Assembly: GCA_021323335.1 (NCBI GenBank)
Contig: JAJTCN010000019.1
Coordinates: 1-64,000 of the forward strand
Reading direction: 5' to 3'
DNA from: Ramlibacter sp.
GTDB taxonomy: Bacteria > Pseudomonadota > Gammaproteobacteria > Burkholderiales > Burkholderiaceae_C
DNA: 64,000 nt
In this document: positions 1-64,000 of the stretch, in pieces
Position numbering within the stretch: position 1 is the stretch's first letter
Layout of the letters: each line of letters opens with the position of its first letter
Translations under genes and position numbers: made by a program
The notes under the pieces: model-generated
Seen by the model: only the letters and a program-made list of their open reading frames with translations
Databases searched by the model: none
What the model was told of the DNA's origin: nothing

Positions 1-1156
1 CTGGGTCCTGCCGGATCACATCGCCGATGTGTTGCCTTCCGAGGCCCGGCACATCGAAGAACTGCGCCGCGAACTGCTGGACACCGCGCGTGGCTACGGC
101 TACGAGCTGGTGATGCCGCCGCTGCTGGAACACCTGGAGTCGCTGCTCACCGGGACGGGCGAAGCGCTGGGGCTGCAGACCTTCAAGCTGGTCGACCAGC
201 TCTCCGGCCGCATGCTCGGCATCCGCGCCGACACCACGCCGCAGGTCGCCCGCATCGATGCCCACCTGCTCAATCGCCAGGGCGTCACCCGCCTGTGCTA
301 CTGCGGCCCGGTGCTGCACACCCGCCCCGACCGCCCGCATGCCACCCGCGAGCCGGTGCAGTTCGGCGCGGAGATCTACGGCCACGCCGGCCTCGAAGCC
401 GACCTCGAAGCCCTGCTGCTGGCGCTGGACTGCCTGAAGGCCACCAAGGTCGGTCCGCTGACGGTGGACATGGCCGACGCGCGCATCGTGCGCTCGCTGC
501 TCGCCGGCGTGGATGCCGATGCCGCGCACCTGTCGCAGGTGCACGCGGCGCTCGCGACCAAGGACGCCACCGAGCTGGCGTCGTTGACGACGGACTTCCC
601 CGCCGCATCGCGTGACGGCCTGCAGGCGCTGATCGGCCTGTACGGCGACGGCCGGGTGCTCGACGAGGCTGCCCGCGTGCTGCCGAAGTCGAAGCTCACG
701 CAGCAGGCGCTGGAAAGCCTGCGCTGGCTGGCCGCCCATGTCGAAGGCGCCGCCATCCGCTTCGACCTGGCGGACCTGCGCGGCTACGCCTACTACAGCG
801 GCATGCGCTTCGGCATCTACACGCCGGGCGCCAGCGACGCGCTGGTGCGCGGCGGCCGCTACGACGAGGTCGGCGCCGTGTTCGGCCGCAACCGGCCCGC
901 CGTCGGCTTCAGCCTGGACGTCAAGGAACTGGTCGGCGTGGCGGCGACGCGGTCGCTGAAGGCCGCCATCCGCGCACCGTGGCTCGACGCCGGCAAGGAC
1001 GCCGCCGATCTGAGCGCGGCCATCGCGGCGCTGCGCGGCGACGGCGAGACGGTGGTCTGCGTGCTGCCGGGACATGAAAGCGAAGTGGACGAATTCCACT
1101 GCGACCGCGAGCTGGCGCGCGACGCCGGCGGCCGCTGGGCCGTGCGCGCCCTCTGA
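1..1156 (+). CDS. hisZ: ATP phosphoribosyltransferase regulatory subunit HisZ, 5' end cut by the window
   Basis: This is a histidyl-tRNA-synthetase-like protein that lacks aminoacylation activity and acts as the regulatory partner of the short form of HisG in the first step of histidine synthesis. The reading frame is already open at base 2 ([10 protein letters not shown]), so the true start lies just upstream of the window. The class II synthetase-like motifs are visible: the [26 protein letters not shown] block, with the R-A-D-x-T-x-Q core, and [23 protein letters not shown] near the C-terminus. It ends 35 nt before purA on the same strand, the usual hisZ-purA order in beta-proteobacteria. 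Identification is firm; only a few N-terminal residues are missing. Confidence 0.95.
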
Positions 1157-1191
1157 ATCCCCCGAATCATTTTTTCCGCGAAGAGCAAGTC

Positions 1192-2338
1192 ATGACGAAG
1201 ACGAAGGGCCGCAACGTGGTCGTGGTCGGCACCCAGTGGGGCGACGAAGGCAAGGGCACTGCACCTCATCCCCAGCGGCATCATGCGGCCGGGCGTGAAG
1301 TGCTACATCGGCAATGGGGTGGTCGTGTCCGCGGCCAAGCTGCTCGAGGAGATCGAGGGCCTGGAGAAGGCCGGCGTGGAAGTGAGGTCGCGGCTGCGCA
1401 TCAGCGAGGCCTGCCCGCTGATCCTGCCGTTCCATGCGGCGCTGGACATCGCGCGCGAGACCTTCCGCGAGAAGGGCGGCACCGAGAAGATCGGCACCAC
1501 CGGCCGCGGCATCGGCCCGGCCTACGAGGACAAGATCGCCCGGCGCGCGCTGCGCGTGCAGGACCTCAAGCATCCCGGGCGCTTCGCCGAGAAGCTGAAG
1601 GAGCTGATGGAGCTGCACAACTTCATGCTCACCCAGTACCTGCATGCCGCGCCGCTGGACTACCAGGCGGTGTTCGACGAGGCGATGCGCCACGCCGAGA
1701 TCCTGCGCCCGATGATGGCGGACGTGTCGCGCGAGCTGAACGAGGCGCACATCCACGGCGACAACCTGCTGTTCGAAGGCGCCCAGGGCACGCTGCTGGA
1801 CGTCGACCACGGCACCTATCCGTACGTCACCTCCAGCAACTGCGTCGCCGGCAACGCCTCGGCGGGCGCGGGGGTCGGCCCGGGCATGCTGCACTACATC
1901 CTGGGCATCACCAAGGCCTACTGCACGCGCGTCGGCGGCGGCCCGTTCCCGACCGAGCTGGACTGGCAGACGCCCGGCACCGTCGGCTACCACCTCTCCA
2001 CGGTCGGCGCGGAGAAGGGCGTGACGACCGGGCGCTCGCGCCGCTGCGGCTGGTTCGACGCCGCGCTGCTCAAGCGCAGCGCGCAGGTCAACGGCCTGTC
2101 GGGCCTGTGCATCACCAAGCTGGACGTGCTGGACGGCCTGAAGGAATTGCTGCTGTGCACCGGCTACGAGCTGGACGGCGAGCACACCGACATCCTGCCG
2201 CTGGGCGCCGACGAGATCTCCCGCTGCAAGCCCGTCTACGAGACCATGGACGGCTGGAGCGAATCCACCGTGGGCGTGACGCAATACGACAAGCTGCCGC
2301 TGAACGCGCGCCTGTACCTGCAGCGCATCCAGCAAGCA
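1192..2338 (+). pseudogene. purA: Adenylosuccinate synthetase, interrupted by an internal loss and lacking its C-terminus
   Basis: PurA makes adenylosuccinate from IMP, aspartate and GTP. The frame starts at ATG 1192 and reads the phosphate-binding loop [10 protein letters not shown] to base 1257. Homology then resumes in the +1 frame at base 1259 ([12 protein letters not shown]). By comparison with the E. coli protein about 34 codons are missing (around 101 nt), including the catalytic HNAGHT segment. The rest ([39 protein letters not shown]) is perfectly conserved up to YLQRIQQA at 2338, where the last 26 or so residues and the stop are absent and the next gene begins 5 nt later. Because all remaining codons look intact and purA is normally essential for purine synthesis, an assembly error is at least as likely as real decay. 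Confidence 0.85.
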
Positions 2339-2342
2339 CAAG

Positions 2343-2784
2343 ATGTTGACGGAAGACGGCAAGCACCTGTACGTGAGCTACGACGAGTACCACAACCTGT
2401 GCGAGAAGCTCGCGATCAAGATCCACCAGTCCGGCTGGGAGTTCGACACCATCCTGTGCCTGGCGCGCGGCGGCATGCGGCCCGGCGACATCCTCTCGCG
2501 CATCTTCGACAAGCCGCTGGCGATCATGTCGACCAGCTCGTACCGCGCCGAGGCCGGCACGGTGCAGGGCCACCTGGACATCGCGCACTACATCACCACG
2601 CCCAAGGGCGAGATCGCCGGCAAGGTGCTGCTGGTGCACCGCGGTGCTGTGGACCAAGGGCCTGTCCAAGTTCAGCGCCGACTACTCGGTGGAGTTCCTG
2701 CCGACCAACCCCTGGATCCACCAGCCCTTCGAGAGCTACGATTCCATGCGGCCCGAGAAGCTGCTGGAGAAGTGGAAGGTCTGA
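2343..2784 (+). pseudogene. Phosphoribosyltransferase (xanthine/hypoxanthine type) with internal frameshifting loss
   Basis: The first part, from ATG 2343, reads [19 protein letters not shown] then [17 protein letters not shown] and [15 protein letters not shown], a PRTase fold with its flexible loop. After GKVLLV, at about base 2637, the frame breaks: the family continues with the PRPP-binding motif (DDLADSGHTL type) that is absent here. Homology resumes in the +1 frame at 2641 ([21 protein letters not shown]) and runs to the TGA at 2782-2784 (EKLLEKWKV). Roughly 29 residues, 86 to 89 nt, are missing. It normally follows purA as a purine-salvage neighbour. The PRPP motif loss would abolish activity if the sequence is correct. 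Confidence 0.8.
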
Positions 2785-2789
2785 AGCCC

Positions 2790-2886
2790 GTCATCCCCGC
2801 GAAGGCGGGGATCCAGAGCTCCCGGAAAGCGGCCGCGTGCCGCTTTTTTCGTGGGAGCCCTGGATTCCCGCCTTCGCGGGAATGAC
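2790..2886. repeat. Intergenic inverted-repeat element with self-complementary 26-bp arms
   Basis: Arms at 2790-2815 and 2861-2886 are inverted copies that differ at only two positions, and those two changes compensate within each arm, so each arm also folds on itself (CCCCGCGAAGGCGGGG and TCCCGCCTTCGCGGGA). This is the widespread GTCATnCCCGCGAAGGCGGGnATCCA type of REP-like/MITE-like element found between genes of many proteobacteria. A Rho-independent terminator sits between the arms. Confidence 0.8.
2826..2849 (+). terminator. Rho-independent terminator after the phosphoribosyltransferase gene
   Basis: An 8-bp stem (AAAGCGGC/GCCGCTTT) with a 5-nt loop is followed by a run of six T. It ends the hisZ-purA-PRT unit and is nested inside the larger inverted repeat. 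Confidence 0.8.
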
Positions 2887-2898
2887 GCTGGGGGCGGG

Positions 2899-2904
2899 TA
2901 GGAT
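2899..2904 (+). promoter_or_regulatory. Candidate -10 element of the metC-like gene, 6 nt before ATG
   Basis: TAGGAT ends exactly 6 nt before ATG 2911, predicting transcription from about the start codon. AGGA inside it could instead serve as a Shine-Dalgarno sequence, so this is the most ambiguous member of the series. Confidence 0.4.
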
Positions 2905-2910
2905 GCCGGC

Positions 2911-4119
2911 ATGAGCAAGCCGGTCACCGACCTCATCCACCACCCTTACGTCCCGCCCGCGGGCTTCGCGGCGCCGCAGCCGGGGGTCTTCAAGGCCTCC
3001 ACCGTCATCTTCCCGAACGTCGCCGCCATCCGCGCGCGCGACTGGAAGCACAAGACGGGCTACACGTACGGGTTGCACGGCACGCCGACCACCTTCCTGC
3101 TGGAGGAGCGGATCGCGGCGCTGGAAGGCGGCAAGCACTGCCTGCTGGTGCCCAGCGGCCTCGCGGCCATCACCGTCGTCAACCTCGCCCTGCTGAAAAG
3201 CGGTGACGAGGTGCTGCTGCCGGACAACGTCTACGGCCCCTCCAAGGCACTGGCGGAGGCGGAGCTCAAGGGCTGGGGCATCCGCTGCGCGCTGTACGAC
3301 CCGATGAACCCGGCGGACCTGGAAGCGCGCATCGGGCCGCAGACCAGGTTGGTCTGGCTGGAGGCGCCGGGCTCGGTGACCATGGAGTTCGTTCCGCTGG
3401 CGCACCTCGCGCACATCTGCCGCCAGCGCGGCGTGACGAGCGCGCTGGACAACACCTGGGGCGCCGGACTCGCCTTCAACGGCTTCGACCTCGGACGCGG
3501 CGACCGCTTCGTGGCGGGCAGCGGCGCCGACATCGTGGTGCAGGCCCTGACCAAGTACCCGAGCGGCGGCGGCGACGTGCTGATGGGAAGCGTGGTGACG
3601 CGCGACGACGCGCTGCACCAGAAGATCAAGCTCACGCACATGCGGCTGGGCTTCGGCGTCGGCGCCAACGACGTCGAGACGGTGCTGCGCTCGCTGCCCA
3701 GCATCGACGTGCGCTACCGCGCGCATGACCGCAGTGCGCGGGCGCTGGCGGCCTGGCTGCAGTCGCGGCCCGAGGTCGCGCAGTTGCTGCATCCGGCCTT
3801 CCCCGGTTCGCCCGGGCACGAGCACTGGCAGGCCCTGTGCGGCGACGATGGCCTGGCGGCGGGGCTGTTCTCGGTGGTCTTCGATGCGAAGTACGCCAGC
3901 GCGCGGGTGGATGCGTTCTGCGACGCGCTCAAGCTGTTCAAGCTGGGTTATTCGTGGGGCGGGCCCATCAGCCTGGTGGTGCCGTACGACATCCCGTCGA
4001 TGCGCAAGACATGGCCGCACAAGGGGACGCTGGTGCGGTTTTCGGTGGGGTTGGAGGACGTCGAGGACTTGCGCGCGGATCTTGAGCAGGCGCTGGAGGT
4101 CATGCGCCGCCCCGGGTGA
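2911..4119 (+). CDS. metC: Cystathionine beta-lyase-like PLP enzyme (MetC/Cys-Met metabolism family)
   Basis: A 402-residue fold-type I PLP enzyme of trans-sulfuration, predicted to cleave cystathionine to homocysteine, pyruvate and ammonia in the cytoplasm. The PLP-binding lysine is K215 in [15 protein letters not shown], and the [11 protein letters not shown] and ALDNTWGAG segments are the usual cofactor contacts (D180). Length matches the family. ATG 2911 is the only good start; it has a -10-like TAGGAT immediately upstream. It stands alone between a terminator and a membrane-protein gene, so the substrate is assigned by family only; other Cys/Met-metabolism lyases are possible. Confidence 0.85.
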
Positions 4120-4181
4120 GTCCCGATTGGCCGCCGGCCCGCGCGGCGGCTACCCTGCGGGACCCAAGCTGCTGCCGACCC

Positions 4182-4991
4182 ATGAACACACCGACGCCCC
4201 GACCCATGGCCGCGGATACCGCGCCCGCGGGACCCGAGGGTCCGCGGCCCGCGCGCGTGCAACGGCTGCGACCGGCGGCGCCCCTGCGCTGGCTGGCTCG
4301 CGGAGCCCGCGACCTGCGCGGCCAGCCGGGCATCGCCTTCTTCTATGGCTTCTGTTTCTGGGCGATGGCGCTGGTGCTTGGTGCGGTGTTCCGGCACAAG
4401 CCCGAATACACCATGACCATCGTCTCCGGCTGCCTGCTGGTGGGGCCTTTCCTGGCCATGGGGCTGTACGAAGTCAGCCGCCGGCGCGAGCGCGGGGAGA
4501 CGCCGGCCCTGGGCCACTCGCTGACCTGTTGGGACGGCCACCTGGGGAGCATGGGCCTGCTCGTGCTGGTGCTGACGGTATTGGAACTGCTGTGGGGCCG
4601 GGCTTCGCTGGTGGTGTTCGCGGTCTTCTTCAACACCGGCATGCCGTCCACGGCGGGCGTGCTGGAGGCGGTGTTCAACCCGCGGAACTGGCAGTTCCTG
4701 GCGGTATACCTGCTCGTCGGCGGCGTCTTCGCGGCGCTGGTGTTCTGCAGCACCGTGGTGTCGATCCCCATGATCCTCGACCGCGATACCGATGCCGTCA
4801 CCGCGGCCCTGACCAGCTTTCGCACGGTGCTGGAGAACACCGGCGTGATGCTGCTGTGGGGCACGCTGGTGGTGGGCTTGACGCTGGGCGCACTGTGGCT
4901 GCCGTGGGCGCTGGGCATCGTGGCGGTGGGGCCGTGGCTGGGGCATGCCACCTGGCATGCTTACCGCGACGCCGTCGCCTGGGACGCGTAG
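4182..4991 (+). CDS. DUF2189 family integral membrane protein
   Basis: About 269 residues from ATG 4182. The cytoplasmic N-terminal tail is rich in Pro, Ala and Arg, followed by several hydrophobic spans (near GIAFFYGFCFWAMALVLGAV, then TIVSGCLLVGPFLAMGLY and further paired helices). The GPFLAMGLYEVSRRRERGE stretch is the signature of DUF2189 inner-membrane proteins. An in-frame GTG/ATG 66 nt upstream lies in low-information sequence overlapping the end of metC, so I prefer 4182. Function is unknown; in other genomes relatives are sometimes called cytochrome c oxidase subunit I-like, which the sequence does not support. Confidence 0.75.
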   Translation: MNTPTPRPMAADTAPAGPEGPRPARVQRLRPAAPLRWLARGARDLRGQPGIAFFYGFCFWAMALVLGAVFRHKPEYTMTIVSGCLLVGPFLAMGLYEVSRRRERGETPALGHSLTCWDGHLGSMGLLVLVLTVLELLWGRASLVVFAVFFNTGMPSTAGVLEAVFNPRNWQFLAVYLLVGGVFAALVFCSTVVSIPMILDRDTDAVTAALTSFRTVLENTGVMLLWGTLVVGLTLGALWLPWALGIVAVGPWLGHATWHAYRDAVAWDA

Positions 4992-5027
4992 GCGGGCCAG
5001 GCGTCCCGGGGTTGGGCTGCGCGTCTC

Positions 5028-6089
5028 CTAGGAACGGGCGTCGACGAGGTCCCGCGCCAACGCCGCCATCGCCTCCGGCGTCCGGTCCTTCGGCGCGATC
5101 GCTTGCGCGTCCGCGAACGCCTTGAAATTGCGGCTGGTCGAACTGGCGTAACCCGGGTCGTAGTGCTTCACCAGCAGCTCGCGCACCACGCTCTCGATAT
5201 CGCCGGCGCGCACCTGCGCCTGCCACGCCTGCACCTGCTCCCGGCCGCGGATCTGCACCAGCGCGTCGAGCCGGGCGCAGAACAGGTCCGGGTCGCGGCT
5301 GAAGAATTCGTAGTCCTCCAGCAGCAGCCGCACGCGCTCGTCGTCGGCCAGGTCCAGCCGCAGGCACGGGCTGGCCCGCATCGCTTCCATCAGCGCGTCG
5401 GGCACCGCCAGGTTGCCCACCTTCTTGCTCTCGCTCTCCGCATAGACGGGCCGTGCCGGGTCGAAGCCGCGCAGCTTCTCCCACACCAGCGTGTCGAAGC
5501 GCTTCTGCGTCGGCTGCGGCTGGCCGGGAATGATGCCAAGCACCGAGCTGCGATGGCTGGCCAGCCCCTCGAGGTCCAACACCTGCGCGCCCGCCGCCTC
5601 CAGCGCCTGCAGCAGGCGCGTCTTGCCGGAACCGGTCGGTCCGCAGACCACGCGGTACTGCAGCGAGCGGGCCAGCCCGGGCAATTCCGCCAGCACCGCG
5701 GCGCGGAAGGCCTTGTAGCCGCCCTCGACGATGTGCACGTTGAAGCCGATCTGCCCCAGCACCAGCGACAGCGCGCCGCTGCGCTGGCCGCCGCGCCAGC
5801 AATACACCAGCGGCTTCCAGCCCTTGGGCTTGTCCATCACGTCGCGCGCGATATGGCGCGAGATGTTGGCGGCGACGAGCGCCGCGCCGCGCTTGCGCGC
5901 CTCGAACGGGTTGACCTGCTTGTACAGCGTGCCCACCTCGTGTCGCTGCGCGTCGTCCAGCGACGGCCAGTTGACCGCGCCGGGCAGGCGGTCCTCCGCG
6001 TATTCGCTCTCGCTGCGGGCGTCGATGACGGCGTCGAAGTCCTGCAGCCGCGCGATCGCGTCCGCCGCGCTGATCGGACGGACACTCAT
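5028..6089 (-). CDS. mnmH: tRNA 2-selenouridine synthase
   Basis: 353 residues. An N-terminal rhodanese domain carries the catalytic cysteine C97 in LVYCWRGGQRSG, the same position as in E. coli SelU. It is followed by a P-loop domain with Walker A GPTGSGKT at 150-157. MnmH replaces sulfur by selenium at 2-thiouridine of the tRNA wobble base through a geranylated intermediate, using selenophosphate. Start ATG 6089 overlaps the tesA stop by 4 nt (ATGA), so the two are translationally coupled. No selD gene is in the window, so the selenium donor must come from elsewhere. Confidence 0.92.
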   Translation of the reverse strand: MSVRPISAADAIARLQDFDAVIDARSESEYAEDRLPGAVNWPSLDDAQRHEVGTLYKQVNPFEARKRGAALVAANISRHIARDVMDKPKGWKPLVYCWRGGQRSGALSLVLGQIGFNVHIVEGGYKAFRAAVLAELPGLARSLQYRVVCGPTGSGKTRLLQALEAAGAQVLDLEGLASHRSSVLGIIPGQPQPTQKRFDTLVWEKLRGFDPARPVYAESESKKVGNLAVPDALMEAMRASPCLRLDLADDERVRLLLEDYEFFSRDPDLFCARLDALVQIRGREQVQAWQAQVRAGDIESVVRELLVKHYDPGYASSTSRNFKAFADAQAIAPKDRTPEAMAALARDLVDARS

Positions 6090-6725
6090 CGCAACAGCTT
6101 CTTCAGCTCCGGCCAGACGTTCTCCAGCATGCGGGGCTGCGCCTCGGCCTTCGGGTGGATGCCATCGGACTGGAACAGGGCTGTCGCATCCGCCAGGTCG
6201 CCGACGCCGGCCAGCAAGAAGGGCACCAGCCCCGCCTTGCGCTCCTTCGCCACCTTGGCGAACAGGCCGGAGAAGCGGTTGGCGTAGTCGGTGCCGTAGT
6301 TCGGCGGCACCTGCATGCCGACCAGCAGCACCCGCGCGCCGGCCTTCTGGGCGGCTTCGGTCATCCAGGCCAGGTTCTGCTCGGTCCCCGACAAGGGCAG
6401 GCCACGCAGGGCGTCGTTGCCGCCGAGCTCCAGGACGACGTGGGTGGGCTTGTGCTGTTGCAGCAGCGCGGGCAGGCGCGAGCGGCCACCGGAGGTCGTG
6501 TCGCCGCTGATGCTGGCGTTGACCACCCGGGCGGCGATTTTCTCCCGGGCGAGCCGCTGTTCCAGCAGGGCCACCCACCCGGTCCCGCGCTTCAGGCCAT
6601 ACTCGGCACTCAGCGAGTCGCCCACCACCAGGATCACCGGGGTGCCAGCCGCCACCGCCCAGCCGCCATGACAGGCCGCCAGGCCGGCGGCGATAAAGTC
6701 ACGCCGCGTCCACTTCGAAACCCGC

Positions 6726-6727
<2 letters not shown>
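6086..6727 (-). CDS. tesA: Exported GDSL arylesterase / lysophospholipase (TesA-like)
   Basis: 213 residues. SGNH-hydrolase blocks are clear: GDSLSAEYGL with nucleophile S38, the GGND block, and DGIHP containing the catalytic Asp-His pair. The N-terminus has a twin-arginine-like start (TRRDFIAAGLAACH), suggesting export. The enzyme hydrolyses thioesters and lysophospholipids in the periplasm in E. coli. ATG 6725-6727 on the minus strand shares its bases with the ATG of the divergent ABC gene (6726-6728), so the control region of each gene must lie inside the other's coding sequence or further away. The tesA-ybbA divergent pair is conserved in E. coli too. Confidence 0.9.
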
Positions 6728-7421
<694 letters not shown>

Positions 7422-7428
7422 TCGCCGC

Positions 7429-8159
<731 letters not shown>

Positions 8160-8163
<4 letters not shown>

Positions 8164-8876
8164 ACGACGCGGTGCGCCAGTGGCTGCGCGCGGCGCGCCG
8201 CATCGTGCTGCTGACCGGCGCGGGCATGAGCGCCGAATCCGGCGTGCCCACCTTCCGCGATGCGCAGACCGGGCTCTGGGCGGACTTCCGGCCCGAGGAC
8301 CTGGCCACCGAAGAGGGGTTCCGGGCCGATCCGCGGCTGGTCTGGGACTGGTACCAGTCGCGCCGCGAAGGCGTGGCCAGGGTGCAGCCGAACGCCGGCC
8401 ATCTCGCGATTGCGGCATTCCAGCAGCGCCATCCCGGACGCCTGCTGGTGGTGACCCAGAATGTCGACGGGCTGCACCAGCGCGCCGGCTCGCCCGGCGT
8501 GCTGGCGCTGCATGGCAACCTTGCGGAAGACAAGTGGCTCGAGCCGCCGCGGCCCTGCTGCGACCCGGCGCGCCTGGCGGAGGGCCGGCCGCCGCGCTGC
8601 CCGGCCTGTGGCAACCTGCGCCGGCCCGCCGTCGTCTGGTTCGGGGAAATGCTGCCCGAGGCGGAACTCGCCGCCGCGGAGGATGCCGCCCGGGCCTGCG
8701 ACCTGATGCTGGTGGTGGGCACGTCCGGCGTGGTCTACCCGGCCGCCGGCCTGGCCCGCGCCACCCGCGGGCGGGTGGTCGTGATCAATCCGGAGCCGAG
8801 CGCCCTGGACGATGCGGCCGACGCCGTGCTGCGCGGGACGGCGGCCCTGTTGTTGCCTGAATTGCTGGAGGAATGA
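8160..8876 (+). CDS. Class III sirtuin, NAD-dependent protein deacylase
   Basis: 238 residues from TTG 8160, or 234 from GTG 8172. The sirtuin motifs are [15 protein letters not shown] (NAD pocket), [12 protein letters not shown] and the catalytic H118 in ALHGN. Y65 and R68 form the YxxR pair that in SIRT5/CobB-type class III enzymes recognises succinyl or malonyl lysine, so desuccinylase activity is likely. The zinc site is unusual: the second pair is a normal CPAC, but the first is two adjacent cysteines (PCCDP) instead of CxxC. It sits between rlmB (TTGA overlap) and a small lipoprotein gene starting 2 nt after its stop. Confidence 0.87.
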
Positions 8877-8877
8877 A

Positions 8878-9210
8878 ATGAACAGGACATGGTGGGCGCT
8901 CGGCGCCGCGGCATTGGCGGTGGGATGCACCCAGGAGCAGCAGAACCAGTTGGGCCGCGGCGTCCAGAACTGGACCGGGACCAACGGCGTGCTGGAGATC
9001 TACGCCGGCGACAAGGTGGTGCGGCGCTTCGTGCGCGTCGACAAGCTGAGCACCGCCATCGGCACCAGCGACAACGAGTCGCGCGCGTACCGCTATGGCT
9101 ACGGCGTGCTGGACGAGAACCTGAACTTCGTGGCCGACCCGGGCGAGAAGAAGGTGTACTTCGAGGTCGGCGGCTACGGCAGCTACGTGTTCTTCGAGAA
9201 CCCGCGTTGA
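8878..9210 (+). CDS. Small predicted lipoprotein of unknown function
   Basis: 110 residues beginning at ATG 8878 with an RBS (ggaggaat) that overlaps the end of the sirtuin gene. The N-terminus is a short signal peptide ending in a lipobox (ALAVGC). The mature part starts TQEQQNQLGRGVQNWTGTNG and contains EIYAGDKVVRRFVRVDKLSTA, a pattern seen in conserved proteobacterial lipoproteins of no assigned role. Its spacing makes it the last gene of the ybbA-rlmB-sirtuin unit. Confidence 0.75.
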   Translation: MNRTWWALGAAALAVGCTQEQQNQLGRGVQNWTGTNGVLEIYAGDKVVRRFVRVDKLSTAIGTSDNESRAYRYGYGVLDENLNFVADPGEKKVYFEVGGYGSYVFFENPR

Positions 9211-9293
9211 ACCCCGCTTGCGCGGCCCGCCAAAGCCCCGCAAGATGGCGGCCCCCCAGGCCAAGGCGCGAGGGGTCCACCAAGGAGACAACG

Positions 9294-9893
9294 ATGATGA
9301 AAAGCAGCACGGCGGCACTGGCTGCCACGGCGCTCGCCGCCACCCTGGGCGGTTGCGCGGCGATGGGCCCGATGACCGGGTGGACGTCCCTGGTCGACGG
9401 CACGCGCGGCATGGAAAACTTCAACCGCGTCGGTGACGCCAACTGGACGGCTGCCGACGGCGCGATCCAGGCGATGTCCGGGGGCAGCAACCCCGGCTAC
9501 CTCGTGACGCGCAATTCGTACCGCGACTTCCGGCTGCGCGCCGAGTTCTGGGCGAGCCACGACGCCAACAGCGGTATCTTCCTGCGCTGCCAGAACCCCG
9601 TCCAGATCACGGACGAGAGCTGCTACGAAGCCAATATCTTCGACCAACGGCCCGACCCGACGTATGCGACCGGCGCCATCGTGAAGTTCGCGCCGGTGGC
9701 GCAGCCCTTCGCTCGCGCCGGCGGCAAGTGGAACACCTTCGAACTCACCGCGCGGGGCGACCACCTGGTGGTGGTCTTCAATGGCGTCAAGACCGTGGAC
9801 CTCCGCGACAGCAAGTTCGCCAGCGGTCCGATCGCGCTGCAATGGGGCCGCGGCACCATCAAGTGGCGCAAGGTGGAGATCAGGCCGCTGTAG
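9294..9893 (+). CDS. Lipoprotein with DUF1080 (3-keto-disaccharide hydrolase-like) domain
   Basis: 199 residues from ATG 9294 (or the next ATG, 9297), after an RBS aaggagac. Signal peptide with lipobox TLGGC. The mature part is a concanavalin-like jelly-roll domain of the DUF1080 family: GWTSLVDGTRGMENFNRVGDANWTAADGAIQ, then YLVTRNSYRDFRLRAEFW, NSGIFLRCQ and GPIALQWGRGTIKWRKVEI. Homologues bind or hydrolyse sugars, but no catalytic assignment can be made here. It lies 83 nt after the previous lipoprotein gene and faces the chromate-transport genes. Confidence 0.82.
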   Translation: MMKSSTAALAATALAATLGGCAAMGPMTGWTSLVDGTRGMENFNRVGDANWTAADGAIQAMSGGSNPGYLVTRNSYRDFRLRAEFWASHDANSGIFLRCQNPVQITDESCYEANIFDQRPDPTYATGAIVKFAPVAQPFARAGGKWNTFELTARGDHLVVVFNGVKTVDLRDSKFASGPIALQWGRGTIKWRKVEIRPL

Positions 9894-9902
9894 AAGCGGA
9901 CG

Positions 9903-10478
9903 CTACACCCAGCCCATCCAGCCCAGCACCGCTCCGGCGCCGAGCAGCCAGAGCAGGTGCAGCCTGGTGCGCCAGACCACGACGGCGGTGGCGATGGTGA
10001 CGGCCCAGGCCGGCCAGTTGGCCGGCGAATAGCCGCTTCCCGTCGCCAGGATCCAGCCCGTGGCGACCAGCAGGGCGACCACCAGCGGCGCCATGCCCTG
10101 CTTGAAGGCGCGCACGGCCCGCAGGTCGCGGTTGCGGTGGCTCCAGTGCGCCGTGAGGTAGACCAGCACGGAGCTGGGAAGCATGATGCCGCCCAGCGCC
10201 AGCACCATGCCCAGGGCCGCGGTGCCCAGGCCGCCCGCATTGAGGCCGACGTTCCATCCCATCAGGGCGGTGAAGAGGACGTTGGGCCCCGGCGCAGCCT
10301 GGGCGATGGCGATCGAAGCGCTGAACTGCGGATCGGTCAGCCACGCCTTTTCCTGCACCAGGAAGCGATGCATGTCCGGTGCGGTGCTGATGGCGCCGCC
10401 CACGCACAGCAGGGACAGGGACAGGTAGTGAACCAGCAGCGCCACCCAGTCGCCCCCTTGCATGACGATCGGGTTCAT
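9903..10478 (-). CDS. Chromate transporter, short subunit (second gene)
   Basis: 191 residues, about half the length of fused ChrA proteins. It contains the CHR-domain motif AAPGPNVLFTALMGWNVG and five to six hydrophobic segments. Start ATG 10478 overlaps the stop of the preceding ChrA-half gene by 4 nt, so the two halves are made together and presumably form a heterodimeric CHR transporter in the inner membrane. The family exports chromate, but substrates of many short-chain pairs are unproven. Confidence 0.88.
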   Translation of the reverse strand: MNPIVMQGGDWVALLVHYLSLSLLCVGGAISTAPDMHRFLVQEKAWLTDPQFSASIAIAQAAPGPNVLFTALMGWNVGLNAGGLGTAALGMVLALGGIMLPSSVLVYLTAHWSHRNRDLRAVRAFKQGMAPLVVALLVATGWILATGSGYSPANWPAWAVTIATAVVVWRTRLHLLWLLGAGAVLGWMGWV

Positions 10479-11062
10479 CCGAGCTTCCGCCAGGCCTGGA
10501 GGGAGCCGATCGTGCCGAGCCCGAGGAGCACCCACACCAGCGGCACCTTGAGCAGCGCGATGCCGGCGAAGGTCAGGACGCCCAGCGCCGCCGACAGCGG
10601 AATGCCCAGGACGTTCTTCTGCAGGGCGGACATCAGCTTCAGGCCCGTTCCCATGATCAGCCCAGCGGCCACCGCGCCCATGCCGCGCAATGCGCCGCGC
10701 ACGTGCGGGTCGTCCGCGAAGCCGGCATAGATCAGCGCCAGTCCCAGCACCACCAGCAGGGGCAGGGTGAGCATCCCCGCCAGGGCCACCAGCGCGCCGC
10801 GCAGGCCGAAGTAGCGCGCGCCCAGCGTGATCGACAGGTTGATCACGTTGGGGCCCGGCATGATCTGCGCCACGGACCAATCCTCGATGAATTCCTCGCG
10901 CGTCAGCCAGCGCTTTTTCTCCACCAGCTCGCGCTGCACCACGGCCAGCACGCCGCCGAAGCCCTGCAGGGCCAGCAGCGTGAAGGAGACGAAGAGGTCG
11001 GTGAGCGAGCGCGGCCGGCCCGCGGCCGGAGGCGTGGCGCCGGCGTCGATCGAGGAAGACAT
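10475..11062 (-). CDS. Chromate transporter, short subunit (first gene)
   Basis: 195 residues from ATG 11062. CHR-domain motif IMPGPNVINLSITLG with the GFGGVLAVVQRELVEKKRWLTREEF lead-in typical of the family, and about six membrane segments. An upstream in-frame extension reaches into the preceding gene and carries no similarity, so 11062 is preferred; a GATAAT -10 lies 6 nt before it. Together with the downstream half it forms a split ChrA. No regulator of the ChrB type is beside it. Confidence 0.88.
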   Translation of the reverse strand: MSSSIDAGATPPAAGRPRSLTDLFVSFTLLALQGFGGVLAVVQRELVEKKRWLTREEFIEDWSVAQIMPGPNVINLSITLGARYFGLRGALVALAGMLTLPLLVVLGLALIYAGFADDPHVRGALRGMGAVAAGLIMGTGLKLMSALQKNVLGIPLSAALGVLTFAGIALLKVPLVWVLLGLGTIGSLQAWRKLG

Positions 11063-11068
11063 GCGCCG

Positions 11069-11074
11069 ATTATC
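11069..11074 (-). promoter_or_regulatory. Candidate -10 element of the chromate transporter genes, 6 nt before ATG
   Basis: On the minus strand GATAAT is followed by CGGCGC and ATG. It overlaps the stop codon of the upstream EamA gene. Confidence 0.5.
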
Positions 11075-11966
11075 CCGTGCGTGCCTGTCGTCCACCGGAC
11101 GGCCCGCGCGTGGCCAGCGCCAGGCCGGCGGCGATCAGCGCCACGGCGCCCAGCATCTGCGGCGGCAGCGGCTCGCGCAGCAGCAGCCAGCCCAGCACCG
11201 CGGCCGTGACCGGGTTGAGCGCGAGAAAGGCCGTCACCCGCGTCGGCGACTCGTGCTTGAGCGCATACAGCCACCAGAAGTAGCCGACACCGCTGGACAG
11301 GCCGATGAAGCCCACGACCGCCCAGGCCGTCGGTGACAGCGCGACGACGCGGGCCGGCCAGCCCTCGGCCAGCGCCGCGGCCGCCAGGAACAGCACGGAA
11401 GCGAGCATGGCGAAGGCCGACACCGGCACCGTCGGATAGCGCTGGAGGTAGGGGCGATACAGCACGCTGCACAGCGCGCCGACGCAGGCCGAGGCGAACA
11501 CCGCCGCTTCGCCCCACCAGCCGTGGCCCGGCCCCGCCTGCAGCTTCGGCCCGAGCGAGAGGGCCACGCCGGCGATCGACAGCAGCACGCCTGCCACCAG
11601 CCAGCCGCCCGGGCGCTCGCGGCCGAGCGCAGCCGCCAGCAGCATCGTCAGCAGGGGGAACAGGCTGAAGATCAGGGCGGCCGGCGCCGCGGCGACGTGC
11701 TGCAGGCCGAAATTCAGCAGCGCGATGAGGATGCCGAACTGCCCGGCGCCGAGCGCAGCCATCGCCAGCAGGTCGCGCGCCGGCGGGGCCGGGTGCGGCC
11801 CGCGCAGGGCGGCAAGGGCGAACGGCAGCAGGCAGAGGAAGCCGATGGCGTAGCGCAGCATGGCCAGCGTCAGCGGCGGCACGCTGTCGACGATGAAGCG
11901 CGACGCCACGATGGCCGCGCCGACCTGCACGCCGGCGCCGGCGGCCGCGAGCAGGGCGCGGTTCAG
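11070..11966 (-). CDS. EamA/DMT-family membrane transporter
   Basis: About 298 residues with ten hydrophobic segments in two EamA repeats (first ending near LPFALAAL, second containing SSGVGYFWWLYALKHESPTRVTAFLALNPV). Members export metabolites or take up small organic solutes. No ATG, GTG or TTG precedes the first helix at a sensible place; the best start is a CTG at 11964-11966 (reading M-N-R-A-L-L-A-A-A-G) that overlaps the stop of the MarR-GNAT gene as CTGA. This suggests translational re-initiation and a functional link between regulator and exporter. Confidence 0.8.
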   Translation of the reverse strand: MNRALLAAAGAGVQVGAAIVASRFIVDSVPPLTLAMLRYAIGFLCLLPFALAALRGPHPAPPARDLLAMAALGAGQFGILIALLNFGLQHVAAAPAALIFSLFPLLTMLLAAALGRERPGGWLVAGVLLSIAGVALSLGPKLQAGPGHGWWGEAAVFASACVGALCSVLYRPYLQRYPTVPVSAFAMLASVLFLAAAALAEGWPARVVALSPTAWAVVGFIGLSSGVGYFWWLYALKHESPTRVTAFLALNPVTAAVLGWLLLREPLPPQMLGAVALIAAGLALATRGPSGGRQARTG

Positions 11967-12892
11967 AGCCGGCGCTCCCAGACCTCGCTCACCAGGTCCT
12001 GCCCGAAGGCGTGGTTCGGCTCGCTGTCCTTCAGGGCGAAGCCGCGCGACCGGTAGATCGCGCGGGCGGCCAGCAGGTTGCTCTGGGTCCACAACATCAT
12101 CTTGCGGTAGCCCTTGCGGCGCGCGGATTCGATGCAGGCGTCGGCCAGCCGCGTGCCCAGTCCGAGGCCGCGCGCCTCGGGCAGCACGGCCAGCAGGCGA
12201 AGCTGGGCGACCGTCTGCGACTTGCGCACCAGGAACACGCAGCCCATGCGCTCGCCGTCCACCTCGGCGATCCAGCCCTGGTCGAAAGCGGGGTCGAAGT
12301 CGCGCAGGAACTTCGCGGCGATGTCGGCGACCAGCGCCTCGAACGAGCTGTCGAAGCCGTACTCGCGGGCATACAGCTCGCCGTGCACCTGCACCACCCA
12401 GCCCAGGTCGCCGGGCCGGGGATCGCGCAGCACCACCTGTCGCGGAGTGCCGGATTGCGGCTGCAGCAGGCGGTGCACCGTCTGCAGCGCGCCGATCAGG
12501 TGCGGCCGCCGGGCGGGCTCGACGCTCTCCAGCAGCCTGGCCGCCTCGTCGCGCGATTTCTGCTGCAGCGGGCCGAAGGTGGCGTACCCCGCCTGCGTCA
12601 ACCGCAGCATGTGCTGGCGCCCGTCGTGCGGCGCGGCCTCGCGCCGCACCCAGCCGGCCGTTTCGAAGCGGCGCAGGATGCGGCTCAGGTAGCCGGCGTC
12701 GAGCTCGAGGTCGCGCACCAGGTCGCGCGCGGCCAGGGGCGGCCGGTGCGCGAGTTCGTACAACACCCGCACTTCGGTAAGCGTGAAGTCCGTATCGAGA
12801 TAGCGCTTGAGCACGCCGATGCGCTGCGTGTAGAAGCGGTTGAAGGCGCGGACCGCCTTGACGTCCTCGGCGGCGATCGGGGTTCCGGGCAT
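11963..12892 (-). CDS. MarR regulator fused to a GNAT acetyltransferase
   Basis: 309 residues from ATG 12892; a TTG at 12928 would add 12 residues. The N-terminal half is a MarR winged helix (TLTEVRVLYELAHRPPLAARDLVRDLELD, with wing APHDGRQHMLRLTQAG). The C-terminal half is a GNAT domain with the acetyl-CoA loop as LPEARGLGLGTRLADACIESARRKGY. Such fusions couple ligand sensing or acetylation to repression. It overlaps the EamA exporter gene and is divergent from sorA across a 116-nt gap that contains a small palindrome, consistent with local control. Confidence 0.88.
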   Translation of the reverse strand: MPGTPIAAEDVKAVRAFNRFYTQRIGVLKRYLDTDFTLTEVRVLYELAHRPPLAARDLVRDLELDAGYLSRILRRFETAGWVRREAAPHDGRQHMLRLTQAGYATFGPLQQKSRDEAARLLESVEPARRPHLIGALQTVHRLLQPQSGTPRQVVLRDPRPGDLGWVVQVHGELYAREYGFDSSFEALVADIAAKFLRDFDPAFDQGWIAEVDGERMGCVFLVRKSQTVAQLRLLAVLPEARGLGLGTRLADACIESARRKGYRKMMLWTQSNLLAARAIYRSRGFALKDSEPNHAFGQDLVSEVWERRL

Positions 12893-12915
12893 GGCTGGAG
12901 TGTCGGGGAAATTGG

Positions 12916-12928
12916 TTGACTGCGTCAA
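12916..12928. promoter_or_regulatory. Palindrome TTGAC-N3-GTCAA between MarR-GNAT and sorA
   Basis: A perfect 5+5 inverted repeat (TTGACTGCGTCAA) lies 24 nt upstream of the MarR-GNAT start. MarR proteins bind such short palindromes, so it may be an operator; one copy only, so this is tentative. Confidence 0.4.
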
Positions 12929-13008
12929 GGAAGCTCTTTTTTCCCTAATGCGGGCCGCGTGGCCGCGCCTATGCTGCAGAGGCAGCCACTCATCAAGGAG
13001 ACAGAGGA

Positions 13009-14217
13009 ATGAGCATCAGTCCCCGCTGGTCGCGCCGCAACCTGCTGGCCGGAACGGCTTCCACGATCGCGGGCGCCACCCTGGCCCGTGTCGCCCAGGC
13101 GCAGACCACTCCCGCCGCCGCGCAGCCGCGCGCGCTGCCCCCCTATGTCGCCTGGAAGGATCCTTCGCAGGTGATCGTGCATACCGCGACCACCATCGAG
13201 ACGAAGCGCTCCGCCTTCGGCACCAGCGTCATCACGCCGACCGACCGCCTCTACATCCGCAACAACCTGCCGGCGCCGGACGTCTCCATCGTCGCCAACC
13301 GCGACGCCTGGGAAGTGGCGATCGAAGGCGTGCGGCAGCCTCGCACGCTGAGCGTCGCCGACCTGAAGGGCCTGGGGCTCGAAACCACCGCCGCGGTGCT
13401 GCAGTGTTCCGGCAACGGCCGCGGCTATTTCGCCGACAAGCCGAGCGGCACCAAGTGGACCGTCGGCGCCGCCGGCTGCGTGATCTGGAGCGGGGTGCCG
13501 GTGCGCAGCGTGGTGGCCGCGCTCGGCGGCCTGGCCGACGGCGCGCGTTTCATGACAGGCACGGGCGGCGAGACGCTGCCCGCCGGCATCGATCCCAAGT
13601 CCGTGATGGTGGAGCGCTCCGTGCCGCTGAGGGCCATGGGGGATGCGCTGCTGGCCTGGGAAATGAACGGCGAGCCGCTGCCGCACGCGCACGGCGGGCC
13701 GCTGCGCCTGGTGGTGCCGGGCTACAGCGGCGTCAACAACATCAAGTACGTCAAGCGCGTCGCCTTCGGCGCGACCGAAACCGACGCGGCGATCCAGAAG
13801 ACCGGCTATCGCATGTCCCCGCCCGGCGCCAAGGGCGACCCGAGCCAGCAGGCCGTGTGGGAAATGGACGTGAAGTCCTGGATCAACGGCCCGACGTCGG
13901 AGGGCGGCCCGGTGAAGGCCGGCCTGGTGCAGATCCACGGCGTGGCCATGGGCGCCACCCGCGCGCTGCGCCGCATCGACGTGTCGCTCGACGGCGGCCA
14001 GACCTGGCACGAGGCCCGTTTCGTCGGCCCCGACCTCGGGCGCTTCGCCTGGCGCCAGTTCGTGCTGCCGGTCGTGCTGCAGCCCGGCCAGTACATGCTC
14101 GCCTCGCGCGCCCAGGATGCGCAGTTCAACTGGCAGGTCGAGCACTCGCCGGCCAACGGCGGCGGCTACCTGAACAGCGGCTGGCGCTCGCACGCCTTGC
14201 CGGTCACCGTGGCCTGA
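13009..14217 (+). CDS. sorA: Sulfite dehydrogenase molybdopterin subunit (SorA-like)
   Basis: 402 residues, oxidising sulfite to sulfate in the periplasm. A Tat signal is present (SRRNLLAGTAST then cleavage near AQA). The molybdenum-ligating cysteine is C133 in LQCSGNGRGYF, and the C-terminal dimerisation domain ends in QFNWQVEHSPANGGGYLNSGW. Start ATG 13009 follows an RBS (aaggagac). It is followed after 2 nt by a cytochrome c gene, the SorAB arrangement. Sulfite-oxidase-family enzymes with other substrates exist, but the cytochrome partner supports SorA. Confidence 0.9.
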   Translation: MSISPRWSRRNLLAGTASTIAGATLARVAQAQTTPAAAQPRALPPYVAWKDPSQVIVHTATTIETKRSAFGTSVITPTDRLYIRNNLPAPDVSIVANRDAWEVAIEGVRQPRTLSVADLKGLGLETTAAVLQCSGNGRGYFADKPSGTKWTVGAAGCVIWSGVPVRSVVAALGGLADGARFMTGTGGETLPAGIDPKSVMVERSVPLRAMGDALLAWEMNGEPLPHAHGGPLRLVVPGYSGVNNIKYVKRVAFGATETDAAIQKTGYRMSPPGAKGDPSQQAVWEMDVKSWINGPTSEGGPVKAGLVQIHGVAMGATRALRRIDVSLDGGQTWHEARFVGPDLGRFAWRQFVLPVVLQPGQYMLASRAQDAQFNWQVEHSPANGGGYLNSGWRSHALPVTVA

Positions 14218-14219
14218 GC

Positions 14220-14528
14220 GTGCGGCCGGCTCGCAGGACCGGGGCCGCGTGCCTGCTGGTGCTGGGCCTCGCCGGCCCGGCTCTCGCACAGGACGAAGGC
14301 AGGAAGCTCTTCAACGGCGGCGTGACGCCGTCGTGCGCGATCTGCCACACCCTCAAGGACGCGGGGGCCGCGGGAGAGATCGGGCCATCGCTCGACGAAC
14401 TCAAGCCCGATGCCGCCCGCGTCGCCAAGGCGCTGCGCACCGGCATCGGCCAGATGCCGGCCTTTCCGCAGTTGACCGACGCGCAGGTGCAGGCGCTGGC
14501 GCGCTACATCGAGCAGGCCACGCGGTGA
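14220..14528 (+). CDS. sorB: Cytochrome c subunit of sulfite dehydrogenase (SorB-like)
   Basis: 102 residues from GTG 14220, two bases after the sorA stop. The signal peptide (CLLVLGLAGPALAQ) is followed by one haem-binding CAICH and a distal methionine in IGQMPAFPQLTDAQ, a class I cytochrome c. It would take electrons from the SorA molybdenum centre to the respiratory chain. No ATG is available at the N-terminus, and the GTG gives a complete signal peptide. Confidence 0.88.
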   Translation: MRPARRTGAACLLVLGLAGPALAQDEGRKLFNGGVTPSCAICHTLKDAGAAGEIGPSLDELKPDAARVAKALRTGIGQMPAFPQLTDAQVQALARYIEQATR

Positions 14529-14541
14529 TGCGAGGCCACCC

Positions 14542-15387
14542 ATGCCGGAACTGCGCCCCTTCCTGAGCGGACTGGCGTTTCCGGAGTCGCCCCGCTGGCA
14601 CGCAGGCGCGTTGTGGTTCTCCGACTTCTACCGGCAGCGGGTGCAGCGCGCCGACGCCGACGGTGCCGTCGAAACGGTGGCGGAACTCGACGACCAGCCC
14701 TCCGGGCTGGGCTGGTTGCCGGATGGGCGCCTGCTCGTGGTCGGCATGACGAAAAGGCAGCTGCTGCGCCTGGACCCCGACGGCCTGCACGTCGCGGCGG
14801 AGCTCCATGCGTGGGCTCCCGCGCATTGCAACGACATGCTGGTGGACCCCCAGGGAGGCGCATACATCGGCAACTTCGGCTTCGACCTGCCGCGGCGCGC
14901 GCCCTTCGCGCCCACGGTGCTGCTGAGGGTGGATGCCGGCGGCGGCGTGCGCGTGGCGGCGCGGGACCTGCACTTTCCGAACGGCATGGCATTGGCGGAC
15001 GAAGGTCGCACGCTGCTCGTGGCCGAGAGCTACGGCCAGCGGCTGACGGCCTTCACGCGGCACGCGGACGGCTCGCTGCACGATCGCCGCACGTGGGCGC
15101 AGTTCGACGGCCGTGTCGGGCCCGACGGCATCTGCATCGACGCACAGGGCGCCGCCTGGATCGCGTCGCCCGTCAGCCGCGAGGTGCTGCGCGTGCGCGA
15201 AGGCGGGGAAGTCACGCACCGCATCGCGACCGCGGATCAGGCGGTCGCCTGCGCGTTGGGCGGAACCGACGGCCGCACGCTGTACGTGTGCACGGGCCGC
15301 GTGATGGTGACGCCGGAGCAGTCGCGCGCCGCGCTCGGCGGCGCCATCTGGCAGGCCCGGGTGGAGGTGGCCGCGGCTGACGCCTAG
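14542..15387 (+). CDS. SMP-30/gluconolactonase-family beta-propeller protein
   Basis: 281 residues of the six-bladed SMP-30/gluconolactonase/LRE-like fold. Likely metal ligands are the Glu of LAFPESPRWH near residue 15, the Asn of HCNDMLVD, the Asn of FPNGMAL and the Asp of GPDGICID. Family members hydrolyse sugar lactones or other esters. Its 3' end overlaps the convergent aldehyde dehydrogenase gene by 4 nt. It starts 13 nt after sorB with an RBS-like gagg, so may be cotranscribed, though a functional link to sulfite oxidation is not evident. Confidence 0.85.
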   Translation: MPELRPFLSGLAFPESPRWHAGALWFSDFYRQRVQRADADGAVETVAELDDQPSGLGWLPDGRLLVVGMTKRQLLRLDPDGLHVAAELHAWAPAHCNDMLVDPQGGAYIGNFGFDLPRRAPFAPTVLLRVDAGGGVRVAARDLHFPNGMALADEGRTLLVAESYGQRLTAFTRHADGSLHDRRTWAQFDGRVGPDGICIDAQGAAWIASPVSREVLRVREGGEVTHRIATADQAVACALGGTDGRTLYVCTGRVMVTPEQSRAALGGAIWQARVEVAAADA

Positions 15388-16799
15388 ACGAAGCGCCGCA
15401 GCATCGCCAGCACGCGCTGCGTCTTCGGCCCGTACGGCGGCCGCATCATGGCGGTGCCGGCCCAGCGGGACTGCACGAACACCGGCTTTTCCTTCGAGAA
15501 CAGGCGGAAGCCGAATTCGCCGTGGTAGGCGCCGATGCCGCTTTCGCCCGCGCCGCCGAAAGGCAGGTTCTCCTGCGCGATGTGCAGCAGCACGTCGTTG
15601 ACCGTGACGCCGCCGGAGACGGTCTTCGTCAACACGTCCCGTTGCCGCGCGGCATCCGTGCCGAACCAGTACAGCGCCAGCGGCCGCGGCCGCTGGTTGA
15701 CGAAGCCGATCGCCTCGTCCGCGGTGTCATAGGCGATCACCGGCAGCAGCGGCCCGAAGATCTCCTCCCGCATCACCGCCATGCCGGGCTGCACGTCGAG
15801 CAGCAGCGCGGGCCGCAGCTTGCGCAGCGCGGGCTGCTCGGTCTCGTCCGCCGGCGCGATGCTCAGCACCCGCGCACCCTGCGCTTGCGCATCGCGCGCC
15901 AGTCCCTGCAGGCGCTGGTAGTGCCGCTCGTTGACGATGCTGGTGTAGTCCGGGTTGGCGTCGAGACGGGGATACATGCGTTGCGCGGCCAGCTGGTACG
16001 CAGCCACGAAGGCGTCGCGTTGCGGGCGCGGGACCAGCACGTAGTCGGGAGCGATGCAGGTCTGGCCCGCGTTGAACAGCTTGCCGGCGGCGATGCGCGC
16101 CGCTGCTTCGGCCACGTCCGCGCTGGCGTCGATGATGGCAGGCGACTTGCCCCCGAGTTCCAGCGTGACCGGCGTCAGGTTGGCCGCCGCCGCCAGAGCC
16201 ACCTGCCGGCCGACGGCAGTGGAGCCGGTGAAGAACAGGTGGTCGAAGGGCTGGCGCACGAAGGCCTTGCCGACCTCCGCGTCGCCGAGCACGACGGCGA
16301 ATTCGTCGGGTTCGAAATGTTTCGCCACGCACTGCGCGAGCAGCTCCGAGAACCCCGGCGTCAGCTCGCTGGGCTTCACCATCGCCCGGTTGCCGGCGGC
16401 CAGCGCCGCGACGACGGGCGCCAGCGCCAGCTGCAGCGGGTAGTTCCACGGGCTGACGACGCCCACCACGCCCACCGGCTGCGGCAGGATGCTGCTGCTG
16501 CCGGGCAGCGAATGGAAGGAGGTCGGCACCCGGCGCTGCTTCATCCAGCGCGGCAGGTGCTTGTGCGCGTGGGCGATGCCCGCCTGCACGAAGAAGGTCT
16601 CCGCGATGGCGGTCTCGTGCAGCGAACGGTTGCCGAAGTCCGCCGAGATGGCTTGCGCCATGCGCGTGGCGTTCTCCTCCAGCAGCGCGCCGATGCGCTG
16701 CAGCCGCGCGCGGCGGACCTGCAGCGTGGGATAGGGCTCGCGGCCGAACGCGGCGCGTTGCAATGCGAGCAGGGGCGGCAGCGGGTCGGCGCGGTCCAT
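15384..16799 (-). CDS. Coniferyl aldehyde dehydrogenase-like ALDH
   Basis: 471 residues of the aldehyde dehydrogenase superfamily. Motifs: GVVSPWNYPLQLALAP, VKPSELTP, FFTGSTAVGRQVA, the general-base Glu in TLELGGKSP and the nucleophile Cys in GQTCIAPDYVLVP, plus EEIFGPLLPVI. The short class-3-like architecture and PFGGAGESGIGAYHGEFGFRLFS match CalB-type coniferyl aldehyde dehydrogenases. It starts 7 nt after the FadB-like gene and is the last gene of that operon, so it may act on aldehydes feeding into side-chain beta-oxidation. The exact substrate is inferred. Confidence 0.85.
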   Translation of the reverse strand: MDRADPLPPLLALQRAAFGREPYPTLQVRRARLQRIGALLEENATRMAQAISADFGNRSLHETAIAETFFVQAGIAHAHKHLPRWMKQRRVPTSFHSLPGSSSILPQPVGVVGVVSPWNYPLQLALAPVVAALAAGNRAMVKPSELTPGFSELLAQCVAKHFEPDEFAVVLGDAEVGKAFVRQPFDHLFFTGSTAVGRQVALAAAANLTPVTLELGGKSPAIIDASADVAEAAARIAAGKLFNAGQTCIAPDYVLVPRPQRDAFVAAYQLAAQRMYPRLDANPDYTSIVNERHYQRLQGLARDAQAQGARVLSIAPADETEQPALRKLRPALLLDVQPGMAVMREEIFGPLLPVIAYDTADEAIGFVNQRPRPLALYWFGTDAARQRDVLTKTVSGGVTVNDVLLHIAQENLPFGGAGESGIGAYHGEFGFRLFSKEKPVFVQSRWAGTAMMRPPYGPKTQRVLAMLRRFV

Positions 16800-16806
16800 G
16801 GCGGGC

Positions 16807-18962
16807 TCAGTACCGCGGCTGGTGCCGGCGGATCGCCTCCCGGGCCTCGGGCGACAGCGCGAAGCCCGCGCCGTACTTCGCCGCCAGTTCGTCGGCGCGG
16901 CGCTCGAAGGCCTCGATGCCCATGCCGTAGATGAACTGCATGGCGCCGCCGGTCCAGCCGGGAAAGCCGATGCCGAAGATCGAGCCGATGTTGGCGTCGT
17001 GCACGCTGGTGAGCACGTTCTCCGCCAGGCAGCGCGCCGTCTCCACCGACTGGCGGAACAGCAGGCGGTCCTTCAGGTCCTGCATGTCCCAGGTGGCGCC
17101 CGGCTTGCCGAACAAGGTGGCGAGCTCGGGCCAGAGGAACTTCTTCGCTCCCTTTTCCTCCGGGTACTCGTAGAAACCGGCGCCGGCGGCGCGGCCGTTG
17201 CGGTCGAATTCCTTGACCATGCGTTCCACCAGCAGCTCGCCGGGTGCGGCGATGTAGGTGCGGCCTTCGGCGCGGAAATCGGAGCGGGTCTGGTCCAGCA
17301 CGTGCACCGACAGCGACAGCGCGGTTTCGTCGAGCACCGCCAGCGGACCCACCGGCATGCCGGCCTGCAGGCCCGCCTGCTCCACCACCGCGGCCGGGAT
17401 GCCTTCGCCCACCATCGCCGCGCCTTCCATCACGAAGGTGCCGAACACGCGGCTGGTGAAGAAGCCGCGGGCATCGTTCACCACGATGGGGATCTTGCCG
17501 AGCGCCTGCACGTAGTCGAAGGCCCGCGCCACGGTCTCGTCGTCGGTCGACTGGCCGCGGATGATCTCCACCAGCTTCATCTTGTCGACCGGGCTGAAGA
17601 AGTGGATGCCGACGAATTTCTCCGGCCGGGCGCTGGCCTTCGCCAGCCCGCTGATCGGCAAGGTGGAGGTGTTGCTGGCGAAGAAGCCGCCCGGCGCCAG
17701 CATCGGCTCGGCGTCCTTCGTCACCCTGGCCTTCAGCTCGCGGTTTTCGAACACGGCCTCGATGACGAGGTCGCAACCCTGCAGGTCCTTGCTGGATTCG
17801 GTGGCGGTGATGCGGGCGAGCAGGGCGGCCTGGTCGTGCGGGCTCATGCGGCCCTTCTCCACCCGCGGCTGCGTCAGCTTCAGGCTGTAGGCCTTGCCCG
17901 CATCGGCCTTGTCCTGCGAGACGTCCTTCAGCACCGTCGCGATGCCGCGGCTGGCCTGCGCGTAGGCGATGCCGGCACCCATCATGCCGGCGCCCAGGAT
18001 GCCCACCTTCTGCGGCTTGAAGCGGCCTTCCCAGCGCGGACGCGACTGGCCGGACTTGATCGCGTTCATGTTGAAGAAGAACGTGTTGATCATGTTCTTC
18101 GCCACCGGCATGGTGATCAGCCGCGCCAGGTAGCGGCTCTCGATGCGCAATGCGGTGTCGAAGTCCACCTGCGCGCCTTCCACCATGCAGGCCAGCGCGA
18201 ATTCCGGCGCCGGGTAGAGCCCGCGCGTCTTCTGCTTCAGCGCCGCGGGCGCCACCGCCAGCATGCCGGCGATCTTCGGGTTGCTCGGCGTGCCGCCCGG
18301 CATGCGGTAGTCCTTGGCATCCCAGGGCTGCTGCGCCTGCGGGTTCGCCGCGATCCACGCGAGCGCCGCCGGGCGCAGGCCTTCGGGTGCGTCCACCAGT
18401 TCCTGCACGAGGCCCAGCTCCAGGGCCTCCCGCGGCGAGAACAGCTTGCTTTCCAGGATGTACGGTTGCGCGCCCATCAGTCCGAGCAGCCGCGTCATCT
18501 TGGTGATGCCGGAGGCGCCGGGGATCAGGCCCAGCGTGATCTCGGGCAGGCCGAACTGGATCTTCGGGTTGTCGAGCGCGACGCGATGGTGGGCGACCAG
18601 CGCCACTTCCCAGCCGCCGCCGAGCGCAGCGCCGTTCAGGCAGGCCACCACCGGCTTGCCCAGCGTTTCGAGCGTGCGGAAGTTGCGCTTCATCTGCTCG
18701 ATCTCGCGGAAGACGCGCGGCCCGTCGCTCGCCTGCAGGCGCATCGTCCCCTTGAGGTCGGCGCCGGCGAAGAAGGTGGACTTGGCGGAGGCCAGCACGA
18801 TGCCGCGGATCGCGTCCTTGTCCTTGATGACCTGCTGAACGGCGGCGTCCAGGTCGTGCTGCCATTGCTCGCACATCGTGTTCACCGGCGAGCCGGGCTC
18901 GTCGAAGGTGAGGGTGGCGATGCCGTCGGCGAGCTCGTAGCGGAGGGTCTTCAGGTCGGACA

Positions 18963-18963
<1 letters not shown>
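16807..18963 (-). CDS. fadB: Trifunctional-type FadB/FadJ: enoyl-CoA hydratase / 3-hydroxyacyl-CoA dehydrogenase
   Basis: 718 residues. The N-terminal crotonase domain has the oxyanion-hole segments SAKSTFFAGADLKG and LNGAALGGGWEVAL. The C-terminal dehydrogenase has NAD-binding GILGAGMMGAGIAYAQ, the catalytic His in GIHFFSPVDKMKLVEI and NDARGFFTSRVFGTF. It hydrates enoyl-CoA and oxidises the 3-hydroxyacyl-CoA in fatty-acid beta-oxidation. Its ATG overlaps the thiolase stop by one base, giving a coupled thiolase-FadB pair, the two polypeptides of the beta-oxidation complex. FadB versus FadJ cannot be separated by eye. Confidence 0.9.
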
Positions 18964-20168
<1,205 letters not shown>

Positions 20169-20191
20169 GGGGGTCTCCGGGGGATCGGACC

Positions 20192-20197
20192 AGTATA
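20192..20197 (-). promoter_or_regulatory. Candidate -10 element of the thiolase operon
   Basis: TATACT on the minus strand, about 24 nt before ATG 20168. No convincing -35 is seen at 16-18 nt, so it is a weak call. Confidence 0.35.
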
Positions 20198-20361
20198 TGC
20201 AGGGGCCCGCGGTGCGACGTGCGGCCAGCCACGGTCCTGGAAGGGTCTGCCTGTCGCGCAGGCGACGCTTCGGGGGTTTCTCGCCTGACGCCCGCTTGCC
20301 ATCCCCCGCAGGATGGGTGCAGCCCGCCGCCCCGAGCGGGTCCCCCCAAAGGAGACAAACC

Positions 20362-22836
20362 TTGCCTGCAATCCACACTGCGTCGCGCATCGGCGCATGG
20401 CGGCTTGGCGCCGTCGCGCTCGCCGCCCTGGTCCTCGCATCTTGCGGCGGAGGCGGTGGCGACACTGCCGCATCGTCCGGCCCGACCGCTTCCTTGGCCC
20501 CCAGGAACGACAACACGCCGTTCGCGATCCGCACCGTCAACAACCGCGCCGACCTGGTCAGCGGCGGCGACGCGATGATCGAGGTGACCGCGCCTCCCGG
20601 GACGATCCACTCCGGAGTGCTGAAGATCACCCGCAACGGCGTGGACGTCACCAGCGCGTTCACGGACACGGGCAAGCGCACCGTGCAGGGCCTGGTCACG
20701 GGCCTCGTCGACGGCGACAACGTCATCGAGGCCACCGTGCGCGGCGGACCCGGCGCGCGGCTGGTGGTGACCAACGCGCCGCGGCAGGGGCCGGTGCTCT
20801 CCGGTGCGCATGTCACGCCGCTCTACTGCGCAACGACGACCCCGGAGCCCGGGAACGCGAGCAGGCCGAACACTGCTCCGAGCGGCCTCCCGGGGACCGC
20901 GGACGCGCACTGCAACATCGCGACGGAAACGAAGCTGTACTACCGGAGCACGAGCAATTCCTGCGCGGGCGGGTTGCCGGACCCGTTCCGCAATCCGGCG
21001 GCCACCGGCCTTCCCCTGGTGGCCCAACCCACCGCGCCGGGCGCCGCCGGCTGCTGGAAGGCGTACACCGTGGGCAGCGCGCCGGCGGACATGGCCATGA
21101 CCACGACGGATGCGGGCGTGACCCTGCCTTTCGTGGTGCGCGTCGAGCGCGGGACGATGAATCGCGGCATCTATGACATCGCGGTCCTGTTCGATGCAGG
21201 CAGTCCCTGGACCGCGCTCGCGCCGCAGGCGGGCTGGAACGGCAAGGTCTACTACTCCTTCGGCGCCAGCACGGGGCAGCCCCGCCGCCAGGTTCGACCG
21301 GCCACGGGCTGGACCAGCGTCGAGGAACAACTCAAGCGCGGCTTCATGGTGGTCTCCAACAGCATGACGGACTCCTCGCGCAACTCCAACCGCGTGCTGA
21401 TGTCCGAAACCGTCATGATGATGAAGGAGCACATCGCGGACACCTACGGCGCGATCAAGTACACCCTGGGGACCGGCTGCTCCGGTGGTTCGATCAACTC
21501 GAACATGAACGCCTCGATCTCGCCCGGGCTGCTCGACGGCATCGTGACCACCTGCACGTATCCGGACTCCGAGACGACGTCCATGGAAGTCGGCGACTGC
21601 ACGCTGCTGGTGGAGGCTTACCAGAAGGCGGCCGTCGCCGGACTCTGGACCGGCCTCACGCAGGAACAGATCAACGCGAAGAAGGCGGCGGTCAATGGCC
21701 ACCCCGACCAATCCGGTTGCCATGCCTGGTACAACGCGTTCGGCAGCAACGGCAAGGCCGGTGTCTACCCCGAACGCTTCGTGCTGAACAACGTCACGGG
21801 CCTGGTCGGCAACACCGGACGCCTCCTGAACAACTGCGAGTTGCCCAACTCCGCCGTGTACGACCCGGCCAATCCGCTGGGCACGGCAAGCCTGCCGCGC
21901 TGCAACGCCTGGTCCTGGGCCGAGTCGATCTGGGGCAGGGTGCCGGGCAGCCCCGCCGCCAACGACACGCGGGACAACGTCGGCGTCCAGTACGGCCTGC
22001 AGGCGCTGCTTTCGGGCAAGATCACGAGCGAGGAGTTCGTGACGCTGAACGAGCTGGTGGGCGGCATCGACCGCGATTCGACGGCGCGGGCCGCACGCAG
22101 CGAGGCCGATGCTGCAGCCCTGGCCATCGCGTATCGCGCCGGCATCGTGGCTTCGGGCAAGCAGCTCGCGAAGACGGCGATCATCGACCTGCGGGGGTGG
22201 GACGATTCGAACCTGACCACGCCGACGCCGGCCGGGCTTTTCAACCAGATCCCGATCCATCACCAGTGGTTCAGCTGGGCCGTCCGGGACCGCATCCAGC
22301 GTGACTACGGCGACTTTGGCAACCAGGCCTTGTGGCGCTTTGCCCGGACCGGCCTGGCGCCCACCCCCGCGGTGGGCCTGGACGCCTTCAACCAGATGGA
22401 CCTGTGGCTGACCGGCCTGGTGACCAGCACCAGCTCCGCTTCGATCGAGGAGAAGGTGCGTGCCACGCGTCCGGCGGCCACGCAGGACTTCTGCCTGCTG
22501 ACCAGCGATGCGACGCAGAGCGTGAAGGTGTTCGACCAGGCCGTGTGCGATGCCGATCCGTTCCTGAAGCCGGCCGCTTCGCCGCGACAGGTCGCGGGCG
22601 GACCGCGCGCCGAGGACGTGCTCAAGTGCGAGCTGAAGGCGCTGGATGCGGGCGACTACGGGCCGGTCTCCTTCAGCCCCACGCAGTGGAGCCGCCTGCA
22701 GGCCGTCTTTTCCACCGGCGTCTGCGACTGGTCCAGGCCGGGCGCAGGCCAGCAGTTTGCCGTCAGTCCGCTGACCTTCAAGGCCGGCCCGGGCGGCCAG
22801 CCCCTGCCGCCGGCGCCGGTGTCGACGAAGAAGTAA
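20362..22836 (+). CDS. Large exported lipoprotein, DUF6351 family (alpha/beta-hydrolase-like)
   Basis: 824 residues from TTG 20362, which is placed 5 nt after a strong RBS (aaaggagac); no ATG is in position. Signal peptide and lipobox LVLASC (C28), then a glycine-rich linker. An N-terminal Ig-like part ([20 protein letters not shown]) precedes a large domain with [12 protein letters not shown] at about 370-381, a possible nucleophile elbow, and conserved paired cysteines. Proteins of this kind are often annotated DUF6351 and are suspected tannase or polyester/ester hydrolases, but activity is unproven. It is divergent from the thiolase operon across a 193-nt gap. Confidence 0.75.
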
Positions 22837-22856
22837 GGCGGTAAAGTAGCCATCAG

Positions 22857-22880
22857 CCGCCGCCCCTCGGGGCGGCGGTT
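22857..22880 (+). terminator. GC-rich hairpin after the DUF6351 gene
   Basis: A 10-bp stem (CCGCCGCCCC/GGGGCGGCGG) with a 2-nt loop is followed by a short, weak T stretch (TTCTC). It lies between the DUF6351 stop and the acyl-CoA dehydrogenase gene. Confidence 0.5.
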
Positions 22881-22896
22881 CTCATTGGGAGCCCAG

Positions 22897-24060
22897 ATGA
22901 TCGAACGCACACTCTTCACGCCGGAGCACGACGCCTTCCGCGATGCCTTCCGCCGCTTCGTCGACAAGGAGGTCGCCCCCCACCACGAGGCGTGGGAGGA
23001 GGCCGGCTACGTGGACCGCGAGCTGTGGCGCAAGGCCGGCGCCAACGGCTACCTGTGCCCGACGATGCCGGAGGAATACGGCGGCTCGGGCGTCGACAAG
23101 CTCTACTCGGTGATCCAGATGGAGGAGCTTGCCCGCGGCGGCTTCACCGGCGTCGGCTTCGGGCTGCACAGCGAGATCGTCGCCCCGTACATCCTGCACT
23201 ACGGCACGCCGGAGCAGAAGCAGCGCTGGCTGCCCAAGCTGGCCAGCGGCGAGATGGTGGGCGCCATCGCGATGAGCGAGCCGGCGGCGGGCAGCGACCT
23301 GCAGGGCATCCGCAGCACCGCGCTCAGGCAATCCGACGGCAGCTACCTCCTGAACGGCAGCAAGACCTTCATCACCAACGGCTGGCACGCGGACCTGGTG
23401 ATCGTGGTCGCCAAGACCAACCCGGAGGCCGGCGCGAAGGGCACGAGCCTGTTGGTGGTCGAGCGCGGCATGCCCGGCTTCGAGACCGGCAAGCGCCTGA
23501 AGAAGCTGGGCCTGAAGGCGCAGGACACATCGGAGCTGTTCTTCCACGACGTGCGGCTGCCGGCCACGCACCTGCTCGGCGGCGCGCCGCTGGAAAACCG
23601 CGGCTTCGTCTGCCTGATGGAGCAGCTGCCGTGGGAGCGCATCCAGATCGCCATCACCGCGGTCGCCGCCGCGCAGGCGGCCATCGACTGGACGGTGCAG
23701 TACGTGAAGGACCGCCGCGTCTTCGGCCAGCCGGTGGCCGCCTTCCAGAACACGCGCTACAAGCTGGCCGAGCTGCAGACCGAAGTGCAGGTCGCGCGGG
23801 TGTTCGTCGACAAGTGCCTGGAGCTGGTGCTGGCGGACCGGCTCGACACCGCGACCGCGAGCATGGCCAAGTACTGGACGAGCGACCTGCAGTGCAAGGT
23901 GATGGACGAATGCGTCCAGCTGCACGGCGGCTACGGCTTCATGTGGGAGTACCCGATCACCCGCGCCTATGCGGATGCGCGGGTCCAGCGCATCTACGGA
24001 GGCACCAACGAGATCATGAAGGAGGTGATCACGCGCGCCATGGGGCTGGGAGGGAAATAG
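22897..24060 (+). CDS. Acyl-CoA dehydrogenase (long-chain type)
   Basis: 387 residues from ATG 22897. The flavin-binding signatures are AIAMSEPAAGSDLQGI and LQLHGGYGFMWEYPITRAYADARVQRIYGGTNEI. At the position where medium-chain enzymes carry the catalytic Glu (YEGT) this protein has Gly (YGGT). A glutamate in the helix-G segment MEQLPWERIQIA (E242 or E247) matches the alternative base position used by long-chain and isovaleryl-CoA dehydrogenases. It oxidises acyl-CoA to enoyl-CoA, passing electrons to ETF. A methyltransferase gene starts directly after its stop. Confidence 0.9.
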   Translation: MIERTLFTPEHDAFRDAFRRFVDKEVAPHHEAWEEAGYVDRELWRKAGANGYLCPTMPEEYGGSGVDKLYSVIQMEELARGGFTGVGFGLHSEIVAPYILHYGTPEQKQRWLPKLASGEMVGAIAMSEPAAGSDLQGIRSTALRQSDGSYLLNGSKTFITNGWHADLVIVVAKTNPEAGAKGTSLLVVERGMPGFETGKRLKKLGLKAQDTSELFFHDVRLPATHLLGGAPLENRGFVCLMEQLPWERIQIAITAVAAAQAAIDWTVQYVKDRRVFGQPVAAFQNTRYKLAELQTEVQVARVFVDKCLELVLADRLDTATASMAKYWTSDLQCKVMDECVQLHGGYGFMWEYPITRAYADARVQRIYGGTNEIMKEVITRAMGLGGK

Positions 24061-25038
24061 GTGGACGCCATGCAGCACTCACCGCCGTCCGATCCCCTGC
24101 TCGCACCGGCGCTGGTGCGCCTGGCCGCCTGGCTGCAGGGGGAGGGCTACCGCTTCACCACCGTCACCCCGGCCACGCACGCGCGCGTCAACGCCCGTCC
24201 GGAGAACCGCGTGGCGCGCAGCCTGCGCGACGTGTTCGGCTGGAGCCGGCCCTTCGCGGCGTCGCTGCTGCCCGCGGCGGCCACCGATCCGCTGCGGGCG
24301 GCCGGCCTGCTGCTGCCGGCGTCCGACGGTCTGCTGCGCAGCGCGGTGCGCTTCTCCACGCTGGGCGGCACGCTGTTCGCGCACTCGGCGTTTCCGACCC
24401 TCGAGGAGGATGCCGTGTTCTTCGGGCCGGACACGTATCGCTTCGTCGACCTCGTGCAGCAGGAGTTGCGCAAGCAGCCTCTGCCTTCGGGCGGGCGCAT
24501 CCTGGACGTGGGCTGCGGCTCGGGCGCCGGCGGCATCCTGGCGGCGCTGGCCGCGGCCGACGCCGCGCCCCGGCTGGCGTTGACCGACATCAACCATCGC
24601 GCCCTGGCCTTCGCGGGGGCGAACGCGGCGCACGCGCGGTGCGGCCCCGCCGACCTCGCGCAGGGCGACTTGTTCCACGCGCTCGAAGGTCCCTGGGACC
24701 TGGTCGTCGCCAACCCGCCGTACCTCAACGACGACAAGCAGCGGCTGTATCGCCACGGCGGCGGCCGCTGGGGCGAGGCGCTGTCGGCGCGCATCGTGCG
24801 CGAAGGCGTGCCGGAGCTCGCGCCGGGCGGCCGGCTGGTCCTGTACACGGGCGCGGTGATGGTCGACGGCGGCGACCCGCTGTTCGACGCGCTGCGCCCG
24901 CATCTCGAAGCCTGCGGCCAGCCGTGGAGCTACCGCGAGATGGACCCGGACGTCTTCGGCGAAGAGCTCGACGAACCGGCCTACGCCGATGCCGAGCGAA
25001 TCGCCGCGGTAGCCCTCGTCGTTCAGCGGCAGCGCTAG
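24061..25038 (+). CDS. Class I SAM-dependent methyltransferase with NPPY motif
   Basis: 325 residues from GTG 24061, which abuts the TAG of the acyl-CoA dehydrogenase and has an RBS (gggaggga) 5 nt upstream; ATG 24070 is less well placed. A long N-terminal part precedes the Rossmann domain: motif I ILDVGCGSGAGG, acidic loop LTDINHRAL and the amino-methylating NPPYLND. The NPPY tetrad implies methylation of an amide or exocyclic amine, as in HemK/PrmB or the rRNA m2G enzymes RsmC/RlmG. Substrate cannot be decided from sequence. Confidence 0.82.
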   Translation: MDAMQHSPPSDPLLAPALVRLAAWLQGEGYRFTTVTPATHARVNARPENRVARSLRDVFGWSRPFAASLLPAAATDPLRAAGLLLPASDGLLRSAVRFSTLGGTLFAHSAFPTLEEDAVFFGPDTYRFVDLVQQELRKQPLPSGGRILDVGCGSGAGGILAALAAADAAPRLALTDINHRALAFAGANAAHARCGPADLAQGDLFHALEGPWDLVVANPPYLNDDKQRLYRHGGGRWGEALSARIVREGVPELAPGGRLVLYTGAVMVDGGDPLFDALRPHLEACGQPWSYREMDPDVFGEELDEPAYADAERIAAVALVVQRQR

Positions 25039-25130
25039 CGAACGTTGACGGACAACTCTCCTGCACGGGCGTAGGAGCCACCCCACGGCGCCGCGCGCCG
25101 CGTCCCGATAGCTTTTGCGGGCGCGGTGGG

Positions 25131-25136
25131 CAGAGT
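25131..25136 (+). promoter_or_regulatory. Candidate -10 element, 6 nt before ATG 25143
   Basis: CAGAGT followed by GGGCGG and ATG. No separate Shine-Dalgarno is visible. Confidence 0.4.
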
Positions 25137-25142
25137 GGGCGG

Positions 25143-26567
25143 ATGCATATCGGACAACAGGAATGGCGCCAGCTGCAGGCCGCCCCGGGCGCCCAGCGCC
25201 CCGCCGGATTCAAGGCGCTCTACCAGGAACTCGCCGCACGGGAACCCGATGCGGCGCTCAAGCAGGCAGCGGCGGACGTGCTGCGCGCGAAGCTCGCCGA
25301 ACTCGAGGGCGCCGACTCCGGCCTGCCGGCGTCGCCGGACGACCTGCTCGCCTGGATGGAGGGCAACACGCAACGCGTGCACGAGAGCTACGCTGGCTAC
25401 CTGCAGGAGCGCAAGGCCGGCGGCCCGCGCCGTTTCTTCACGAATCGCGCGCACGCGCTGTACTTCCTGCGCTGCGTCGCGCCGACCAAGCTGGTCGACG
25501 GCGCCTGGCTCTACGGCTTGCTGGCGCACTGGCGCAACCCGCGCCTGTCCGACCTGGTGCGCACGTACGTCGAGGAGCTGGGCGAGGGCGCGGTCGACAA
25601 GAACCACGTGGTCCTGTATCGCAACCTGCTGGCGCGGCATGCCCTCGATCCGCTCGACGACCTGCCCGATTCGCTGTACGAGCAGGGCCTGCTGCAGCTG
25701 GCGCTGGGCTGGAATGCCGAAGACTTCCTGCCGGAGGTGATCGGCTTCAACCTGGGCTACGAACAGCTGCCGCTGCACCTGCTGGTGACGGCCTACGAAC
25801 TCAACGAACTCGGCATCGACCCGTACTACTTCACCCTGCACGTCACCGTGGACAACGGCGACACCGGCCACGCGCGGCGGGCCTGCCAGGCCGTGCTGGA
25901 CATGCTGCCCAGGCTGGAGGATGACGGCGCGTTCTGGCGCCGCGTCCAGGCCGGCTGCAAGCTCGCGGACGCCGGGCTGGGCACCGGCGACGTGATCGAG
26001 AGCTTCCACGTCGGACAGGAAGCGTTGCGCATCCTGGCGCAGAAATCGAAGGCCGGCGGCGGCGCGCATTCGGACTATTGCCGGGTGGCGGGACGCAGCG
26101 TGAACGACTGGCTGAGCGAGCCGCGGGAGATCTCGGGCTTCGTGCAGGCCCTGCAGCAGGCCGGCTGGCTCCGCTTCGGCGAGCCGGTGGAAAACAGCCG
26201 CTTCTGGTCCCTGCTGCAGGGCGAACGGGCGGAAATGTTCGGCGTGTTCAGCAGCTACGAGCTGCAGGTGCTGCACGACTGGATCCGTGGCGCCGCCAGT
26301 GCCGACGGCCGGCCGTATTCGGAGGCGGCGCCGGAAGGCGCTTCGCGGCGTCGCGCAACCTTCCGCGCGGTGGCGCGCAACGCGCGGCCGCTGGCCGAGG
26401 ACGACGGCGACACCCTCGACCCCGACCTGGAGCTGTTCAGGCAGCAACTGCGCGGCGCCGACGATGCCGCGCGCAGCGCATTGCTGGTGCGGGCGATGTC
26501 ACCCGCGCAGCATTGGACGCCGGCCGGCCTGGAGGCGACGCGGTTGTTCTGGCGCACGCTCTCCTGA
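25143..26567 (+). CDS. Haem-oxygenase-like diiron protein (iron-containing redox enzyme family)
   Basis: 474 residues from ATG 25143. The central part resembles the helical haem-oxygenase-like diiron oxidase (HDO) fold, with likely metal ligands E207 in LGYEQLP, then H233, D237/D240 and H243 in FTLHVTVDNGDTGHA. Relatives include oxidases that modify amines, fatty acids or amino acids. The N-terminal 180 residues are helical and the C-terminal 130 residues appear to be a separate, less conserved extension. The substrate is unknown and no biosynthetic cluster surrounds it; a TerB gene follows 27 nt downstream. Confidence 0.7.
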   Translation: MHIGQQEWRQLQAAPGAQRPAGFKALYQELAAREPDAALKQAAADVLRAKLAELEGADSGLPASPDDLLAWMEGNTQRVHESYAGYLQERKAGGPRRFFTNRAHALYFLRCVAPTKLVDGAWLYGLLAHWRNPRLSDLVRTYVEELGEGAVDKNHVVLYRNLLARHALDPLDDLPDSLYEQGLLQLALGWNAEDFLPEVIGFNLGYEQLPLHLLVTAYELNELGIDPYYFTLHVTVDNGDTGHARRACQAVLDMLPRLEDDGAFWRRVQAGCKLADAGLGTGDVIESFHVGQEALRILAQKSKAGGGAHSDYCRVAGRSVNDWLSEPREISGFVQALQQAGWLRFGEPVENSRFWSLLQGERAEMFGVFSSYELQVLHDWIRGAASADGRPYSEAAPEGASRRRATFRAVARNARPLAEDDGDTLDPDLELFRQQLRGADDAARSALLVRAMSPAQHWTPAGLEATRLFWRTLS

Positions 26568-26582
26568 CGGCGGCCGAGCGGG

Positions 26583-26588
26583 CAGAAT
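26583..26588 (+). promoter_or_regulatory. Candidate -10 element of the TerB-like gene, 6 nt before ATG
   Basis: CAGAAT followed by GACGCC and ATG 26595. No Shine-Dalgarno in the gap. Confidence 0.4.
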
Positions 26589-26594
26589 GACGCC

Positions 26595-27065
26595 ATGTTG
26601 CGCGCGCTCCAGGACCTCTTCAACGCCATCTCCTCCCCCACGCCGGCTTCACCGGCCGACGAGGAGCACGCCTTGCAGCTCGCCTCCGCCGTTCTGCTGG
26701 TGGAGGTGATGCGCGCGGATCCCCAGGTGCGGCCGGAGGAGCGCGATGCCGTGCTGGCCGCGTTGCGGCACAAGTTTCTCCTGGCACCCGACGAACTCGC
26801 ACGCCTGGTCGACCTGGCGGAGAACCACGCGCGCTCGGCCAACGATTTCTTCGCCTTCACCTCCACGCTCAACGCGCGGTTCAGCCATCCGCAGAAAGTG
26901 CGGATCGTCGAGCTCATGTGGTCGGTGGCGTTCGCCGACGGCGAGCTCGACGCGAACGAGAACCACGTGATCTCCAAGGTCGCCGGCCTGCTGCACGTGA
27001 CCCATGGCGAATACATCGCGGCCAAGCTGCACGCGCGCCAGGCCTCCGGCCTGGGCGCGCCGTGA
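26595..27065 (+). CDS. TerB-like (tellurite-resistance/DjlA N-terminal) domain protein
   Basis: 156 residues with the all-helical, acidic TerB fold: ASAVLLVEVMRADPQVRPEERDAV and the hallmark second half VELMWSVAFADGELDANENHVISKVAGLL, whose D/E residues bind metal in TerB proteins. It is a small cytoplasmic protein. TerB domains are linked to envelope stress and to DnaJ-like proteins; a J-domain gene lies about 600 nt away on the other strand. Confidence 0.82.
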   Translation: MLRALQDLFNAISSPTPASPADEEHALQLASAVLLVEVMRADPQVRPEERDAVLAALRHKFLLAPDELARLVDLAENHARSANDFFAFTSTLNARFSHPQKVRIVELMWSVAFADGELDANENHVISKVAGLLHVTHGEYIAAKLHARQASGLGAP

Positions 27066-27069
27066 TGCG

Positions 27070-27516
27070 TCAGTAGCGGTACGGGTTCTGGTCGGCGCGG
27101 TCGTAGCGGTTCGGCACGCCGTCCTGGTCCCGGTCACCGTAGGGCCGGCCGTAGCTGTAGTTGTCGCTGCGGACCCAGTTGCCGTTCACCAGGATCCAGG
27201 AGCCGTCGCCGCGGCGTTGCCAATGCGGCGCCTGCCAGGCATGGCCGGGGCGCGCCTGCAGCCATTGGCCGCTCAGCCAGACGTAACGATCGCCGCGCCA
27301 TTGGTAGTGTCCGGGCGACCAGACGAAGCCGGGGCGCGGGCGCGGCACGACCTCGTACACCGGCGGCGGCGGGGCGACTTCCACGGTCCCCTGCTGGTAG
27401 CCGACCCATGGCGGGTCGGCGTAATAGGTTCCGTCGACGACGGCGGGGGCGGCCTGGGCGGCGCCCAGGAAGGAGCCGGCGCCAAGCGCGGCTGCGAGGA
27501 TGAGCTTGCGGTTCAT
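27070..27516 (-). CDS. Exported WXXGXW/YXWGXW-repeat protein
   Basis: 148 residues from ATG 27516 with RBS aaggaggt. Cleavable signal peptide (ILAAALGAGSFLGAAQA), then a proline-rich stretch (APPPPVYEVVPRPRPG) and tryptophan repeats (FVWSPGHYQWRGDRYVWLSG, GHAWQAPHWQRRGD). This is the BcpO-related repeat type of small periplasmic proteins. The tail is tyrosine- and [13 protein letters not shown] (DRDQDGVPNRYDRADQNPY), similar to thrombospondin-type-3/EF-like calcium sites. Function unknown. Confidence 0.8.
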   Translation of the reverse strand: MNRKLILAAALGAGSFLGAAQAAPAVVDGTYYADPPWVGYQQGTVEVAPPPPVYEVVPRPRPGFVWSPGHYQWRGDRYVWLSGQWLQARPGHAWQAPHWQRRGDGSWILVNGNWVRSDNYSYGRPYGDRDQDGVPNRYDRADQNPYRY

Positions 27517-27633
27517 GTGAGACCTCCTTGTCGATGAAGACAAGGTACGGTCGGGCTGATGCGGGCGCGATCGGCCCTGGGCCCCTTTGCCCGTCAGCGG
27601 TGTCTGGCTTGCGCGGCGCGCCTCAGCCACGGA

Positions 27634-28116
27634 TCAGGAGCGCTGGCGGCAGGGCGGGGCGGCCGTGCTGGCGGCTACGCGGCAGGGGTCGGCGGAGGGC
27701 GCCGTCGCGGCGCGTGCGGGCATGGTCGTCAGGTACAAGGCGGTGGCCACCGTGCCGAGGGCGACCACGAAGGTGCCGAACAGCAGGTACCAGGGCCAGC
27801 TGGTCGCCGGGTGCAGGATGGCCCAGAGATCCTTGGGCATCTCGGGCCCGGGTGGCAGGGGCGCGGCGATGCGCTCGGCCCGCCGGATCCACAGGTCGTG
27901 CTCCGCCCGCCGATGGCCATCGGACAGCACCTCGTAGGCGGTGTTGATCGCCGCCATGGCACGGACGGCATTCACGTTGCCCGGCATCTTGTCGGGGTGG
28001 TACTTCTGCGCCAGCTTGCGGTAGGCGCCGCGCACGCGCTCGGGCGTCGCGTCGCGCTCGACCTGCAGCACGTCGTAGTAGGTGGGCACGGTTTCGGCCA
28101 TCGCTACGATTTTCAT
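27634..28116 (-). CDS. J-domain (DnaJ-like) protein with C-terminal membrane helix
   Basis: 160 residues from ATG 28116, or 155 from ATG 28101. The J domain covers about residues 12-75 (TYYDVLQVERDATPERVRGAYRKLA) and has the HPD triad in KYHPDKMPG, so it should stimulate an Hsp70. A single transmembrane helix (WYLLFGTFVVALGTVATALYL) near 110-132 and a short cysteine-containing tail follow, so the co-chaperone is probably anchored to the inner membrane with the J domain in the cytoplasm. Confidence 0.87.
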   Translation of the reverse strand: MKIVAMAETVPTYYDVLQVERDATPERVRGAYRKLAQKYHPDKMPGNVNAVRAMAAINTAYEVLSDGHRRAEHDLWIRRAERIAAPLPPGPEMPKDLWAILHPATSWPWYLLFGTFVVALGTVATALYLTTMPARAATAPSADPCRVAASTAAPPCRQRS

Positions 28117-28204
28117 AGCTCAGGCCCCCATGCGTCCAGCAAATGGTCCATGACGGGCGCGCGATGTGGGGCTGCTGCTACAAAAAGAGCAGCGCCCCCC
28201 TGGC

Positions 28205-28531
28205 TCATGCCATCCGGTGGCGGAAGAAGGACGTGACGAACAGGCGGGGGATGGGGATCTGGTCGCGCTGGCGCTGCGCGGCGAGCGCGCGCGCGTGCCG
28301 CGGCAGGTACGAGATCTCGTTGCGCGCATCCTGCGCCACGGCCGAGAGCGCGCTTTCCTCGCAGGCATGGTGCTCGCCGCCGAACACCTTGAACGCGCAG
28401 TCGGCGTCCCAGTAGCTGTCCGGCTGCGTCCAGCACACCTTCGCATAGCTGGCATAGCGATCGCCTTCGCCCACGGGTGCTGCGTAGGCGGCGAGGTAGA
28501 AGCCGTTGACGGGCCCCCAGATCCTTTCCAT
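28205..28531 (-). CDS. Hypothetical protein with conserved Trp/Cys N-terminal half
   Basis: 108 residues from ATG 28531. I do not recognise the family. The N-terminal half (MERIWGPVNGFYLAAYAAPVG, then VCWTQPDSYWDADCAFKVFG) has regularly placed aromatic and cysteine residues, and the rest is basic. No signal peptide or membrane span. A TGTAGGAC octamer lies about 85 nt upstream. Codon use resembles the neighbours, so I take it as real. Confidence 0.6.
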   Translation of the reverse strand: MERIWGPVNGFYLAAYAAPVGEGDRYASYAKVCWTQPDSYWDADCAFKVFGGEHHACEESALSAVAQDARNEISYLPRHARALAAQRQRDQIPIPRLFVTSFFRHRMA

Positions 28532-28625
28532 GTCGCTCTCCCTGTACTGCTGCTCCGGCGGGAGTGTGCGTCGTTGCGCGCCTGCTGTGGTACCGGGTTA
28601 CACGATCGCGGCGAGGTCCTACACG

Positions 28626-29789
28626 CTAGTCGGACAGCGCCCGCATCTCGCGGATGAGGTCGCTCTTGCCTTCGAAGCCGATGCCCGGCAGGTCCGGCAT
28701 CGTCACGTAGCTGTTCTCCACCTTCACGCCGTCCGGGAAGCCGCCGTAGGGCTGGAACAGGTCCGGGTACGACTCGTTGCCGCCCAGGCCGAGGCCGGCC
28801 GCGATGTTCAGCGACATCTGGTGGCCGCCATGCGGCACGCAGCGGCTCGCCGACCAGCCGTGCTGGTCGAGCATCTCCAGCGTGCGCAGGTATTCCACCA
28901 GGCCGTACGAGAGCGCGCAGTCGAACTGCAGCCAGTCGCGGTCCGGCCGCATGCCGCCGTAGCGCACCAGGTTGCGCGCATCCTGCATCGAGAACAGGTT
29001 CTCGCCGGTCGCCATCGGGTGCTTGTAGTAGTTGCGCAGCGCCGCCTGCAGTTCGTAGTCGAGCGGGTCGCCGGCTTCCTCGTACCAGAACAGGTTGTAT
29101 TGCGAGAGCGCCTTGGCATAGGCGATGGCCGTGTCCAGGTCGAAGCGGCCGTTGGCGTCGACGCACAGGCGCTGGCCGTCCTGCAGGATCGACAGCACGG
29201 AGTCGATGCGGCGCAGGTCCTCGTCGAGCGAGGCGCCGCCGATCTTCATCTTGACCACCGAGTAGCCGCGGTCGAGGTAGCTGCGCATCTCGTCCTTCAG
29301 CTGCGCGTCGTCCTTGCCCGGGTAGTAGTAGCCGCCAGCCGCGTAAACGAACACCTTGCGATTGACGCTGCCGTCGCCGTAGCGGTCGGCCAGCAGCTGG
29401 AACAGGGGCTTGTTCTCGATCTTCGCGACCGCGTCCCAGACGGCCATGTCGATGGTGCCGATCGCCACCGAGCGCTCGCCGTGGCCGCCCGGCTTCTCGT
29501 TCCGGAACATCGTGTCCCACACCTTGTGCGGGTCGAGCACGCCGCGGGCGTCGAGCAGCGCGTCGGGCTTCGCCTCCATCACGCGCGGCAGGAAGCGCTC
29601 GCGCATCAGCTGGCCCTGGCCGTAGCGGCCGTTCGAATTGAAGCCGTAGCCGACCACCGGCTTGCCGTCGCGGACGACGTCGGTGATCACGGCCACGAGG
29701 CTCAGCGTCATCTTGCTAAAGTCGATGTACGCGTTGCGGATGGGGGAACTGATGGGGACGGTCTTTTCGCGGATCTCGACGATCTTCAT
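28626..29789 (-). CDS. tarD: D(-)-tartrate dehydratase-like enolase-superfamily enzyme
   Basis: 387 residues of the mandelate-racemase subgroup. Acid/base residues K182 in KMKIGG and H320 in VPHGGHQ, with metal ligands D211 (VDANGRFD), E237 (YEEAGD) and E263 (TGENLFS), match the Bradyrhizobium D-tartrate dehydratase with a constant offset of two. The predicted reaction is dehydration of D-tartrate to oxaloacetate. RBS aaggagccacc precedes ATG 29789. A divergent LysR gene 90 nt away is the probable regulator. Confidence 0.88.
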   Translation of the reverse strand: MKIVEIREKTVPISSPIRNAYIDFSKMTLSLVAVITDVVRDGKPVVGYGFNSNGRYGQGQLMRERFLPRVMEAKPDALLDARGVLDPHKVWDTMFRNEKPGGHGERSVAIGTIDMAVWDAVAKIENKPLFQLLADRYGDGSVNRKVFVYAAGGYYYPGKDDAQLKDEMRSYLDRGYSVVKMKIGGASLDEDLRRIDSVLSILQDGQRLCVDANGRFDLDTAIAYAKALSQYNLFWYEEAGDPLDYELQAALRNYYKHPMATGENLFSMQDARNLVRYGGMRPDRDWLQFDCALSYGLVEYLRTLEMLDQHGWSASRCVPHGGHQMSLNIAAGLGLGGNESYPDLFQPYGGFPDGVKVENSYVTMPDLPGIGFEGKSDLIREMRALSD

Positions 29790-29879
29790 GGTGGCTCCTT
29801 GGAAGCGGGATCATCGCGAATCGCGCCCGGCCGCGCCAATGCCGCTTTTCTTGACTTCCATGCCGCCAGGGCACCGGCC

Positions 29880-30755
29880 ATGAACTTCTCCTGGCTCGAG
29901 GATTTCCTCGCGCTCGCCGCCAGCGGCAACTTCTCGCGGGCCGCCGAGGAGCGCCACATGACGCAGCCGGCCTTCAGCCGGCGCGTCCGGGCGCTGGAGG
30001 AGTGGCTCGGCACGGAGCTGTTCGACCGCAGCGCCCAGCCGGCCGTCCTGACGCCGGCGGGCGAGTGGTTCCGGCCGCAGGCGGAGGAGTTGCTGGCGCG
30101 CGTTGCGCTGCTGCCGCCGCAGGCCCGCGCCACCGCGCAGGCCAGCGCCGCCACCTTGCGGCTGGCCGCGACCCATGCGCTGTCCTTCACTTTCCTGCCT
30201 TCCTGGCTGCAGCGGCTGGAGCCGCACGCATCGGGCGGCCCGATCCGGCTGGTCTCCGACGTGCTGCAGCGCTGCGAGGTCCTGCTGGCTCAGCACCAGG
30301 TGCAGTTCGTGATCGCCCATGCGCCGGCGGGCGCGGGCGGTGAACTCGATGCGGCGGGGGCGCCTTCGGTGGTGATCGGCGCGGACGTGCTGCTGCCGGT
30401 GCACGCACACGGCGCGCCCGAGCGCGCGCTGCTGGGTTTCAGCGACGAGTCCGGCCTCGGCCGCATCGTCCGGCAGGCTCTGGGGGCCGAACTCGCCGGG
30501 GCAGGGTTGCGGCCGGTGTTCACCGCGCATCTCGCCTCGGTGCTGAAGTCCATGGCGCTGGAAGGCCGGGGCCTCGCCTGGCTGCCGGAATCGATGGTGC
30601 GCGACGAACTCGCGGCGGCGCGCCTGCAGGTGGCCGGGCCGCGGCACTGGCGGATCCCCGTGGAGATCCGCCTGTATCGGGATCCCGCGCCGCTGGGGGC
30701 GTATGCGGAGGCGTTCTGGCAGGCGGCGAGCCTGCAGGGAACGGCCGCGCCATAA
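29880..30755 (+). CDS. LysR-family regulator divergent from the tartrate dehydratase gene
   Basis: 291 residues. The N-terminal winged helix-turn-helix is typical (FLALAASGNFSRAAEERHMTQPAFSRRVRALEEWLGTELFDR) with the effector-binding domain after residue 90. The TGTAGxAC-free 90-nt gap to tarD contains no obvious palindrome, but the divergent layout is the classic LysR-target arrangement, so it probably controls tarD in response to tartrate or a related hydroxyacid. Its stop codon overlaps the T-tract of a minus-strand terminator. Confidence 0.88.
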   Translation: MNFSWLEDFLALAASGNFSRAAEERHMTQPAFSRRVRALEEWLGTELFDRSAQPAVLTPAGEWFRPQAEELLARVALLPPQARATAQASAATLRLAATHALSFTFLPSWLQRLEPHASGGPIRLVSDVLQRCEVLLAQHQVQFVIAHAPAGAGGELDAAGAPSVVIGADVLLPVHAHGAPERALLGFSDESGLGRIVRQALGAELAGAGLRPVFTAHLASVLKSMALEGRGLAWLPESMVRDELAAARLQVAGPRHWRIPVEIRLYRDPAPLGAYAEAFWQAASLQGTAAP

Positions 30756-30787
30756 AAAATCCCCCGGGGCACTGCTGCCCCGAGGGG
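30754..30787 (-). terminator. Strong Rho-independent terminator pointing left, with no minus-strand gene to its right
   Basis: On the minus strand a stem of CCCC-CGGGGC type paired through loop AGCAGT (one bulged base) is followed by ATTTTTT. It cannot terminate the plus-strand LysR gene, whose transcript would lack the U-tract, so it implies a minus-strand transcript from the 30.79-31.0 kb region. Confidence 0.7.
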
Positions 30788-30960
30788 ATAAGTAGCCGGG
30801 AAAGAAACTTGAAAAAGAACCCGGCTCAGGATGTGAGAGTGCAAATGGCGTGCGGGGTTCCTTCGATTCGCGGGCCCGCCAGCCATGCGGCACTTTGCCA
30901 ACACCACCATTCGTGAATTTGTCACGAGGCCCGCGGCAGCCGGGTGACAAGCCGATTTCT
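30758..30960 (-). ncRNA. Candidate small RNA in the 333-nt gap between lysR and the FtsH-like gene
   Basis: The gap 30756-31088 holds no convincing coding sequence. Reading the minus strand toward the terminator there is a hairpin with 7-bp arms (AGCCGGG/CCCGGCT, 30794-30800 and 30820-30826). Its 19-nt pyrimidine-rich loop (TTCTTTTTCAAGTTTCTTT) would be exposed to pair with GA-rich ribosome-binding sites. A short linker ACTTAT and the terminator follow. This is the layout of Hfq-type regulatory RNAs. The 5' end and promoter are not resolved; the right boundary is a guess. Alternatively the region is only the leader of the downstream gene. Confidence 0.4.
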
Positions 30961-31005
30961 CTTGTCGCTTGTGCGGAACCCTTTCTGTAGGATGACTCTG
31001 ACAAG
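30919..31005. repeat. Cluster of TTGTCAC/GTGACAA-type repeats upstream of the FtsH-like gene
   Basis: TTGTCAC at 30919-30925 and GTGACAA at 30944-30950 form a 7-bp inverted repeat; CTTGTC at 30961-30966 and GACAAG at 31000-31005 extend the series. They could be sites for a regulator of the gene starting at 31089. Confidence 0.35.
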
Positions 31006-31088
31006 AAGGGTCGTTTCCAGATGACCGCTTCGCCCCATTTCTTGCCAGCCGGCGCGCCGCGCGCGACGGCGATTCGACCAGGAAGACC

Positions 31089-33203
31089 ATGTCCGAACTC
31101 ACCGCCAAGGAAGACACCGCCGAGAGCGCCGGCGCAGGCCCCGGCGCCCCGAGCGTCTGGCTCAGCATCAAGAAGCTGGGCTCGCGCCTGTCCGACTGGT
31201 TCACGATCCAGTCCACCGCCGTCAAGATGCTGGTGATCGCCGTCGCGGTCCTGATCCCCGTGACGGCCAGCTACTCCTTCGTGCTGTGGCAGCGCCAGGC
31301 CGCCGTGGCCGAACAGGTGAAGGCGATGTCGGGGCAAGCCGGCGGCGACGCCCTGTGGACCCTGAACGAAAAGCTGCCGGTGGTGTTCGGCACCGGTTCG
31401 GTGCTGGGCTTCCTGGAGCGCAACCCGGTGGACAGCATCACGGTGATCTACAAGCCGCTGATGTGGAACGTGTCCGAGCGCATCCTCCTGATCGAGTCGG
31501 GCGGCAAGCAGTACGCCTGGTACCCGAGCGACATGGAGACCAAGATCTTCGCCGACAAGGCCGTCACGGCGTCCTGGGGCGGCAAGCTGGTGTTCATTCC
31601 GCGCGGCGAACTCAGCGCCACCAGCCTCGGCATGCTGGACAAGCTGGACGAGCGCTTCGCCGGGGCCCGCCCGCAGTCCGAGAAGGACGGCTGGAAGGCC
31701 GGCGTCAGCGGCGCGCTGTCGGCGGCGCTCACGCTGGGCCTGCTGGGCTTCCTCGCGTTCCACCTGAAGGGCCAGTTCAAGTCGCTGCGCTTCATCGAGC
31801 CCACCCAGGTGCACGGCTCGATCGAGGACTTGGTCGGCATGGACGACATCAAGAAGGAAGTGCGGCAGATCAAGGACCAGTACGAGCGGCGCGCCGAGTA
31901 CGCCGAGTACGGCATCAACAAGCCGTTCAACGTGATGTTCAGCGGCCCGGCCGGCACCGGCAAGACCAAGCTGGCGAGCTACCTGGCCAAGGAGCTGAAC
32001 CTGCCGATCCTGTTCCACTCCGCGGTGAACCTGGAAACCGGCTTCGTCGGCGGCGGCGCCAACACGCTGTCGCGCATCGTCTCGATGGCCAAGCGCCGCA
32101 AGCGCTGCATCGTGTTCCTCGACGAGGCGCAGGACCTGTTCATGAAGCGCGGCGGCCACCGCAAGTTCGACGACGACACGCAGAACATGCTGCTGGCCAT
32201 CCTGGACGGCGTGCGGACCAAGGCCGAGGCCGAGATCATCTGGATCGTCGCTTCCAACTTCAACAGCGAAACGATGCCGATGGACGAGGCGATGCTGCGC
32301 CGCTTCCAGATGAAGGTGGACTTCCGCCTGCCGAACAAGGAAGAGCGCCGTTCCATCATCGAGCACTACCTGGGCCAGCGTTCGGAGAAGGTCGGGAACA
32401 CCCTGGACATGCGCCACCTGGTGGAGATCACCGAGGGCCGCAGCCCGGCGGACCTGGAGACCATCGTCAACCAGGCCGGCATCACCGCGGTGCAGGCCGG
32501 CGAGCTGATCGACACCGACACCTTGATGCAGGCCGCCGAGCGCGTGATGGTGGGCAACGTCAACAGCAACACCACCAAGGAGCGCGAGCGGGACCGCCGC
32601 ATCATCGCCATCCACGAGTGGGGCCACTTCCTGGTCGACTTCGAGCTGGAACGCAAGCGCGCCGGCAGCGACTGGGAGAAGCTGCAGGCCGAGATGAAGA
32701 CCATCAAGATCTCGCTGAAGGCCAATCCGCGCAACAACGCGCTCGGCTTCGTGTTCCACAAGCAGGGCTCCAACCTGCTCAAGACCAAGGCCGACATCGA
32801 GCACGACGTGCGCGTGCTGCTGGGCGGCATGGCGAACGAGGAGCTGTTCTTCGGCGAGGAGGGCACCACCAACGGCCACGCGGTGGCCGAGATGGGCATG
32901 TACCGCAAGACGCGGCTGAATTTCGGCGCCCTGAACGAAACCGCGTCGCGCACGGTGGACGACGAGACGCGTTCCATCATGGAGATGCAGAGCGAGCGCC
33001 TCTACGGCGAGACCAAGGCGACGCTGGCGCGGCTGAAGCCGCTGACCGAGCACCTGGCCGGCAAGCTGATGGAGCACGGCGAGATGAGCCTGAAGGACGC
33101 CCTGTTCGAGATCCGCTCGTTCGAGGCGGCCTGCTTCAGCTTCGACTCGAAAGTGGGGCTGAACGGCGCGATCGCGCAGACGCCGGCGCCGGACGCGGCC
33201 TGA
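31089..33203 (+). CDS. Divergent FtsH-like membrane AAA+ metalloprotease
   Basis: 704 residues. Two membrane helices (about 46-66 and 207-226) enclose a periplasmic part, as in FtsH. The AAA domain has Walker A GPAGTGKT at 286-293 and a Walker B IVFLDEAQD at 342-348 (FtsH has DEID). The arginine-finger region is EAMLRRF rather than DPALLRPGRFD. The zinc site is HEWGH at 509-513; the third ligand normally supplied by a later Asp is not obvious in EEGTTNGHAVAEMGMYRK. A separate canonical FtsH would be expected elsewhere, so this is probably a specialised paralogue with a narrower substrate range. It is monocistronic with a strong terminator. Confidence 0.82.
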   Translation: MSELTAKEDTAESAGAGPGAPSVWLSIKKLGSRLSDWFTIQSTAVKMLVIAVAVLIPVTASYSFVLWQRQAAVAEQVKAMSGQAGGDALWTLNEKLPVVFGTGSVLGFLERNPVDSITVIYKPLMWNVSERILLIESGGKQYAWYPSDMETKIFADKAVTASWGGKLVFIPRGELSATSLGMLDKLDERFAGARPQSEKDGWKAGVSGALSAALTLGLLGFLAFHLKGQFKSLRFIEPTQVHGSIEDLVGMDDIKKEVRQIKDQYERRAEYAEYGINKPFNVMFSGPAGTGKTKLASYLAKELNLPILFHSAVNLETGFVGGGANTLSRIVSMAKRRKRCIVFLDEAQDLFMKRGGHRKFDDDTQNMLLAILDGVRTKAEAEIIWIVASNFNSETMPMDEAMLRRFQMKVDFRLPNKEERRSIIEHYLGQRSEKVGNTLDMRHLVEITEGRSPADLETIVNQAGITAVQAGELIDTDTLMQAAERVMVGNVNSNTTKERERDRRIIAIHEWGHFLVDFELERKRAGSDWEKLQAEMKTIKISLKANPRNNALGFVFHKQGSNLLKTKADIEHDVRVLLGGMANEELFFGEEGTTNGHAVAEMGMYRKTRLNFGALNETASRTVDDETRSIMEMQSERLYGETKATLARLKPLTEHLAGKLMEHGEMSLKDALFEIRSFEAACFSFDSKVGLNGAIAQTPAPDAA

Positions 33204-33219
33204 GCGCCTGCCGGGAATG

Positions 33220-33249
33220 AAAAAAGGCGGCCGCCCGGCCGCCTTTTTT
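33220..33249. terminator. Bidirectional Rho-independent terminator
   Basis: AAAAAAGGCGGCCG and its inverted copy form a stem flanked by A and T runs. It serves both the FtsH-like gene and the convergent DUF2059 gene. Confidence 0.85.
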
Positions 33250-33262
33250 CCGTCTTGCCGGG

Positions 33263-33853
33263 TTACTTCTTCGCCGGCGGCTTGGCGCCGGCCTGCGGCG
33301 CGGGTGCGGCGCCGGCTGCGTTGGGCGTGATGCCCAGGCGGCGGGCGATGCTCTCCTCGAGCGCGCGAACCTTCGGCTCGACCTGGGGGCGGGTGTCCGC
33401 CACGACTTTCTCGGCCAGCACCTTCTGCATGTCGCCACCGAGCTGCTGGAACTTGGCGAAGGTGGGGGATTCGAGCATGGCGGCGATCTGCTTGAGTTCG
33501 TCCTCGGTGAACTTCTCCTCGAGCAGGGCGCCGACGGTGGACGGCGCCAGCCGCGCGGCGCGCTCGCGCACGATCGGCGTGGTCTCGTCGACGAAGCGGC
33601 GGGCATCGGCCTGGATGTCCTTGGCCACGGCTTCCCGGCGGTCCGCGGCGACGCGGGCGGGCAGGGCGGCGCTGGCGCGGGCCATCATCTCGAGCGCGGG
33701 CTCCTCGACGAGGCCCCGGGCGAGCTGGTCGATGCCGGGCTGCTGCGCCTTCAGGATGCGCGCGGCGAGTTCCTTCTTGGCGGGAGTGGACTGGGCCTGC
33801 ACGCTGGTGCAGGCGACGGCGATCGCGAGGATCAGCAGGGTTTTCTGGAACAT
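33263..33853 (-). CDS. Exported DUF2059 protein
   Basis: 196 residues from ATG 33853. Cleavable signal peptide (TLLILAIAVACTSVQAQ) then an all-helical domain (ILKAQQPGIDQLARGLVEEP, EEKFTEDELKQIAAMLESPTFAKFQQL) that fits DUF2059, and a low-complexity Ala/Pro/Lys tail. Predicted periplasmic, function unknown. A TAAACT -10 ends exactly 6 nt before the ATG and no Shine-Dalgarno is present. Confidence 0.8.
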   Translation of the reverse strand: MFQKTLLILAIAVACTSVQAQSTPAKKELAARILKAQQPGIDQLARGLVEEPALEMMARASAALPARVAADRREAVAKDIQADARRFVDETTPIVRERAARLAPSTVGALLEEKFTEDELKQIAAMLESPTFAKFQQLGGDMQKVLAEKVVADTRPQVEPKVRALEESIARRLGITPNAAGAAPAPQAGAKPPAKK

Positions 33854-33859
33854 CGGGGC

Positions 33860-33865
33860 AGTTTA
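33860..33865 (-). promoter_or_regulatory. Candidate -10 element of the DUF2059 gene, 6 nt before ATG
   Basis: On the minus strand TAAACT is followed by GCCCCG and ATG 33853. Confidence 0.5.
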
Positions 33866-34034
33866 GCCGCTGTCCCCGGCGTAACAAGGCGTTTACGAGC
33901 TTGGCCCTTCGCCGCGCTGCTGGGGTGTCCTACACGGTGGGAAAGCGTGGGCGGACGGGATCGCGGTCGCTTGTCTTGCCGCGCTTGCGTGACCGCCGAC
34001 CTAACCTGCATGCATCGGCTAGGAGGAACTGACC

Positions 34035-34217
34035 ATGTCCGAAGACGCAGGCAAGATGATGGACCACGAACAACTGCTGATCCACCTGGAGCCCGCCTGG
34101 GAGCGCCGCAACTGGTGCAACTGGCTGGGCTGCAGCGAAAGCGAGCTCGAACACGCCGTGACGTACGTCGGGCACGACCCCGACAACGTGCGGCGCTTCC
34201 TGCGCCAGGCCCGCTGA
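34035..34217 (+). CDS. Small DUF3606-like protein
   Basis: 60 residues from ATG 34035 with RBS aggagg. The core LEPAWERRNWCNWLGCSESEL then VTYVGHDPDNVRRFLRQ follows the pattern of DUF3606 proteins, in which a W-x4-G-C segment and a V-G-x4-V-x3-L tail recur. Such proteins are abundant small cytoplasmic proteins often seen with stress genes. The role is unknown. Confidence 0.7.
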   Translation: MSEDAGKMMDHEQLLIHLEPAWERRNWCNWLGCSESELEHAVTYVGHDPDNVRRFLRQAR

Positions 34218-34239
34218 CCCCGGGGGCCGCGGATGCGCC

Positions 34240-34245
34240 TAGACT
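34240..34245 (+). promoter_or_regulatory. Candidate -10 element before the DUF2868/DUF3482-like gene
   Basis: TAGACT ends 8 nt before GTG 34254 and lies downstream of ATG 34233, which argues that GTG 34254 is the true start. Confidence 0.4.
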
Positions 34246-34253
34246 CGGGCGCA

Positions 34254-36596
34254 GTGGAAGACGGCATCCTGCACCTCGATGAAGCCAGCGCGCGGCAGCT
34301 TGTCCTGGTGCGCGCGATCGAGGACGTCGACACGCAGGGCAAGCTGCTGAGCGACGTGGAGCGCGAGCAGCTCGAACGGGATGCGCTCGCCGCCAGCCGC
34401 CCGCCGTCCGGCGGCGTCGACCCTGCCGAATACCTGCGCCAGCGCGCCCGCCGCATGCTGGCGGCGGTGGAAAACCGCAATCCCCGCGTCGCTGCGCTGC
34501 AGGACCCGGAGCCCTGGCGACACTGGCTGATGGCCGGCCTGCCGGTGGCGGTCTGCCTCATCGGGGCGGCCATCGATCGCATCGACAACCCGCAGCAGGT
34601 GAACATGCTGTCGCCCCCGCTGCTGGGCGTGCTGTTCTGGAACCTGGCCGCCTACCTGCTGCTGGCCGTGTCCGTGCTGCTGCCGGCGCGGCTGGTGCCG
34701 CAGCTGCCGCTGGCCCGCGTGCAGCGCTGGGTGAGCGGGATCCCCGGCAACGGCCGCCGCACCGGACGCCTGCGCACCGATGTCCTGGCGCGCTTCCAGC
34801 AGCAATGGCTGCTGGCCACCGGCGCGCAGCAATGGCTGTGGGGCAAGCAACTGCTGCATCTCTGTGCCGCCGGCTGGGCCGTCGGCTTGATGTTCTCCAT
34901 CGTCGGCGGCGGCGTGGTGCGCGAATACCGCGTCGGCTGGGAGAGCACGCTGCTCGGGGTGGAGCAGGTCCACGCCTTCCTGCGGCTGCTGTTCGCCCCG
35001 GTCGTGGCCTTGCTGCCCTTCGACGCCTTCAGCGTCGCTGACCTGCAGCGCATGGCGTTCCGCTCCGGCGCCGCGATCGGGGTCGAAGAGGCCAGGCGCT
35101 GGATCTGGATGTACGTCGCGCTGCTGGCCTTGCTGGTGGTGCTGCCGCGGCTGCTGCTGGCGTCGGTGGCCGCCTGGCGCCGCCGCAGGCAGGGCCGGGC
35201 CGTGCGCATCGACCTGCGCGACGCGTACTTCGTGCAGCTGCTGGCGCGCGTGAGCCCGGCGCGCATCACCATCGGCATCCTCGGGGCCGGCCCGGCCCGC
35301 GAGCCGCTGATGCGCATGCTGCGCGAAGTGGCCGACCGCGCGCCGCCGGAACCGGCGGCCGCCTGGACGGTGCTGAGCACGGCCAAGGGGGACGTGCTGC
35401 GGGTGTTCGACGTGCCCGACGGTTTCCGCCCGCCGCCGCCCGCCGCCACTGCCGTCACCGCCGGGGCGACGGCCGCGCAGGCGTGGCTGCAGGACCTGAT
35501 GGCACGCTTCAAGGCGCCGGCGCCCGCGCGGCCGCCCGATGCCGTGCAGTCCACGCTGGCCGAAACCGACCTGATGATCCTGTTGCCGCAGCGCGTGGGG
35601 GACCTGGAGGGCGCCACGCGCCTGCTGCACTGGGTGGCGCAGCCCGCGCTGGTGCTGGCGCCGCGGGACGCGGCCCTCTATCGCGACGCCGTGCGCCGGC
35701 TCGGCATCGCGGCCGACGTCCTGCCGCTGGACGCCGCCACCTCGCACTGGATGGGCGACGCGCTGCTGCTGGATGCCGCCGCCGCCCGCATCGCCACCAG
35801 CAAGCGCGCCGGCTTCGAGCGGCTGGCCGCCACCTGGCGCGACCGCCATGCCGTGCGCTTCGCCGAAGCCATGCGGCTGCTGGCGACGGAGCTGGTGCGG
35901 GCGGCGCGGGACTCCGAGGAAGTGGGCAACGCCCCGGTCGGCCTGCGCCACCTGGTGAATGCGGCGGAGCGCGATGCCTCGCAGCGGGCCCGCGAAGAGG
36001 CGCGCGGCGCCTTGCTCCAGCGGGTGCGCGCCGGCGAGGCGGACGTCTTCGCGCGGCTGGTGCAGCTGCACCGCACCGGCAGCCCGGTCGCCCTGGTGGC
36101 GGCGGCGCGGCTGGAGCATGGCTTCACCGAGCAGCACACCGTCGACACGCCGCAGGCCGGCATGGCCGGCGCGGCGACCGGCGCCGCCATGGGCGCGGGG
36201 ATCGACCTGCTCACCGGCGGGCTCACGCTCGGCGCCGCGGCGGCGCTGGGGGCGATGATCGGCGGCGGCGCCGCCTACGTGGCGGCGGCGTGGAAGAACC
36301 GCACGGCGCCGGGCGGGCAACCGCACGTGCAGCTCGGCGACGAGCTGCTGCAGAACGTCGCCGAGAGCCTGCTGCTCGCCTACCTGGTGGTGGCGCACCG
36401 CGGCATCCAGGAGGACGGCGGGGACTCGCCGCCGGCCAACTGGCGCAGCGAGGTGATCGCCGCGGTCGAGTCGCGCCGGGAAGAGCTGGAGCGCCTCTGG
36501 CAGTCCGCGCGATCGGCCGCCGACGGCGCGGAGGCCGTGCAGCCCCTGGCCTCCGAACTGGAAAGCGTCGCGCGCGGGCTGCTCGCGCGCCTCTAG
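34254..36596 (+). CDS. DUF2868 membrane protein fused to a DUF3482-like domain with a degenerate P-loop
   Basis: 780 residues from GTG 34254; ATG 34233 would add seven. The N-terminal ~330 residues have the DUF2868 layout (ARQLVLVRAIEDVDTQGKLLSDVER, then four membrane segments). Residues ~340-780 follow the DUF3482 GTPase family: DLMILLPQRVGDLEGATRLLHW corresponds to the DxRDPVLxKHRDEL region, and a glycine-rich membrane-active stretch GAATGAAMGAGIDLLTGGLT precedes the end. Where DUF3482 proteins carry GHTNVGKTSLLR this protein has ILGAGPAREPLMRML, with no GK[ST], so GTP binding is probably lost. In related genomes the two domains are encoded by adjacent genes. It ends in a 4-nt overlap with a convergent kinase gene. 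Confidence 0.7.
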   Translation: MEDGILHLDEASARQLVLVRAIEDVDTQGKLLSDVEREQLERDALAASRPPSGGVDPAEYLRQRARRMLAAVENRNPRVAALQDPEPWRHWLMAGLPVAVCLIGAAIDRIDNPQQVNMLSPPLLGVLFWNLAAYLLLAVSVLLPARLVPQLPLARVQRWVSGIPGNGRRTGRLRTDVLARFQQQWLLATGAQQWLWGKQLLHLCAAGWAVGLMFSIVGGGVVREYRVGWESTLLGVEQVHAFLRLLFAPVVALLPFDAFSVADLQRMAFRSGAAIGVEEARRWIWMYVALLALLVVLPRLLLASVAAWRRRRQGRAVRIDLRDAYFVQLLARVSPARITIGILGAGPAREPLMRMLREVADRAPPEPAAAWTVLSTAKGDVLRVFDVPDGFRPPPPAATAVTAGATAAQAWLQDLMARFKAPAPARPPDAVQSTLAETDLMILLPQRVGDLEGATRLLHWVAQPALVLAPRDAALYRDAVRRLGIAADVLPLDAATSHWMGDALLLDAAAARIATSKRAGFERLAATWRDRHAVRFAEAMRLLATELVRAARDSEEVGNAPVGLRHLVNAAERDASQRAREEARGALLQRVRAGEADVFARLVQLHRTGSPVALVAAARLEHGFTEQHTVDTPQAGMAGAATGAAMGAGIDLLTGGLTLGAAAALGAMIGGGAAYVAAAWKNRTAPGGQPHVQLGDELLQNVAESLLLAYLVVAHRGIQEDGGDSPPANWRSEVIAAVESRREELERLWQSARSAADGAEAVQPLASELESVARGLLARL

Positions 36597-38566
36597 GTCC
36601 GCTCGGGCGTGCGCGACTTCGCCGCCGCGCGCAGCAGTTCCTCGACCGCGAGCAGTTCCGCCGGCTTGGTGAGGTGGCGGTCGAAGCCGGCGTCGCGCGT
36701 GCGCTGCCGGTCGTCCTGCGTGCCCCATCCCGTCAGCGCCACCAGCAGCGTCTTCTGCATGCCGGGCAGCAGGCGCAGGCGGCGGGCCACGTCGTAGCCG
36801 CTCATGTCCGGCAGCCCGATGTCCAGGAACACGACGTCCAGCGCCTGCGACTGCGCGACCTGCAGCGCCTCCGCGCCGGTGTGCGCGATGTGCGCGGCGT
36901 GGCCCTCGATGTCCAGCAGCACGCCCAGGCTTTCGGCGGCGTCGGTGTTGTCGTCCACCACCAGCACGTGCAGCTGGTCGGGCTTGCCGCCCTCGACCGG
37001 CTGCCGCACGCCCGCATCGGCCTCGGCCGCCGCCGCGAGGGGCAGGCGCACGGTGAACGTGCTGCCCTTGCCGCTGCCCGGGCTGGAGGCGCTGACGCTG
37101 CCGCCATGCAGGGCGACCAGGCTCTGCACCAGCGACAGGCCGATGCCCAGCCCGCCCTGCGGCTTGCCGGCGTTGCTGGGGACCTGCGCGAACATCTCGA
37201 AGACCTTGGAGATGGCATCGGGCTCGATGCCGATGCCGGTGTCGGTGACCGACAGCACGGCTTCCTGTCCTTCCGCCCACACGCGCAGGCTGATGCGGCC
37301 GCCTTCCGGCGTGTACTTGGCGGCGTTGTTCAGGAGGTTGCTCACCACCTGCGCGATGCGCGTCGGATCGGCGTCCATCGGCAGCGGCTGCGGCGGCAGC
37401 TCCACCGACAGCGCATGACCGCCGGCGTCGACCAGCGAGGCGCTGGTCTCGACGGCCGTGGCCACCACTTCCTTCAGGTCCATGCGGCGGCGGCGCAGCT
37501 CCACCTTGCCGGTGCTGATGCGGGCGACGTCCAGCAGGTCGTCCACCAGGTGCACCATGTGCTGGACCTGCCGCTCCATCATCTGCCGCGTCTTCTCCAG
37601 CAGTTCCGGCTTGGTGGACGCCATGCGCATCAGGTGCAGGCCGTTCGACAGCGGCGCCAGCGGGTTGCGCAGCTCGTGTGCCAGCGTGGCCAGGAACTCG
37701 GTCTTGCGGCGGTTGGATTGCGCGAGCTCCTCGTTCAGCCGCCGCATGTCCTGCTCGGCGACCAGGCGCTGCGTGATGTCCGAGAACAGCACCGCGACGA
37801 GGTCGCTGCCCGGCCCGCCGAGGCGGCTGGCATAGACGTCGAACCAGCGCTTGAGGGACTTGGCTTCCTGCACGAAGCGCGTCGCCTCGCCCGCCTGCGC
37901 CACCCGGTCGTAGACGGCGAACCATTCGTCTTCGTGGTCGGGCACCAGCTGGCGGATGGTCTTGCCGACGGCATCCTGGAAGCCGGTGTGCATGGCGAAC
38001 GCCTCGTTCGCCTCCTCGAACTGGTAGTCGACGACCTGGCCACTGGCGTTGCGCTGCAGCTTGATGACGCAGAAGCCCTCGTCGATGGATTCGAACAGGG
38101 CGCGATAGCGCTCCTCCTTGGCCTCCAGCCGCTGCTCGAAGTCGCGGCGATCCCGGGCGCGCAATTCTTCCTTGCTGCGGTACAGCTCGACGAACACGCT
38201 GACCTTGGCCTTCAGCACCTCGGCCCGCAGCGGCTTGGCGAGGAAGTCCACGGCGCCGAGCGCGTAGGCCGACAACATGGCCTCGTCGGGGTCGTCGCCG
38301 GCGGTGACGAACAGGATCGGGGTGAAGCGCGAGCGCGGCCGCGCGCGGATCTGCCGGGCCACCTCGAAGCCGTCCATGCCGGGCATGCGCACGTCCAGCA
38401 GCACCGCCGCGAAGTCGCGGCCCTCGAGTTCCTTCAGCGCCTGCGGGCCCGATACGGCCCGCACCATGTTGACGCCCAGCGAGTCCAGCGCGGCTTCGAG
38501 CGCGAGGAGGTTGGCGGGCTGGTCGTCGACGAGGAGGACGTGGGCTGGAAATTTGTTGTGTGGCAC
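36593..38566 (-). CDS. Hybrid sensor histidine kinase REC-PAS-HisKA-HATPase-REC
   Basis: 657 residues from GTG 38566. Order: receiver domain with D58 (LLDVRMPGMDG), coiled coil, PAS domain about 150-270, HisKA with H297 in LAHELRNPLAP, ATPase with N-box SNLLNNAAKYTPEGG and G-boxes DTGIGI and GGLGIGLSL, and a C-terminal receiver with D582 (FLDIGLPDMSG). No transmembrane segments, so cytoplasmic. No ATG is available near the start; the GTG directly precedes the first beta strand. A TAGACT -10 is at 38604-38609. Signal and output are unknown. Confidence 0.9.
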   Translation of the reverse strand: MPHNKFPAHVLLVDDQPANLLALEAALDSLGVNMVRAVSGPQALKELEGRDFAAVLLDVRMPGMDGFEVARQIRARPRSRFTPILFVTAGDDPDEAMLSAYALGAVDFLAKPLRAEVLKAKVSVFVELYRSKEELRARDRRDFEQRLEAKEERYRALFESIDEGFCVIKLQRNASGQVVDYQFEEANEAFAMHTGFQDAVGKTIRQLVPDHEDEWFAVYDRVAQAGEATRFVQEAKSLKRWFDVYASRLGGPGSDLVAVLFSDITQRLVAEQDMRRLNEELAQSNRRKTEFLATLAHELRNPLAPLSNGLHLMRMASTKPELLEKTRQMMERQVQHMVHLVDDLLDVARISTGKVELRRRRMDLKEVVATAVETSASLVDAGGHALSVELPPQPLPMDADPTRIAQVVSNLLNNAAKYTPEGGRISLRVWAEGQEAVLSVTDTGIGIEPDAISKVFEMFAQVPSNAGKPQGGLGIGLSLVQSLVALHGGSVSASSPGSGKGSTFTVRLPLAAAAEADAGVRQPVEGGKPDQLHVLVVDDNTDAAESLGVLLDIEGHAAHIAHTGAEALQVAQSQALDVVFLDIGLPDMSGYDVARRLRLLPGMQKTLLVALTGWGTQDDRQRTRDAGFDRHLTKPAELLAVEELLRAAAKSRTPERT

Positions 38567-38734
38567 GGAATCGACGCGCGATCGCGCTGTGGCGCAGGGC
38601 GGAAGTCTAAGGCGCTTCCTACCTCGTCGGGGCGCATGGGCCCGGCGCCGGTGTTTGTCCGTCGCGGGTGCAGCGTCCGGTCCTACAACGCCGCGTGGCG
38701 CGCCCGCCGCCAATGCCGCCAATGCGCCGGAGGC

Positions 38735-38740
38735 TATACT
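38735..38740 (+). promoter_or_regulatory. Candidate -10 element of umuD, 6 nt before ATG
   Basis: TATACT followed by GGATGA and ATG 38747; it overlaps the LexA box. Confidence 0.55.
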
Positions 38741-38755
38741 GGATGAATGAACAGT
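38737..38755 (+). promoter_or_regulatory. LexA (SOS) box overlapping the umuD start
   Basis: TACTG-N9-ACAGT, i.e. CTG-N10-CAG with one deviation from the CTGT-N8-ACAG consensus. It covers both the -10 and the start codon, so LexA would block transcription start directly. Confidence 0.65.
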
Positions 38756-39184
38756 GACAGCCGCGCGGCGCCCTGGCCGTACCGCGCCGCACCGGCGCTT
38801 CGCCTGCCGATGGTGCAGGGCACGGTGCGTGCGGGCTTCCCGTCGCCGGCGGACGACTTCGCGGTCAAGCGCCACGACCTCAACGACCTCCTCATCACGC
38901 ATCCGGCCGCCACCTTCTTCTGGCGCGTGCGAGGCAGCTCCATGCTGGGAGCGGGGATCGCGGACGGCGACATCCTGGTCGTCAACCGCGCGCTGGATCC
39001 CCTGCACGGCGACATCGTGGTCGCCGAGATCGACAACGACTTCACCGTGAAGTACCTTCACCGGCGCGCGGGCAAGGTCAAGCTCGTGGCAGCCGACCCG
39101 ACGTTCCCCGACATCCTGCTGCGCGAGGGCCAGACGCTGTCGATCTGCGGCGTCGTGACGGGGGCGGTCAAGAAATTTCGTTGA
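38747..39184 (+). CDS. umuD: UmuD-like S24 peptidase, DNA polymerase V subunit
   Basis: 145 residues. Self-cleavage site A29-G30 (VRAGFPSPADD), catalytic serine S65 in RGSSMLGAG and lysine K102 in FTVKYLHR match E. coli UmuD (S60, K97). After RecA-stimulated cleavage UmuD' joins UmuC as the error-prone polymerase V. The start ATG 38747 lies inside a LexA box and 6 nt after a TATACT -10. umuC is not next to it but 6.6 kb away. Its last 17 nt overlap the convergent SRAP gene. Confidence 0.92.
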   Translation: MNSDSRAAPWPYRAAPALRLPMVQGTVRAGFPSPADDFAVKRHDLNDLLITHPAATFFWRVRGSSMLGAGIADGDILVVNRALDPLHGDIVVAEIDNDFTVKYLHRRAGKVKLVAADPTFPDILLREGQTLSICGVVTGAVKKFR

Positions 39185-39872
39185 GCAGCGGCAGGGCGGC
39201 CTGGTGCGACGGATCCGCCGGGCCGTGCGCGAACAGCTCCGGCGGTGGCAGGCGCACCAGCGCCATCGCATCCTCGACGCTGCCGTTGAGCCAGCGGTCC
39301 CAGTGCTCCCGCTCGATGGGGATGACCGATCGCTTGTCCTGCGCGTGCGCCGGCAAGGCGGGGTCCGGCTTGTGCATGCGACTGAGCAGCGGGTGGGCGT
39401 CGCAGTTCTGCGTCAGCATGGTGTAGCTCTGCACCACTTCGCCCGTGGCCGGATCGGTCCATTCGTTCCACAGGCCGGCCAGGGCCCAGGGCGCCTGGTC
39501 GCGGCGCGCGAAACGCCACCACACGTTCCGTCCCGTGCCCCAGTAAGGCTCGTCGTAGTCCACCGCGGGCACCAGGCAGCGCTGGCCGCGCAGCCAGGGG
39601 CCCTTGAAGCTCGGGGCCGTGGCCACGGTCTCGATGCGGCAGTTGTTGGTGCTGATGGGGCGCCCGCCGCGGCCGGTGGGACGGCGCGCCTTGCTGAACC
39701 AGGGGATCAGCCCCCACTGGCCCACATGGGCCGAGCCGGCGCGGATGAAGGGCCCTTGCTGCCACGGCCCGATGCCCTGGGTGGCATACAGCGGTTGCGG
39801 CTGCTCGAGCAGGGTGAAGCCGAAGACGTCGCGCACGACGGTCACGCTCACGGGCCGATAGCGGTTGCACAT
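39168..39872 (-). CDS. yedK: SRAP-family abasic-site DNA-protein crosslink protein (YedK/HMCES)
   Basis: 234 residues. The catalytic cysteine is C2 directly after the start Met (MCNRYRPVS), which fixes ATG 39872 as the start, because the thiazolidine link to abasic DNA needs a free N-terminal Cys. Other family elements are WGLIPWFSK, ISTNNCRIETV, CLVPAVDYDEPYWG and LSRMHKPDPALP. It shields abasic sites in single-stranded DNA. It is convergent with umuD, sharing 17 bp; SRAP genes are often found with SOS genes. GACAAT lies 6 nt before the start. Confidence 0.9.
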   Translation of the reverse strand: MCNRYRPVSVTVVRDVFGFTLLEQPQPLYATQGIGPWQQGPFIRAGSAHVGQWGLIPWFSKARRPTGRGGRPISTNNCRIETVATAPSFKGPWLRGQRCLVPAVDYDEPYWGTGRNVWWRFARRDQAPWALAGLWNEWTDPATGEVVQSYTMLTQNCDAHPLLSRMHKPDPALPAHAQDKRSVIPIEREHWDRWLNGSVEDAMALVRLPPPELFAHGPADPSHQAALPLLNEIS

Positions 39873-39878
39873 GCGCCG

Positions 39879-39884
39879 ATTGTC
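39879..39884 (-). promoter_or_regulatory. Candidate -10 element of the SRAP gene, 6 nt before ATG
   Basis: On the minus strand GACAAT is followed by CGGCGC and ATG, the same hexanucleotide spacer as before the chromate transporter gene. Confidence 0.5.
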
Positions 39885-39894
39885 CCGCAGCATG

Positions 39895-39917
39895 AAAAAG
39901 GGCCGCAATGCGGCCCC
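39895..39917 (-). terminator. Rho-independent terminator of the VPK-repeat lipoprotein gene
   Basis: GGGCCGC-AAT-GCGGCCC stem; on the minus strand it is followed by a T-rich run. It lies just beyond the stop of the gene at 39944. Confidence 0.7.
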
Positions 39918-39943
39918 CCGAAACCCCGGCGTTGTCCGGGCGC

Positions 39944-40258
39944 TTACTTCTTCTCGGCGACCTTGTCGTCGTCCTTCTGGCCGGCCGGGGTGATGTCCAC
40001 CTTCGGAACCGTCAGCGTTTCCTTCTCGGTGTACACGCCGACCTTCGGCACGTCCACGGTCTTCTGCTCGGTGGTCACGTCCACCTTGGGCGCGTCGACG
40101 TCGTACTTCGGCAGCGTCACGTCGCCTTCCTTGGTCTTCGACACTTCGAACTTCGGCACTTCGACGTTGCCTTCCTGGGTCTTCTGCACGTCGCAGCCGA
40201 CCAGGGCGATGGAAGCGGCGGACACGATGCCGGCGAGGACGAAAGCAGTTTTACGCAT
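39944..40258 (-). CDS. Small lipoprotein with tandem [T/V/A]PK-x-D-V repeats
   Basis: 104 residues from ATG 40258. Signal peptide with lipobox ALVGC, so outer- or inner-membrane anchored. The mature part consists of degenerate repeats of 10-13 residues centred on VPKFEV, LPKYDV, APKVDV, VPKVGV and VPKVDI, separated by charged linkers, ending in a Lys/Asp/Glu-rich tail. This suggests an extended beta or polyproline rod rather than a globular enzyme. I know no named function. A terminator follows it, so it is monocistronic. Confidence 0.75.
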   Translation of the reverse strand: MRKTAFVLAGIVSAASIALVGCDVQKTQEGNVEVPKFEVSKTKEGDVTLPKYDVDAPKVDVTTEQKTVDVPKVGVYTEKETLTVPKVDITPAGQKDDDKVAEKK

Positions 40259-40386
40259 GGCTAGACTCCCTTGATTAGTTGGTGCTGCGAATTGTGGGAG
40301 CTGCCCGAAAGCCCGGCTGTAAGACCCGGACGGCAACGGCCGTCCGACTGCGCGCTCCCCGCTGTGCTTGCGCAGCCCTACGAAGC

Positions 40387-42339
40387 TCAGGCGCTCTCCG
40401 CGGGACGCGCCAGCACCTGCGTGAGGGTCGCGTGCACTTGCGCGGGGTCCGCGGGCTTGACGAGGTGCGCCGCGAAGCCCGCCTGCGCCGAGCGCGCCAG
40501 GTCCTGCTCGCTGCCGTAGCCGCTGAGCGCCACCACCGGAAGGTCGCGCGACAGCGCCTTCCCCACCTCGATGCCGCTGCCATCCGGCAGGCCCAGGTCG
40601 GTGAGCACCGCGTCGAAGGACGACGCCCGCGCGGTGGCCAGGGCGTCGGCGCACGTGCCCACGTGGTGCACCACGTAGCCATACTCCTGCAGGCACAGGG
40701 CCAGCACGGTGGCGGCGTCCTCGTTGTCCTCCACCAGCAGCAGCCGCTTGCTCGCCGCGGCGCCGGCGGCGCTTTCGCGCTCCGGCGCCTCGGCGTGCGC
40801 GGCCGGCGCGTTCGCCAGCGGCAGCGTGATGGTGAAGGTGGCGCCGCTGCCGCGACCGTCGCTGCCGGCGTGGATGCGGCCGCCGTGCTGGTGCATGAGT
40901 CCCTGCGCGATGGCCAGCCCGAGGCCCAGGCCGCCATACCGGCTCGACACTTCGGCGTCGGCCTGCTCGAAGGGCTGGAAGATGCGGGGCAGCGCTTCGG
41001 GCGCGATGCCGATGCCCGAGTCGGTGCAGGACAGCGCGAACTGGCCGTCCTCGCACCACGTGCGCAGGAGAACGCGGCCGCCGGGCGGCGTGAACTTGAT
41101 CGCGTTGCGGATGATGTTCCAAAGCACCTGCTGCATGCGGGCCTGGTCCGCCTCCACGTGCGGCGCCGGCGCCTCGAGCCGCATCTCGAACGCGATGGCC
41201 TTCTGCGCCAGCGTCTCGCCCACCATCTCGACGACGGCCCGCGCGAGCTGGTGCATGTCGACGCGCGCGGCGTGCAGGCTGACCTTGCCGGCGCTGATGG
41301 CCGTCAGGTCCAGCAGGTCGTCGATCAGGCGCGCCTCCAGGGCCACGTTGCGCCGGATCATGGGCAGCAGGTCGCGATGCCGCTCGTCCACCTTGGCGGC
41401 CTTCTCCAGCACGTGGACGGCCGTCGTGATCGGCGCCAGCGGCGTGCGCAGTTCGTGCGACAGCACGGCGAGAAAGCGGTCCTTGGCCCGGTTGGCCCGG
41501 TCGGCTTCCTCCTTGGCGGCGCGCAGCGCCTGCTCCGCCAGGTAGCCTTCGGTCCGGTCGTGCACCAGCTTGCAGAATCCGCTGCGGACGCCCCGGTCGT
41601 CCTCCAGGGCGGTGAGCACGCCCTCGGCCCACAGCCTGCGCCCGTCGCGCGCGACGAGCCAGCGGTTGTCCCCCGCCTTGCCGTGCTCGCGCGCGTGCTG
41701 CATCTCGGCGCGCAGGGCCTCCGCGGGCCCGTCCTCCGGCGGGAACAGCAGGGCCGCCGAGCGGCCCAGCACCTCGGAGGCCTCGTGGCCGAAGACATCG
41801 CGCGCCGCCCGGTTCCAGAAGCGGATGCCGCCGCCGTCGTCCAGCAGGATCACGGCGTAGTCGCGCAGGCTGTCGACGACCTTGGCGAAGGTGACGTCGG
41901 CGTGGCGCAGCTGCCGCTCCGCGTCGACCCGGCCGCGCCGGTCGTCCGCTTCGCGCAGCGCGCGGCGCAGCACCGGCGCCAGCCGCGCCAGGCGCGACTT
42001 GCTCACGTAGTCGGTCGCGCCCCGCTTGAGAAGTTCCACCGCGTTGTCGTCGCCGATGACGCCGGACACGAAGATGAACGGAGTGCCCGGCGCCTGGGCA
42101 TTGCGGTGCTCCAGGAGGTCGGCGCCGGTGAAGCCCGGCAGCTCGTAGTCGGACAGGATCACGTCGAACGACCGGCCGGCGAGGGCGTCGCAGAAGGCCG
42201 TTTCGTCGCGCAGCACCAGCAGCTCCACGTTCGGGTACGCGCGTTCCAGCTGCACGCGCAGCAGTTCCACGTCCAGCCGCGAGTCCTCCACCAGCAGGGC
42301 GCTCAACGCCCGCGGATCGGCGGCCTGCGCGTCAGTCAT
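40387..42339 (-). CDS. Hybrid sensor histidine kinase REC-PAS-HisKA-HATPase-REC (phytochrome operon)
   Basis: 650 residues. First receiver with D64 (LSDYELPGFTG), PAS domain about 150-260, HisKA with H295 in VLSHELRTPLAPI, ATPase with N-box WNIIRNAIKFTPPGG and G-box GGLGLGLAI, and a final receiver with D581 (LTDLGLPDGSG). Same domain order as the kinase at 36.6-38.6 kb, so the two are paralogous. Its start overlaps the response-regulator gene by 8 nt, making it the fourth gene of bphO-bphP-RR-kinase; it probably acts in the red-light pathway. Confidence 0.9.
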   Translation of the reverse strand: MTDAQAADPRALSALLVEDSRLDVELLRVQLERAYPNVELLVLRDETAFCDALAGRSFDVILSDYELPGFTGADLLEHRNAQAPGTPFIFVSGVIGDDNAVELLKRGATDYVSKSRLARLAPVLRRALREADDRRGRVDAERQLRHADVTFAKVVDSLRDYAVILLDDGGGIRFWNRAARDVFGHEASEVLGRSAALLFPPEDGPAEALRAEMQHAREHGKAGDNRWLVARDGRRLWAEGVLTALEDDRGVRSGFCKLVHDRTEGYLAEQALRAAKEEADRANRAKDRFLAVLSHELRTPLAPITTAVHVLEKAAKVDERHRDLLPMIRRNVALEARLIDDLLDLTAISAGKVSLHAARVDMHQLARAVVEMVGETLAQKAIAFEMRLEAPAPHVEADQARMQQVLWNIIRNAIKFTPPGGRVLLRTWCEDGQFALSCTDSGIGIAPEALPRIFQPFEQADAEVSSRYGGLGLGLAIAQGLMHQHGGRIHAGSDGRGSGATFTITLPLANAPAAHAEAPERESAAGAAASKRLLLVEDNEDAATVLALCLQEYGYVVHHVGTCADALATARASSFDAVLTDLGLPDGSGIEVGKALSRDLPVVALSGYGSEQDLARSAQAGFAAHLVKPADPAQVHATLTQVLARPAESA

Positions 42340-42793
42340 GCCGGCGCCTTGCCGTGCGCAGCGAGCCCGGCGGCGGCTCGTTGAGCACGGCCCAGAAGAT
42401 GCCGAGGTCCGCGATGGCTTCGACGAAGTGCTTGAACTCCACCGGCTTGACCACGTAGGCGTTGACGCCCAGCTGATAGCTGCGCAGCACGTCCGTTTCC
42501 TCGTGCGAGGACGTCAGCATCACCACCGGCACGCTGCGCAGCGGATCGGTGCTGCGTACGGCCTGCAGGACTTCGAGGCCGTTGACCTTGGGCAGCTTCA
42601 GGTCCAGCAGGATCACCGCGGGATTGCCTTCCGGGCGTTGCGCGTAGTCACCGCTTCGCGTCAGGTAGTCGAGCGCGGCCTCGCCGTCGCGCACGACGAT
42701 CACTTCGTTGGCCAGCTGGCTGCGCTCCAGCGCCACCAGGGCGAGCTCGAGGTCGCGGGGATCATCCTCGACGAGCAGGATGGGCTTGAGCAT
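42332..42793 (-). CDS. Stand-alone response regulator of the phytochrome operon (Rcp1-like)
   Basis: 153 residues, a single receiver domain without output domain. Phospho-acceptor D64 in VILLDLKLPKVNG, switch residues in MLTSSHEETD and K in VVKPVEF. The insertion after helix 2 (LTRSGDYAQRPEGNP) is typical of Rcp1-type partners of phytochromes. It overlaps bphP by one base and the downstream hybrid kinase by 8 nt, so it should receive phosphate from BphP. Confidence 0.92.
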   Translation of the reverse strand: MLKPILLVEDDPRDLELALVALERSQLANEVIVVRDGEAALDYLTRSGDYAQRPEGNPAVILLDLKLPKVNGLEVLQAVRSTDPLRSVPVVMLTSSHEETDVLRSYQLGVNAYVVKPVEFKHFVEAIADLGIFWAVLNEPPPGSLRTARRRHD

Positions 42794-45009
42794 CAGGAGG
42801 ACTCCTCGGTTCTGCCGACGCTCCCGGCGTCGGTCCTGGTTGGCATGGGGAGGGGCAGCATGAAGCCGAAGGTGGCGCCGCGATCCGGCTCGCCGCGCGC
42901 CCAGACGGTGCCGCCGTGGCGTTCGACGATGCGCTTGACGTTGGCCAGGCCGATGCCGGTGCCGTCGAAGTCCTCGGTGCGGTGCAGCCGCTGGAACACG
43001 CCGAACAGCTTGCCGACGTACTTCATCGGGAAGCCGACGCCGTTGTCCTGGATCTCCAGTCCTGCGCCTTCGGGACCGCCGACGGCCGTGATGCGGACGG
43101 TCGCCGTCTCGCGGTTGCGCGTGTACTTGGCGGCGTTGGACAGCAGGTTGCGCAGCGCGACCTGCAGCAGCAGCGGGTCGGCCCAGACGCGCGGCAACGG
43201 CGCCTGCAGGTCCCACTCGATGCGGCGGCCCGGTTCGTGCTGCCGGATTTCCGCGATCAGGTCCTCCACCAGCGGCGCGGTTTCCACCCAGGAGGGCTTC
43301 AGGCCGGCGCGGCCGAGGCGGGAGAAATCGAGCAGCGCGTCGACCAGCTGCCCTGCGTACGAGGCGGCGCCCTTGACGTGCTTGAGGTAACGCTGGGCGC
43401 GTTCGTCGAGCTGGGGATTGTCCTCGACCACCAGGTCCACGTAGCCCGCGATATGGCGCATCGGCGCGCGCAGGTCGTGCGAAACCGTGTAGCTGAAGGC
43501 CTCGAGTTCCTTGTTCACGCGGCCCAGTTCGACGGCGTGGCCCGCCATTTCCTCGGCCCGCCGCAGCACCAGCGCCAGCAGCGCCTGGCGCAGTTCCAGC
43601 ACGGCGGCGTGCTGCGCCACGAGCCAGGGCGCGCTGCGTCCGCGCACCCGCTCGTTCCAGCTTTCGAAACTCCTGCGGGGATGGATGCGGCCATGCGACG
43701 GCACCGTCTTGCGGGGGTCGCCGGCCCACCGGATGGTCTGCACCAGTTCCGGACGGAACCACAGCACGACGTGGCGATGCACCTGGGAGATCGACACGGC
43801 CAGCACGCCGGCGCAATCCGGCAACAGGGCCGCCCCGCCGGGGTACACCTCCGGCAGGCGGTCGGTGCTGAACAGGTCCTGACCCCGTTCCACCACCCAG
43901 TGCGCGAGCTTGCGCACCGCGTCCTGGCCCGGTGTCTGGCCGATCGTCCAGCAGCTGTCGTTCAGCACCACGGCCGCCCCGGCGGCATCCGTGAGTTCGT
44001 GCAGCAGGTGGTCGGGCGCCACGAGCTGCTGCAGCGTCCCGTCGGTCTCGGCCATCATCGCCACCAGCCGCAGCACCCGCTGGTGCAGCGCCAGCCGCTG
44101 GGCGACGTCCGCGTTGTCCTCCTGCGCCTGGATCTGCATCGACAGCAGCCGCCCGAGGTGCTCGCACGCCACCCGGGTCTGGAACGGCAGGTGCTTCGCC
44201 TCGTGGTTGTGGCAGGAGACCAGGCCCCACAGGCGGCCGCGGGCGACGATGGAGACCGACATCGATGCCAGCGTGCCCATGTTGCGCATGTATTCCAGGT
44301 GCACCGGGGAGACGCTGCGCAGCGCGGCGAAGCCGAGGTCCAGGGCGCCGGCGTCCATCGCGTCCTCCGCCGGCACGAGGGGCACCGGGTCGTAGTTCGC
44401 GTCCGGGATCACGCGGATGTGGTTGATGCGGTAGAGCGCGCGAGCCTGCTGCGGAATGTCCGACGCGGGGAACCGGTGGCCCGCGTACGACTGGTAGCCG
44501 GGATCGATGCGTTCGGCGAGGACTTCGCCGTGGCCGTCGGCATCGAAGCGGTAGATCAGGCAGCGGCCATAGCCGGTGAGGCGCTTCATTTCGCGCGCGA
44601 CCACCTCGCACAGGCGGGCGACCGAGTCCGCCTGCTGCAGCCGCGGCAGCAGCTCGCGCGCCACGGAATAGATCGGGGCGTGCATGCTGGCGGCCGGACC
44701 GGCGGGCTCGTACTCCACCACCACGGCGTCGCCCTGGCGGTGCGCGCCGACGTCCCAGTTGCGGCCATCGATCGGGATGGTGCCGATCCACGCGGGGGCG
44801 TCGCCGGATTGCAGCCTGGCCGGGTCCACCGGCAGCGCGCGGAGCGCATCGGCCACGGCAGCGGCGCCGGGCCAGTTGGCGCTATGGGCCAGCAGGCGCC
44901 CGTCGTGCGCATGGAGCACGGCCATGCGGCCGTGCGGCTGGATGGCGCCCGGAACCCGGATCGGCTCGTCGGCGCACTGCGCCAGGTCAGGCAGCGGCAG
45001 CGCGCTCAT
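42793..45009 (-). CDS. bphP: Bacteriophytochrome histidine kinase
   Basis: 738 residues: PAS-GAF-PHY-HisKA-HATPase. The biliverdin-binding cysteine is C12 in LAQCADEPIRVPGAIQPHG, the GAF domain has PASDIP at 181-186 with the histidine of HRFPAS, and the PHY tongue shows PRRSF. The kinase histidine is H511 (SYTVSHDLRAPMRH) and the ATPase has the N-box LSNAAKYTRNRE and GTGIGLANVKRI. It senses red/far-red light in the cytoplasm. It lies directly after the haem oxygenase gene (overlap 23 nt) that makes its chromophore. Confidence 0.96.
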   Translation of the reverse strand: MSALPLPDLAQCADEPIRVPGAIQPHGRMAVLHAHDGRLLAHSANWPGAAAVADALRALPVDPARLQSGDAPAWIGTIPIDGRNWDVGAHRQGDAVVVEYEPAGPAASMHAPIYSVARELLPRLQQADSVARLCEVVAREMKRLTGYGRCLIYRFDADGHGEVLAERIDPGYQSYAGHRFPASDIPQQARALYRINHIRVIPDANYDPVPLVPAEDAMDAGALDLGFAALRSVSPVHLEYMRNMGTLASMSVSIVARGRLWGLVSCHNHEAKHLPFQTRVACEHLGRLLSMQIQAQEDNADVAQRLALHQRVLRLVAMMAETDGTLQQLVAPDHLLHELTDAAGAAVVLNDSCWTIGQTPGQDAVRKLAHWVVERGQDLFSTDRLPEVYPGGAALLPDCAGVLAVSISQVHRHVVLWFRPELVQTIRWAGDPRKTVPSHGRIHPRRSFESWNERVRGRSAPWLVAQHAAVLELRQALLALVLRRAEEMAGHAVELGRVNKELEAFSYTVSHDLRAPMRHIAGYVDLVVEDNPQLDERAQRYLKHVKGAASYAGQLVDALLDFSRLGRAGLKPSWVETAPLVEDLIAEIRQHEPGRRIEWDLQAPLPRVWADPLLLQVALRNLLSNAAKYTRNRETATVRITAVGGPEGAGLEIQDNGVGFPMKYVGKLFGVFQRLHRTEDFDGTGIGLANVKRIVERHGGTVWARGEPDRGATFGFMLPLPMPTRTDAGSVGRTEESS

Positions 45010-45601
45010 GCAATGCGTCTTCCAGCAAGGCGGCCAGGCAGTCGAAGGTCGTGCACGCGCTGGCGCAGGCGCGCGACAGCGCGTCCGGTGTTTCGAGTTC
45101 CCGCTCGAGCTGCTCGCGGAATTCGCGCCACATGGCGCCGGTGGACTCGCCCCACCCGTGAAAATAGGCGGCGCCGGTCTCGGGCCCCAGGCCGTGGGCC
45201 GCCAGCCCGCGCGTGATCACCTGGCCTCCCAGGGCCGAACCTTCCATGACGTAGAGGGAGCCCCAGGCCGCGGCTTCGGTCGCCATGGGAGCGAAGTGCA
45301 CCGGCCGCGGGGACACCGCGATGCCCAGGACCTGGAGGTCGCGCGCGACGAAATGGCGGCGCGTCCGCGCCTGCAGCCAGGGGTGCCGGACGGCGGGCAG
45401 GGCGGCGAGGATGGCCGACTCCCAGGCCGGCAGGAAGCGGTCGAAGACCTGCAGCACGCTCGCGTAGCGGGTGCGTTCGCCCAGGCGGCGCAGATCCATC
45501 AGGCGGTCGAGGCGGTCGTGGTGGCCGCGGGTGGCGGCCCGCAACGCGGGCAGCGGGGCGTGGAGATCGGCCTCCAGCAGGGCGGGTTCAGCGAATTTCA
45601 A
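44987..45601 (-). CDS. bphO: Biliverdin-producing haem oxygenase BphO
   Basis: About 204 residues. The proximal haem histidine is H27 or H28 in LRAATRGHHDRLDRL, and the distal helix is WGSLYVMEGSALGGQVITRGL. It cleaves haem to biliverdin IX for BphP. No ATG precedes the proximal histidine within a reasonable distance; TTG 45601 gives a normal N-terminus (M-K-F-A-E-P-A-L-L-E). The stop lies inside bphP, so the two are coupled. Divergent to umuC. Confidence 0.9.
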   Translation of the reverse strand: MKFAEPALLEADLHAPLPALRAATRGHHDRLDRLMDLRRLGERTRYASVLQVFDRFLPAWESAILAALPAVRHPWLQARTRRHFVARDLQVLGIAVSPRPVHFAPMATEAAAWGSLYVMEGSALGGQVITRGLAAHGLGPETGAAYFHGWGESTGAMWREFREQLERELETPDALSRACASACTTFDCLAALLEDALHERAAAA

Positions 45602-45738
45602 ACAACAGGGGACGCAGGGCGTTCGACGCGGGAAGTCGGGAGCGCCGATCCTGTCATCTGCGCGGCCAGTCGGGTGTAGGACAAATTCCAAGCTGGCGCA
45701 CGGATACGGCAAATCTTCGTAAGCGGCGGGCGCGCGAA

Positions 45739-45754
45739 CTGTATGCATGTACAG
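45739..45754 (+). promoter_or_regulatory. Perfect LexA (SOS) box before umuC
   Basis: CTGT-ATGCATGT-ACAG, an exact match to CTGT-N8-ACAG. It sits between bphO and umuC and contains the candidate umuC -10. Confidence 0.85.
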
Positions 45755-45755
45755 T
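45750..45755 (+). promoter_or_regulatory. Candidate -10 element of umuC, 6 nt before ATG 45762
   Basis: TACAGT followed by TCATCG and ATG; its first five bases are part of the LexA box. Confidence 0.5.
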
Positions 45756-45761
45756 TCATCG

Positions 45762-47072
45762 ATGTATGCATTGGTGGATGGCAACAACTTCTACGTGAGC
45801 TGCGAGCGCGTGTTCCGTCCCAGCCTCAACGGCCGCCCGGTTGTGGTCCTTTCCAACAACGACGGCTGCGCCATCGCCCGGAGCAATGAAGCCAAGGCGC
45901 TCGGCATCCGCATGGGCACTCCCTTCCACGAGATCCGGGCGCGGCTCGCCGACGCCGGGGTGGTGGCGTTGTCGGCCAATTTCACGCTCTACGGGGACAT
46001 GAGCAGCCGGCTGATGGCCATCGCCGCGGGACTCGGGCCCGTGCAGGAGGTCTACTCCATCGACGAGTGCTTCGTCGGGCTGGCCGGGGTGCGGGGCGAC
46101 CTCCACGAGCGCGCGGCGCGCCTGCGCCAGCGCGTCGCGCAATGGATCGGCATCCCCTGCGGCATCGGCATCGGGCCCACCAAGACGCTGGCCAAGCTGG
46201 CCAACCACGTCGCCAAGGATGCGGAACGCCGGCCCGGGGCCAGTTACCCCGGCGCGCTGGCGCAGGTGTGCGACCTCTCGCGGCTGCCCGCCGGCTGCAC
46301 GCCCGACCAGGTGCTGGCGGCCACCGCGGTCGGCGACGTGTGGGGCGTCGGGCCGCGCACCGGCAGCCAGCTGGAGGGCGACGGCATCCGCAGCGCGCTC
46401 GACCTGGCCCGCGCGGACGCCGGCAGCGTGCGCCGCCGCTTCGGGGTGGTGGTGGAGCGGACGGTGCGCGAGCTGCAGGGCGTGCCCTGCATCGGGCTCG
46501 AGGACGTGCCGCCGCCGAAGAAGGAGGTGGCCTGCACGCGCGCGTTCGGCGAACCGGTGCGAACGCTCGGCCCCCTGCAGGAGGCGGTGAGCGACTACGC
46601 CGCCCGGGCGGCCTTCAAGCTGCGCCTGCAGCGCACGCGCGCGGCGCAGGTGCTGGTGTTCATCCACACCAACCCATTCCGGCGCTCCGAGAAGCAGTAC
46701 GCGCGCAGCGCCACGGTGCCCCTGCGGCGGCCGAGCGACGACACGGCCGGCATCACGCAGGCCGCGCTGCGCGCGCTGCTGTCCATCTGGCAGCCCGGCT
46801 ACCGCATCCACAAGGCGGGCGTGATCCTGCTGGACCTGCAGGACGCCGGCGTGGAGCAGGGGGAACTGGCGCTGGAGGAGGATGCGGGACGCGTTGCGGG
46901 CAGCGGCTTGATGGCCGCCCTGGATCGCCTGAACGACCGCTACGGCCGCGGCACGGTGCAGGTGGCGAGCGCCGGCCTCGGCGGCGATGCGCGAAGCTGG
47001 ACGATGAAGCAGCAATGGCGCACGCCGCAGTACACGACGCGCTGGGAAGACCTGCCGGTGGCGCGGGCCTGA
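45762..47072 (+). CDS. umuC: DNA polymerase V catalytic subunit UmuC
   Basis: 436 residues of the Y-family polymerases. Metal-binding D6 ([17 protein letters not shown]) and D101/E102 ([11 protein letters not shown]), the fingers [12 protein letters not shown], the helix-hairpin-helix [12 protein letters not shown], and a C-terminal little-finger domain. ATG 45762 is chosen over ATG 45747 because the latter lies inside the LexA box and -10. It copies damaged DNA as UmuD'2C. Regulated by LexA through the box at 45739. It is separate from umuD, which has its own box 7 kb away. Confidence 0.94.
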
Positions 47073-47080
47073 GCCGCGGC

Positions 47081-47272
47081 TCAGTGATCCGGGTCGTCCA
47101 CCGGCGGCTCCGCCGGCCGGCCGGCATCCCGGTGCTCTTCCATCTTCTGCAGGGTCTTGAGCGCGCTCGCCGCCCCCTCGCCGCTATGGCTTTCGGTGGC
47201 CCATGCGGTTTTCGTCTCCGGCGAGCGGCCCTCTTTCGGAGGCGTTGCTGCCTTGTTGCTGCGTTTGGCCAC
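47081..47272 (-). CDS. Small hydrophilic hypothetical protein
   Basis: 63 residues from GTG 47272, preceded by AAGG. Lysine-, serine- and acid-rich (AKRSNKAATPPKEGRSPETK, then LKTLQKMEEHRDAGRPAEPP), no hydrophobic core, probably disordered. Convergent with umuC (8-nt gap). A GTAGGAC motif is about 75 nt upstream. I do not recognise it; short length keeps confidence moderate. Confidence 0.5.
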   Translation of the reverse strand: MAKRSNKAATPPKEGRSPETKTAWATESHSGEGAASALKTLQKMEEHRDAGRPAEPPVDDPDH

Positions 47273-47416
47273 GGTTACCTTGTCTGTACGACCCAGTCTG
47301 ACCGCTGGGCCACGAATGCCTGTCAGCCGGCATGCCCCATCCTCGGTAGGACAACTTCTCATCCATCGCAACGCACCGCCCGCGGCGACGGCTACCATCC
47401 GCCCAGGAGGACACCC

Positions 47417-48151
47417 ATGCCGGAAGCCGCAGCCGAATCCCTGTTCGTCGACCCCTCAGTGCGCAGCCTGCGATCCGACCTGGCGCTGGCGCTGCGCGCG
47501 GCGGCGCACCACGGGCTGGGCGAGGGGGTGTGCAACCATTTCAGCGTGGCGCTGCCGCAGCGTCCGGACTGGTTCCTGCTCAACCCGCGCGGGCTGCACT
47601 GGAGCGAGGTGCGCGAGGACGACATCGTGCTGGTGGACGCGCAGGGCCGCCGGCTGGCGGGCAGGCACCCGGTGGAGCCGACGGCCATGTTCATCCATGC
47701 GGCCGTCCACCGCATCGCGGGCAAGGTGTGCGTGATGCATACCCACATGCCGCACGCGACCGCCCTCACGCTGACCGACCTGCGCGGGCTGGACACGACG
47801 CTGTCGCAGGGGGCCATGCGCTTCCATGGGCGGGTGGCGGTCGACGCCGACTACAACGGGCTGGCGCTCGACGCCTCGGAAGGCGAACGCATCGCCCGCG
47901 CCATGCACGGCGCCGACGTTGCCTTCCTCGGCAACCACGGGGTGGTCGTCTGCGGCGAGCGGGTGGACCACGCGTTCGACGACCTCTACTACCTGGAGCG
48001 GGCCTGCCAGGCGCAGGTGATCGCGCTGTCCACCGGGCGCCCGCTGCAGCCGGTTCAGCCGGAGATCGCCGCCCGCGTCGCCGCCCAGACGCTGGGCGAG
48101 CGCCTGCAGTCCGAGCTGTTCTTCGCCAGCCTGCGCCGCATGCTGGGCTGA
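47417..48151 (+). CDS. Class II aldolase/adducin-family protein
   Basis: 244 residues. Zn-binding histidines are in CVMHTHMPHATAL with a further His in FLGNHGVVVCG, and the substrate-binding N-terminal segment is GVCNHFSVALP. Relatives cleave sugar phosphates (fuculose- or ribulose-phosphate) or decarboxylate hydroxy acids. RBS aggagg is 7 nt before ATG 47417. No sugar pathway surrounds it, so the substrate is open. Its 3' end overlaps the convergent DUF2917 gene by 97 bp. Confidence 0.85.
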   Translation: MPEAAAESLFVDPSVRSLRSDLALALRAAAHHGLGEGVCNHFSVALPQRPDWFLLNPRGLHWSEVREDDIVLVDAQGRRLAGRHPVEPTAMFIHAAVHRIAGKVCVMHTHMPHATALTLTDLRGLDTTLSQGAMRFHGRVAVDADYNGLALDASEGERIARAMHGADVAFLGNHGVVVCGERVDHAFDDLYYLERACQAQVIALSTGRPLQPVQPEIAARVAAQTLGERLQSELFFASLRRMLG

Positions 48152-48378
48152 GGTTGCGGCGCCAGCTCGAAGGTGGACGGCCGGAAGGCGTAGACCAGCG
48201 CCCCGCGGCGCTCGCATGTCTCGAAGGTTTCGCCGGCTTCCAGCACCACGTCCTGCGGGTCGTGGTCGAGCGTGAGCCAGAGCGAGCCGGCGGTGCACAC
48301 GATGCGCACGGCCGATGCGTCCGGGACGCTGAAAAGCTGCCGCGCGGGCAGGACATGGGTGGTGGTGGCGGGGTCCAT
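48055..48378 (-). CDS. DUF2917 family protein
   Basis: 107 residues from ATG 48378 with RBS ggag. The core (LPARQLFSVPDASAVRIVCT, GSLWLTLDHDPQDVVLEAGE) is the small beta-barrel DUF2917 pattern. The last 30 residues lie inside the convergent aldolase gene and are basic and unconserved-looking. Divergent from a LysR gene across 72 nt, which suggests control by it. Function unknown; DUF2917 genes are frequently paired with LysR genes in this order of bacteria. Confidence 0.72.
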   Translation of the reverse strand: MDPATTTHVLPARQLFSVPDASAVRIVCTAGSLWLTLDHDPQDVVLEAGETFETCERRGALVYAFRPSTFELAPQPQPSMRRRLAKNSSDCRRSPSVWAATRAAISG

Positions 48379-48387
48379 CGCAGCTCC

Positions 48388-48416
48388 TTTGCATGCAATC
48401 TGCGAATGAATATACT
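48388..48416 (+). promoter_or_regulatory. Candidate promoter of the LysR gene with overlapping palindrome
   Basis: -35 TTTGCA (48388-48393) and -10 TATACT (48411-48416) with 17-bp spacing. The palindrome TTGCATGCAA (48389-48398) overlaps the -35, and TTTGCATGG/GCATGCA recur at 48447-48465, as expected for LysR-type binding sites controlling both divergent genes. Confidence 0.55.
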
Positions 48417-48450
48417 GAGGCGACCTCCATTGCAGAAACGGTGAATTTGC

Positions 48451-49434
48451 ATGGTTCGCATGCATTCCGGGAATGCGAACGCCGCGCCCGCGCCGCGTTC
48501 GCGGCAACTGCGGCTGGACCTGCTGCACACCTTCGAGGCTGCCGCGCGGCATCTCAGTTTCACGCGCGCCGGCGACGAACTCGCGCTGTCCCAGTCGGCG
48601 GTGAGCCGGCAGGTGCAGCAGCTGGAAGAGAGCGTGGGCGCCGCCTTGTTCGAGCGCCGGCACCGCGCGCTGGCCCTGACCGAAGCCGGCCTCATCCTGC
48701 GGCGCGCGGTGGAGGACAGCCTGGAACGCCTGCGCGATGCGGCGGCGCGCGTGCGCACCCATACGGGCCGCCGCCAGGTGACGGTGACCTGCACTCCGGG
48801 CTTCGCCTCGTTCTGGCTGATCCCGCGGCTCGCGCGCTTCACCTCGGCGCAGCCGGAGGTCGAAGTGCGCGTCGCGGCCACGCTGAAGCTGGTCGACCTG
48901 GAACGGGACAACGTCGACCTGGCCGTGCGCTTCGTGCCGGCCGCGCAGGGCGTGGGGCCCGTGCTGTTCGAGGAGGAAGTGCAGCCGATGTGCGCGCCGC
49001 AGCTGCTCAAGGACAGGGCACGGCCCCTGCGCACGCCGGCCGACCTGGAGCAGCACACGCTGCTGACCATCGACATGCACGACGGCTCGCTGACGGTGGA
49101 CTGGGAGCCCTGGCTGCAGCTGATGGGCCTGGCCAGCGTGCACATGGCGCATGCGGTGCGCTTCACCCACTACACCGATGCGGTCGCTGCGGCCGTGGCC
49201 GGGCAGGGCGTGGTCATCGGGCGTTTGCCGCTGCTCGCGGACCTCGTGCGGCAGAAGAAACTGGTGGCGCCGTTCCGCACGCCCGCCGCCTCCCGGCGCG
49301 GCTACTTCGTCACGCTCGCCCCGCAAGCGCAGCACAATCCCGCGGCGCGCGCCTTTGCCGACTGGCTGGTCATGGAGGCGGGCCAGCCCGGGGCGAAGGA
49401 GATGCAGGCGCCGCGGCCGCCAGGCGCACGCTGA
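48451..49434 (+). CDS. LysR-family regulator (GcvA-like)
   Basis: 327 residues. HTH: LLHTFEAAARHLSFTRAGDELALSQSAVSRQVQQLEESVG, followed by ALFERRHRALALTEAG. The effector domain (CTPGFASFWLIPRLARF) is of the GcvA subgroup. Adjacent divergent DUF2917 gene is the likely target. Its 3' end overlaps the convergent lipoprotein gene by 65 bp. Confidence 0.88.
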   Translation: MVRMHSGNANAAPAPRSRQLRLDLLHTFEAAARHLSFTRAGDELALSQSAVSRQVQQLEESVGAALFERRHRALALTEAGLILRRAVEDSLERLRDAAARVRTHTGRRQVTVTCTPGFASFWLIPRLARFTSAQPEVEVRVAATLKLVDLERDNVDLAVRFVPAAQGVGPVLFEEEVQPMCAPQLLKDRARPLRTPADLEQHTLLTIDMHDGSLTVDWEPWLQLMGLASVHMAHAVRFTHYTDAVAAAVAGQGVVIGRLPLLADLVRQKKLVAPFRTPAASRRGYFVTLAPQAQHNPAARAFADWLVMEAGQPGAKEMQAPRPPGAR

Positions 49435-50047
49435 CCGCCCGCGACCAGCCTTGTCCCACCGTATAGCGGGACGCCTGCGTTTCGCGCTCGTCGAAGCCGC
49501 TCGGCCACTGTGCCGTGACGTTGCCTGCCGCGTCCATCTCCAGCCGGGGCGGCGTGGCCTGCCCCGGTGGCCGGGGCAGGGCTCCGGGCATGACGTCCGG
49601 GACGCTCCAGCCCGCCGCCGGCTCGAAGCGGCTGAATCGCAGGCTCTGGATGCTGCCCACGGTGTGCCGCCACACCGCCATCGCGGTGCCTGCGGCATTG
49701 GCGACCAGTTGCGCGTCGCTCGCTTCGCCAAACAGGCTCTCCAGCGGCTGGGGCGGCGACCACCCGCTGGTGGGCGCATAGGTCGATGCCATGGGCTGGT
49801 GATCCTGGATCCAGACCGCCACCGCATGGTCCTCGCCGGCGGGCGTCACGTGGCCGGGCGCGTCGGCGGGCAGGCGTGGGTACGGGATCGTGCGGCCGCG
49901 CGCGTCGGTGAGCGCCGGTGCCGACGCTTCGCGCGGCCGGCCGTCGCTGCCTCCCATGATGGCGGTGTGATCGTCATGCGTGTCGTCGCAAGCCGCGACG
50001 GCGGCGGCGGCGAGGGCCAGCGCCAGGACGGCACGCTGGAACTGCAT
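49370..50047 (-). CDS. Predicted lipoprotein with three AVW-x-GW repeats
   Basis: 225 residues. Signal peptide ending in AVAAC (lipobox). Three repeats of about 40 residues are visible: HAVAVWIQDHQPMASTYAP then SGW, TAMAVWRHTVGSIQSLRFSR then AAGW, and NVTAQWPSGFDERETQASRY then GQGW. Such blade-like motifs occur in long extracellular beta-propeller proteins; here only three are present, which may be too few to close a propeller alone. The C-terminal proline-rich tail overlaps the LysR gene. Function unknown. Confidence 0.65.
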   Translation of the reverse strand: MQFQRAVLALALAAAAVAACDDTHDDHTAIMGGSDGRPREASAPALTDARGRTIPYPRLPADAPGHVTPAGEDHAVAVWIQDHQPMASTYAPTSGWSPPQPLESLFGEASDAQLVANAAGTAMAVWRHTVGSIQSLRFSRFEPAAGWSVPDVMPGALPRPPGQATPPRLEMDAAGNVTAQWPSGFDERETQASRYTVGQGWSRAVSVRLAAAAPASPSPRAGPPP

Positions 50048-50060
50048 GGCGCCGGGGCGA

Positions 50061-51029
50061 TCAGCCGGCCTTGCGGCGCGAGGCGGGCTTGGCGCTGGCC
50101 CGCGCGGTGGCCGGCGACTTGCGCGCCGCGGCCTTCTTCAGCGGGACGGCCTCGTCGTTGGCCGCGGCTTCCTCGCGCTTGCCCGCCGTCTTCTTCGCCG
50201 CAGCCGGCGCGGCGGCCGGCGTTTTCGCATTGCCCTTCAGGCTGCGCCGCAGCAGCTCCGTGAGGTCGATGACTTCCGCCGTCGGCTGGACATCCTCGCC
50301 CGGCACCGGGGCGACGGTGCGCAGGCCGCCTTCGCGCGACTTTTCCTCCACCAGCGCCATCAGCTTCTCGCGGAACTCGTCATGGAACAGGTCCGGCTGC
50401 CAGTCGCCCGCCATGGCGTCGACCAGCTGCTCGGCCATCTTCAATTCGGCCGCGCTGACCGTGACGCTTTCGTCCGGCCAGGCCAGGCCCGCGGTATCGC
50501 GGACTTCGTCCGACCAGCGCAGCAGGTTCAGCGCCAGGCCGTTGCCGTGCGGGATCAGCATCGCCAGGTGCTGCTTGGTGGAGATCACCACCTTGGCGAT
50601 GCCGACCTTGCCGGTGCGCTTGAGGGTCTCCCGCAGCAGCGCGAACGGTTTCTGCCCGCCCTTGCCCGCGGGGCTGACGTAATAGGGCTTGTTGAAGTAG
50701 ACCGCCGCGATCTGCTCGCGGTCGACGAAGGCCTCGATGTCGATCGTCTGCGTGGAGCGAGGCAGCGCCGCCTTGATCTCGTCGGGGGAGAGCACCACGA
50801 ACTGGTCCTTCTCCACCTCGAAGCCCTTGACGATTTCCTCGCGCGCCGTGGCTTCGCCGGTGTTCTTGTTCACCTGCTGGTTGCCCACGCGGGTCATGGT
50901 GGACTTGTCCAGAAGGTTGAACTTCATGCGGTTCTCGGCCGTCGCCGAGTGCAGCGTCACCGGGATGTGGACCAGCCCGAAGCTGATGGCGCCCTTCCAG
51001 AGCGTGCGGGAACTTGTGGGTGCGGGCAT
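50061..51029 (-). CDS. ku: Bacterial Ku, non-homologous end-joining protein
   Basis: 322 residues. Ku core: RTLWKGAISFGLVHIPVTL, YFNKPYYVSPAGKGGQKPFALL and LHSATAENRMKFNLLDK. The C-terminal ~60 residues are a lysine/alanine-rich basic tail (KKAAARKSPATARASAKPAS) of the kind that helps threading on DNA. It binds double-strand ends and recruits ligase LigD, which is not in the window. RBS aaggaa precedes ATG 51029. A TGTAGGAC octamer is about 60 nt upstream. Confidence 0.94.
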   Translation of the reverse strand: MPAPTSSRTLWKGAISFGLVHIPVTLHSATAENRMKFNLLDKSTMTRVGNQQVNKNTGEATAREEIVKGFEVEKDQFVVLSPDEIKAALPRSTQTIDIEAFVDREQIAAVYFNKPYYVSPAGKGGQKPFALLRETLKRTGKVGIAKVVISTKQHLAMLIPHGNGLALNLLRWSDEVRDTAGLAWPDESVTVSAAELKMAEQLVDAMAGDWQPDLFHDEFREKLMALVEEKSREGGLRTVAPVPGEDVQPTAEVIDLTELLRRSLKGNAKTPAAAPAAAKKTAGKREEAAANDEAVPLKKAAARKSPATARASAKPASRRKAG

Positions 51030-51119
51030 TCGGATTCCTTTGCCAATGGCAGCCCATCCACGTTAGGCAAGGGCGTGGGGCGAAACTGTAGGACGGCGCA
51101 GGCAGCCCGTGCAGGCGGG

Positions 51120-51584
51120 TCAGGGACAGGCGACCAGCGCGCCTTGCTGCGTGCACGTGCCGTTGGGGCCGAGCAGGTTCGGGCCGACGTGGCGCAGGTG
51201 GATGCCGTCGCTGGCCCAGCAGCCGCTGGCGTCGCAGAGCGCGGGCGCCGGTGGCCGGTCGATGGGGACGGGGGGCGGTGCAAGCACCGGTGGCGGCAGC
51301 GGCGCGACGCGCACCGGCACGACGATTTGCGGCGGTGGAACGGACACGGGCGGCAGCGCGACGCGGCCGGGACGTTGCGGGGGCGCCGCACTGCCGAGGC
51401 AGGTGGCGGCCGCGGTGCTGCGCAAGCCCTCGAGCGCGGCCGCGCCTGCGCTGGCGTCGCGGGCGGACTGCAGGCGCTCCAGCGCCTGCGCGCACGCCGG
51501 GGACTTGAGCGGGTCGTCGCCCTGCGCCGCCGCCGCGGCCGCCGCCGCCATGCAGGCGAGGAAGCAGGCACGCGCGGTCTTCAT
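51120..51584 (-). CDS. Exported hypothetical protein with Cys-rich C-terminal GPNLLGPNG motif
   Basis: 154 residues from ATG 51584; ATGs at 51593 and 51611 are alternatives. Signal peptide (ACFLACMAAAAAAAAQG), an Ala-rich helical region with two Cys, a proline-rich linker, and a compact C-terminal module ALCDASGCWASDGIHL followed by GPNLLGPNGTCTQQG. The four C-terminal cysteines probably form disulfides in the periplasm. I recall this terminal module in other Burkholderiales proteins but know no function. Confidence 0.65.
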   Translation of the reverse strand: MKTARACFLACMAAAAAAAAQGDDPLKSPACAQALERLQSARDASAGAAALEGLRSTAAATCLGSAAPPQRPGRVALPPVSVPPPQIVVPVRVAPLPPPVLAPPPVPIDRPPAPALCDASGCWASDGIHLRHVGPNLLGPNGTCTQQGALVACP

Positions 51585-51631
51585 GGGGTCCATCGCGGGC
51601 TTGTCCGACATGGCCAGGCGGGGTTGTTGGC

Positions 51632-51637
51632 TAGATT
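51632..51637 (+). promoter_or_regulatory. Candidate -10 element, 6 nt before ATG 51644
   Basis: TAGATT followed by GGCTGC and ATG. Confidence 0.4.
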
Positions 51638-51643
51638 GGCTGC

Positions 51644-51859
51644 ATGAAGTCCAGCGACACCCGCTCCAGCCGCGCAAAACTCGGTGAGCGCCCGACGTCC
51701 TCCGTTCCGGCCCGGCCCGACCACGGCGAGAACTCCTCGAGCACGATCATCGAGGCGCCGGCCCGACGCAAGAGGCGGCTGGATGCGCATGATTTTCCGG
51801 ATGGTGGGGGCAGCGGCGGCGCCGAGGCATTCAGCCGCAAGCGCCTGGGCAAGTCGTAG
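51644..51859 (+). CDS. Small basic hypothetical protein
   Basis: 71 residues, serine- and arginine-rich (MKSSDTRSSRAKLGERPTSS, then APARRKRRLDAHDFPDGGG), likely disordered. Codons have the high third-position GC of the neighbours and a -10-like TAGATT sits 6 nt before the ATG. No homology is recognised, so it could be a chance frame in the ku-xth interval. Confidence 0.4.
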   Translation: MKSSDTRSSRAKLGERPTSSVPARPDHGENSSSTIIEAPARRKRRLDAHDFPDGGGSGGAEAFSRKRLGKS

Positions 51860-51893
51860 CCGCCAATCTACCCCGCGGTCCCGGGCAGCTCTG

Positions 51894-51899
51894 TAGGAT
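51894..51899 (+). promoter_or_regulatory. Candidate -10 element of the exonuclease III gene
   Basis: TAGGAT, 12 nt before ATG 51912, giving a predicted leader of only about 6 nt. Confidence 0.4.
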
Positions 51900-51911
51900 C
51901 GGGCCGCACCG

Positions 51912-52727
51912 ATGAAGATCGCCACATTCAACGTCAACGGCATCAAGTCACGCCTGCCGCACCTGCTGCGCTGGCTCGCGCGCGAACAGCCCGATGTCGC
52001 CTGCCTGCAGGAGCTGAAAGCCCTCGACGGAGCGTTTCCGGCCGACGAAATCCGGCAGGCCGGCTACCACTCCCTCTGGAAGGGGCAGCGTTCGTGGAAC
52101 GGCGTGGCGATCCTGGCGCGCGGCACGGAGCCGGTGGAGATCCGGCGCAGCCTGCCGGGCGACGAGGCCGACGAGCAGAGCCGCTACCTGGAAGCCGCCG
52201 TCGACGGCATCGTCGTCGGCTGCCTGTACCTGCCCAATGGCAACCCGCAACCGGGCCCCAAGTTCGACTACAAGCTGGCGTGGTTCGAACGCTTCATCGC
52301 CCACGCCCGGACGCTGGCTGACTCGAAGCACCCGGTGATCCTGTGCGGCGACTACAACGTGGTGCCGACCGACGCCGACATCTACAACCCGCGCTCCTGG
52401 CGCAAGGACGCACTGCTGCAACCGGAGAGCCGCGAGTGCTACCGGCGCCTGCTGGCGCAAGGCTGGACCGATGCGATCCGCCACCTCCATCCCGATGCGC
52501 CGATCTACACCTTCTGGGACTACTTCCGCCAGCACTGGCAGCACGACTCCGGGCTGCGCATCGACCACCTGTTGCTCAATCGCACGCTGGCGCCGTCGCT
52601 GCGCGCGGCCGGGGTGGACAAATGGGTGCGCGGGGAAGAGAAGGCCAGCGACCACGCCCCCGCCTGGGTCGAGCTGGACACTTCCCTGCAGAAGCCGTCC
52701 CGGCCCGCGCGGAAGCGGGCGTCCTAG
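51912..52727 (+). CDS. xth: Exodeoxyribonuclease III / AP endonuclease
   Basis: 271 residues of the ExoIII/APE1 fold: metal ligand N7 region MKIATFNVNGIKSRL, E34 in CLQELKA, YLPNGNPQPG, GDYNVVPTDAD, the recognition helix TFWDYF and catalytic SDHAPAWVEL at the end. It removes 3' blocks and incises abasic sites in base-excision repair. Located 50 nt after a small ORF, with no strong RBS; the short predicted leader fits the other genes here. Confidence 0.93.
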   Translation: MKIATFNVNGIKSRLPHLLRWLAREQPDVACLQELKALDGAFPADEIRQAGYHSLWKGQRSWNGVAILARGTEPVEIRRSLPGDEADEQSRYLEAAVDGIVVGCLYLPNGNPQPGPKFDYKLAWFERFIAHARTLADSKHPVILCGDYNVVPTDADIYNPRSWRKDALLQPESRECYRRLLAQGWTDAIRHLHPDAPIYTFWDYFRQHWQHDSGLRIDHLLLNRTLAPSLRAAGVDKWVRGEEKASDHAPAWVELDTSLQKPSRPARKRAS

Positions 52728-52820
52728 GCAAATTCCCTAGCGGCGGCGGCCGCTTTCCCCTATCGCGCGGATGAGCACGTTCTGTTTTCATCCCGTTACG
52801 TTGTACATGGGAGAGAACAA

Positions 52821-53447
52821 ATGGGCGAGACGCCGAGCGACGCACTGTGGTTGGAAGCGCTTTCGGACAAGGTGCTGCACCAGTTGCCACCGAAGGTCTG
52901 GAAGGAACTGATCCTCGGCGCGGGGCGCGCCAGCATCCGGTTCGAGCAGCGGCAACTGACGCTGGTGCACGTCGATGCGCAGACGCCGGTCGGCCAGCCC
53001 GGCAGCGCCACCGAAGGCTTCTACCAGGAGCTGCAGCGCATCAATGCGCGCCATGACGGCCGCCTCGACCCCTATGTGGACGCCGCCGCCCTGGTCACGT
53101 TCGAGGATCCGCGCGCGGCCATGGGAATGGCCATGGAACTGCAGCGGTTCGCCGGCGACGTCCGGCTGCGCATCGGCATCGTCAGCGGCCCGTGCACGCT
53201 GGCTTTCTTCCGCGCGCAGGGGCGCCTGTGGTGCACCCCGCTGGGCGCGCAGCCCGCCCGCGCCGCGGAAGTCGCGGCCGCCGCCGTGATCGGGGGCATC
53301 GTGATTTCGCCGGAGGCCTATGCCTGCGACGACCTCGACACCCGGCCCGCCCCGCTGGACTTCGGCGCCGACTTCGAGGACTCCGAGCGCGACATGGCGT
53401 CGCTGGCCGCCGACCCGCCCGGCGTGGACGTCGACATCTCGGTCTAG
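52821..53447 (+). CDS. Class III cyclase-like domain lacking catalytic residues
   Basis: 208 residues with a strong RBS (gggagag). The pattern follows adenylate/guanylate cyclase domains: LTLVHVD (D52), DPYVDAAALVTFEDPRAAMGMAMELQRF (D87) and VRLRIGIVSGPCTLAF, then LWCTPLGAQPARAAEVAAAAVIGGIVISPEAY. The two metal-site [13 protein letters not shown] be kept, but where active enzymes have GDxVNxAARL this protein has GAQPARAAEV, so the transition-state Asn and Arg are missing. It is probably a non-catalytic regulator. The first 45 residues are helical and the tail is acidic. Confidence 0.6.
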   Translation: MGETPSDALWLEALSDKVLHQLPPKVWKELILGAGRASIRFEQRQLTLVHVDAQTPVGQPGSATEGFYQELQRINARHDGRLDPYVDAAALVTFEDPRAAMGMAMELQRFAGDVRLRIGIVSGPCTLAFFRAQGRLWCTPLGAQPARAAEVAAAAVIGGIVISPEAYACDDLDTRPAPLDFGADFEDSERDMASLAADPPGVDVDISV

Positions 53448-53452
53448 GGCGC

Positions 53453-54358
53453 TCAGCGCGCCTTGCGCGCGTCCTCGAGGTCGCGGATGCGCTGGCGCGC
53501 GTCGTCCCCCTCGGGGATCGGCTGGCCGCCATCGCGCCATGCGACGGCGGCCTTGAACCCTTCGGCCTGCGCATAGCGGCGGAACCAGAGTCCCTCGGGG
53601 TTGTGGCGGGTAATGCCGTCGAACAGCGTCGCCAGGCTCTGCGACTGCTCCAGCCCCATGTTCAGCATCACCTGGTTGACCACCATCTTGTGCATGGCGA
53701 GGTGGCTGCGCGGCACGCCCGCGATACGCTGGGCCAGCGCCATCGTGGCGCCGTCGAGCGCGGCCGCCGATACCGCATCGTTGGCGAGGCCCCAGGCGAA
53801 CGCCGTCCGCCCGTCGATGGTGTCGCCGGTGAACATGAGCTGCTTGGCGCGGGTGGGGCCGAGCCGGTACGTCCACATGGCGGTGGTCGGGCAACCCCAC
53901 ACCCGCGTGGGCATGTAGCCGATGCGCGCGTCCTCCGCCATCACCAGCAGGTCGCAGCACAGCGCGATGTCGCTGCCGCCGGCGACCGCATGGCCGTGCA
54001 CCTTGGCGATGGTGGGCTTGGGGCTGCGCCACAGGCTCATGAAGTCCTCGGTGTTGCGCTTCATGTAGGCGTAGTCGACCATCGGGTCCCAGGGCGCGCG
54101 CTCCTGCTGGCAGGGATGGTCGATCTCGCCCTGGCCGAACTGCGCCAGGTCGTAGCCGCCGCAGAAGCCCTTGCCCGCGCCTTCCACGACGATGACGTGC
54201 ACTTCGTCGTCGGCATTGGCCCAGTCCACGGCGGCGCGGATCTCGCGCGGCATCTCCTCGTTGATGGCGTTCAGCCGCTCCGGCCGGTTCAGGAGCAGGC
54301 GCGCGACGCGCGGTTGCGCGGCGTCCTTTTCGATCTGCAGGGTGCTGTAGCTGGGCAT
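53453..54358 (-). CDS. Enoyl-CoA hydratase/isomerase-family protein
   Basis: 301 residues, crotonase fold. Oxyanion-hole segments are [16 protein letters not shown] and [34 protein letters not shown]. An insertion of about 35 residues ([20 protein letters not shown]) after the first segment is found in a subgroup of crotonases. The exact reaction cannot be assigned; the Glu residues of classical hydratases are not clearly placed. RBS ggagac precedes ATG 54358, and a TAGACT -10 lies 30 nt before it. Confidence 0.85.
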
Positions 54359-54458
54359 GGCGGGTCTCCTCGTCGGTTCGGGTCCAGTCTAGCGAAGCGA
54401 AGGACCGTCCTACAGCGCCCCGGCGGGCCTGCTTGCACTCCGGGCGCGCCGAGGCTCC

Positions 54459-54464
54459 TAGAGT
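54459..54464 (+). promoter_or_regulatory. Candidate -10 element, 6 nt before ATG 54471
   Basis: TAGAGT followed by CCCTGC and ATG; a TTGCAC at 54433-54438 is a distant -35 candidate (20-bp spacing). Confidence 0.45.
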
Positions 54465-54470
54465 CCCTGC

Positions 54471-54659
54471 ATGAGCACGAACACCAGCATCGGCCCCGAC
54501 GCCAACCGGGCGGGCAACGACAACCCGGGCAATGCCGACGGCTGCGGCAACAAGACGCTGGGCGACCAGGCCACGCAATTGCCGCCCACCGGCGCGGATG
54601 CGCAAGGCGAGGCAGCACAGGCGGACCCGTCGCGCGACAAGGCGCCCAAGGAGCGCTGA
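54471..54659 (+). CDS. Small acidic, disordered hypothetical protein
   Basis: 62 residues, rich in Gly, Asn, Asp, Ala and Gln (SIGPDANRAGNDNPGNADGC, then ADAQGEAAQADPSRDKAPKE), no hydrophobic segment. Composition resembles hydrophilin-like stress proteins. A TAGAGT -10 directly precedes the start and a TGTAGGAC octamer lies about 60 nt upstream. Family not recognised. Confidence 0.5.
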   Translation: MSTNTSIGPDANRAGNDNPGNADGCGNKTLGDQATQLPPTGADAQGEAAQADPSRDKAPKER

Positions 54660-54728
54660 ACCCGCATGGCTGCCCGCCCGGAAGGCGAAGTGGCTTAGAG
54701 TTGCGCCCGAACCTGTGGAGGAGGGCGC

Positions 54729-56315
54729 TTGGAATCACCTGATCCGTTGCCGGCATCGGTGCCGGTGCTGATCGCCGGCGGCGGGCCGGTGGGCTTGACC
54801 CTGGCCGCACTGCTGGCGCGGCACGGCGTGCGCAGCCTGGTGGTCGAAGCCGACCCGGGCTACTGCACCGGCAGCCGCGCCATCTGCATCTCGCGCCGCT
54901 CGCAGGAAATCCTGTGGGCCGCCGGCGCCGGCCCGGCCCTGCAGGCCAAGGCATTGCCGTGGACCGGCGGGCGCAGCTACTGGCGCAACCAGGAAGTGCT
55001 GCGTTTCGAGATGCCCAGCGAGCCGACGCAGCGCTTCGCGCCCATGGTCAACATCCAGCAATACCACGTGGAAGCCTTCGTGCACCAGGCATTGCAGCAG
55101 GTGCCGGAACTGGTGCAGGTGGCGTGGTCGGCGCGCGTGGCCGGCGTCGACCAGGCGGAGGACGGTGTTCTGGTGGAAGTGGACACCGCCGCAGGCCGAA
55201 CGCGGGTGCGCGCCGGCTACGTCGCGGCCTGCGACGGCGGCCGCAGCACCGTGCGCGAGCTGCTCGGCCTGCAGTTCGAAGGCATGCAGTACGAGGGCCG
55301 CTACGTCATCGTCGACGTCCGCCAGAAGACCCGGCGCGCGGTGGAGCGGCTGGCCTGGTTCGATCCGCCGTCGAACCCGGGGTCCACGCTCCTCATGCAC
55401 CGCCAGCCCGACGACGTCTGGCGCATCGACTACCAGCTGGCGGACGGCGAGGATGCGGACGAGGCGCTGAAGCCGCAGAACATCCTGCCCAGGGTGCAGA
55501 GCCACCTGGCCATGATCGGCGAGGACGAGCCGTGGGAGCTGCAGTGGGCGTCGATGTACAACGCCAAGTGCCTGACGCTGCGGTCGTATCGCGAACGGCG
55601 CGTGCTGTTCGCGGGCGACGCCGCGCACCTGGTGCCGATCTTCGGCGTGCGCGGCCTCAACTCGGGCCTGGACGACGCCGCCAACCTGGCCTGGAAGCTG
55701 GCGCTGGTGCTCGATGGCGGCGCGGCGCCGTCGCTGCTGGACAGCTATTCGTCCGAGCGCGTGCAGGCGGCGCGCGAGAACATCGCCTATGGCGCCAAGA
55801 GCACGGAGTTCATGGCGCCGCCGGATTTCGCGTTCCGGCTGATGCGGGAGGCGACGCTGCGCCTGGCCCTGGACGACGCCGCGGTGCGGTCGCTCATCAA
55901 TCCCAGGCAGTCGGCGCCGGTCGCCTATTCGGAGTCGCCGTTGAACGTCGCGCAGCGGGGCCGGTGGACGAGCGCGCTGGCCGCCCCGGGGCAGCCCGCG
56001 CCGGAGGCGCTGCTGCGCGGGCCGCACGGCGACTTCCACCTGACCCAGTGCTTCGGCACCGACTTCACGTGCCTGGTGTTCGCCGACGGCTCGCTGCCGC
56101 AGGCCGTGGCGGCACTGGCGGCTCACGGCGTCGGGGTGCTGGAGATCGCCGCCGAGGCGGACCCGTGGGGACAGGCGCGCGAGCGCTATGGGCTCGAGGC
56201 CGGGGGCGCCGCGCTCGTCCTGGTGCGGCCCGACGGCTACGTCATGGGCCGCTGGAGCGGGCTGGATCCGGAACCCGTGCTGGCCTGCCTGCGGGAGAAG
56301 GGATTGAGCTTATGA
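54729..56315 (+). CDS. FAD-dependent aromatic monooxygenase (MhpA/PheA-like)
   Basis: 528 residues from TTG 54729 with RBS ggagga. FAD-binding GGGPVGLTLAALLARHG, the DG motif ACDGGRSTVRELLGL, and GDAAHLVPIFGVRGLNSGLDDAANLAWKL (GD motif, here with P-I-F-G-V-R-G) define a flavoprotein hydroxylase of group A; a thioredoxin-like C-terminal domain follows after residue 410. It hydroxylates phenolic compounds with NAD(P)H. Translationally coupled to a short downstream gene (ATGA overlap). Substrate unassigned. Confidence 0.86.
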   Translation: MESPDPLPASVPVLIAGGGPVGLTLAALLARHGVRSLVVEADPGYCTGSRAICISRRSQEILWAAGAGPALQAKALPWTGGRSYWRNQEVLRFEMPSEPTQRFAPMVNIQQYHVEAFVHQALQQVPELVQVAWSARVAGVDQAEDGVLVEVDTAAGRTRVRAGYVAACDGGRSTVRELLGLQFEGMQYEGRYVIVDVRQKTRRAVERLAWFDPPSNPGSTLLMHRQPDDVWRIDYQLADGEDADEALKPQNILPRVQSHLAMIGEDEPWELQWASMYNAKCLTLRSYRERRVLFAGDAAHLVPIFGVRGLNSGLDDAANLAWKLALVLDGGAAPSLLDSYSSERVQAARENIAYGAKSTEFMAPPDFAFRLMREATLRLALDDAAVRSLINPRQSAPVAYSESPLNVAQRGRWTSALAAPGQPAPEALLRGPHGDFHLTQCFGTDFTCLVFADGSLPQAVAALAAHGVGVLEIAAEADPWGQARERYGLEAGGAALVLVRPDGYVMGRWSGLDPEPVLACLREKGLSL

Positions 56316-56506
56316 CCGATACGGACCTGGACCAGGCCTACACGGCGTTGTGTCGCGCCCTGGGCGAGGTGGGCCCGCAGCGCAGCGAGCTGCTGCTGTC
56401 GATGGTCTGCCTGGCGCTGATGGCGCGCAGCGAGGAGGCCGGCCCGGTGCTGGAACTGATCGAGCGTTCGCGGCAGCGCCTGCAGGAAGAAGCCGCCGGC
56501 CGCTAG
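56312..56506 (+). CDS. Small hypothetical protein coupled to the FAD monooxygenase
   Basis: 64 residues from ATG 56312, overlapping the monooxygenase stop as ATGA. Predicted all-helical (LDQAYTALCRALGEVG, LLSMVCLALMARSEEAGPVL, IERSRQRLQEEA). The tight coupling and plausible amphipathic helices suggest a real accessory protein. Family not recognised. It overlaps the convergent chemoreceptor gene by 4 nt. Confidence 0.6.
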   Translation: MTDTDLDQAYTALCRALGEVGPQRSELLLSMVCLALMARSEEAGPVLELIERSRQRLQEEAAGR

Positions 56507-58131
56507 CCGCCTTGCCAGGCGAGCGGCTGCAGGGCCGGCATCTCCACCACGGCCACGTCGTCGACGGCTTCGGCCTGTTCTTCGTCGAGGCGGAACCGGC
56601 TGGTGGCGGCGACCAGCTCGCCGGCCTGGGCCAGCAGCGATTCGATGGTGCCGTTGATTTCCTGCACCAGCGCCGCATTGCTCTGGGTGGCCGAGTCCAT
56701 CTGCGCAATGGTGGTGTTGACCTGCTCGATGCCCGCGCGCTGCTCGCTGCTGGCTCGCGCGATGTCCGAGACCAGTTGCGCGACTTCGTGCGCCACTTTG
56801 ACCACCCGGGCCATGGAATCCCCGGCCTGCGTGGCGGCCTGGCTGCCTTGCTGGGCCTGGCCCACGGCGGCGGCGACCAGCTGCTTGATGTCCTTCGAGG
56901 CCTCCGCGCTGCGCTGCGCCAGCAGCCGGACTTCGGCCGCCACCACCGCGAAGCCGCGCCCGTGTTCGCCGGCGCGGGCCGCCTCCACCGCGGCGTTCAG
57001 CGCCAGCAGGTTGGTCTTGAAGGCGATCTCGTCGATGACGCCGACGATGTCGGCCACCTTGCGCGAGGACTGGTGGATGCCTTCCATCGTCCGCACCACG
57101 CCCTGGACCTTCTGGCCGCTGTCCTCGGCCAGGTCCGACGCCTCATGGGCGAGCTGGCTGGCCTTGCCGGCACCGTCGCTGTTCTGCTTGACGATGGCCG
57201 TCAGCTCCTCGACGCTGGCCGCGGTTTCCTCCAGCGACGCCGCCTGCTGCTCGGTGCGGGCCGCCAGTTCGGTGTTGCCGGCCGAGATGCGTTCGGACGC
57301 GCTGCTGACCGCGCCGGCACTGTCGCGGATGGCCCGCACCAGGGCGTTCAGGCGGGCCTGCATGCTCCCCAGCGCGGTGACCACCCGACCGGTTTCGTCG
57401 CCCCAGGAGCGGGTGACGGTCTGCCGCAGGTCCCCGTCCGCCACGCGCTCGGCCGTCCGCACGGCGAAGTGCAGCGGCCGCACGATGCCGCGCGTGATGA
57501 TCCAGGTGGCCGCGACACCCAGCGCGATGCCGCACAGGGTGCCGAGGATGAAGCGCAGCTCGGTCGCCGCAGCCTGCTGCCGGCCGGCCTCCGCCCGCTC
57601 GCGCGCCAGCGCGGTGGTGGTCTCCACCAGCGCCTCCAGGTCGGCGCCCAGGGCGGCCTGCAGCGGACGAACCTCGTTGTAGACGATGGCCTGGGCCGGG
57701 GCGTACTCGGCCTGGTCGGACAGCTCCATGGCCTCGTGCAGCTTGGCCGAGATGGGGGCGTGCGCGCCCTTGAGTTTCCGGGCCAGTTCGCGGATGCGGA
57801 GGTCGGCCTGCTCGCCGTCCCCCAGGCGTTGCAGCGTGGCGGCGGCTTCCGCATAGGCCTTCTCGCCGGCCTGCAGCGCCTTGAAGGCGGCACCCTGGCG
57901 GTCGGAGTCGGTCTGGCCGACGAAGTCACGGATGGCCACGGCTTCGGCGAGTTGCGCGGCGCGCATGGCCGCGGCTGCGTTGAGGAGCGCGATGTTCTCG
58001 CGCTCCAGCTGGCTCGCATGCCGCTCCAGCTCGCGCAGGCCGTTGAAGGCCACTCCCATGTTGGCCAGGGAGATGACCAGCAGGACGATGAACGCCAGTG
58101 CCAGCCTGACGACGACCTTCAGATTTCGCAT
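56503..58131 (-). CDS. Methyl-accepting chemotaxis protein (first of two in tandem)
   Basis: 542 residues. TM1 about 8-28, a four-helix-bundle sensor (about 30-190) and TM2 about 192-214, then HAMP and a signalling domain with tip [20 protein letters not shown] followed by EHGRGFAVVAAEVR. No C-terminal NWETF-type pentapeptide for CheR/CheB docking. Ligand unknown; the sensor resembles 4HB_MCP domains. Tandem paralogue of the gene at 58.25-59.88 kb, 118 nt away. Confidence 0.92.
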   Translation of the reverse strand: MRNLKVVVRLALAFIVLLVISLANMGVAFNGLRELERHASQLERENIALLNAAAAMRAAQLAEAVAIRDFVGQTDSDRQGAAFKALQAGEKAYAEAAATLQRLGDGEQADLRIRELARKLKGAHAPISAKLHEAMELSDQAEYAPAQAIVYNEVRPLQAALGADLEALVETTTALARERAEAGRQQAAATELRFILGTLCGIALGVAATWIITRGIVRPLHFAVRTAERVADGDLRQTVTRSWGDETGRVVTALGSMQARLNALVRAIRDSAGAVSSASERISAGNTELAARTEQQAASLEETAASVEELTAIVKQNSDGAGKASQLAHEASDLAEDSGQKVQGVVRTMEGIHQSSRKVADIVGVIDEIAFKTNLLALNAAVEAARAGEHGRGFAVVAAEVRLLAQRSAEASKDIKQLVAAAVGQAQQGSQAATQAGDSMARVVKVAHEVAQLVSDIARASSEQRAGIEQVNTTIAQMDSATQSNAALVQEINGTIESLLAQAGELVAATSRFRLDEEQAEAVDDVAVVEMPALQPLAWQGG

Positions 58132-58249
58132 GCGGCTGCCTTCCCCACGGTTGAGTTGGTCAGGATGCCAGCCGCCTCAACCTGTTGCAAGTTGTGTGTG
58201 GCGTCGGCGCCTATCCAACGCCCGGACTCTGCCGAAAGGGGTAGACCGT

Positions 58250-59884
58250 TCAAGCAGGCCGCAACGGTTGCCACTCCAGCGTTGCCGGTTCCGCGAAGGC
58301 GCCGGGCGCGGCGCGCGGAGGGGTCGCGTCCGCCTCCCCGTCCAGCGTGAACCGGCTAGCCGCGGCCACCAGGCCGCGCGCTTCGGTGAGCAAGGTCTCC
58401 GTCAAGCCGTTGATGTCCTGCACCAGCGTGTTGTTGCTCTGCGTGACCCCGTCGAGCTGCGCGATGGTGCCGTTGACCTGCTCGATCCCCGTGCGCTGCT
58501 CCTCGCTCGCGCGGGCGATCTCGGTGACCACCTGCGCCACTTCCTGCGCGACCTGCACGACCTGGGCGATGGTGTCGCCGGCCTGCGTGGCCGCCTTGCC
58601 GCCCTGGTCGGACTGCCCCACGGCGTCGGCGACCAGCCCGCGGATCTCCTTGGCGGCGTCGGCGCTGCGCTGCGCCAGCACCCGCACCTGCGCGGCGATG
58701 ACGCCGAAGCCGCGGCCCTGGTCTCCGGCGCGGGCCGCCTCGACAGCCGCATTCAGGGCGAGCAGGTTGGTCTGGAACGCCATTTCGTCCATGAGGCCGA
58801 CGATGTCGGACACCTTGCGCGAGGACGTCTGGATGCCCTGCATGCGCTGCACGACGCCCTGCACGGCCTCGCCGCCGCCGACGGCCAGCTGCGCGGCCCG
58901 GGCGGCCAGCTCGCTGGCGCGGTGGGCATTGCTGCTGTTCTGTTGCACGGTGGCGGTGAGCTGCTCCACGCTCGCGGCGGTTTCCTCCAAGGATGCTGCC
59001 TGTTCCTCCGTGCGCACTGCGAGGTCCGTGTTGCCGACGGCGATCCGGTCCGATGCGTTGCTGACGGCATTGGCGCCGTCGCGGATGGCGCGGACCAGCA
59101 CGTTCAGGCGCTGCTGCATGTCGCCGAGCGCGTCGAGTACGCGGCCGGTCTCGTCGCCCCGCTTCTCCAGCTGGAGCACGCTGAGGTCGCCTTCCGCAAC
59201 CCGTTCCGCGGCATTCACCGCGGACAGGAGCGGGCGCACGATGCCGCGCGTGATGACGATGGTCGCGAGCAAGCCGATGAGCAGGGCGGCCACGACCGAG
59301 GCGGCGAGCCGTTGCTCGCTGCGCGACGACTGCAGCCGTGCGGCATCGGCGCGTTCCCGCGCCAGCGTCGTCGAGCGGACGACCAGGCCCTGGAGGCCGG
59401 AGGCGATCGCCGCCTGCATGGGCCGGATGTCGTTGTAGACGAGGTTCTGGGCCTGCTGGTACTCGGCGCTCTCGGAGAGTTCGACGGCTTCCCGCATCCT
59501 GGCCGCCACCTGCGCGCTCGCGCGCTTGAGCTTGGCGACCTGGGCGGCGATGTCCGCGTTTTGCATGGCGGTGGCGATCCGTTCCAGCTGGGCGGAAGCC
59601 TCGGCGTAGCCGGCGGCGCTGGCCTTCAGTGCCAGGAGGGCGCGCCGCTGGCTTTCCACGTCCGGGAGGCTGACGAAGTCGCGAATGGCCACGCCTTCGT
59701 CGGATTGCGCGATGCGCATCGAGGTGGCCGCATCGACCATGGCCAGGGTCTCACGCTCCAGCCGATCCAGCTGGTCTTGCGCCCCGCGCATGCCCACGAG
59801 CGCCAGGCCCACGGCCACGAGCATCAAGGCCAGCAGCAGGGTGAACGCGAGGCCCAGTCTCGCACCGACTTTCAGGTTGCCCAT
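58250..59884 (-). CDS. Methyl-accepting chemotaxis protein (second of two in tandem)
   Basis: 544 residues with the same layout as the neighbour: TM1 about 9-30, 4HB sensor, TM2 near 195-215, HAMP, signalling domain. The sensor halves share the pattern VAIRDFV and [16 protein letters not shown]/AIVYNEVRPLQAAL, so the two arose by duplication. The tip reads [20 protein letters not shown] then [14 protein letters not shown], with Gly and Gln where most receptors have Ala and Glu. No CheR-docking pentapeptide. Confidence 0.92.
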
Positions 59885-60088
59885 GTCTCTGCTTGCACCT
59901 AGTGTCTTGATGTCATTTCACAGTGCCATCCACGGTACGGATGCGCAAGCAGGGTGTTGTGGAGAGGCACGAGACAAATCGTTACGTTCGTGATTTACCG
60001 CACGGGAAGGGCGGTTGCGTTGGCCGGGCGTGACGTTCGACGTCGTCGGCGGAATGTCCCTCCCCGCGGCTGGAGGCCGTCGAATCCC

Positions 60089-60094
60089 TACAAT
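60089..60094 (+). promoter_or_regulatory. Candidate -10 element of ygiQ
   Basis: TACAAT, 21 nt before ATG 60116; predicted leader about 15 nt. -35 not recognisable. Confidence 0.35.
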
Positions 60095-60115
60095 CGCCGG
60101 TCCCCCCGCCACACC

Positions 60116-62374
<2,259 letters not shown>

Positions 62375-62384
62375 GCGAAAGCAC

Positions 62385-62462
62385 GGCGGGGTCGCTGTCG
62401 CGAACCCGCCCTACAAAGGCCACGACCATCGCGTAGGGCGGGTTCGCGTCAGCGACCCCGCC
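62385..62462. repeat. Long inverted repeat (30-bp arms, 18-nt loop) after ygiQ
   Basis: Arms 62385-62414 and 62433-62462 match at 29 of 30 positions. It lies between two convergent genes (ygiQ and the CaiB-type gene) and could act as a bidirectional transcription stop, although it lacks a T-tract. Its arms contain GTAGGGCGGGTTCGCG, a repeat-family sequence. Confidence 0.8.
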
Positions 62463-62466
62463 GGTG

Positions 62467-63360
62467 TCAGGTGGTCATCGTGTGGACCGGCAGGTCCTTC
62501 TCCGCCGCCAGCTGATCCAGCTCCGCGCACGTCTTCGACGCGAAGAACGCCGCCACCGCCGCATGCGTGTCCTTTGCGAACATCGCCTTCATGTCCGCCT
62601 GCGCGACGCCGGCCGCGGCGCACAGCGCCGCCGCGAAGTGCGGCTCCAGCGCGGCAACAGCCACCCGTCCGTCCTGGCACGGATAGACGCGGTAGCCCGC
62701 GTGCGCTCCCCCCACCGAGCCGGCCGGCTGCGTCAGCCCCCAGCGGCGCGGCAGCGCGAGATAGGCGGCGGCATCGGACAGCGCGACTTCCAGGTACAGG
62801 CCTTCCGGATGCGGATCGCCGCTGCCCGCATACCGCTCGTGCTTGCGCATCGCCGCATGCAGCACCGCCTCCGACGCCATCAGCGACCCCGACATGTCGG
62901 CGTAGAGCGTCGCCGGCAGTTCGAGCCCCGGCACCAGGCCGTTGTCGGCCAGGTAGGTGAGGTCGTGGCCCGGTTCCTCCGCCCGCGCGCCGGGCGCACC
63001 CACGATCGCCACCTGGCTGAGGCTCGGGTAGCGGCCATGCAGTTCCTTCCAGCCCAGGCCGAGCTTGCGCAGCGCGGAAGGCCGGAACGATGTCAGCAGC
63101 ACGTCAGCCTGCGACAGCGCGCCATGGACGGCCGCCTGGCCTTCGGGCGACTTCAGGTCGGCCTGCACCACCTTCACGCCTTCGTGCAGTTGCGCATACG
63201 CCTGCGGGTTGTAGTGCCCCATGGGGTCGCCAGAGGGCGGCTCCACCTTGGTACACGTGGCGCCCATGCGGCGGCAGCGCATCAACGCCGCCGGCCCCGG
63301 CAGGTTGAGCGCGAGGCTGAGGATGCGCAATCCGTGCAGGGGGGCGAAGGCTTTCGTCAT
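62467..63360 (-). CDS. CaiB/BaiF-type CoA transferase / racemase-family protein
   Basis: 297 residues from ATG 63360. Family III CoA-transferase fold: LHGLRILSLALNLPGPAALMR, VEPPSGDPMGHYNP, the catalytic Asp region EEPGHDLTYLADNGLVPG and PCQDGRVAVAALEPHF. It is about 100 residues shorter than typical CaiB proteins, resembling the alpha-methylacyl-CoA racemase-like short members. It is divergent from a Bug receptor gene, a common pairing in Burkholderiales, suggesting joint use of an organic acid. Substrate unknown. Confidence 0.85.
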   Translation of the reverse strand: MTKAFAPLHGLRILSLALNLPGPAALMRCRRMGATCTKVEPPSGDPMGHYNPQAYAQLHEGVKVVQADLKSPEGQAAVHGALSQADVLLTSFRPSALRKLGLGWKELHGRYPSLSQVAIVGAPGARAEEPGHDLTYLADNGLVPGLELPATLYADMSGSLMASEAVLHAAMRKHERYAGSGDPHPEGLYLEVALSDAAAYLALPRRWGLTQPAGSVGGAHAGYRVYPCQDGRVAVAALEPHFAAALCAAAGVAQADMKAMFAKDTHAAVAAFFASKTCAELDQLAAEKDLPVHTMTT

Positions 63361-63481
63361 GGCGGGCAAGGCTAGCAGAGCCTTCGGCTGGGGTACATCC
63401 CGATGCCGCACCGGGCCCGCGCCGGTACGCTGGGACCGTGGCCGGAGCCTTCCGGCCCCCTCATCCACAGGAGACCAACGA

Positions 63482-64000
63482 ATGCAGTTCAAGCGCACCA
63501 TGATCACGTTCCTCGGGCTGGCCACCGCGGCCCTCGCCCAGGCCCAAGGCACTTGGCCGACCAAGCCCGTCACGCTGGTCGTGCCGTTCGCCGCCGGCGG
63601 CCCGACCGACGTCGTGGCCCGCACGCTGGCCGCGTCGATGAGCCAGAGCCTCGGCCAGACGGTCGTGGTGGAGAACAAGCTGGGCGCCGGCGGCAACGTC
63701 GCCGCCAACCACGTCGCCAAGTCCCCGGCGGACGGCTACACCTTCTTCATCCACCACAACGGCATGGCGACGTCCACCGCGCTGTACCGCAAGCTGCAGT
63801 ACGACGCGATGAAGGACTTCGAATACGTCTCGCAGGCCGTCGAAGTCCCGATGACGCTGCTGGCCCGCAAGGACTTTCCCGCCAACAACTTCAACGAACT
63901 GGTCACCTACGTCAAGGCCAACAAGGAGAAGATCAACCTCGCCACGGCCGGCCTCGGCGCCGTGTCGCAGCTGTGCGGCATGATGTTCCAGCGCGCCCTC
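63482..64000 (+). CDS. Bug-family tripartite tricarboxylate transporter substrate-binding protein, 3' end cut by the window
   Basis: The first 173 residues are visible. Cleavable signal peptide (MITFLGLATAALAQAQG), then the TctC/Bug signature WPTKPVTLVVPFAAGGPTD, ARTLAASMSQSLGQTVVVEN and KLGAGGNVAANHVAKSPADGYT. Periplasmic ligand capture for TTT transporters or for signalling. RBS aggagacc is 6 nt before ATG 63482. No TctA/TctB genes are in view, as is usual for Bug proteins. The open frame runs to the window edge. Confidence 0.92.
   Translation, partial: MQFKRTMITFLGLATAALAQAQGTWPTKPVTLVVPFAAGGPTDVVARTLAASMSQSLGQTVVVENKLGAGGNVAANHVAKSPADGYTFFIHHNGMATSTALYRKLQYDAMKDFEYVSQAVEVPMTLLARKDFPANNFNELVTYVKANKEKINLATAGLGAVSQLCGMMFQRAL

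What the first reader, a model, noticed from the sequence alone, without database searches (positions are those of the whole stretch)
2899..54471. Eleven genes with a -10 hexamer exactly 6 nt before the start codon: predicted leaderless transcripts
Seen directly: TAGGAT (metC), GATAAT (rlmB), GATAAT (chromate transporter, minus), CAGAGT (25143), CAGAAT (TerB), TAAACT (DUF2059, minus), TATACT (umuD), GACAAT (SRAP gene, minus), TACAGT (umuC), TAGATT (51644) and TAGAGT (54471). In all eleven the second base is A and the sixth is T, the two most conserved -10 positions, and the gap to ATG is 6 nt. Sigma70 starts about 7 nt after the -10, so RNA would begin at the AUG. Most have no Shine-Dalgarno. 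Leaderless genes are well known in Deinococcus and Actinobacteria but not usually noted as common in Burkholderiales. -35 elements are weak. TAGGAT at metC could also be an RBS.
Basis: partly seen in the sequence, partly recalled or inferred. Interest (0 to 1): 0.78.

Follow-up and report, generated by a model that had tools for sequence, protein, structure and literature searches.

The report
Leaderless genes in a Ramlibacter relative
A sizeable minority of this bacterium's genes appear to start their RNA right at the start codon, with no ribosome-binding leader, and in two likely DNA-damage genes the promoter, repressor site and start codon seem fused into one short stretch.

Summary
In detail: all eleven hexamers lie six bases before the start codon. 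It is also genome-wide: in 1.297 Mb sampled, 66 of 575 ATG genes without a Shine-Dalgarno sequence have a strong -10 hexamer at exactly -12, against a mean of 2.3 at 62 background offsets. Orthologs support most cases, some at spacing 7-8: rlmB keeps a -10 at spacing 5-8 in 78 of 80 Comamonadaceae loci. metC's TAGGAT is TAnnAT in most relatives, so a -10 rather than a ribosome-binding site. Weakest are umuC, the 25143 gene and terB. Best explanation: promoters working like sigma70 -10 elements, giving leaderless mRNAs. No RNA 5' ends were available. Leaderless mRNAs are already reported in Burkholderia, Cupriavidus and other beta-proteobacteria. Newer here: conservation across Comamonadaceae, and an SOS variant. 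In umuD and a PA0069-family radical-SAM gene a LexA-type box spans -10, predicted RNA start and start codon; its core keeps that place in 4 of 5 umuD relatives kept, and the fused form in 13 of 30 radical-SAM loci, own included.

The parts
2899..2904 (+). -10 hexamer TAGGAT, 6 nt before ATG 2911 of metC-type gene (2911-4119)
   Evidence: strict -10 at spacing 5-8 in 20 of 23 relatives kept; nAnnnT at spacing 5-7 in 21 of 23
7417..7422 (+). -10 hexamer GATAAT, 6 nt before ATG 7429 of rlmB (7429-8163); contains the TAA stop of the upstream called gene (ends 7421)
   Evidence: strict -10 at spacing 5-8 in 78 of 80 Comamonadaceae loci, 64 at exactly 6
11069..11074 (-). -10 hexamer GATAAT, 6 nt before ATG 11062 of chromate transporter gene (10475-11062)
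   Evidence: strict -10 at spacing 5-8 in 9 of 10 relatives kept: 1 at 6, 1 at 5, 5 at 7, 2 at 8
   Evidence: nAnnnT at spacing 5-7 in 12 of 14 relatives, but 0 of 14 by the strict motif, which this hexamer itself fails
25131..25136 (+). -10-like CAGAGT, 6 nt before ATG 25143 (Haem_oxygenas_2 family gene, 25143-26567)
   Evidence: nAnnnT kept in 3 of 5 relatives, 0 of 5 strict
26583..26588 (+). -10 hexamer CAGAAT, 6 nt before ATG 26595 of terB-like gene (26595-27065)
   Evidence: kept in the 1 relative found
33860..33865 (-). -10 hexamer TAAACT, 6 nt before ATG 33853 (gene 33263-33853, 'DUF2059' in the finding)
   Evidence: strict -10 in 12 of 12 relatives kept, 9 at spacing 6 and 3 at 5
38735..38740 (+). 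-10 hexamer TATACT, 6 nt before ATG 38747 of umuD (38747-39184)
   Evidence: kept at spacing 6 in 4 of 5 relatives kept, all four with GTG starts; the fifth, L171, is 45% identical
38737..38756 (+). LexA-type box TACTG-N10-CAGTG overlapping the umuD -10, predicted RNA start and start codon
   Evidence: (1 mismatch); the gene identified as lexA in this genome has a perfect TACTG-N10-CAGTA box upstream (L388)
39879..39884 (-). -10 hexamer GACAAT, 6 nt before ATG 39872 of SRAP gene (39168-39872; start MCNRY)
   Evidence: strict -10 at spacing 5-8 in 14 of 22 relatives kept, nAnnnT at 5-7 in 5 of 7 of at least 50% identity
39895..39916 (-). terminator-like hairpin (7 G-C pairs, loop 3) plus 5 T, ending 22 nt before the SRAP ATG
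   Evidence: fold (-16.9 kcal/mol, z -1.96); similar by eye in L194-L196; not reported by the pattern scan
45750..45755 (+). -10 hexamer TACAGT, 6 nt before ATG 45762 of umuC (45762-47072)
   Evidence: strict -10 in only 2 of 17 relatives kept, both at spacing 7 (L164, L165)
45739..45754 (+). LexA-type box CTGT-N8-ACAG overlapping the umuC -10
   Evidence: CTG-N10-CAG core also in L164, not in L165
51632..51637 (+). -10-like TAGATT, 6 nt before ATG 51644 of a 71-aa ORF (51644-51859) with relatives in the genus
   Evidence: nAnnnT at spacing 5-7 in 8 of 12 relatives, 0 of 12 by the strict motif
54459..54464 (+). -10 hexamer TAGAGT, 6 nt before ATG 54471 of a 62-aa ORF (54471-54659) with relatives in the genus
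   Evidence: strict -10 at spacing 5-8 in 6 of 7 relatives

Best explanation
These genes have promoters that work like sigma70 -10 elements, placed so close to the gene that RNA starts on, or one or two bases before, the A of the start codon. The mRNA has no Shine-Dalgarno leader, and translation would use the leaderless route, in which the ribosome recognises a 5' AUG directly. Shown here: sequence geometry, positional peak across the genome sample, ortholog conservation of hexamer and near-constant spacing for most of the genes, no detectable -35 in the leaderless set as a whole, preference for ATG over GTG/TTG, and LexA-type boxes lying on the predicted promoters of umuD and umuC. Inferred: the actual start of the RNA, the sigma factor, LexA binding, and the leaderless translation route.
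For: Peak at -12: 68 of 858 ATG genes; 66 of 575 without SD, background mean 2.31, max 6 over 62 offsets; a mono-shuffle of the last 20 nt reaches at most 10 in 1000 runs. The same kind of hexamer forms a second, broader peak at -38 to -32 in ATG genes with an upstream gap of 50 nt or more, as leadered promoters should. ATG bias: 66 of 575 no-SD ATG genes versus 4 of 167 no-SD GTG/TTG genes, p = 0.0001. Ortholog conservation. LexA-type boxes over umuD and umuC. SRAP has a terminator-like hairpin ending 22 nt before its ATG. Comamonadaceae loci after removing 49 likely rlmB genes: 45 of 458 ATG genes, mean 3.4 at -60 to -42.
Against: No transcript 5' ends were available. Gene starts come from a home-made, unvalidated caller. 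Relatives often keep spacing 7 or 8 rather than 6 (rlmB 13 of 80; chromate transporter 7 of 10), which would leave a 1-2 nt leader. umuC has the -10 in only 2 of 17 relatives, both at spacing 7. By the strict motif the MarR-GNAT (0 of 14), 25143 (0 of 5) and 71-aa ORF (0 of 12) relatives fail; only the looser nAnnnT is kept (versus 47). terB rests on one relative. 28 of the 66 lie less than 50 nt behind a same-strand gene, so read-through RNA could also carry them. rlmB in other families has no exact-spacing -10 (0 of 22 strict; nAnnnT at 5-7 in 3 of 21, equal to background 3.1). Four genomes of other Burkholderiales families show no peak (4 of 228).
Confidence: 0.9

Rival explanations
1. The hexamer is a translation signal: a Shine-Dalgarno or A/T-rich ribosome-binding element at the usual distance, with RNA starting further upstream.
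For: metC TAGGAT contains AGGA; the distance suits an SD. 5 of 23 metC relatives score as SD.
Against: 66 of the 68 strong ATG cases lack AGGA/GGAG/GAGG; metC relatives also have TACCAT, TAACAT and TAGCAT; the hexamer is an A2/T6 -10 pattern and LexA-type boxes cover it in umuD and umuC.
Confidence: 0.05
2. Coincidence: in a 70% GC genome the rare AT patches near start codons yield xAxxxT by chance.
For: xAxxxT is loose; background offsets give a mean of 22.5 of 858 ATG genes.
Against: 96 of 858 at -12; strict motif 66 versus 2.3 of 575; conserved in orthologs of most of the genes.
Confidence: 0.02
3. The -10 is real but the promoter makes very short leaders (1-5 nt) or serves as an internal promoter inside operons, with the main translation from read-through RNA.
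For: 28 of 66 have a same-strand neighbour less than 50 nt upstream; relatives show spacing 7-8.
Against: Exact spacing 6 dominates among no-SD ATG genes (66 at -12, 17 at -13, 15 at -14, 14 at -15); these genes lack an SD that read-through RNA would normally use.
Confidence: 0.15

Closest known systems
TA-led (leaderless) bacterial genes of Zheng et al. 2011 (PMC3160421; passages seen)
   Same: -10-like TANNNT signal about 12 bp before the start codon in place of an SD; beta-proteobacteria listed with 9 of 71 genomes, mean 6.8% of genes in those.
   Different: Here the hexamer often begins with G or C (GATAAT, GACAAT, CACAAT, CAGAAT); conservation per gene across a family is shown; the passages seen do not name the beta-proteobacterial genomes.
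Leaderless transcripts of Burkholderia cenocepacia J2315 (PMC4603805; passages seen)
   Same: Burkholderiales; mapped start sites at the start codon (72 genes, plus 42 within 10 nt; 24 of these are tRNAs) with a TA-rich motif directly upstream.
   Different: Other family; experimental; the passages seen mention no LexA fusion. Rates are not directly comparable.
Leaderless mRNAs of Cupriavidus metallidurans CH34 (PMC7563307; passages seen)
   Same: 4.67% of primary start sites leaderless; TAnAAT -10 flanked by GC-rich DNA; classes K and L enriched.
   Different: Other family; any leader under 5 nt counted as leaderless; experimental, not comparative.
LexA-controlled SOS promoters (general design recalled; box of this genome's lexA)
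   Same: TACTG-N10-CAGTA-like box overlapping the predicted promoter of umuD and of a radical-SAM gene, CTGT-N8-ACAG over that of umuC.
   Different: In umuD and the radical-SAM gene the box spans the start codon and its right half encodes Met-Asn-Ser.

Membership tests
TA-led leaderless bacterial genes | -10-like signal at about -12 from the start codon, above chance genome-wide | tested here: met
   66 of 575 no-SD ATG genes versus background 2.31, in 1.297 of 4.49 Mb
TA-led leaderless bacterial genes | No Shine-Dalgarno sequence | tested here: met
   66 of 68 strong ATG cases lack AGGA/GGAG/GAGG at -16 to -5; metC is one of the two exceptions and is explained by relatives
TA-led leaderless bacterial genes | RNA 5' end at the start codon | not testable with these tools
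   no transcript data held
TA-led leaderless bacterial genes | Signal kept in orthologs at about the same spacing | tested here: met
   strict -10 at spacing 5-8: rlmB 78 of 80, metC 20 of 23, 'DUF2059' 12 of 12, chromate 9 of 10, 62-aa ORF 6 of 7, umuD 4 of 5, SRAP 14 of 22, terB 1 of 1. Not met strictly for umuC 2 of 17, MarR-GNAT 0 of 14, 25143 gene 0 of 5, 71-aa ORF 0 of 12; the last three keep nAnnnT in 12 of 14, 3 of 5 and 8 of 12
Sigma70 promoter of the -35/-10 kind | -35 element at 15-19 nt | tested here: not met
   leaderless set (66) 2.61 matches versus 2.54 (sd 0.08) in shuffles; leadered set (57) 2.96 versus 2.63 (sd 0.09). So 'works like a sigma70 -10 element', not filed as a -35/-10 promoter; the MarR-GNAT gene is an exception with TTGAC kept
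LexA/SOS regulon (umuD, radical-SAM gene) | LexA-type box at the promoter | tested here: met
   box at -10 to +10 of both genes
LexA/SOS regulon (umuD, radical-SAM gene) | LexA binding and induction by DNA damage | not testable with these tools
   needs footprint or expression data

The most novel reading that the evidence does not exclude
In Ramlibacter a 22-bp module fuses -10 element, LexA operator, transcription start and start codon: the operator itself encodes the first amino acids, LexA covers the initiation codon, and on DNA damage the cell makes leaderless SOS mRNAs (UmuD and a PA0069-family radical-SAM protein) that can be translated by the leaderless, possibly stress-tolerant, route.
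Probability: 0.5. Interest if true: 0.6.

Novelty: new member of a known kind. Interest (0 to 1): 0.48.

Why it matters
It suggests that in this Comamonadaceae genome about 7-8% of ATG genes are leaderless, and that a leaderless design can be kept gene by gene across a family (rlmB) while its surroundings turn over. Distance-based operon calls and SD-based start calling would go wrong for such genes (rlmB and the chromate gene sit 7 nt behind the previous stop codon). The SOS genes offer a testable case in which one repressor site would control both RNA start and start codon.

Tried and rejected
Rejected: SD reading of TAGGAT at metC (relatives). Rejected: chance for the set. Rejected: leaderless rlmB as an order-wide trait (other families 0 of 22 at exact spacing 6, 1 at spacing 8). 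Tried: peak in four genomes of other Burkholderiales families, 100 kb each, 4 of 228 ATG genes at -12 with summed background means of about 4.0; small samples, so this shows lower frequency, not absence. In the same call the Comamonadaceae figure (45 of 458) may still hold some rlmB genes, since the filter removed only 49 of up to 80, and repeats orthologs of shared neighbours. Tried: Rfam on the window, no hit at gathering threshold; tRNA scan, none; plasmid search with rlmB, no match over 80% of the query. The terminator scan near SRAP missed the hairpin, possibly because G-T pairs extend the stem into the T run (my guess). A fold upstream of metC covered only part of its hairpin and showed nothing. 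LexA-like sites in L395 and L396 gave no called gene; the first perfect site, L387, lies before no called gene. Avoidance of T as first base before AnAAT (3 T of 34 at -12 against 25 T of 96 at background offsets) is suggestive only. Functional enrichment of the leaderless genes was not tested.

Rows dropped in the ortholog counts: alignments starting after residue 12, no start codon near, or under 60 nt upstream; one search also dropped relatives under 50% identity. Loci given (own included) and relatives kept: metC 25 of 30 loci given, 23 kept; rlmB 80 given, 80 kept; other families 23 of 30 given, 22 kept; chromate and MarR 17 of 30 given, 10 and 14 kept; 25143 gene and terB 10 of 13 given, 5 and 1 kept; 'DUF2059' 16 given, 12 kept; SRAP 30 given, 22 kept; umuC 19 of 30 given, 17 kept; umuD sought in 19 loci (L163-L180 and L193), 5 kept; 71-aa ORF 17 given, 12 kept; 62-aa ORF 8 given, 7 kept. 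For the radical-SAM gene 43 of 61 genomes matched and 30 loci were returned and used. L398 and L399 show the same letters around the start, so the 13 fused cases are 12 distinct ones.
Full report
What was checked. The window is G000:C145:1-64000 of a 4.49 Mb draft in 165 contigs, 70.3% GC. The three closest RlmB relatives listed are from Ramlibacter, Comamonadaceae (89-91% identity). Two of them, at 51644 and 54471, precede short ORFs (71 and 62 aa) with relatives in 16 and 7 of 40 other genomes searched. A twelfth case, GACACT before the MarR-GNAT gene at 12892, was missed.

Genome-wide test. I sampled 80 stretches of the same genome, taken by contig number, plus the window (1.297 Mb) and called genes with a codon-score caller that ignores upstream motifs: 1071 genes, 858 with ATG. 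A strong hexamer (A2, T6, at least 4 of 6 TATAAT) starts at -12 in 68 of 858 ATG genes, against 8 at -11 and 18 at -13. Without SD it is 66 of 575, background mean 2.31, maximum 6 over 62 offsets. With only A2 and T6 required it is 96 of 858, background mean 22.5, an excess of about 73 genes, or 8.6%. A broader second peak at -38 to -32 in genes with an upstream gap of 50 nt or more marks ordinary leadered promoters. GTG/TTG genes without SD show 4 of 167.

Promoter anatomy. The leaderless set (66) has no -35 signal above shuffles, while the leadered set of the same genome (57) does. TG before the hexamer is seen in 7 of 66. The commonest hexamers are GACAAT (8), CACAAT (8), GATAAT (6) and CAGAAT (5); most others start with T but are imperfect; TATAAT itself is 0 of 66. 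As a set these look like -10-only promoters. The MarR-GNAT gene is an exception: TTGAC near the -35 position is kept in its relatives.

Conservation. In 80 Comamonadaceae loci, 78 rlmB genes have a strict -10 at spacing 5-8 (64 at 6), and GATAAT is the hexamer in 76 of these 78; no upstream column looks like a -35, and C follows the hexamer in 73%. In 22 loci of other families it is 0 at exact spacing 6 and 1 at spacing 8. With nAnnnT at spacing 5-7, relatives of at least 50% identity give (mean of background offsets in brackets): metC 21 of 23 (1.9), rlmB 73 of 80 (8.4), chromate 7 of 10 (0.1), MarR-GNAT 12 of 14 (1.5), 25143 gene 3 of 5 (0.4), terB 1 of 1 (0), 'DUF2059' 12 of 12 (0.7), umuD 4 of 4 (0.1), SRAP 5 of 7 (0.2), umuC 2 of 8 (0.3), 71-aa ORF 8 of 12 (0.9), 62-aa ORF 6 of 7 (0.4). 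By the strict motif at spacing 5-8 MarR-GNAT (0 of 14), the 25143 gene (0 of 5) and the 71-aa ORF (0 of 12) fail, and umuC is 2 of 17, both at spacing 7. For SRAP the start is fixed by the MCNRY start (that Cys2 is catalytic in SRAP proteins is recalled), and a terminator-like hairpin with a T run ends 22 nt upstream (similar by eye in L194-L196).

SOS genes. This genome's lexA (TIGR00498, 222.6 bits) has a perfect TACTG-N10-CAGTA box upstream and an SD-like GAGG leader. In umuD a matching box (1 mismatch) covers bases 3-6 of the -10, the predicted RNA start and the start codon. Of 5 umuD relatives kept, four (L166-L169, 74-77% identity) have CTG-N10-CAG in the same place with GTG starts, two of them with the full TACTG; the fifth (L171, 45%) has none. 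A PA0069-family radical-SAM gene elsewhere in the genome (L389, NCBIfam 383 bits, cut-off 360) has the same layout: CATACT-GTATGC-ATGAACAGTA. Of 30 radical-SAM loci (own included), 13 have the box at -10 to +10 with the in-frame ATG in it; 4 have such an ATG out of frame with the start downstream; 8 have only boxes without that ATG; 5 show no TACTG-N10-CAG box near the projected start, one of these, L414, having CTG-N10-CAGTA. So the fusion is one of several states. LexA binding is inferred from the box alone. In umuC the box overlaps the -10 but not the start codon; L164 shares its core, L165 does not.

Lineage. Flanks of rlmB in Comamonadaceae loci give 45 of 458 ATG genes at -12 after removing 49 likely rlmB genes; these loci share neighbours and may still hold some rlmB, so genes are not independent. 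Four genomes of other Burkholderiales families, 100 kb each, give 4 of 228, equal to background.

Known work. Leaderless genes are established: Zheng 2011 (PMC3160421, passages), B. cenocepacia (PMC4603805, passages), C. metallidurans (PMC7563307, passages). In the held library no paper holds both 'leaderless' and 'Comamonadaceae'; two hold 'leaderless' and 'Variovorax', by title genome papers on other organisms (listing only); a search for 'LexA box' with 'translation start codon' and 'overlap' found none. 'LexA', 'leaderless' and 'SOS' found 21 papers, 12 listed, none read. A search for LexA regulon, Betaproteobacteria and splB listed 9, none read. This does not prove absence from print.

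Verdict. It is a well-supported new lineage for a known phenomenon; the fused SOS module is the part worth a bench test.

Noticed in passing
L389:1501-1522 (own genome C161), minus strand: A PA0069-family radical-SAM gene has -10, LexA-type box and start codon fused as in umuD; 13 of 30 loci (own included) share it in frame.
   Followed up: yes
window 7417-7422 and 11069-11074: The TAA stop codon of the upstream called gene lies inside the GATAAT -10 of rlmB and of the chromate transporter gene (gap 7 nt), so distance-based operon prediction would join genes that probably have their own promoter.
   Followed up: partly
window 12892-12940, minus strand; L236-L252: The MarR-GNAT gene keeps TTGAC-N3-GTCAA or TTGAC-N3-GGCAA near the -35 position in relatives, perhaps both -35 and its own operator.
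   Followed up: no
L123:14366-14428 and L155:1876-1931: Two divergent gene pairs, 61 and 54 nt apart, both genes of each pair predicted leaderless.
   Followed up: no
window 51644-51859 and 54471-54659: Two short ORFs (71 and 62 aa) with relatives in same-genus genomes and no NCBIfam match; likely real small proteins.
   Followed up: partly
window 2864-2886: Inverted sequence attcccgccttcgcgggaatgac lies just upstream of the metC -10 (that it is a dispersed repeat type is recalled, not tested).
   Followed up: no
window 25098-25132: A GC-rich hairpin (-17.4 kcal/mol, z -1.95) ends next to the CAGAGT hexamer of the 25143 gene.
   Followed up: no
own genome sample, leaderless hexamers: Before AnAAT at -12 the first base is G 16, C 14, T 3, A 1 (background offsets C 37, T 25, G 18, A 16): the consensus T seems avoided.
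   Followed up: partly
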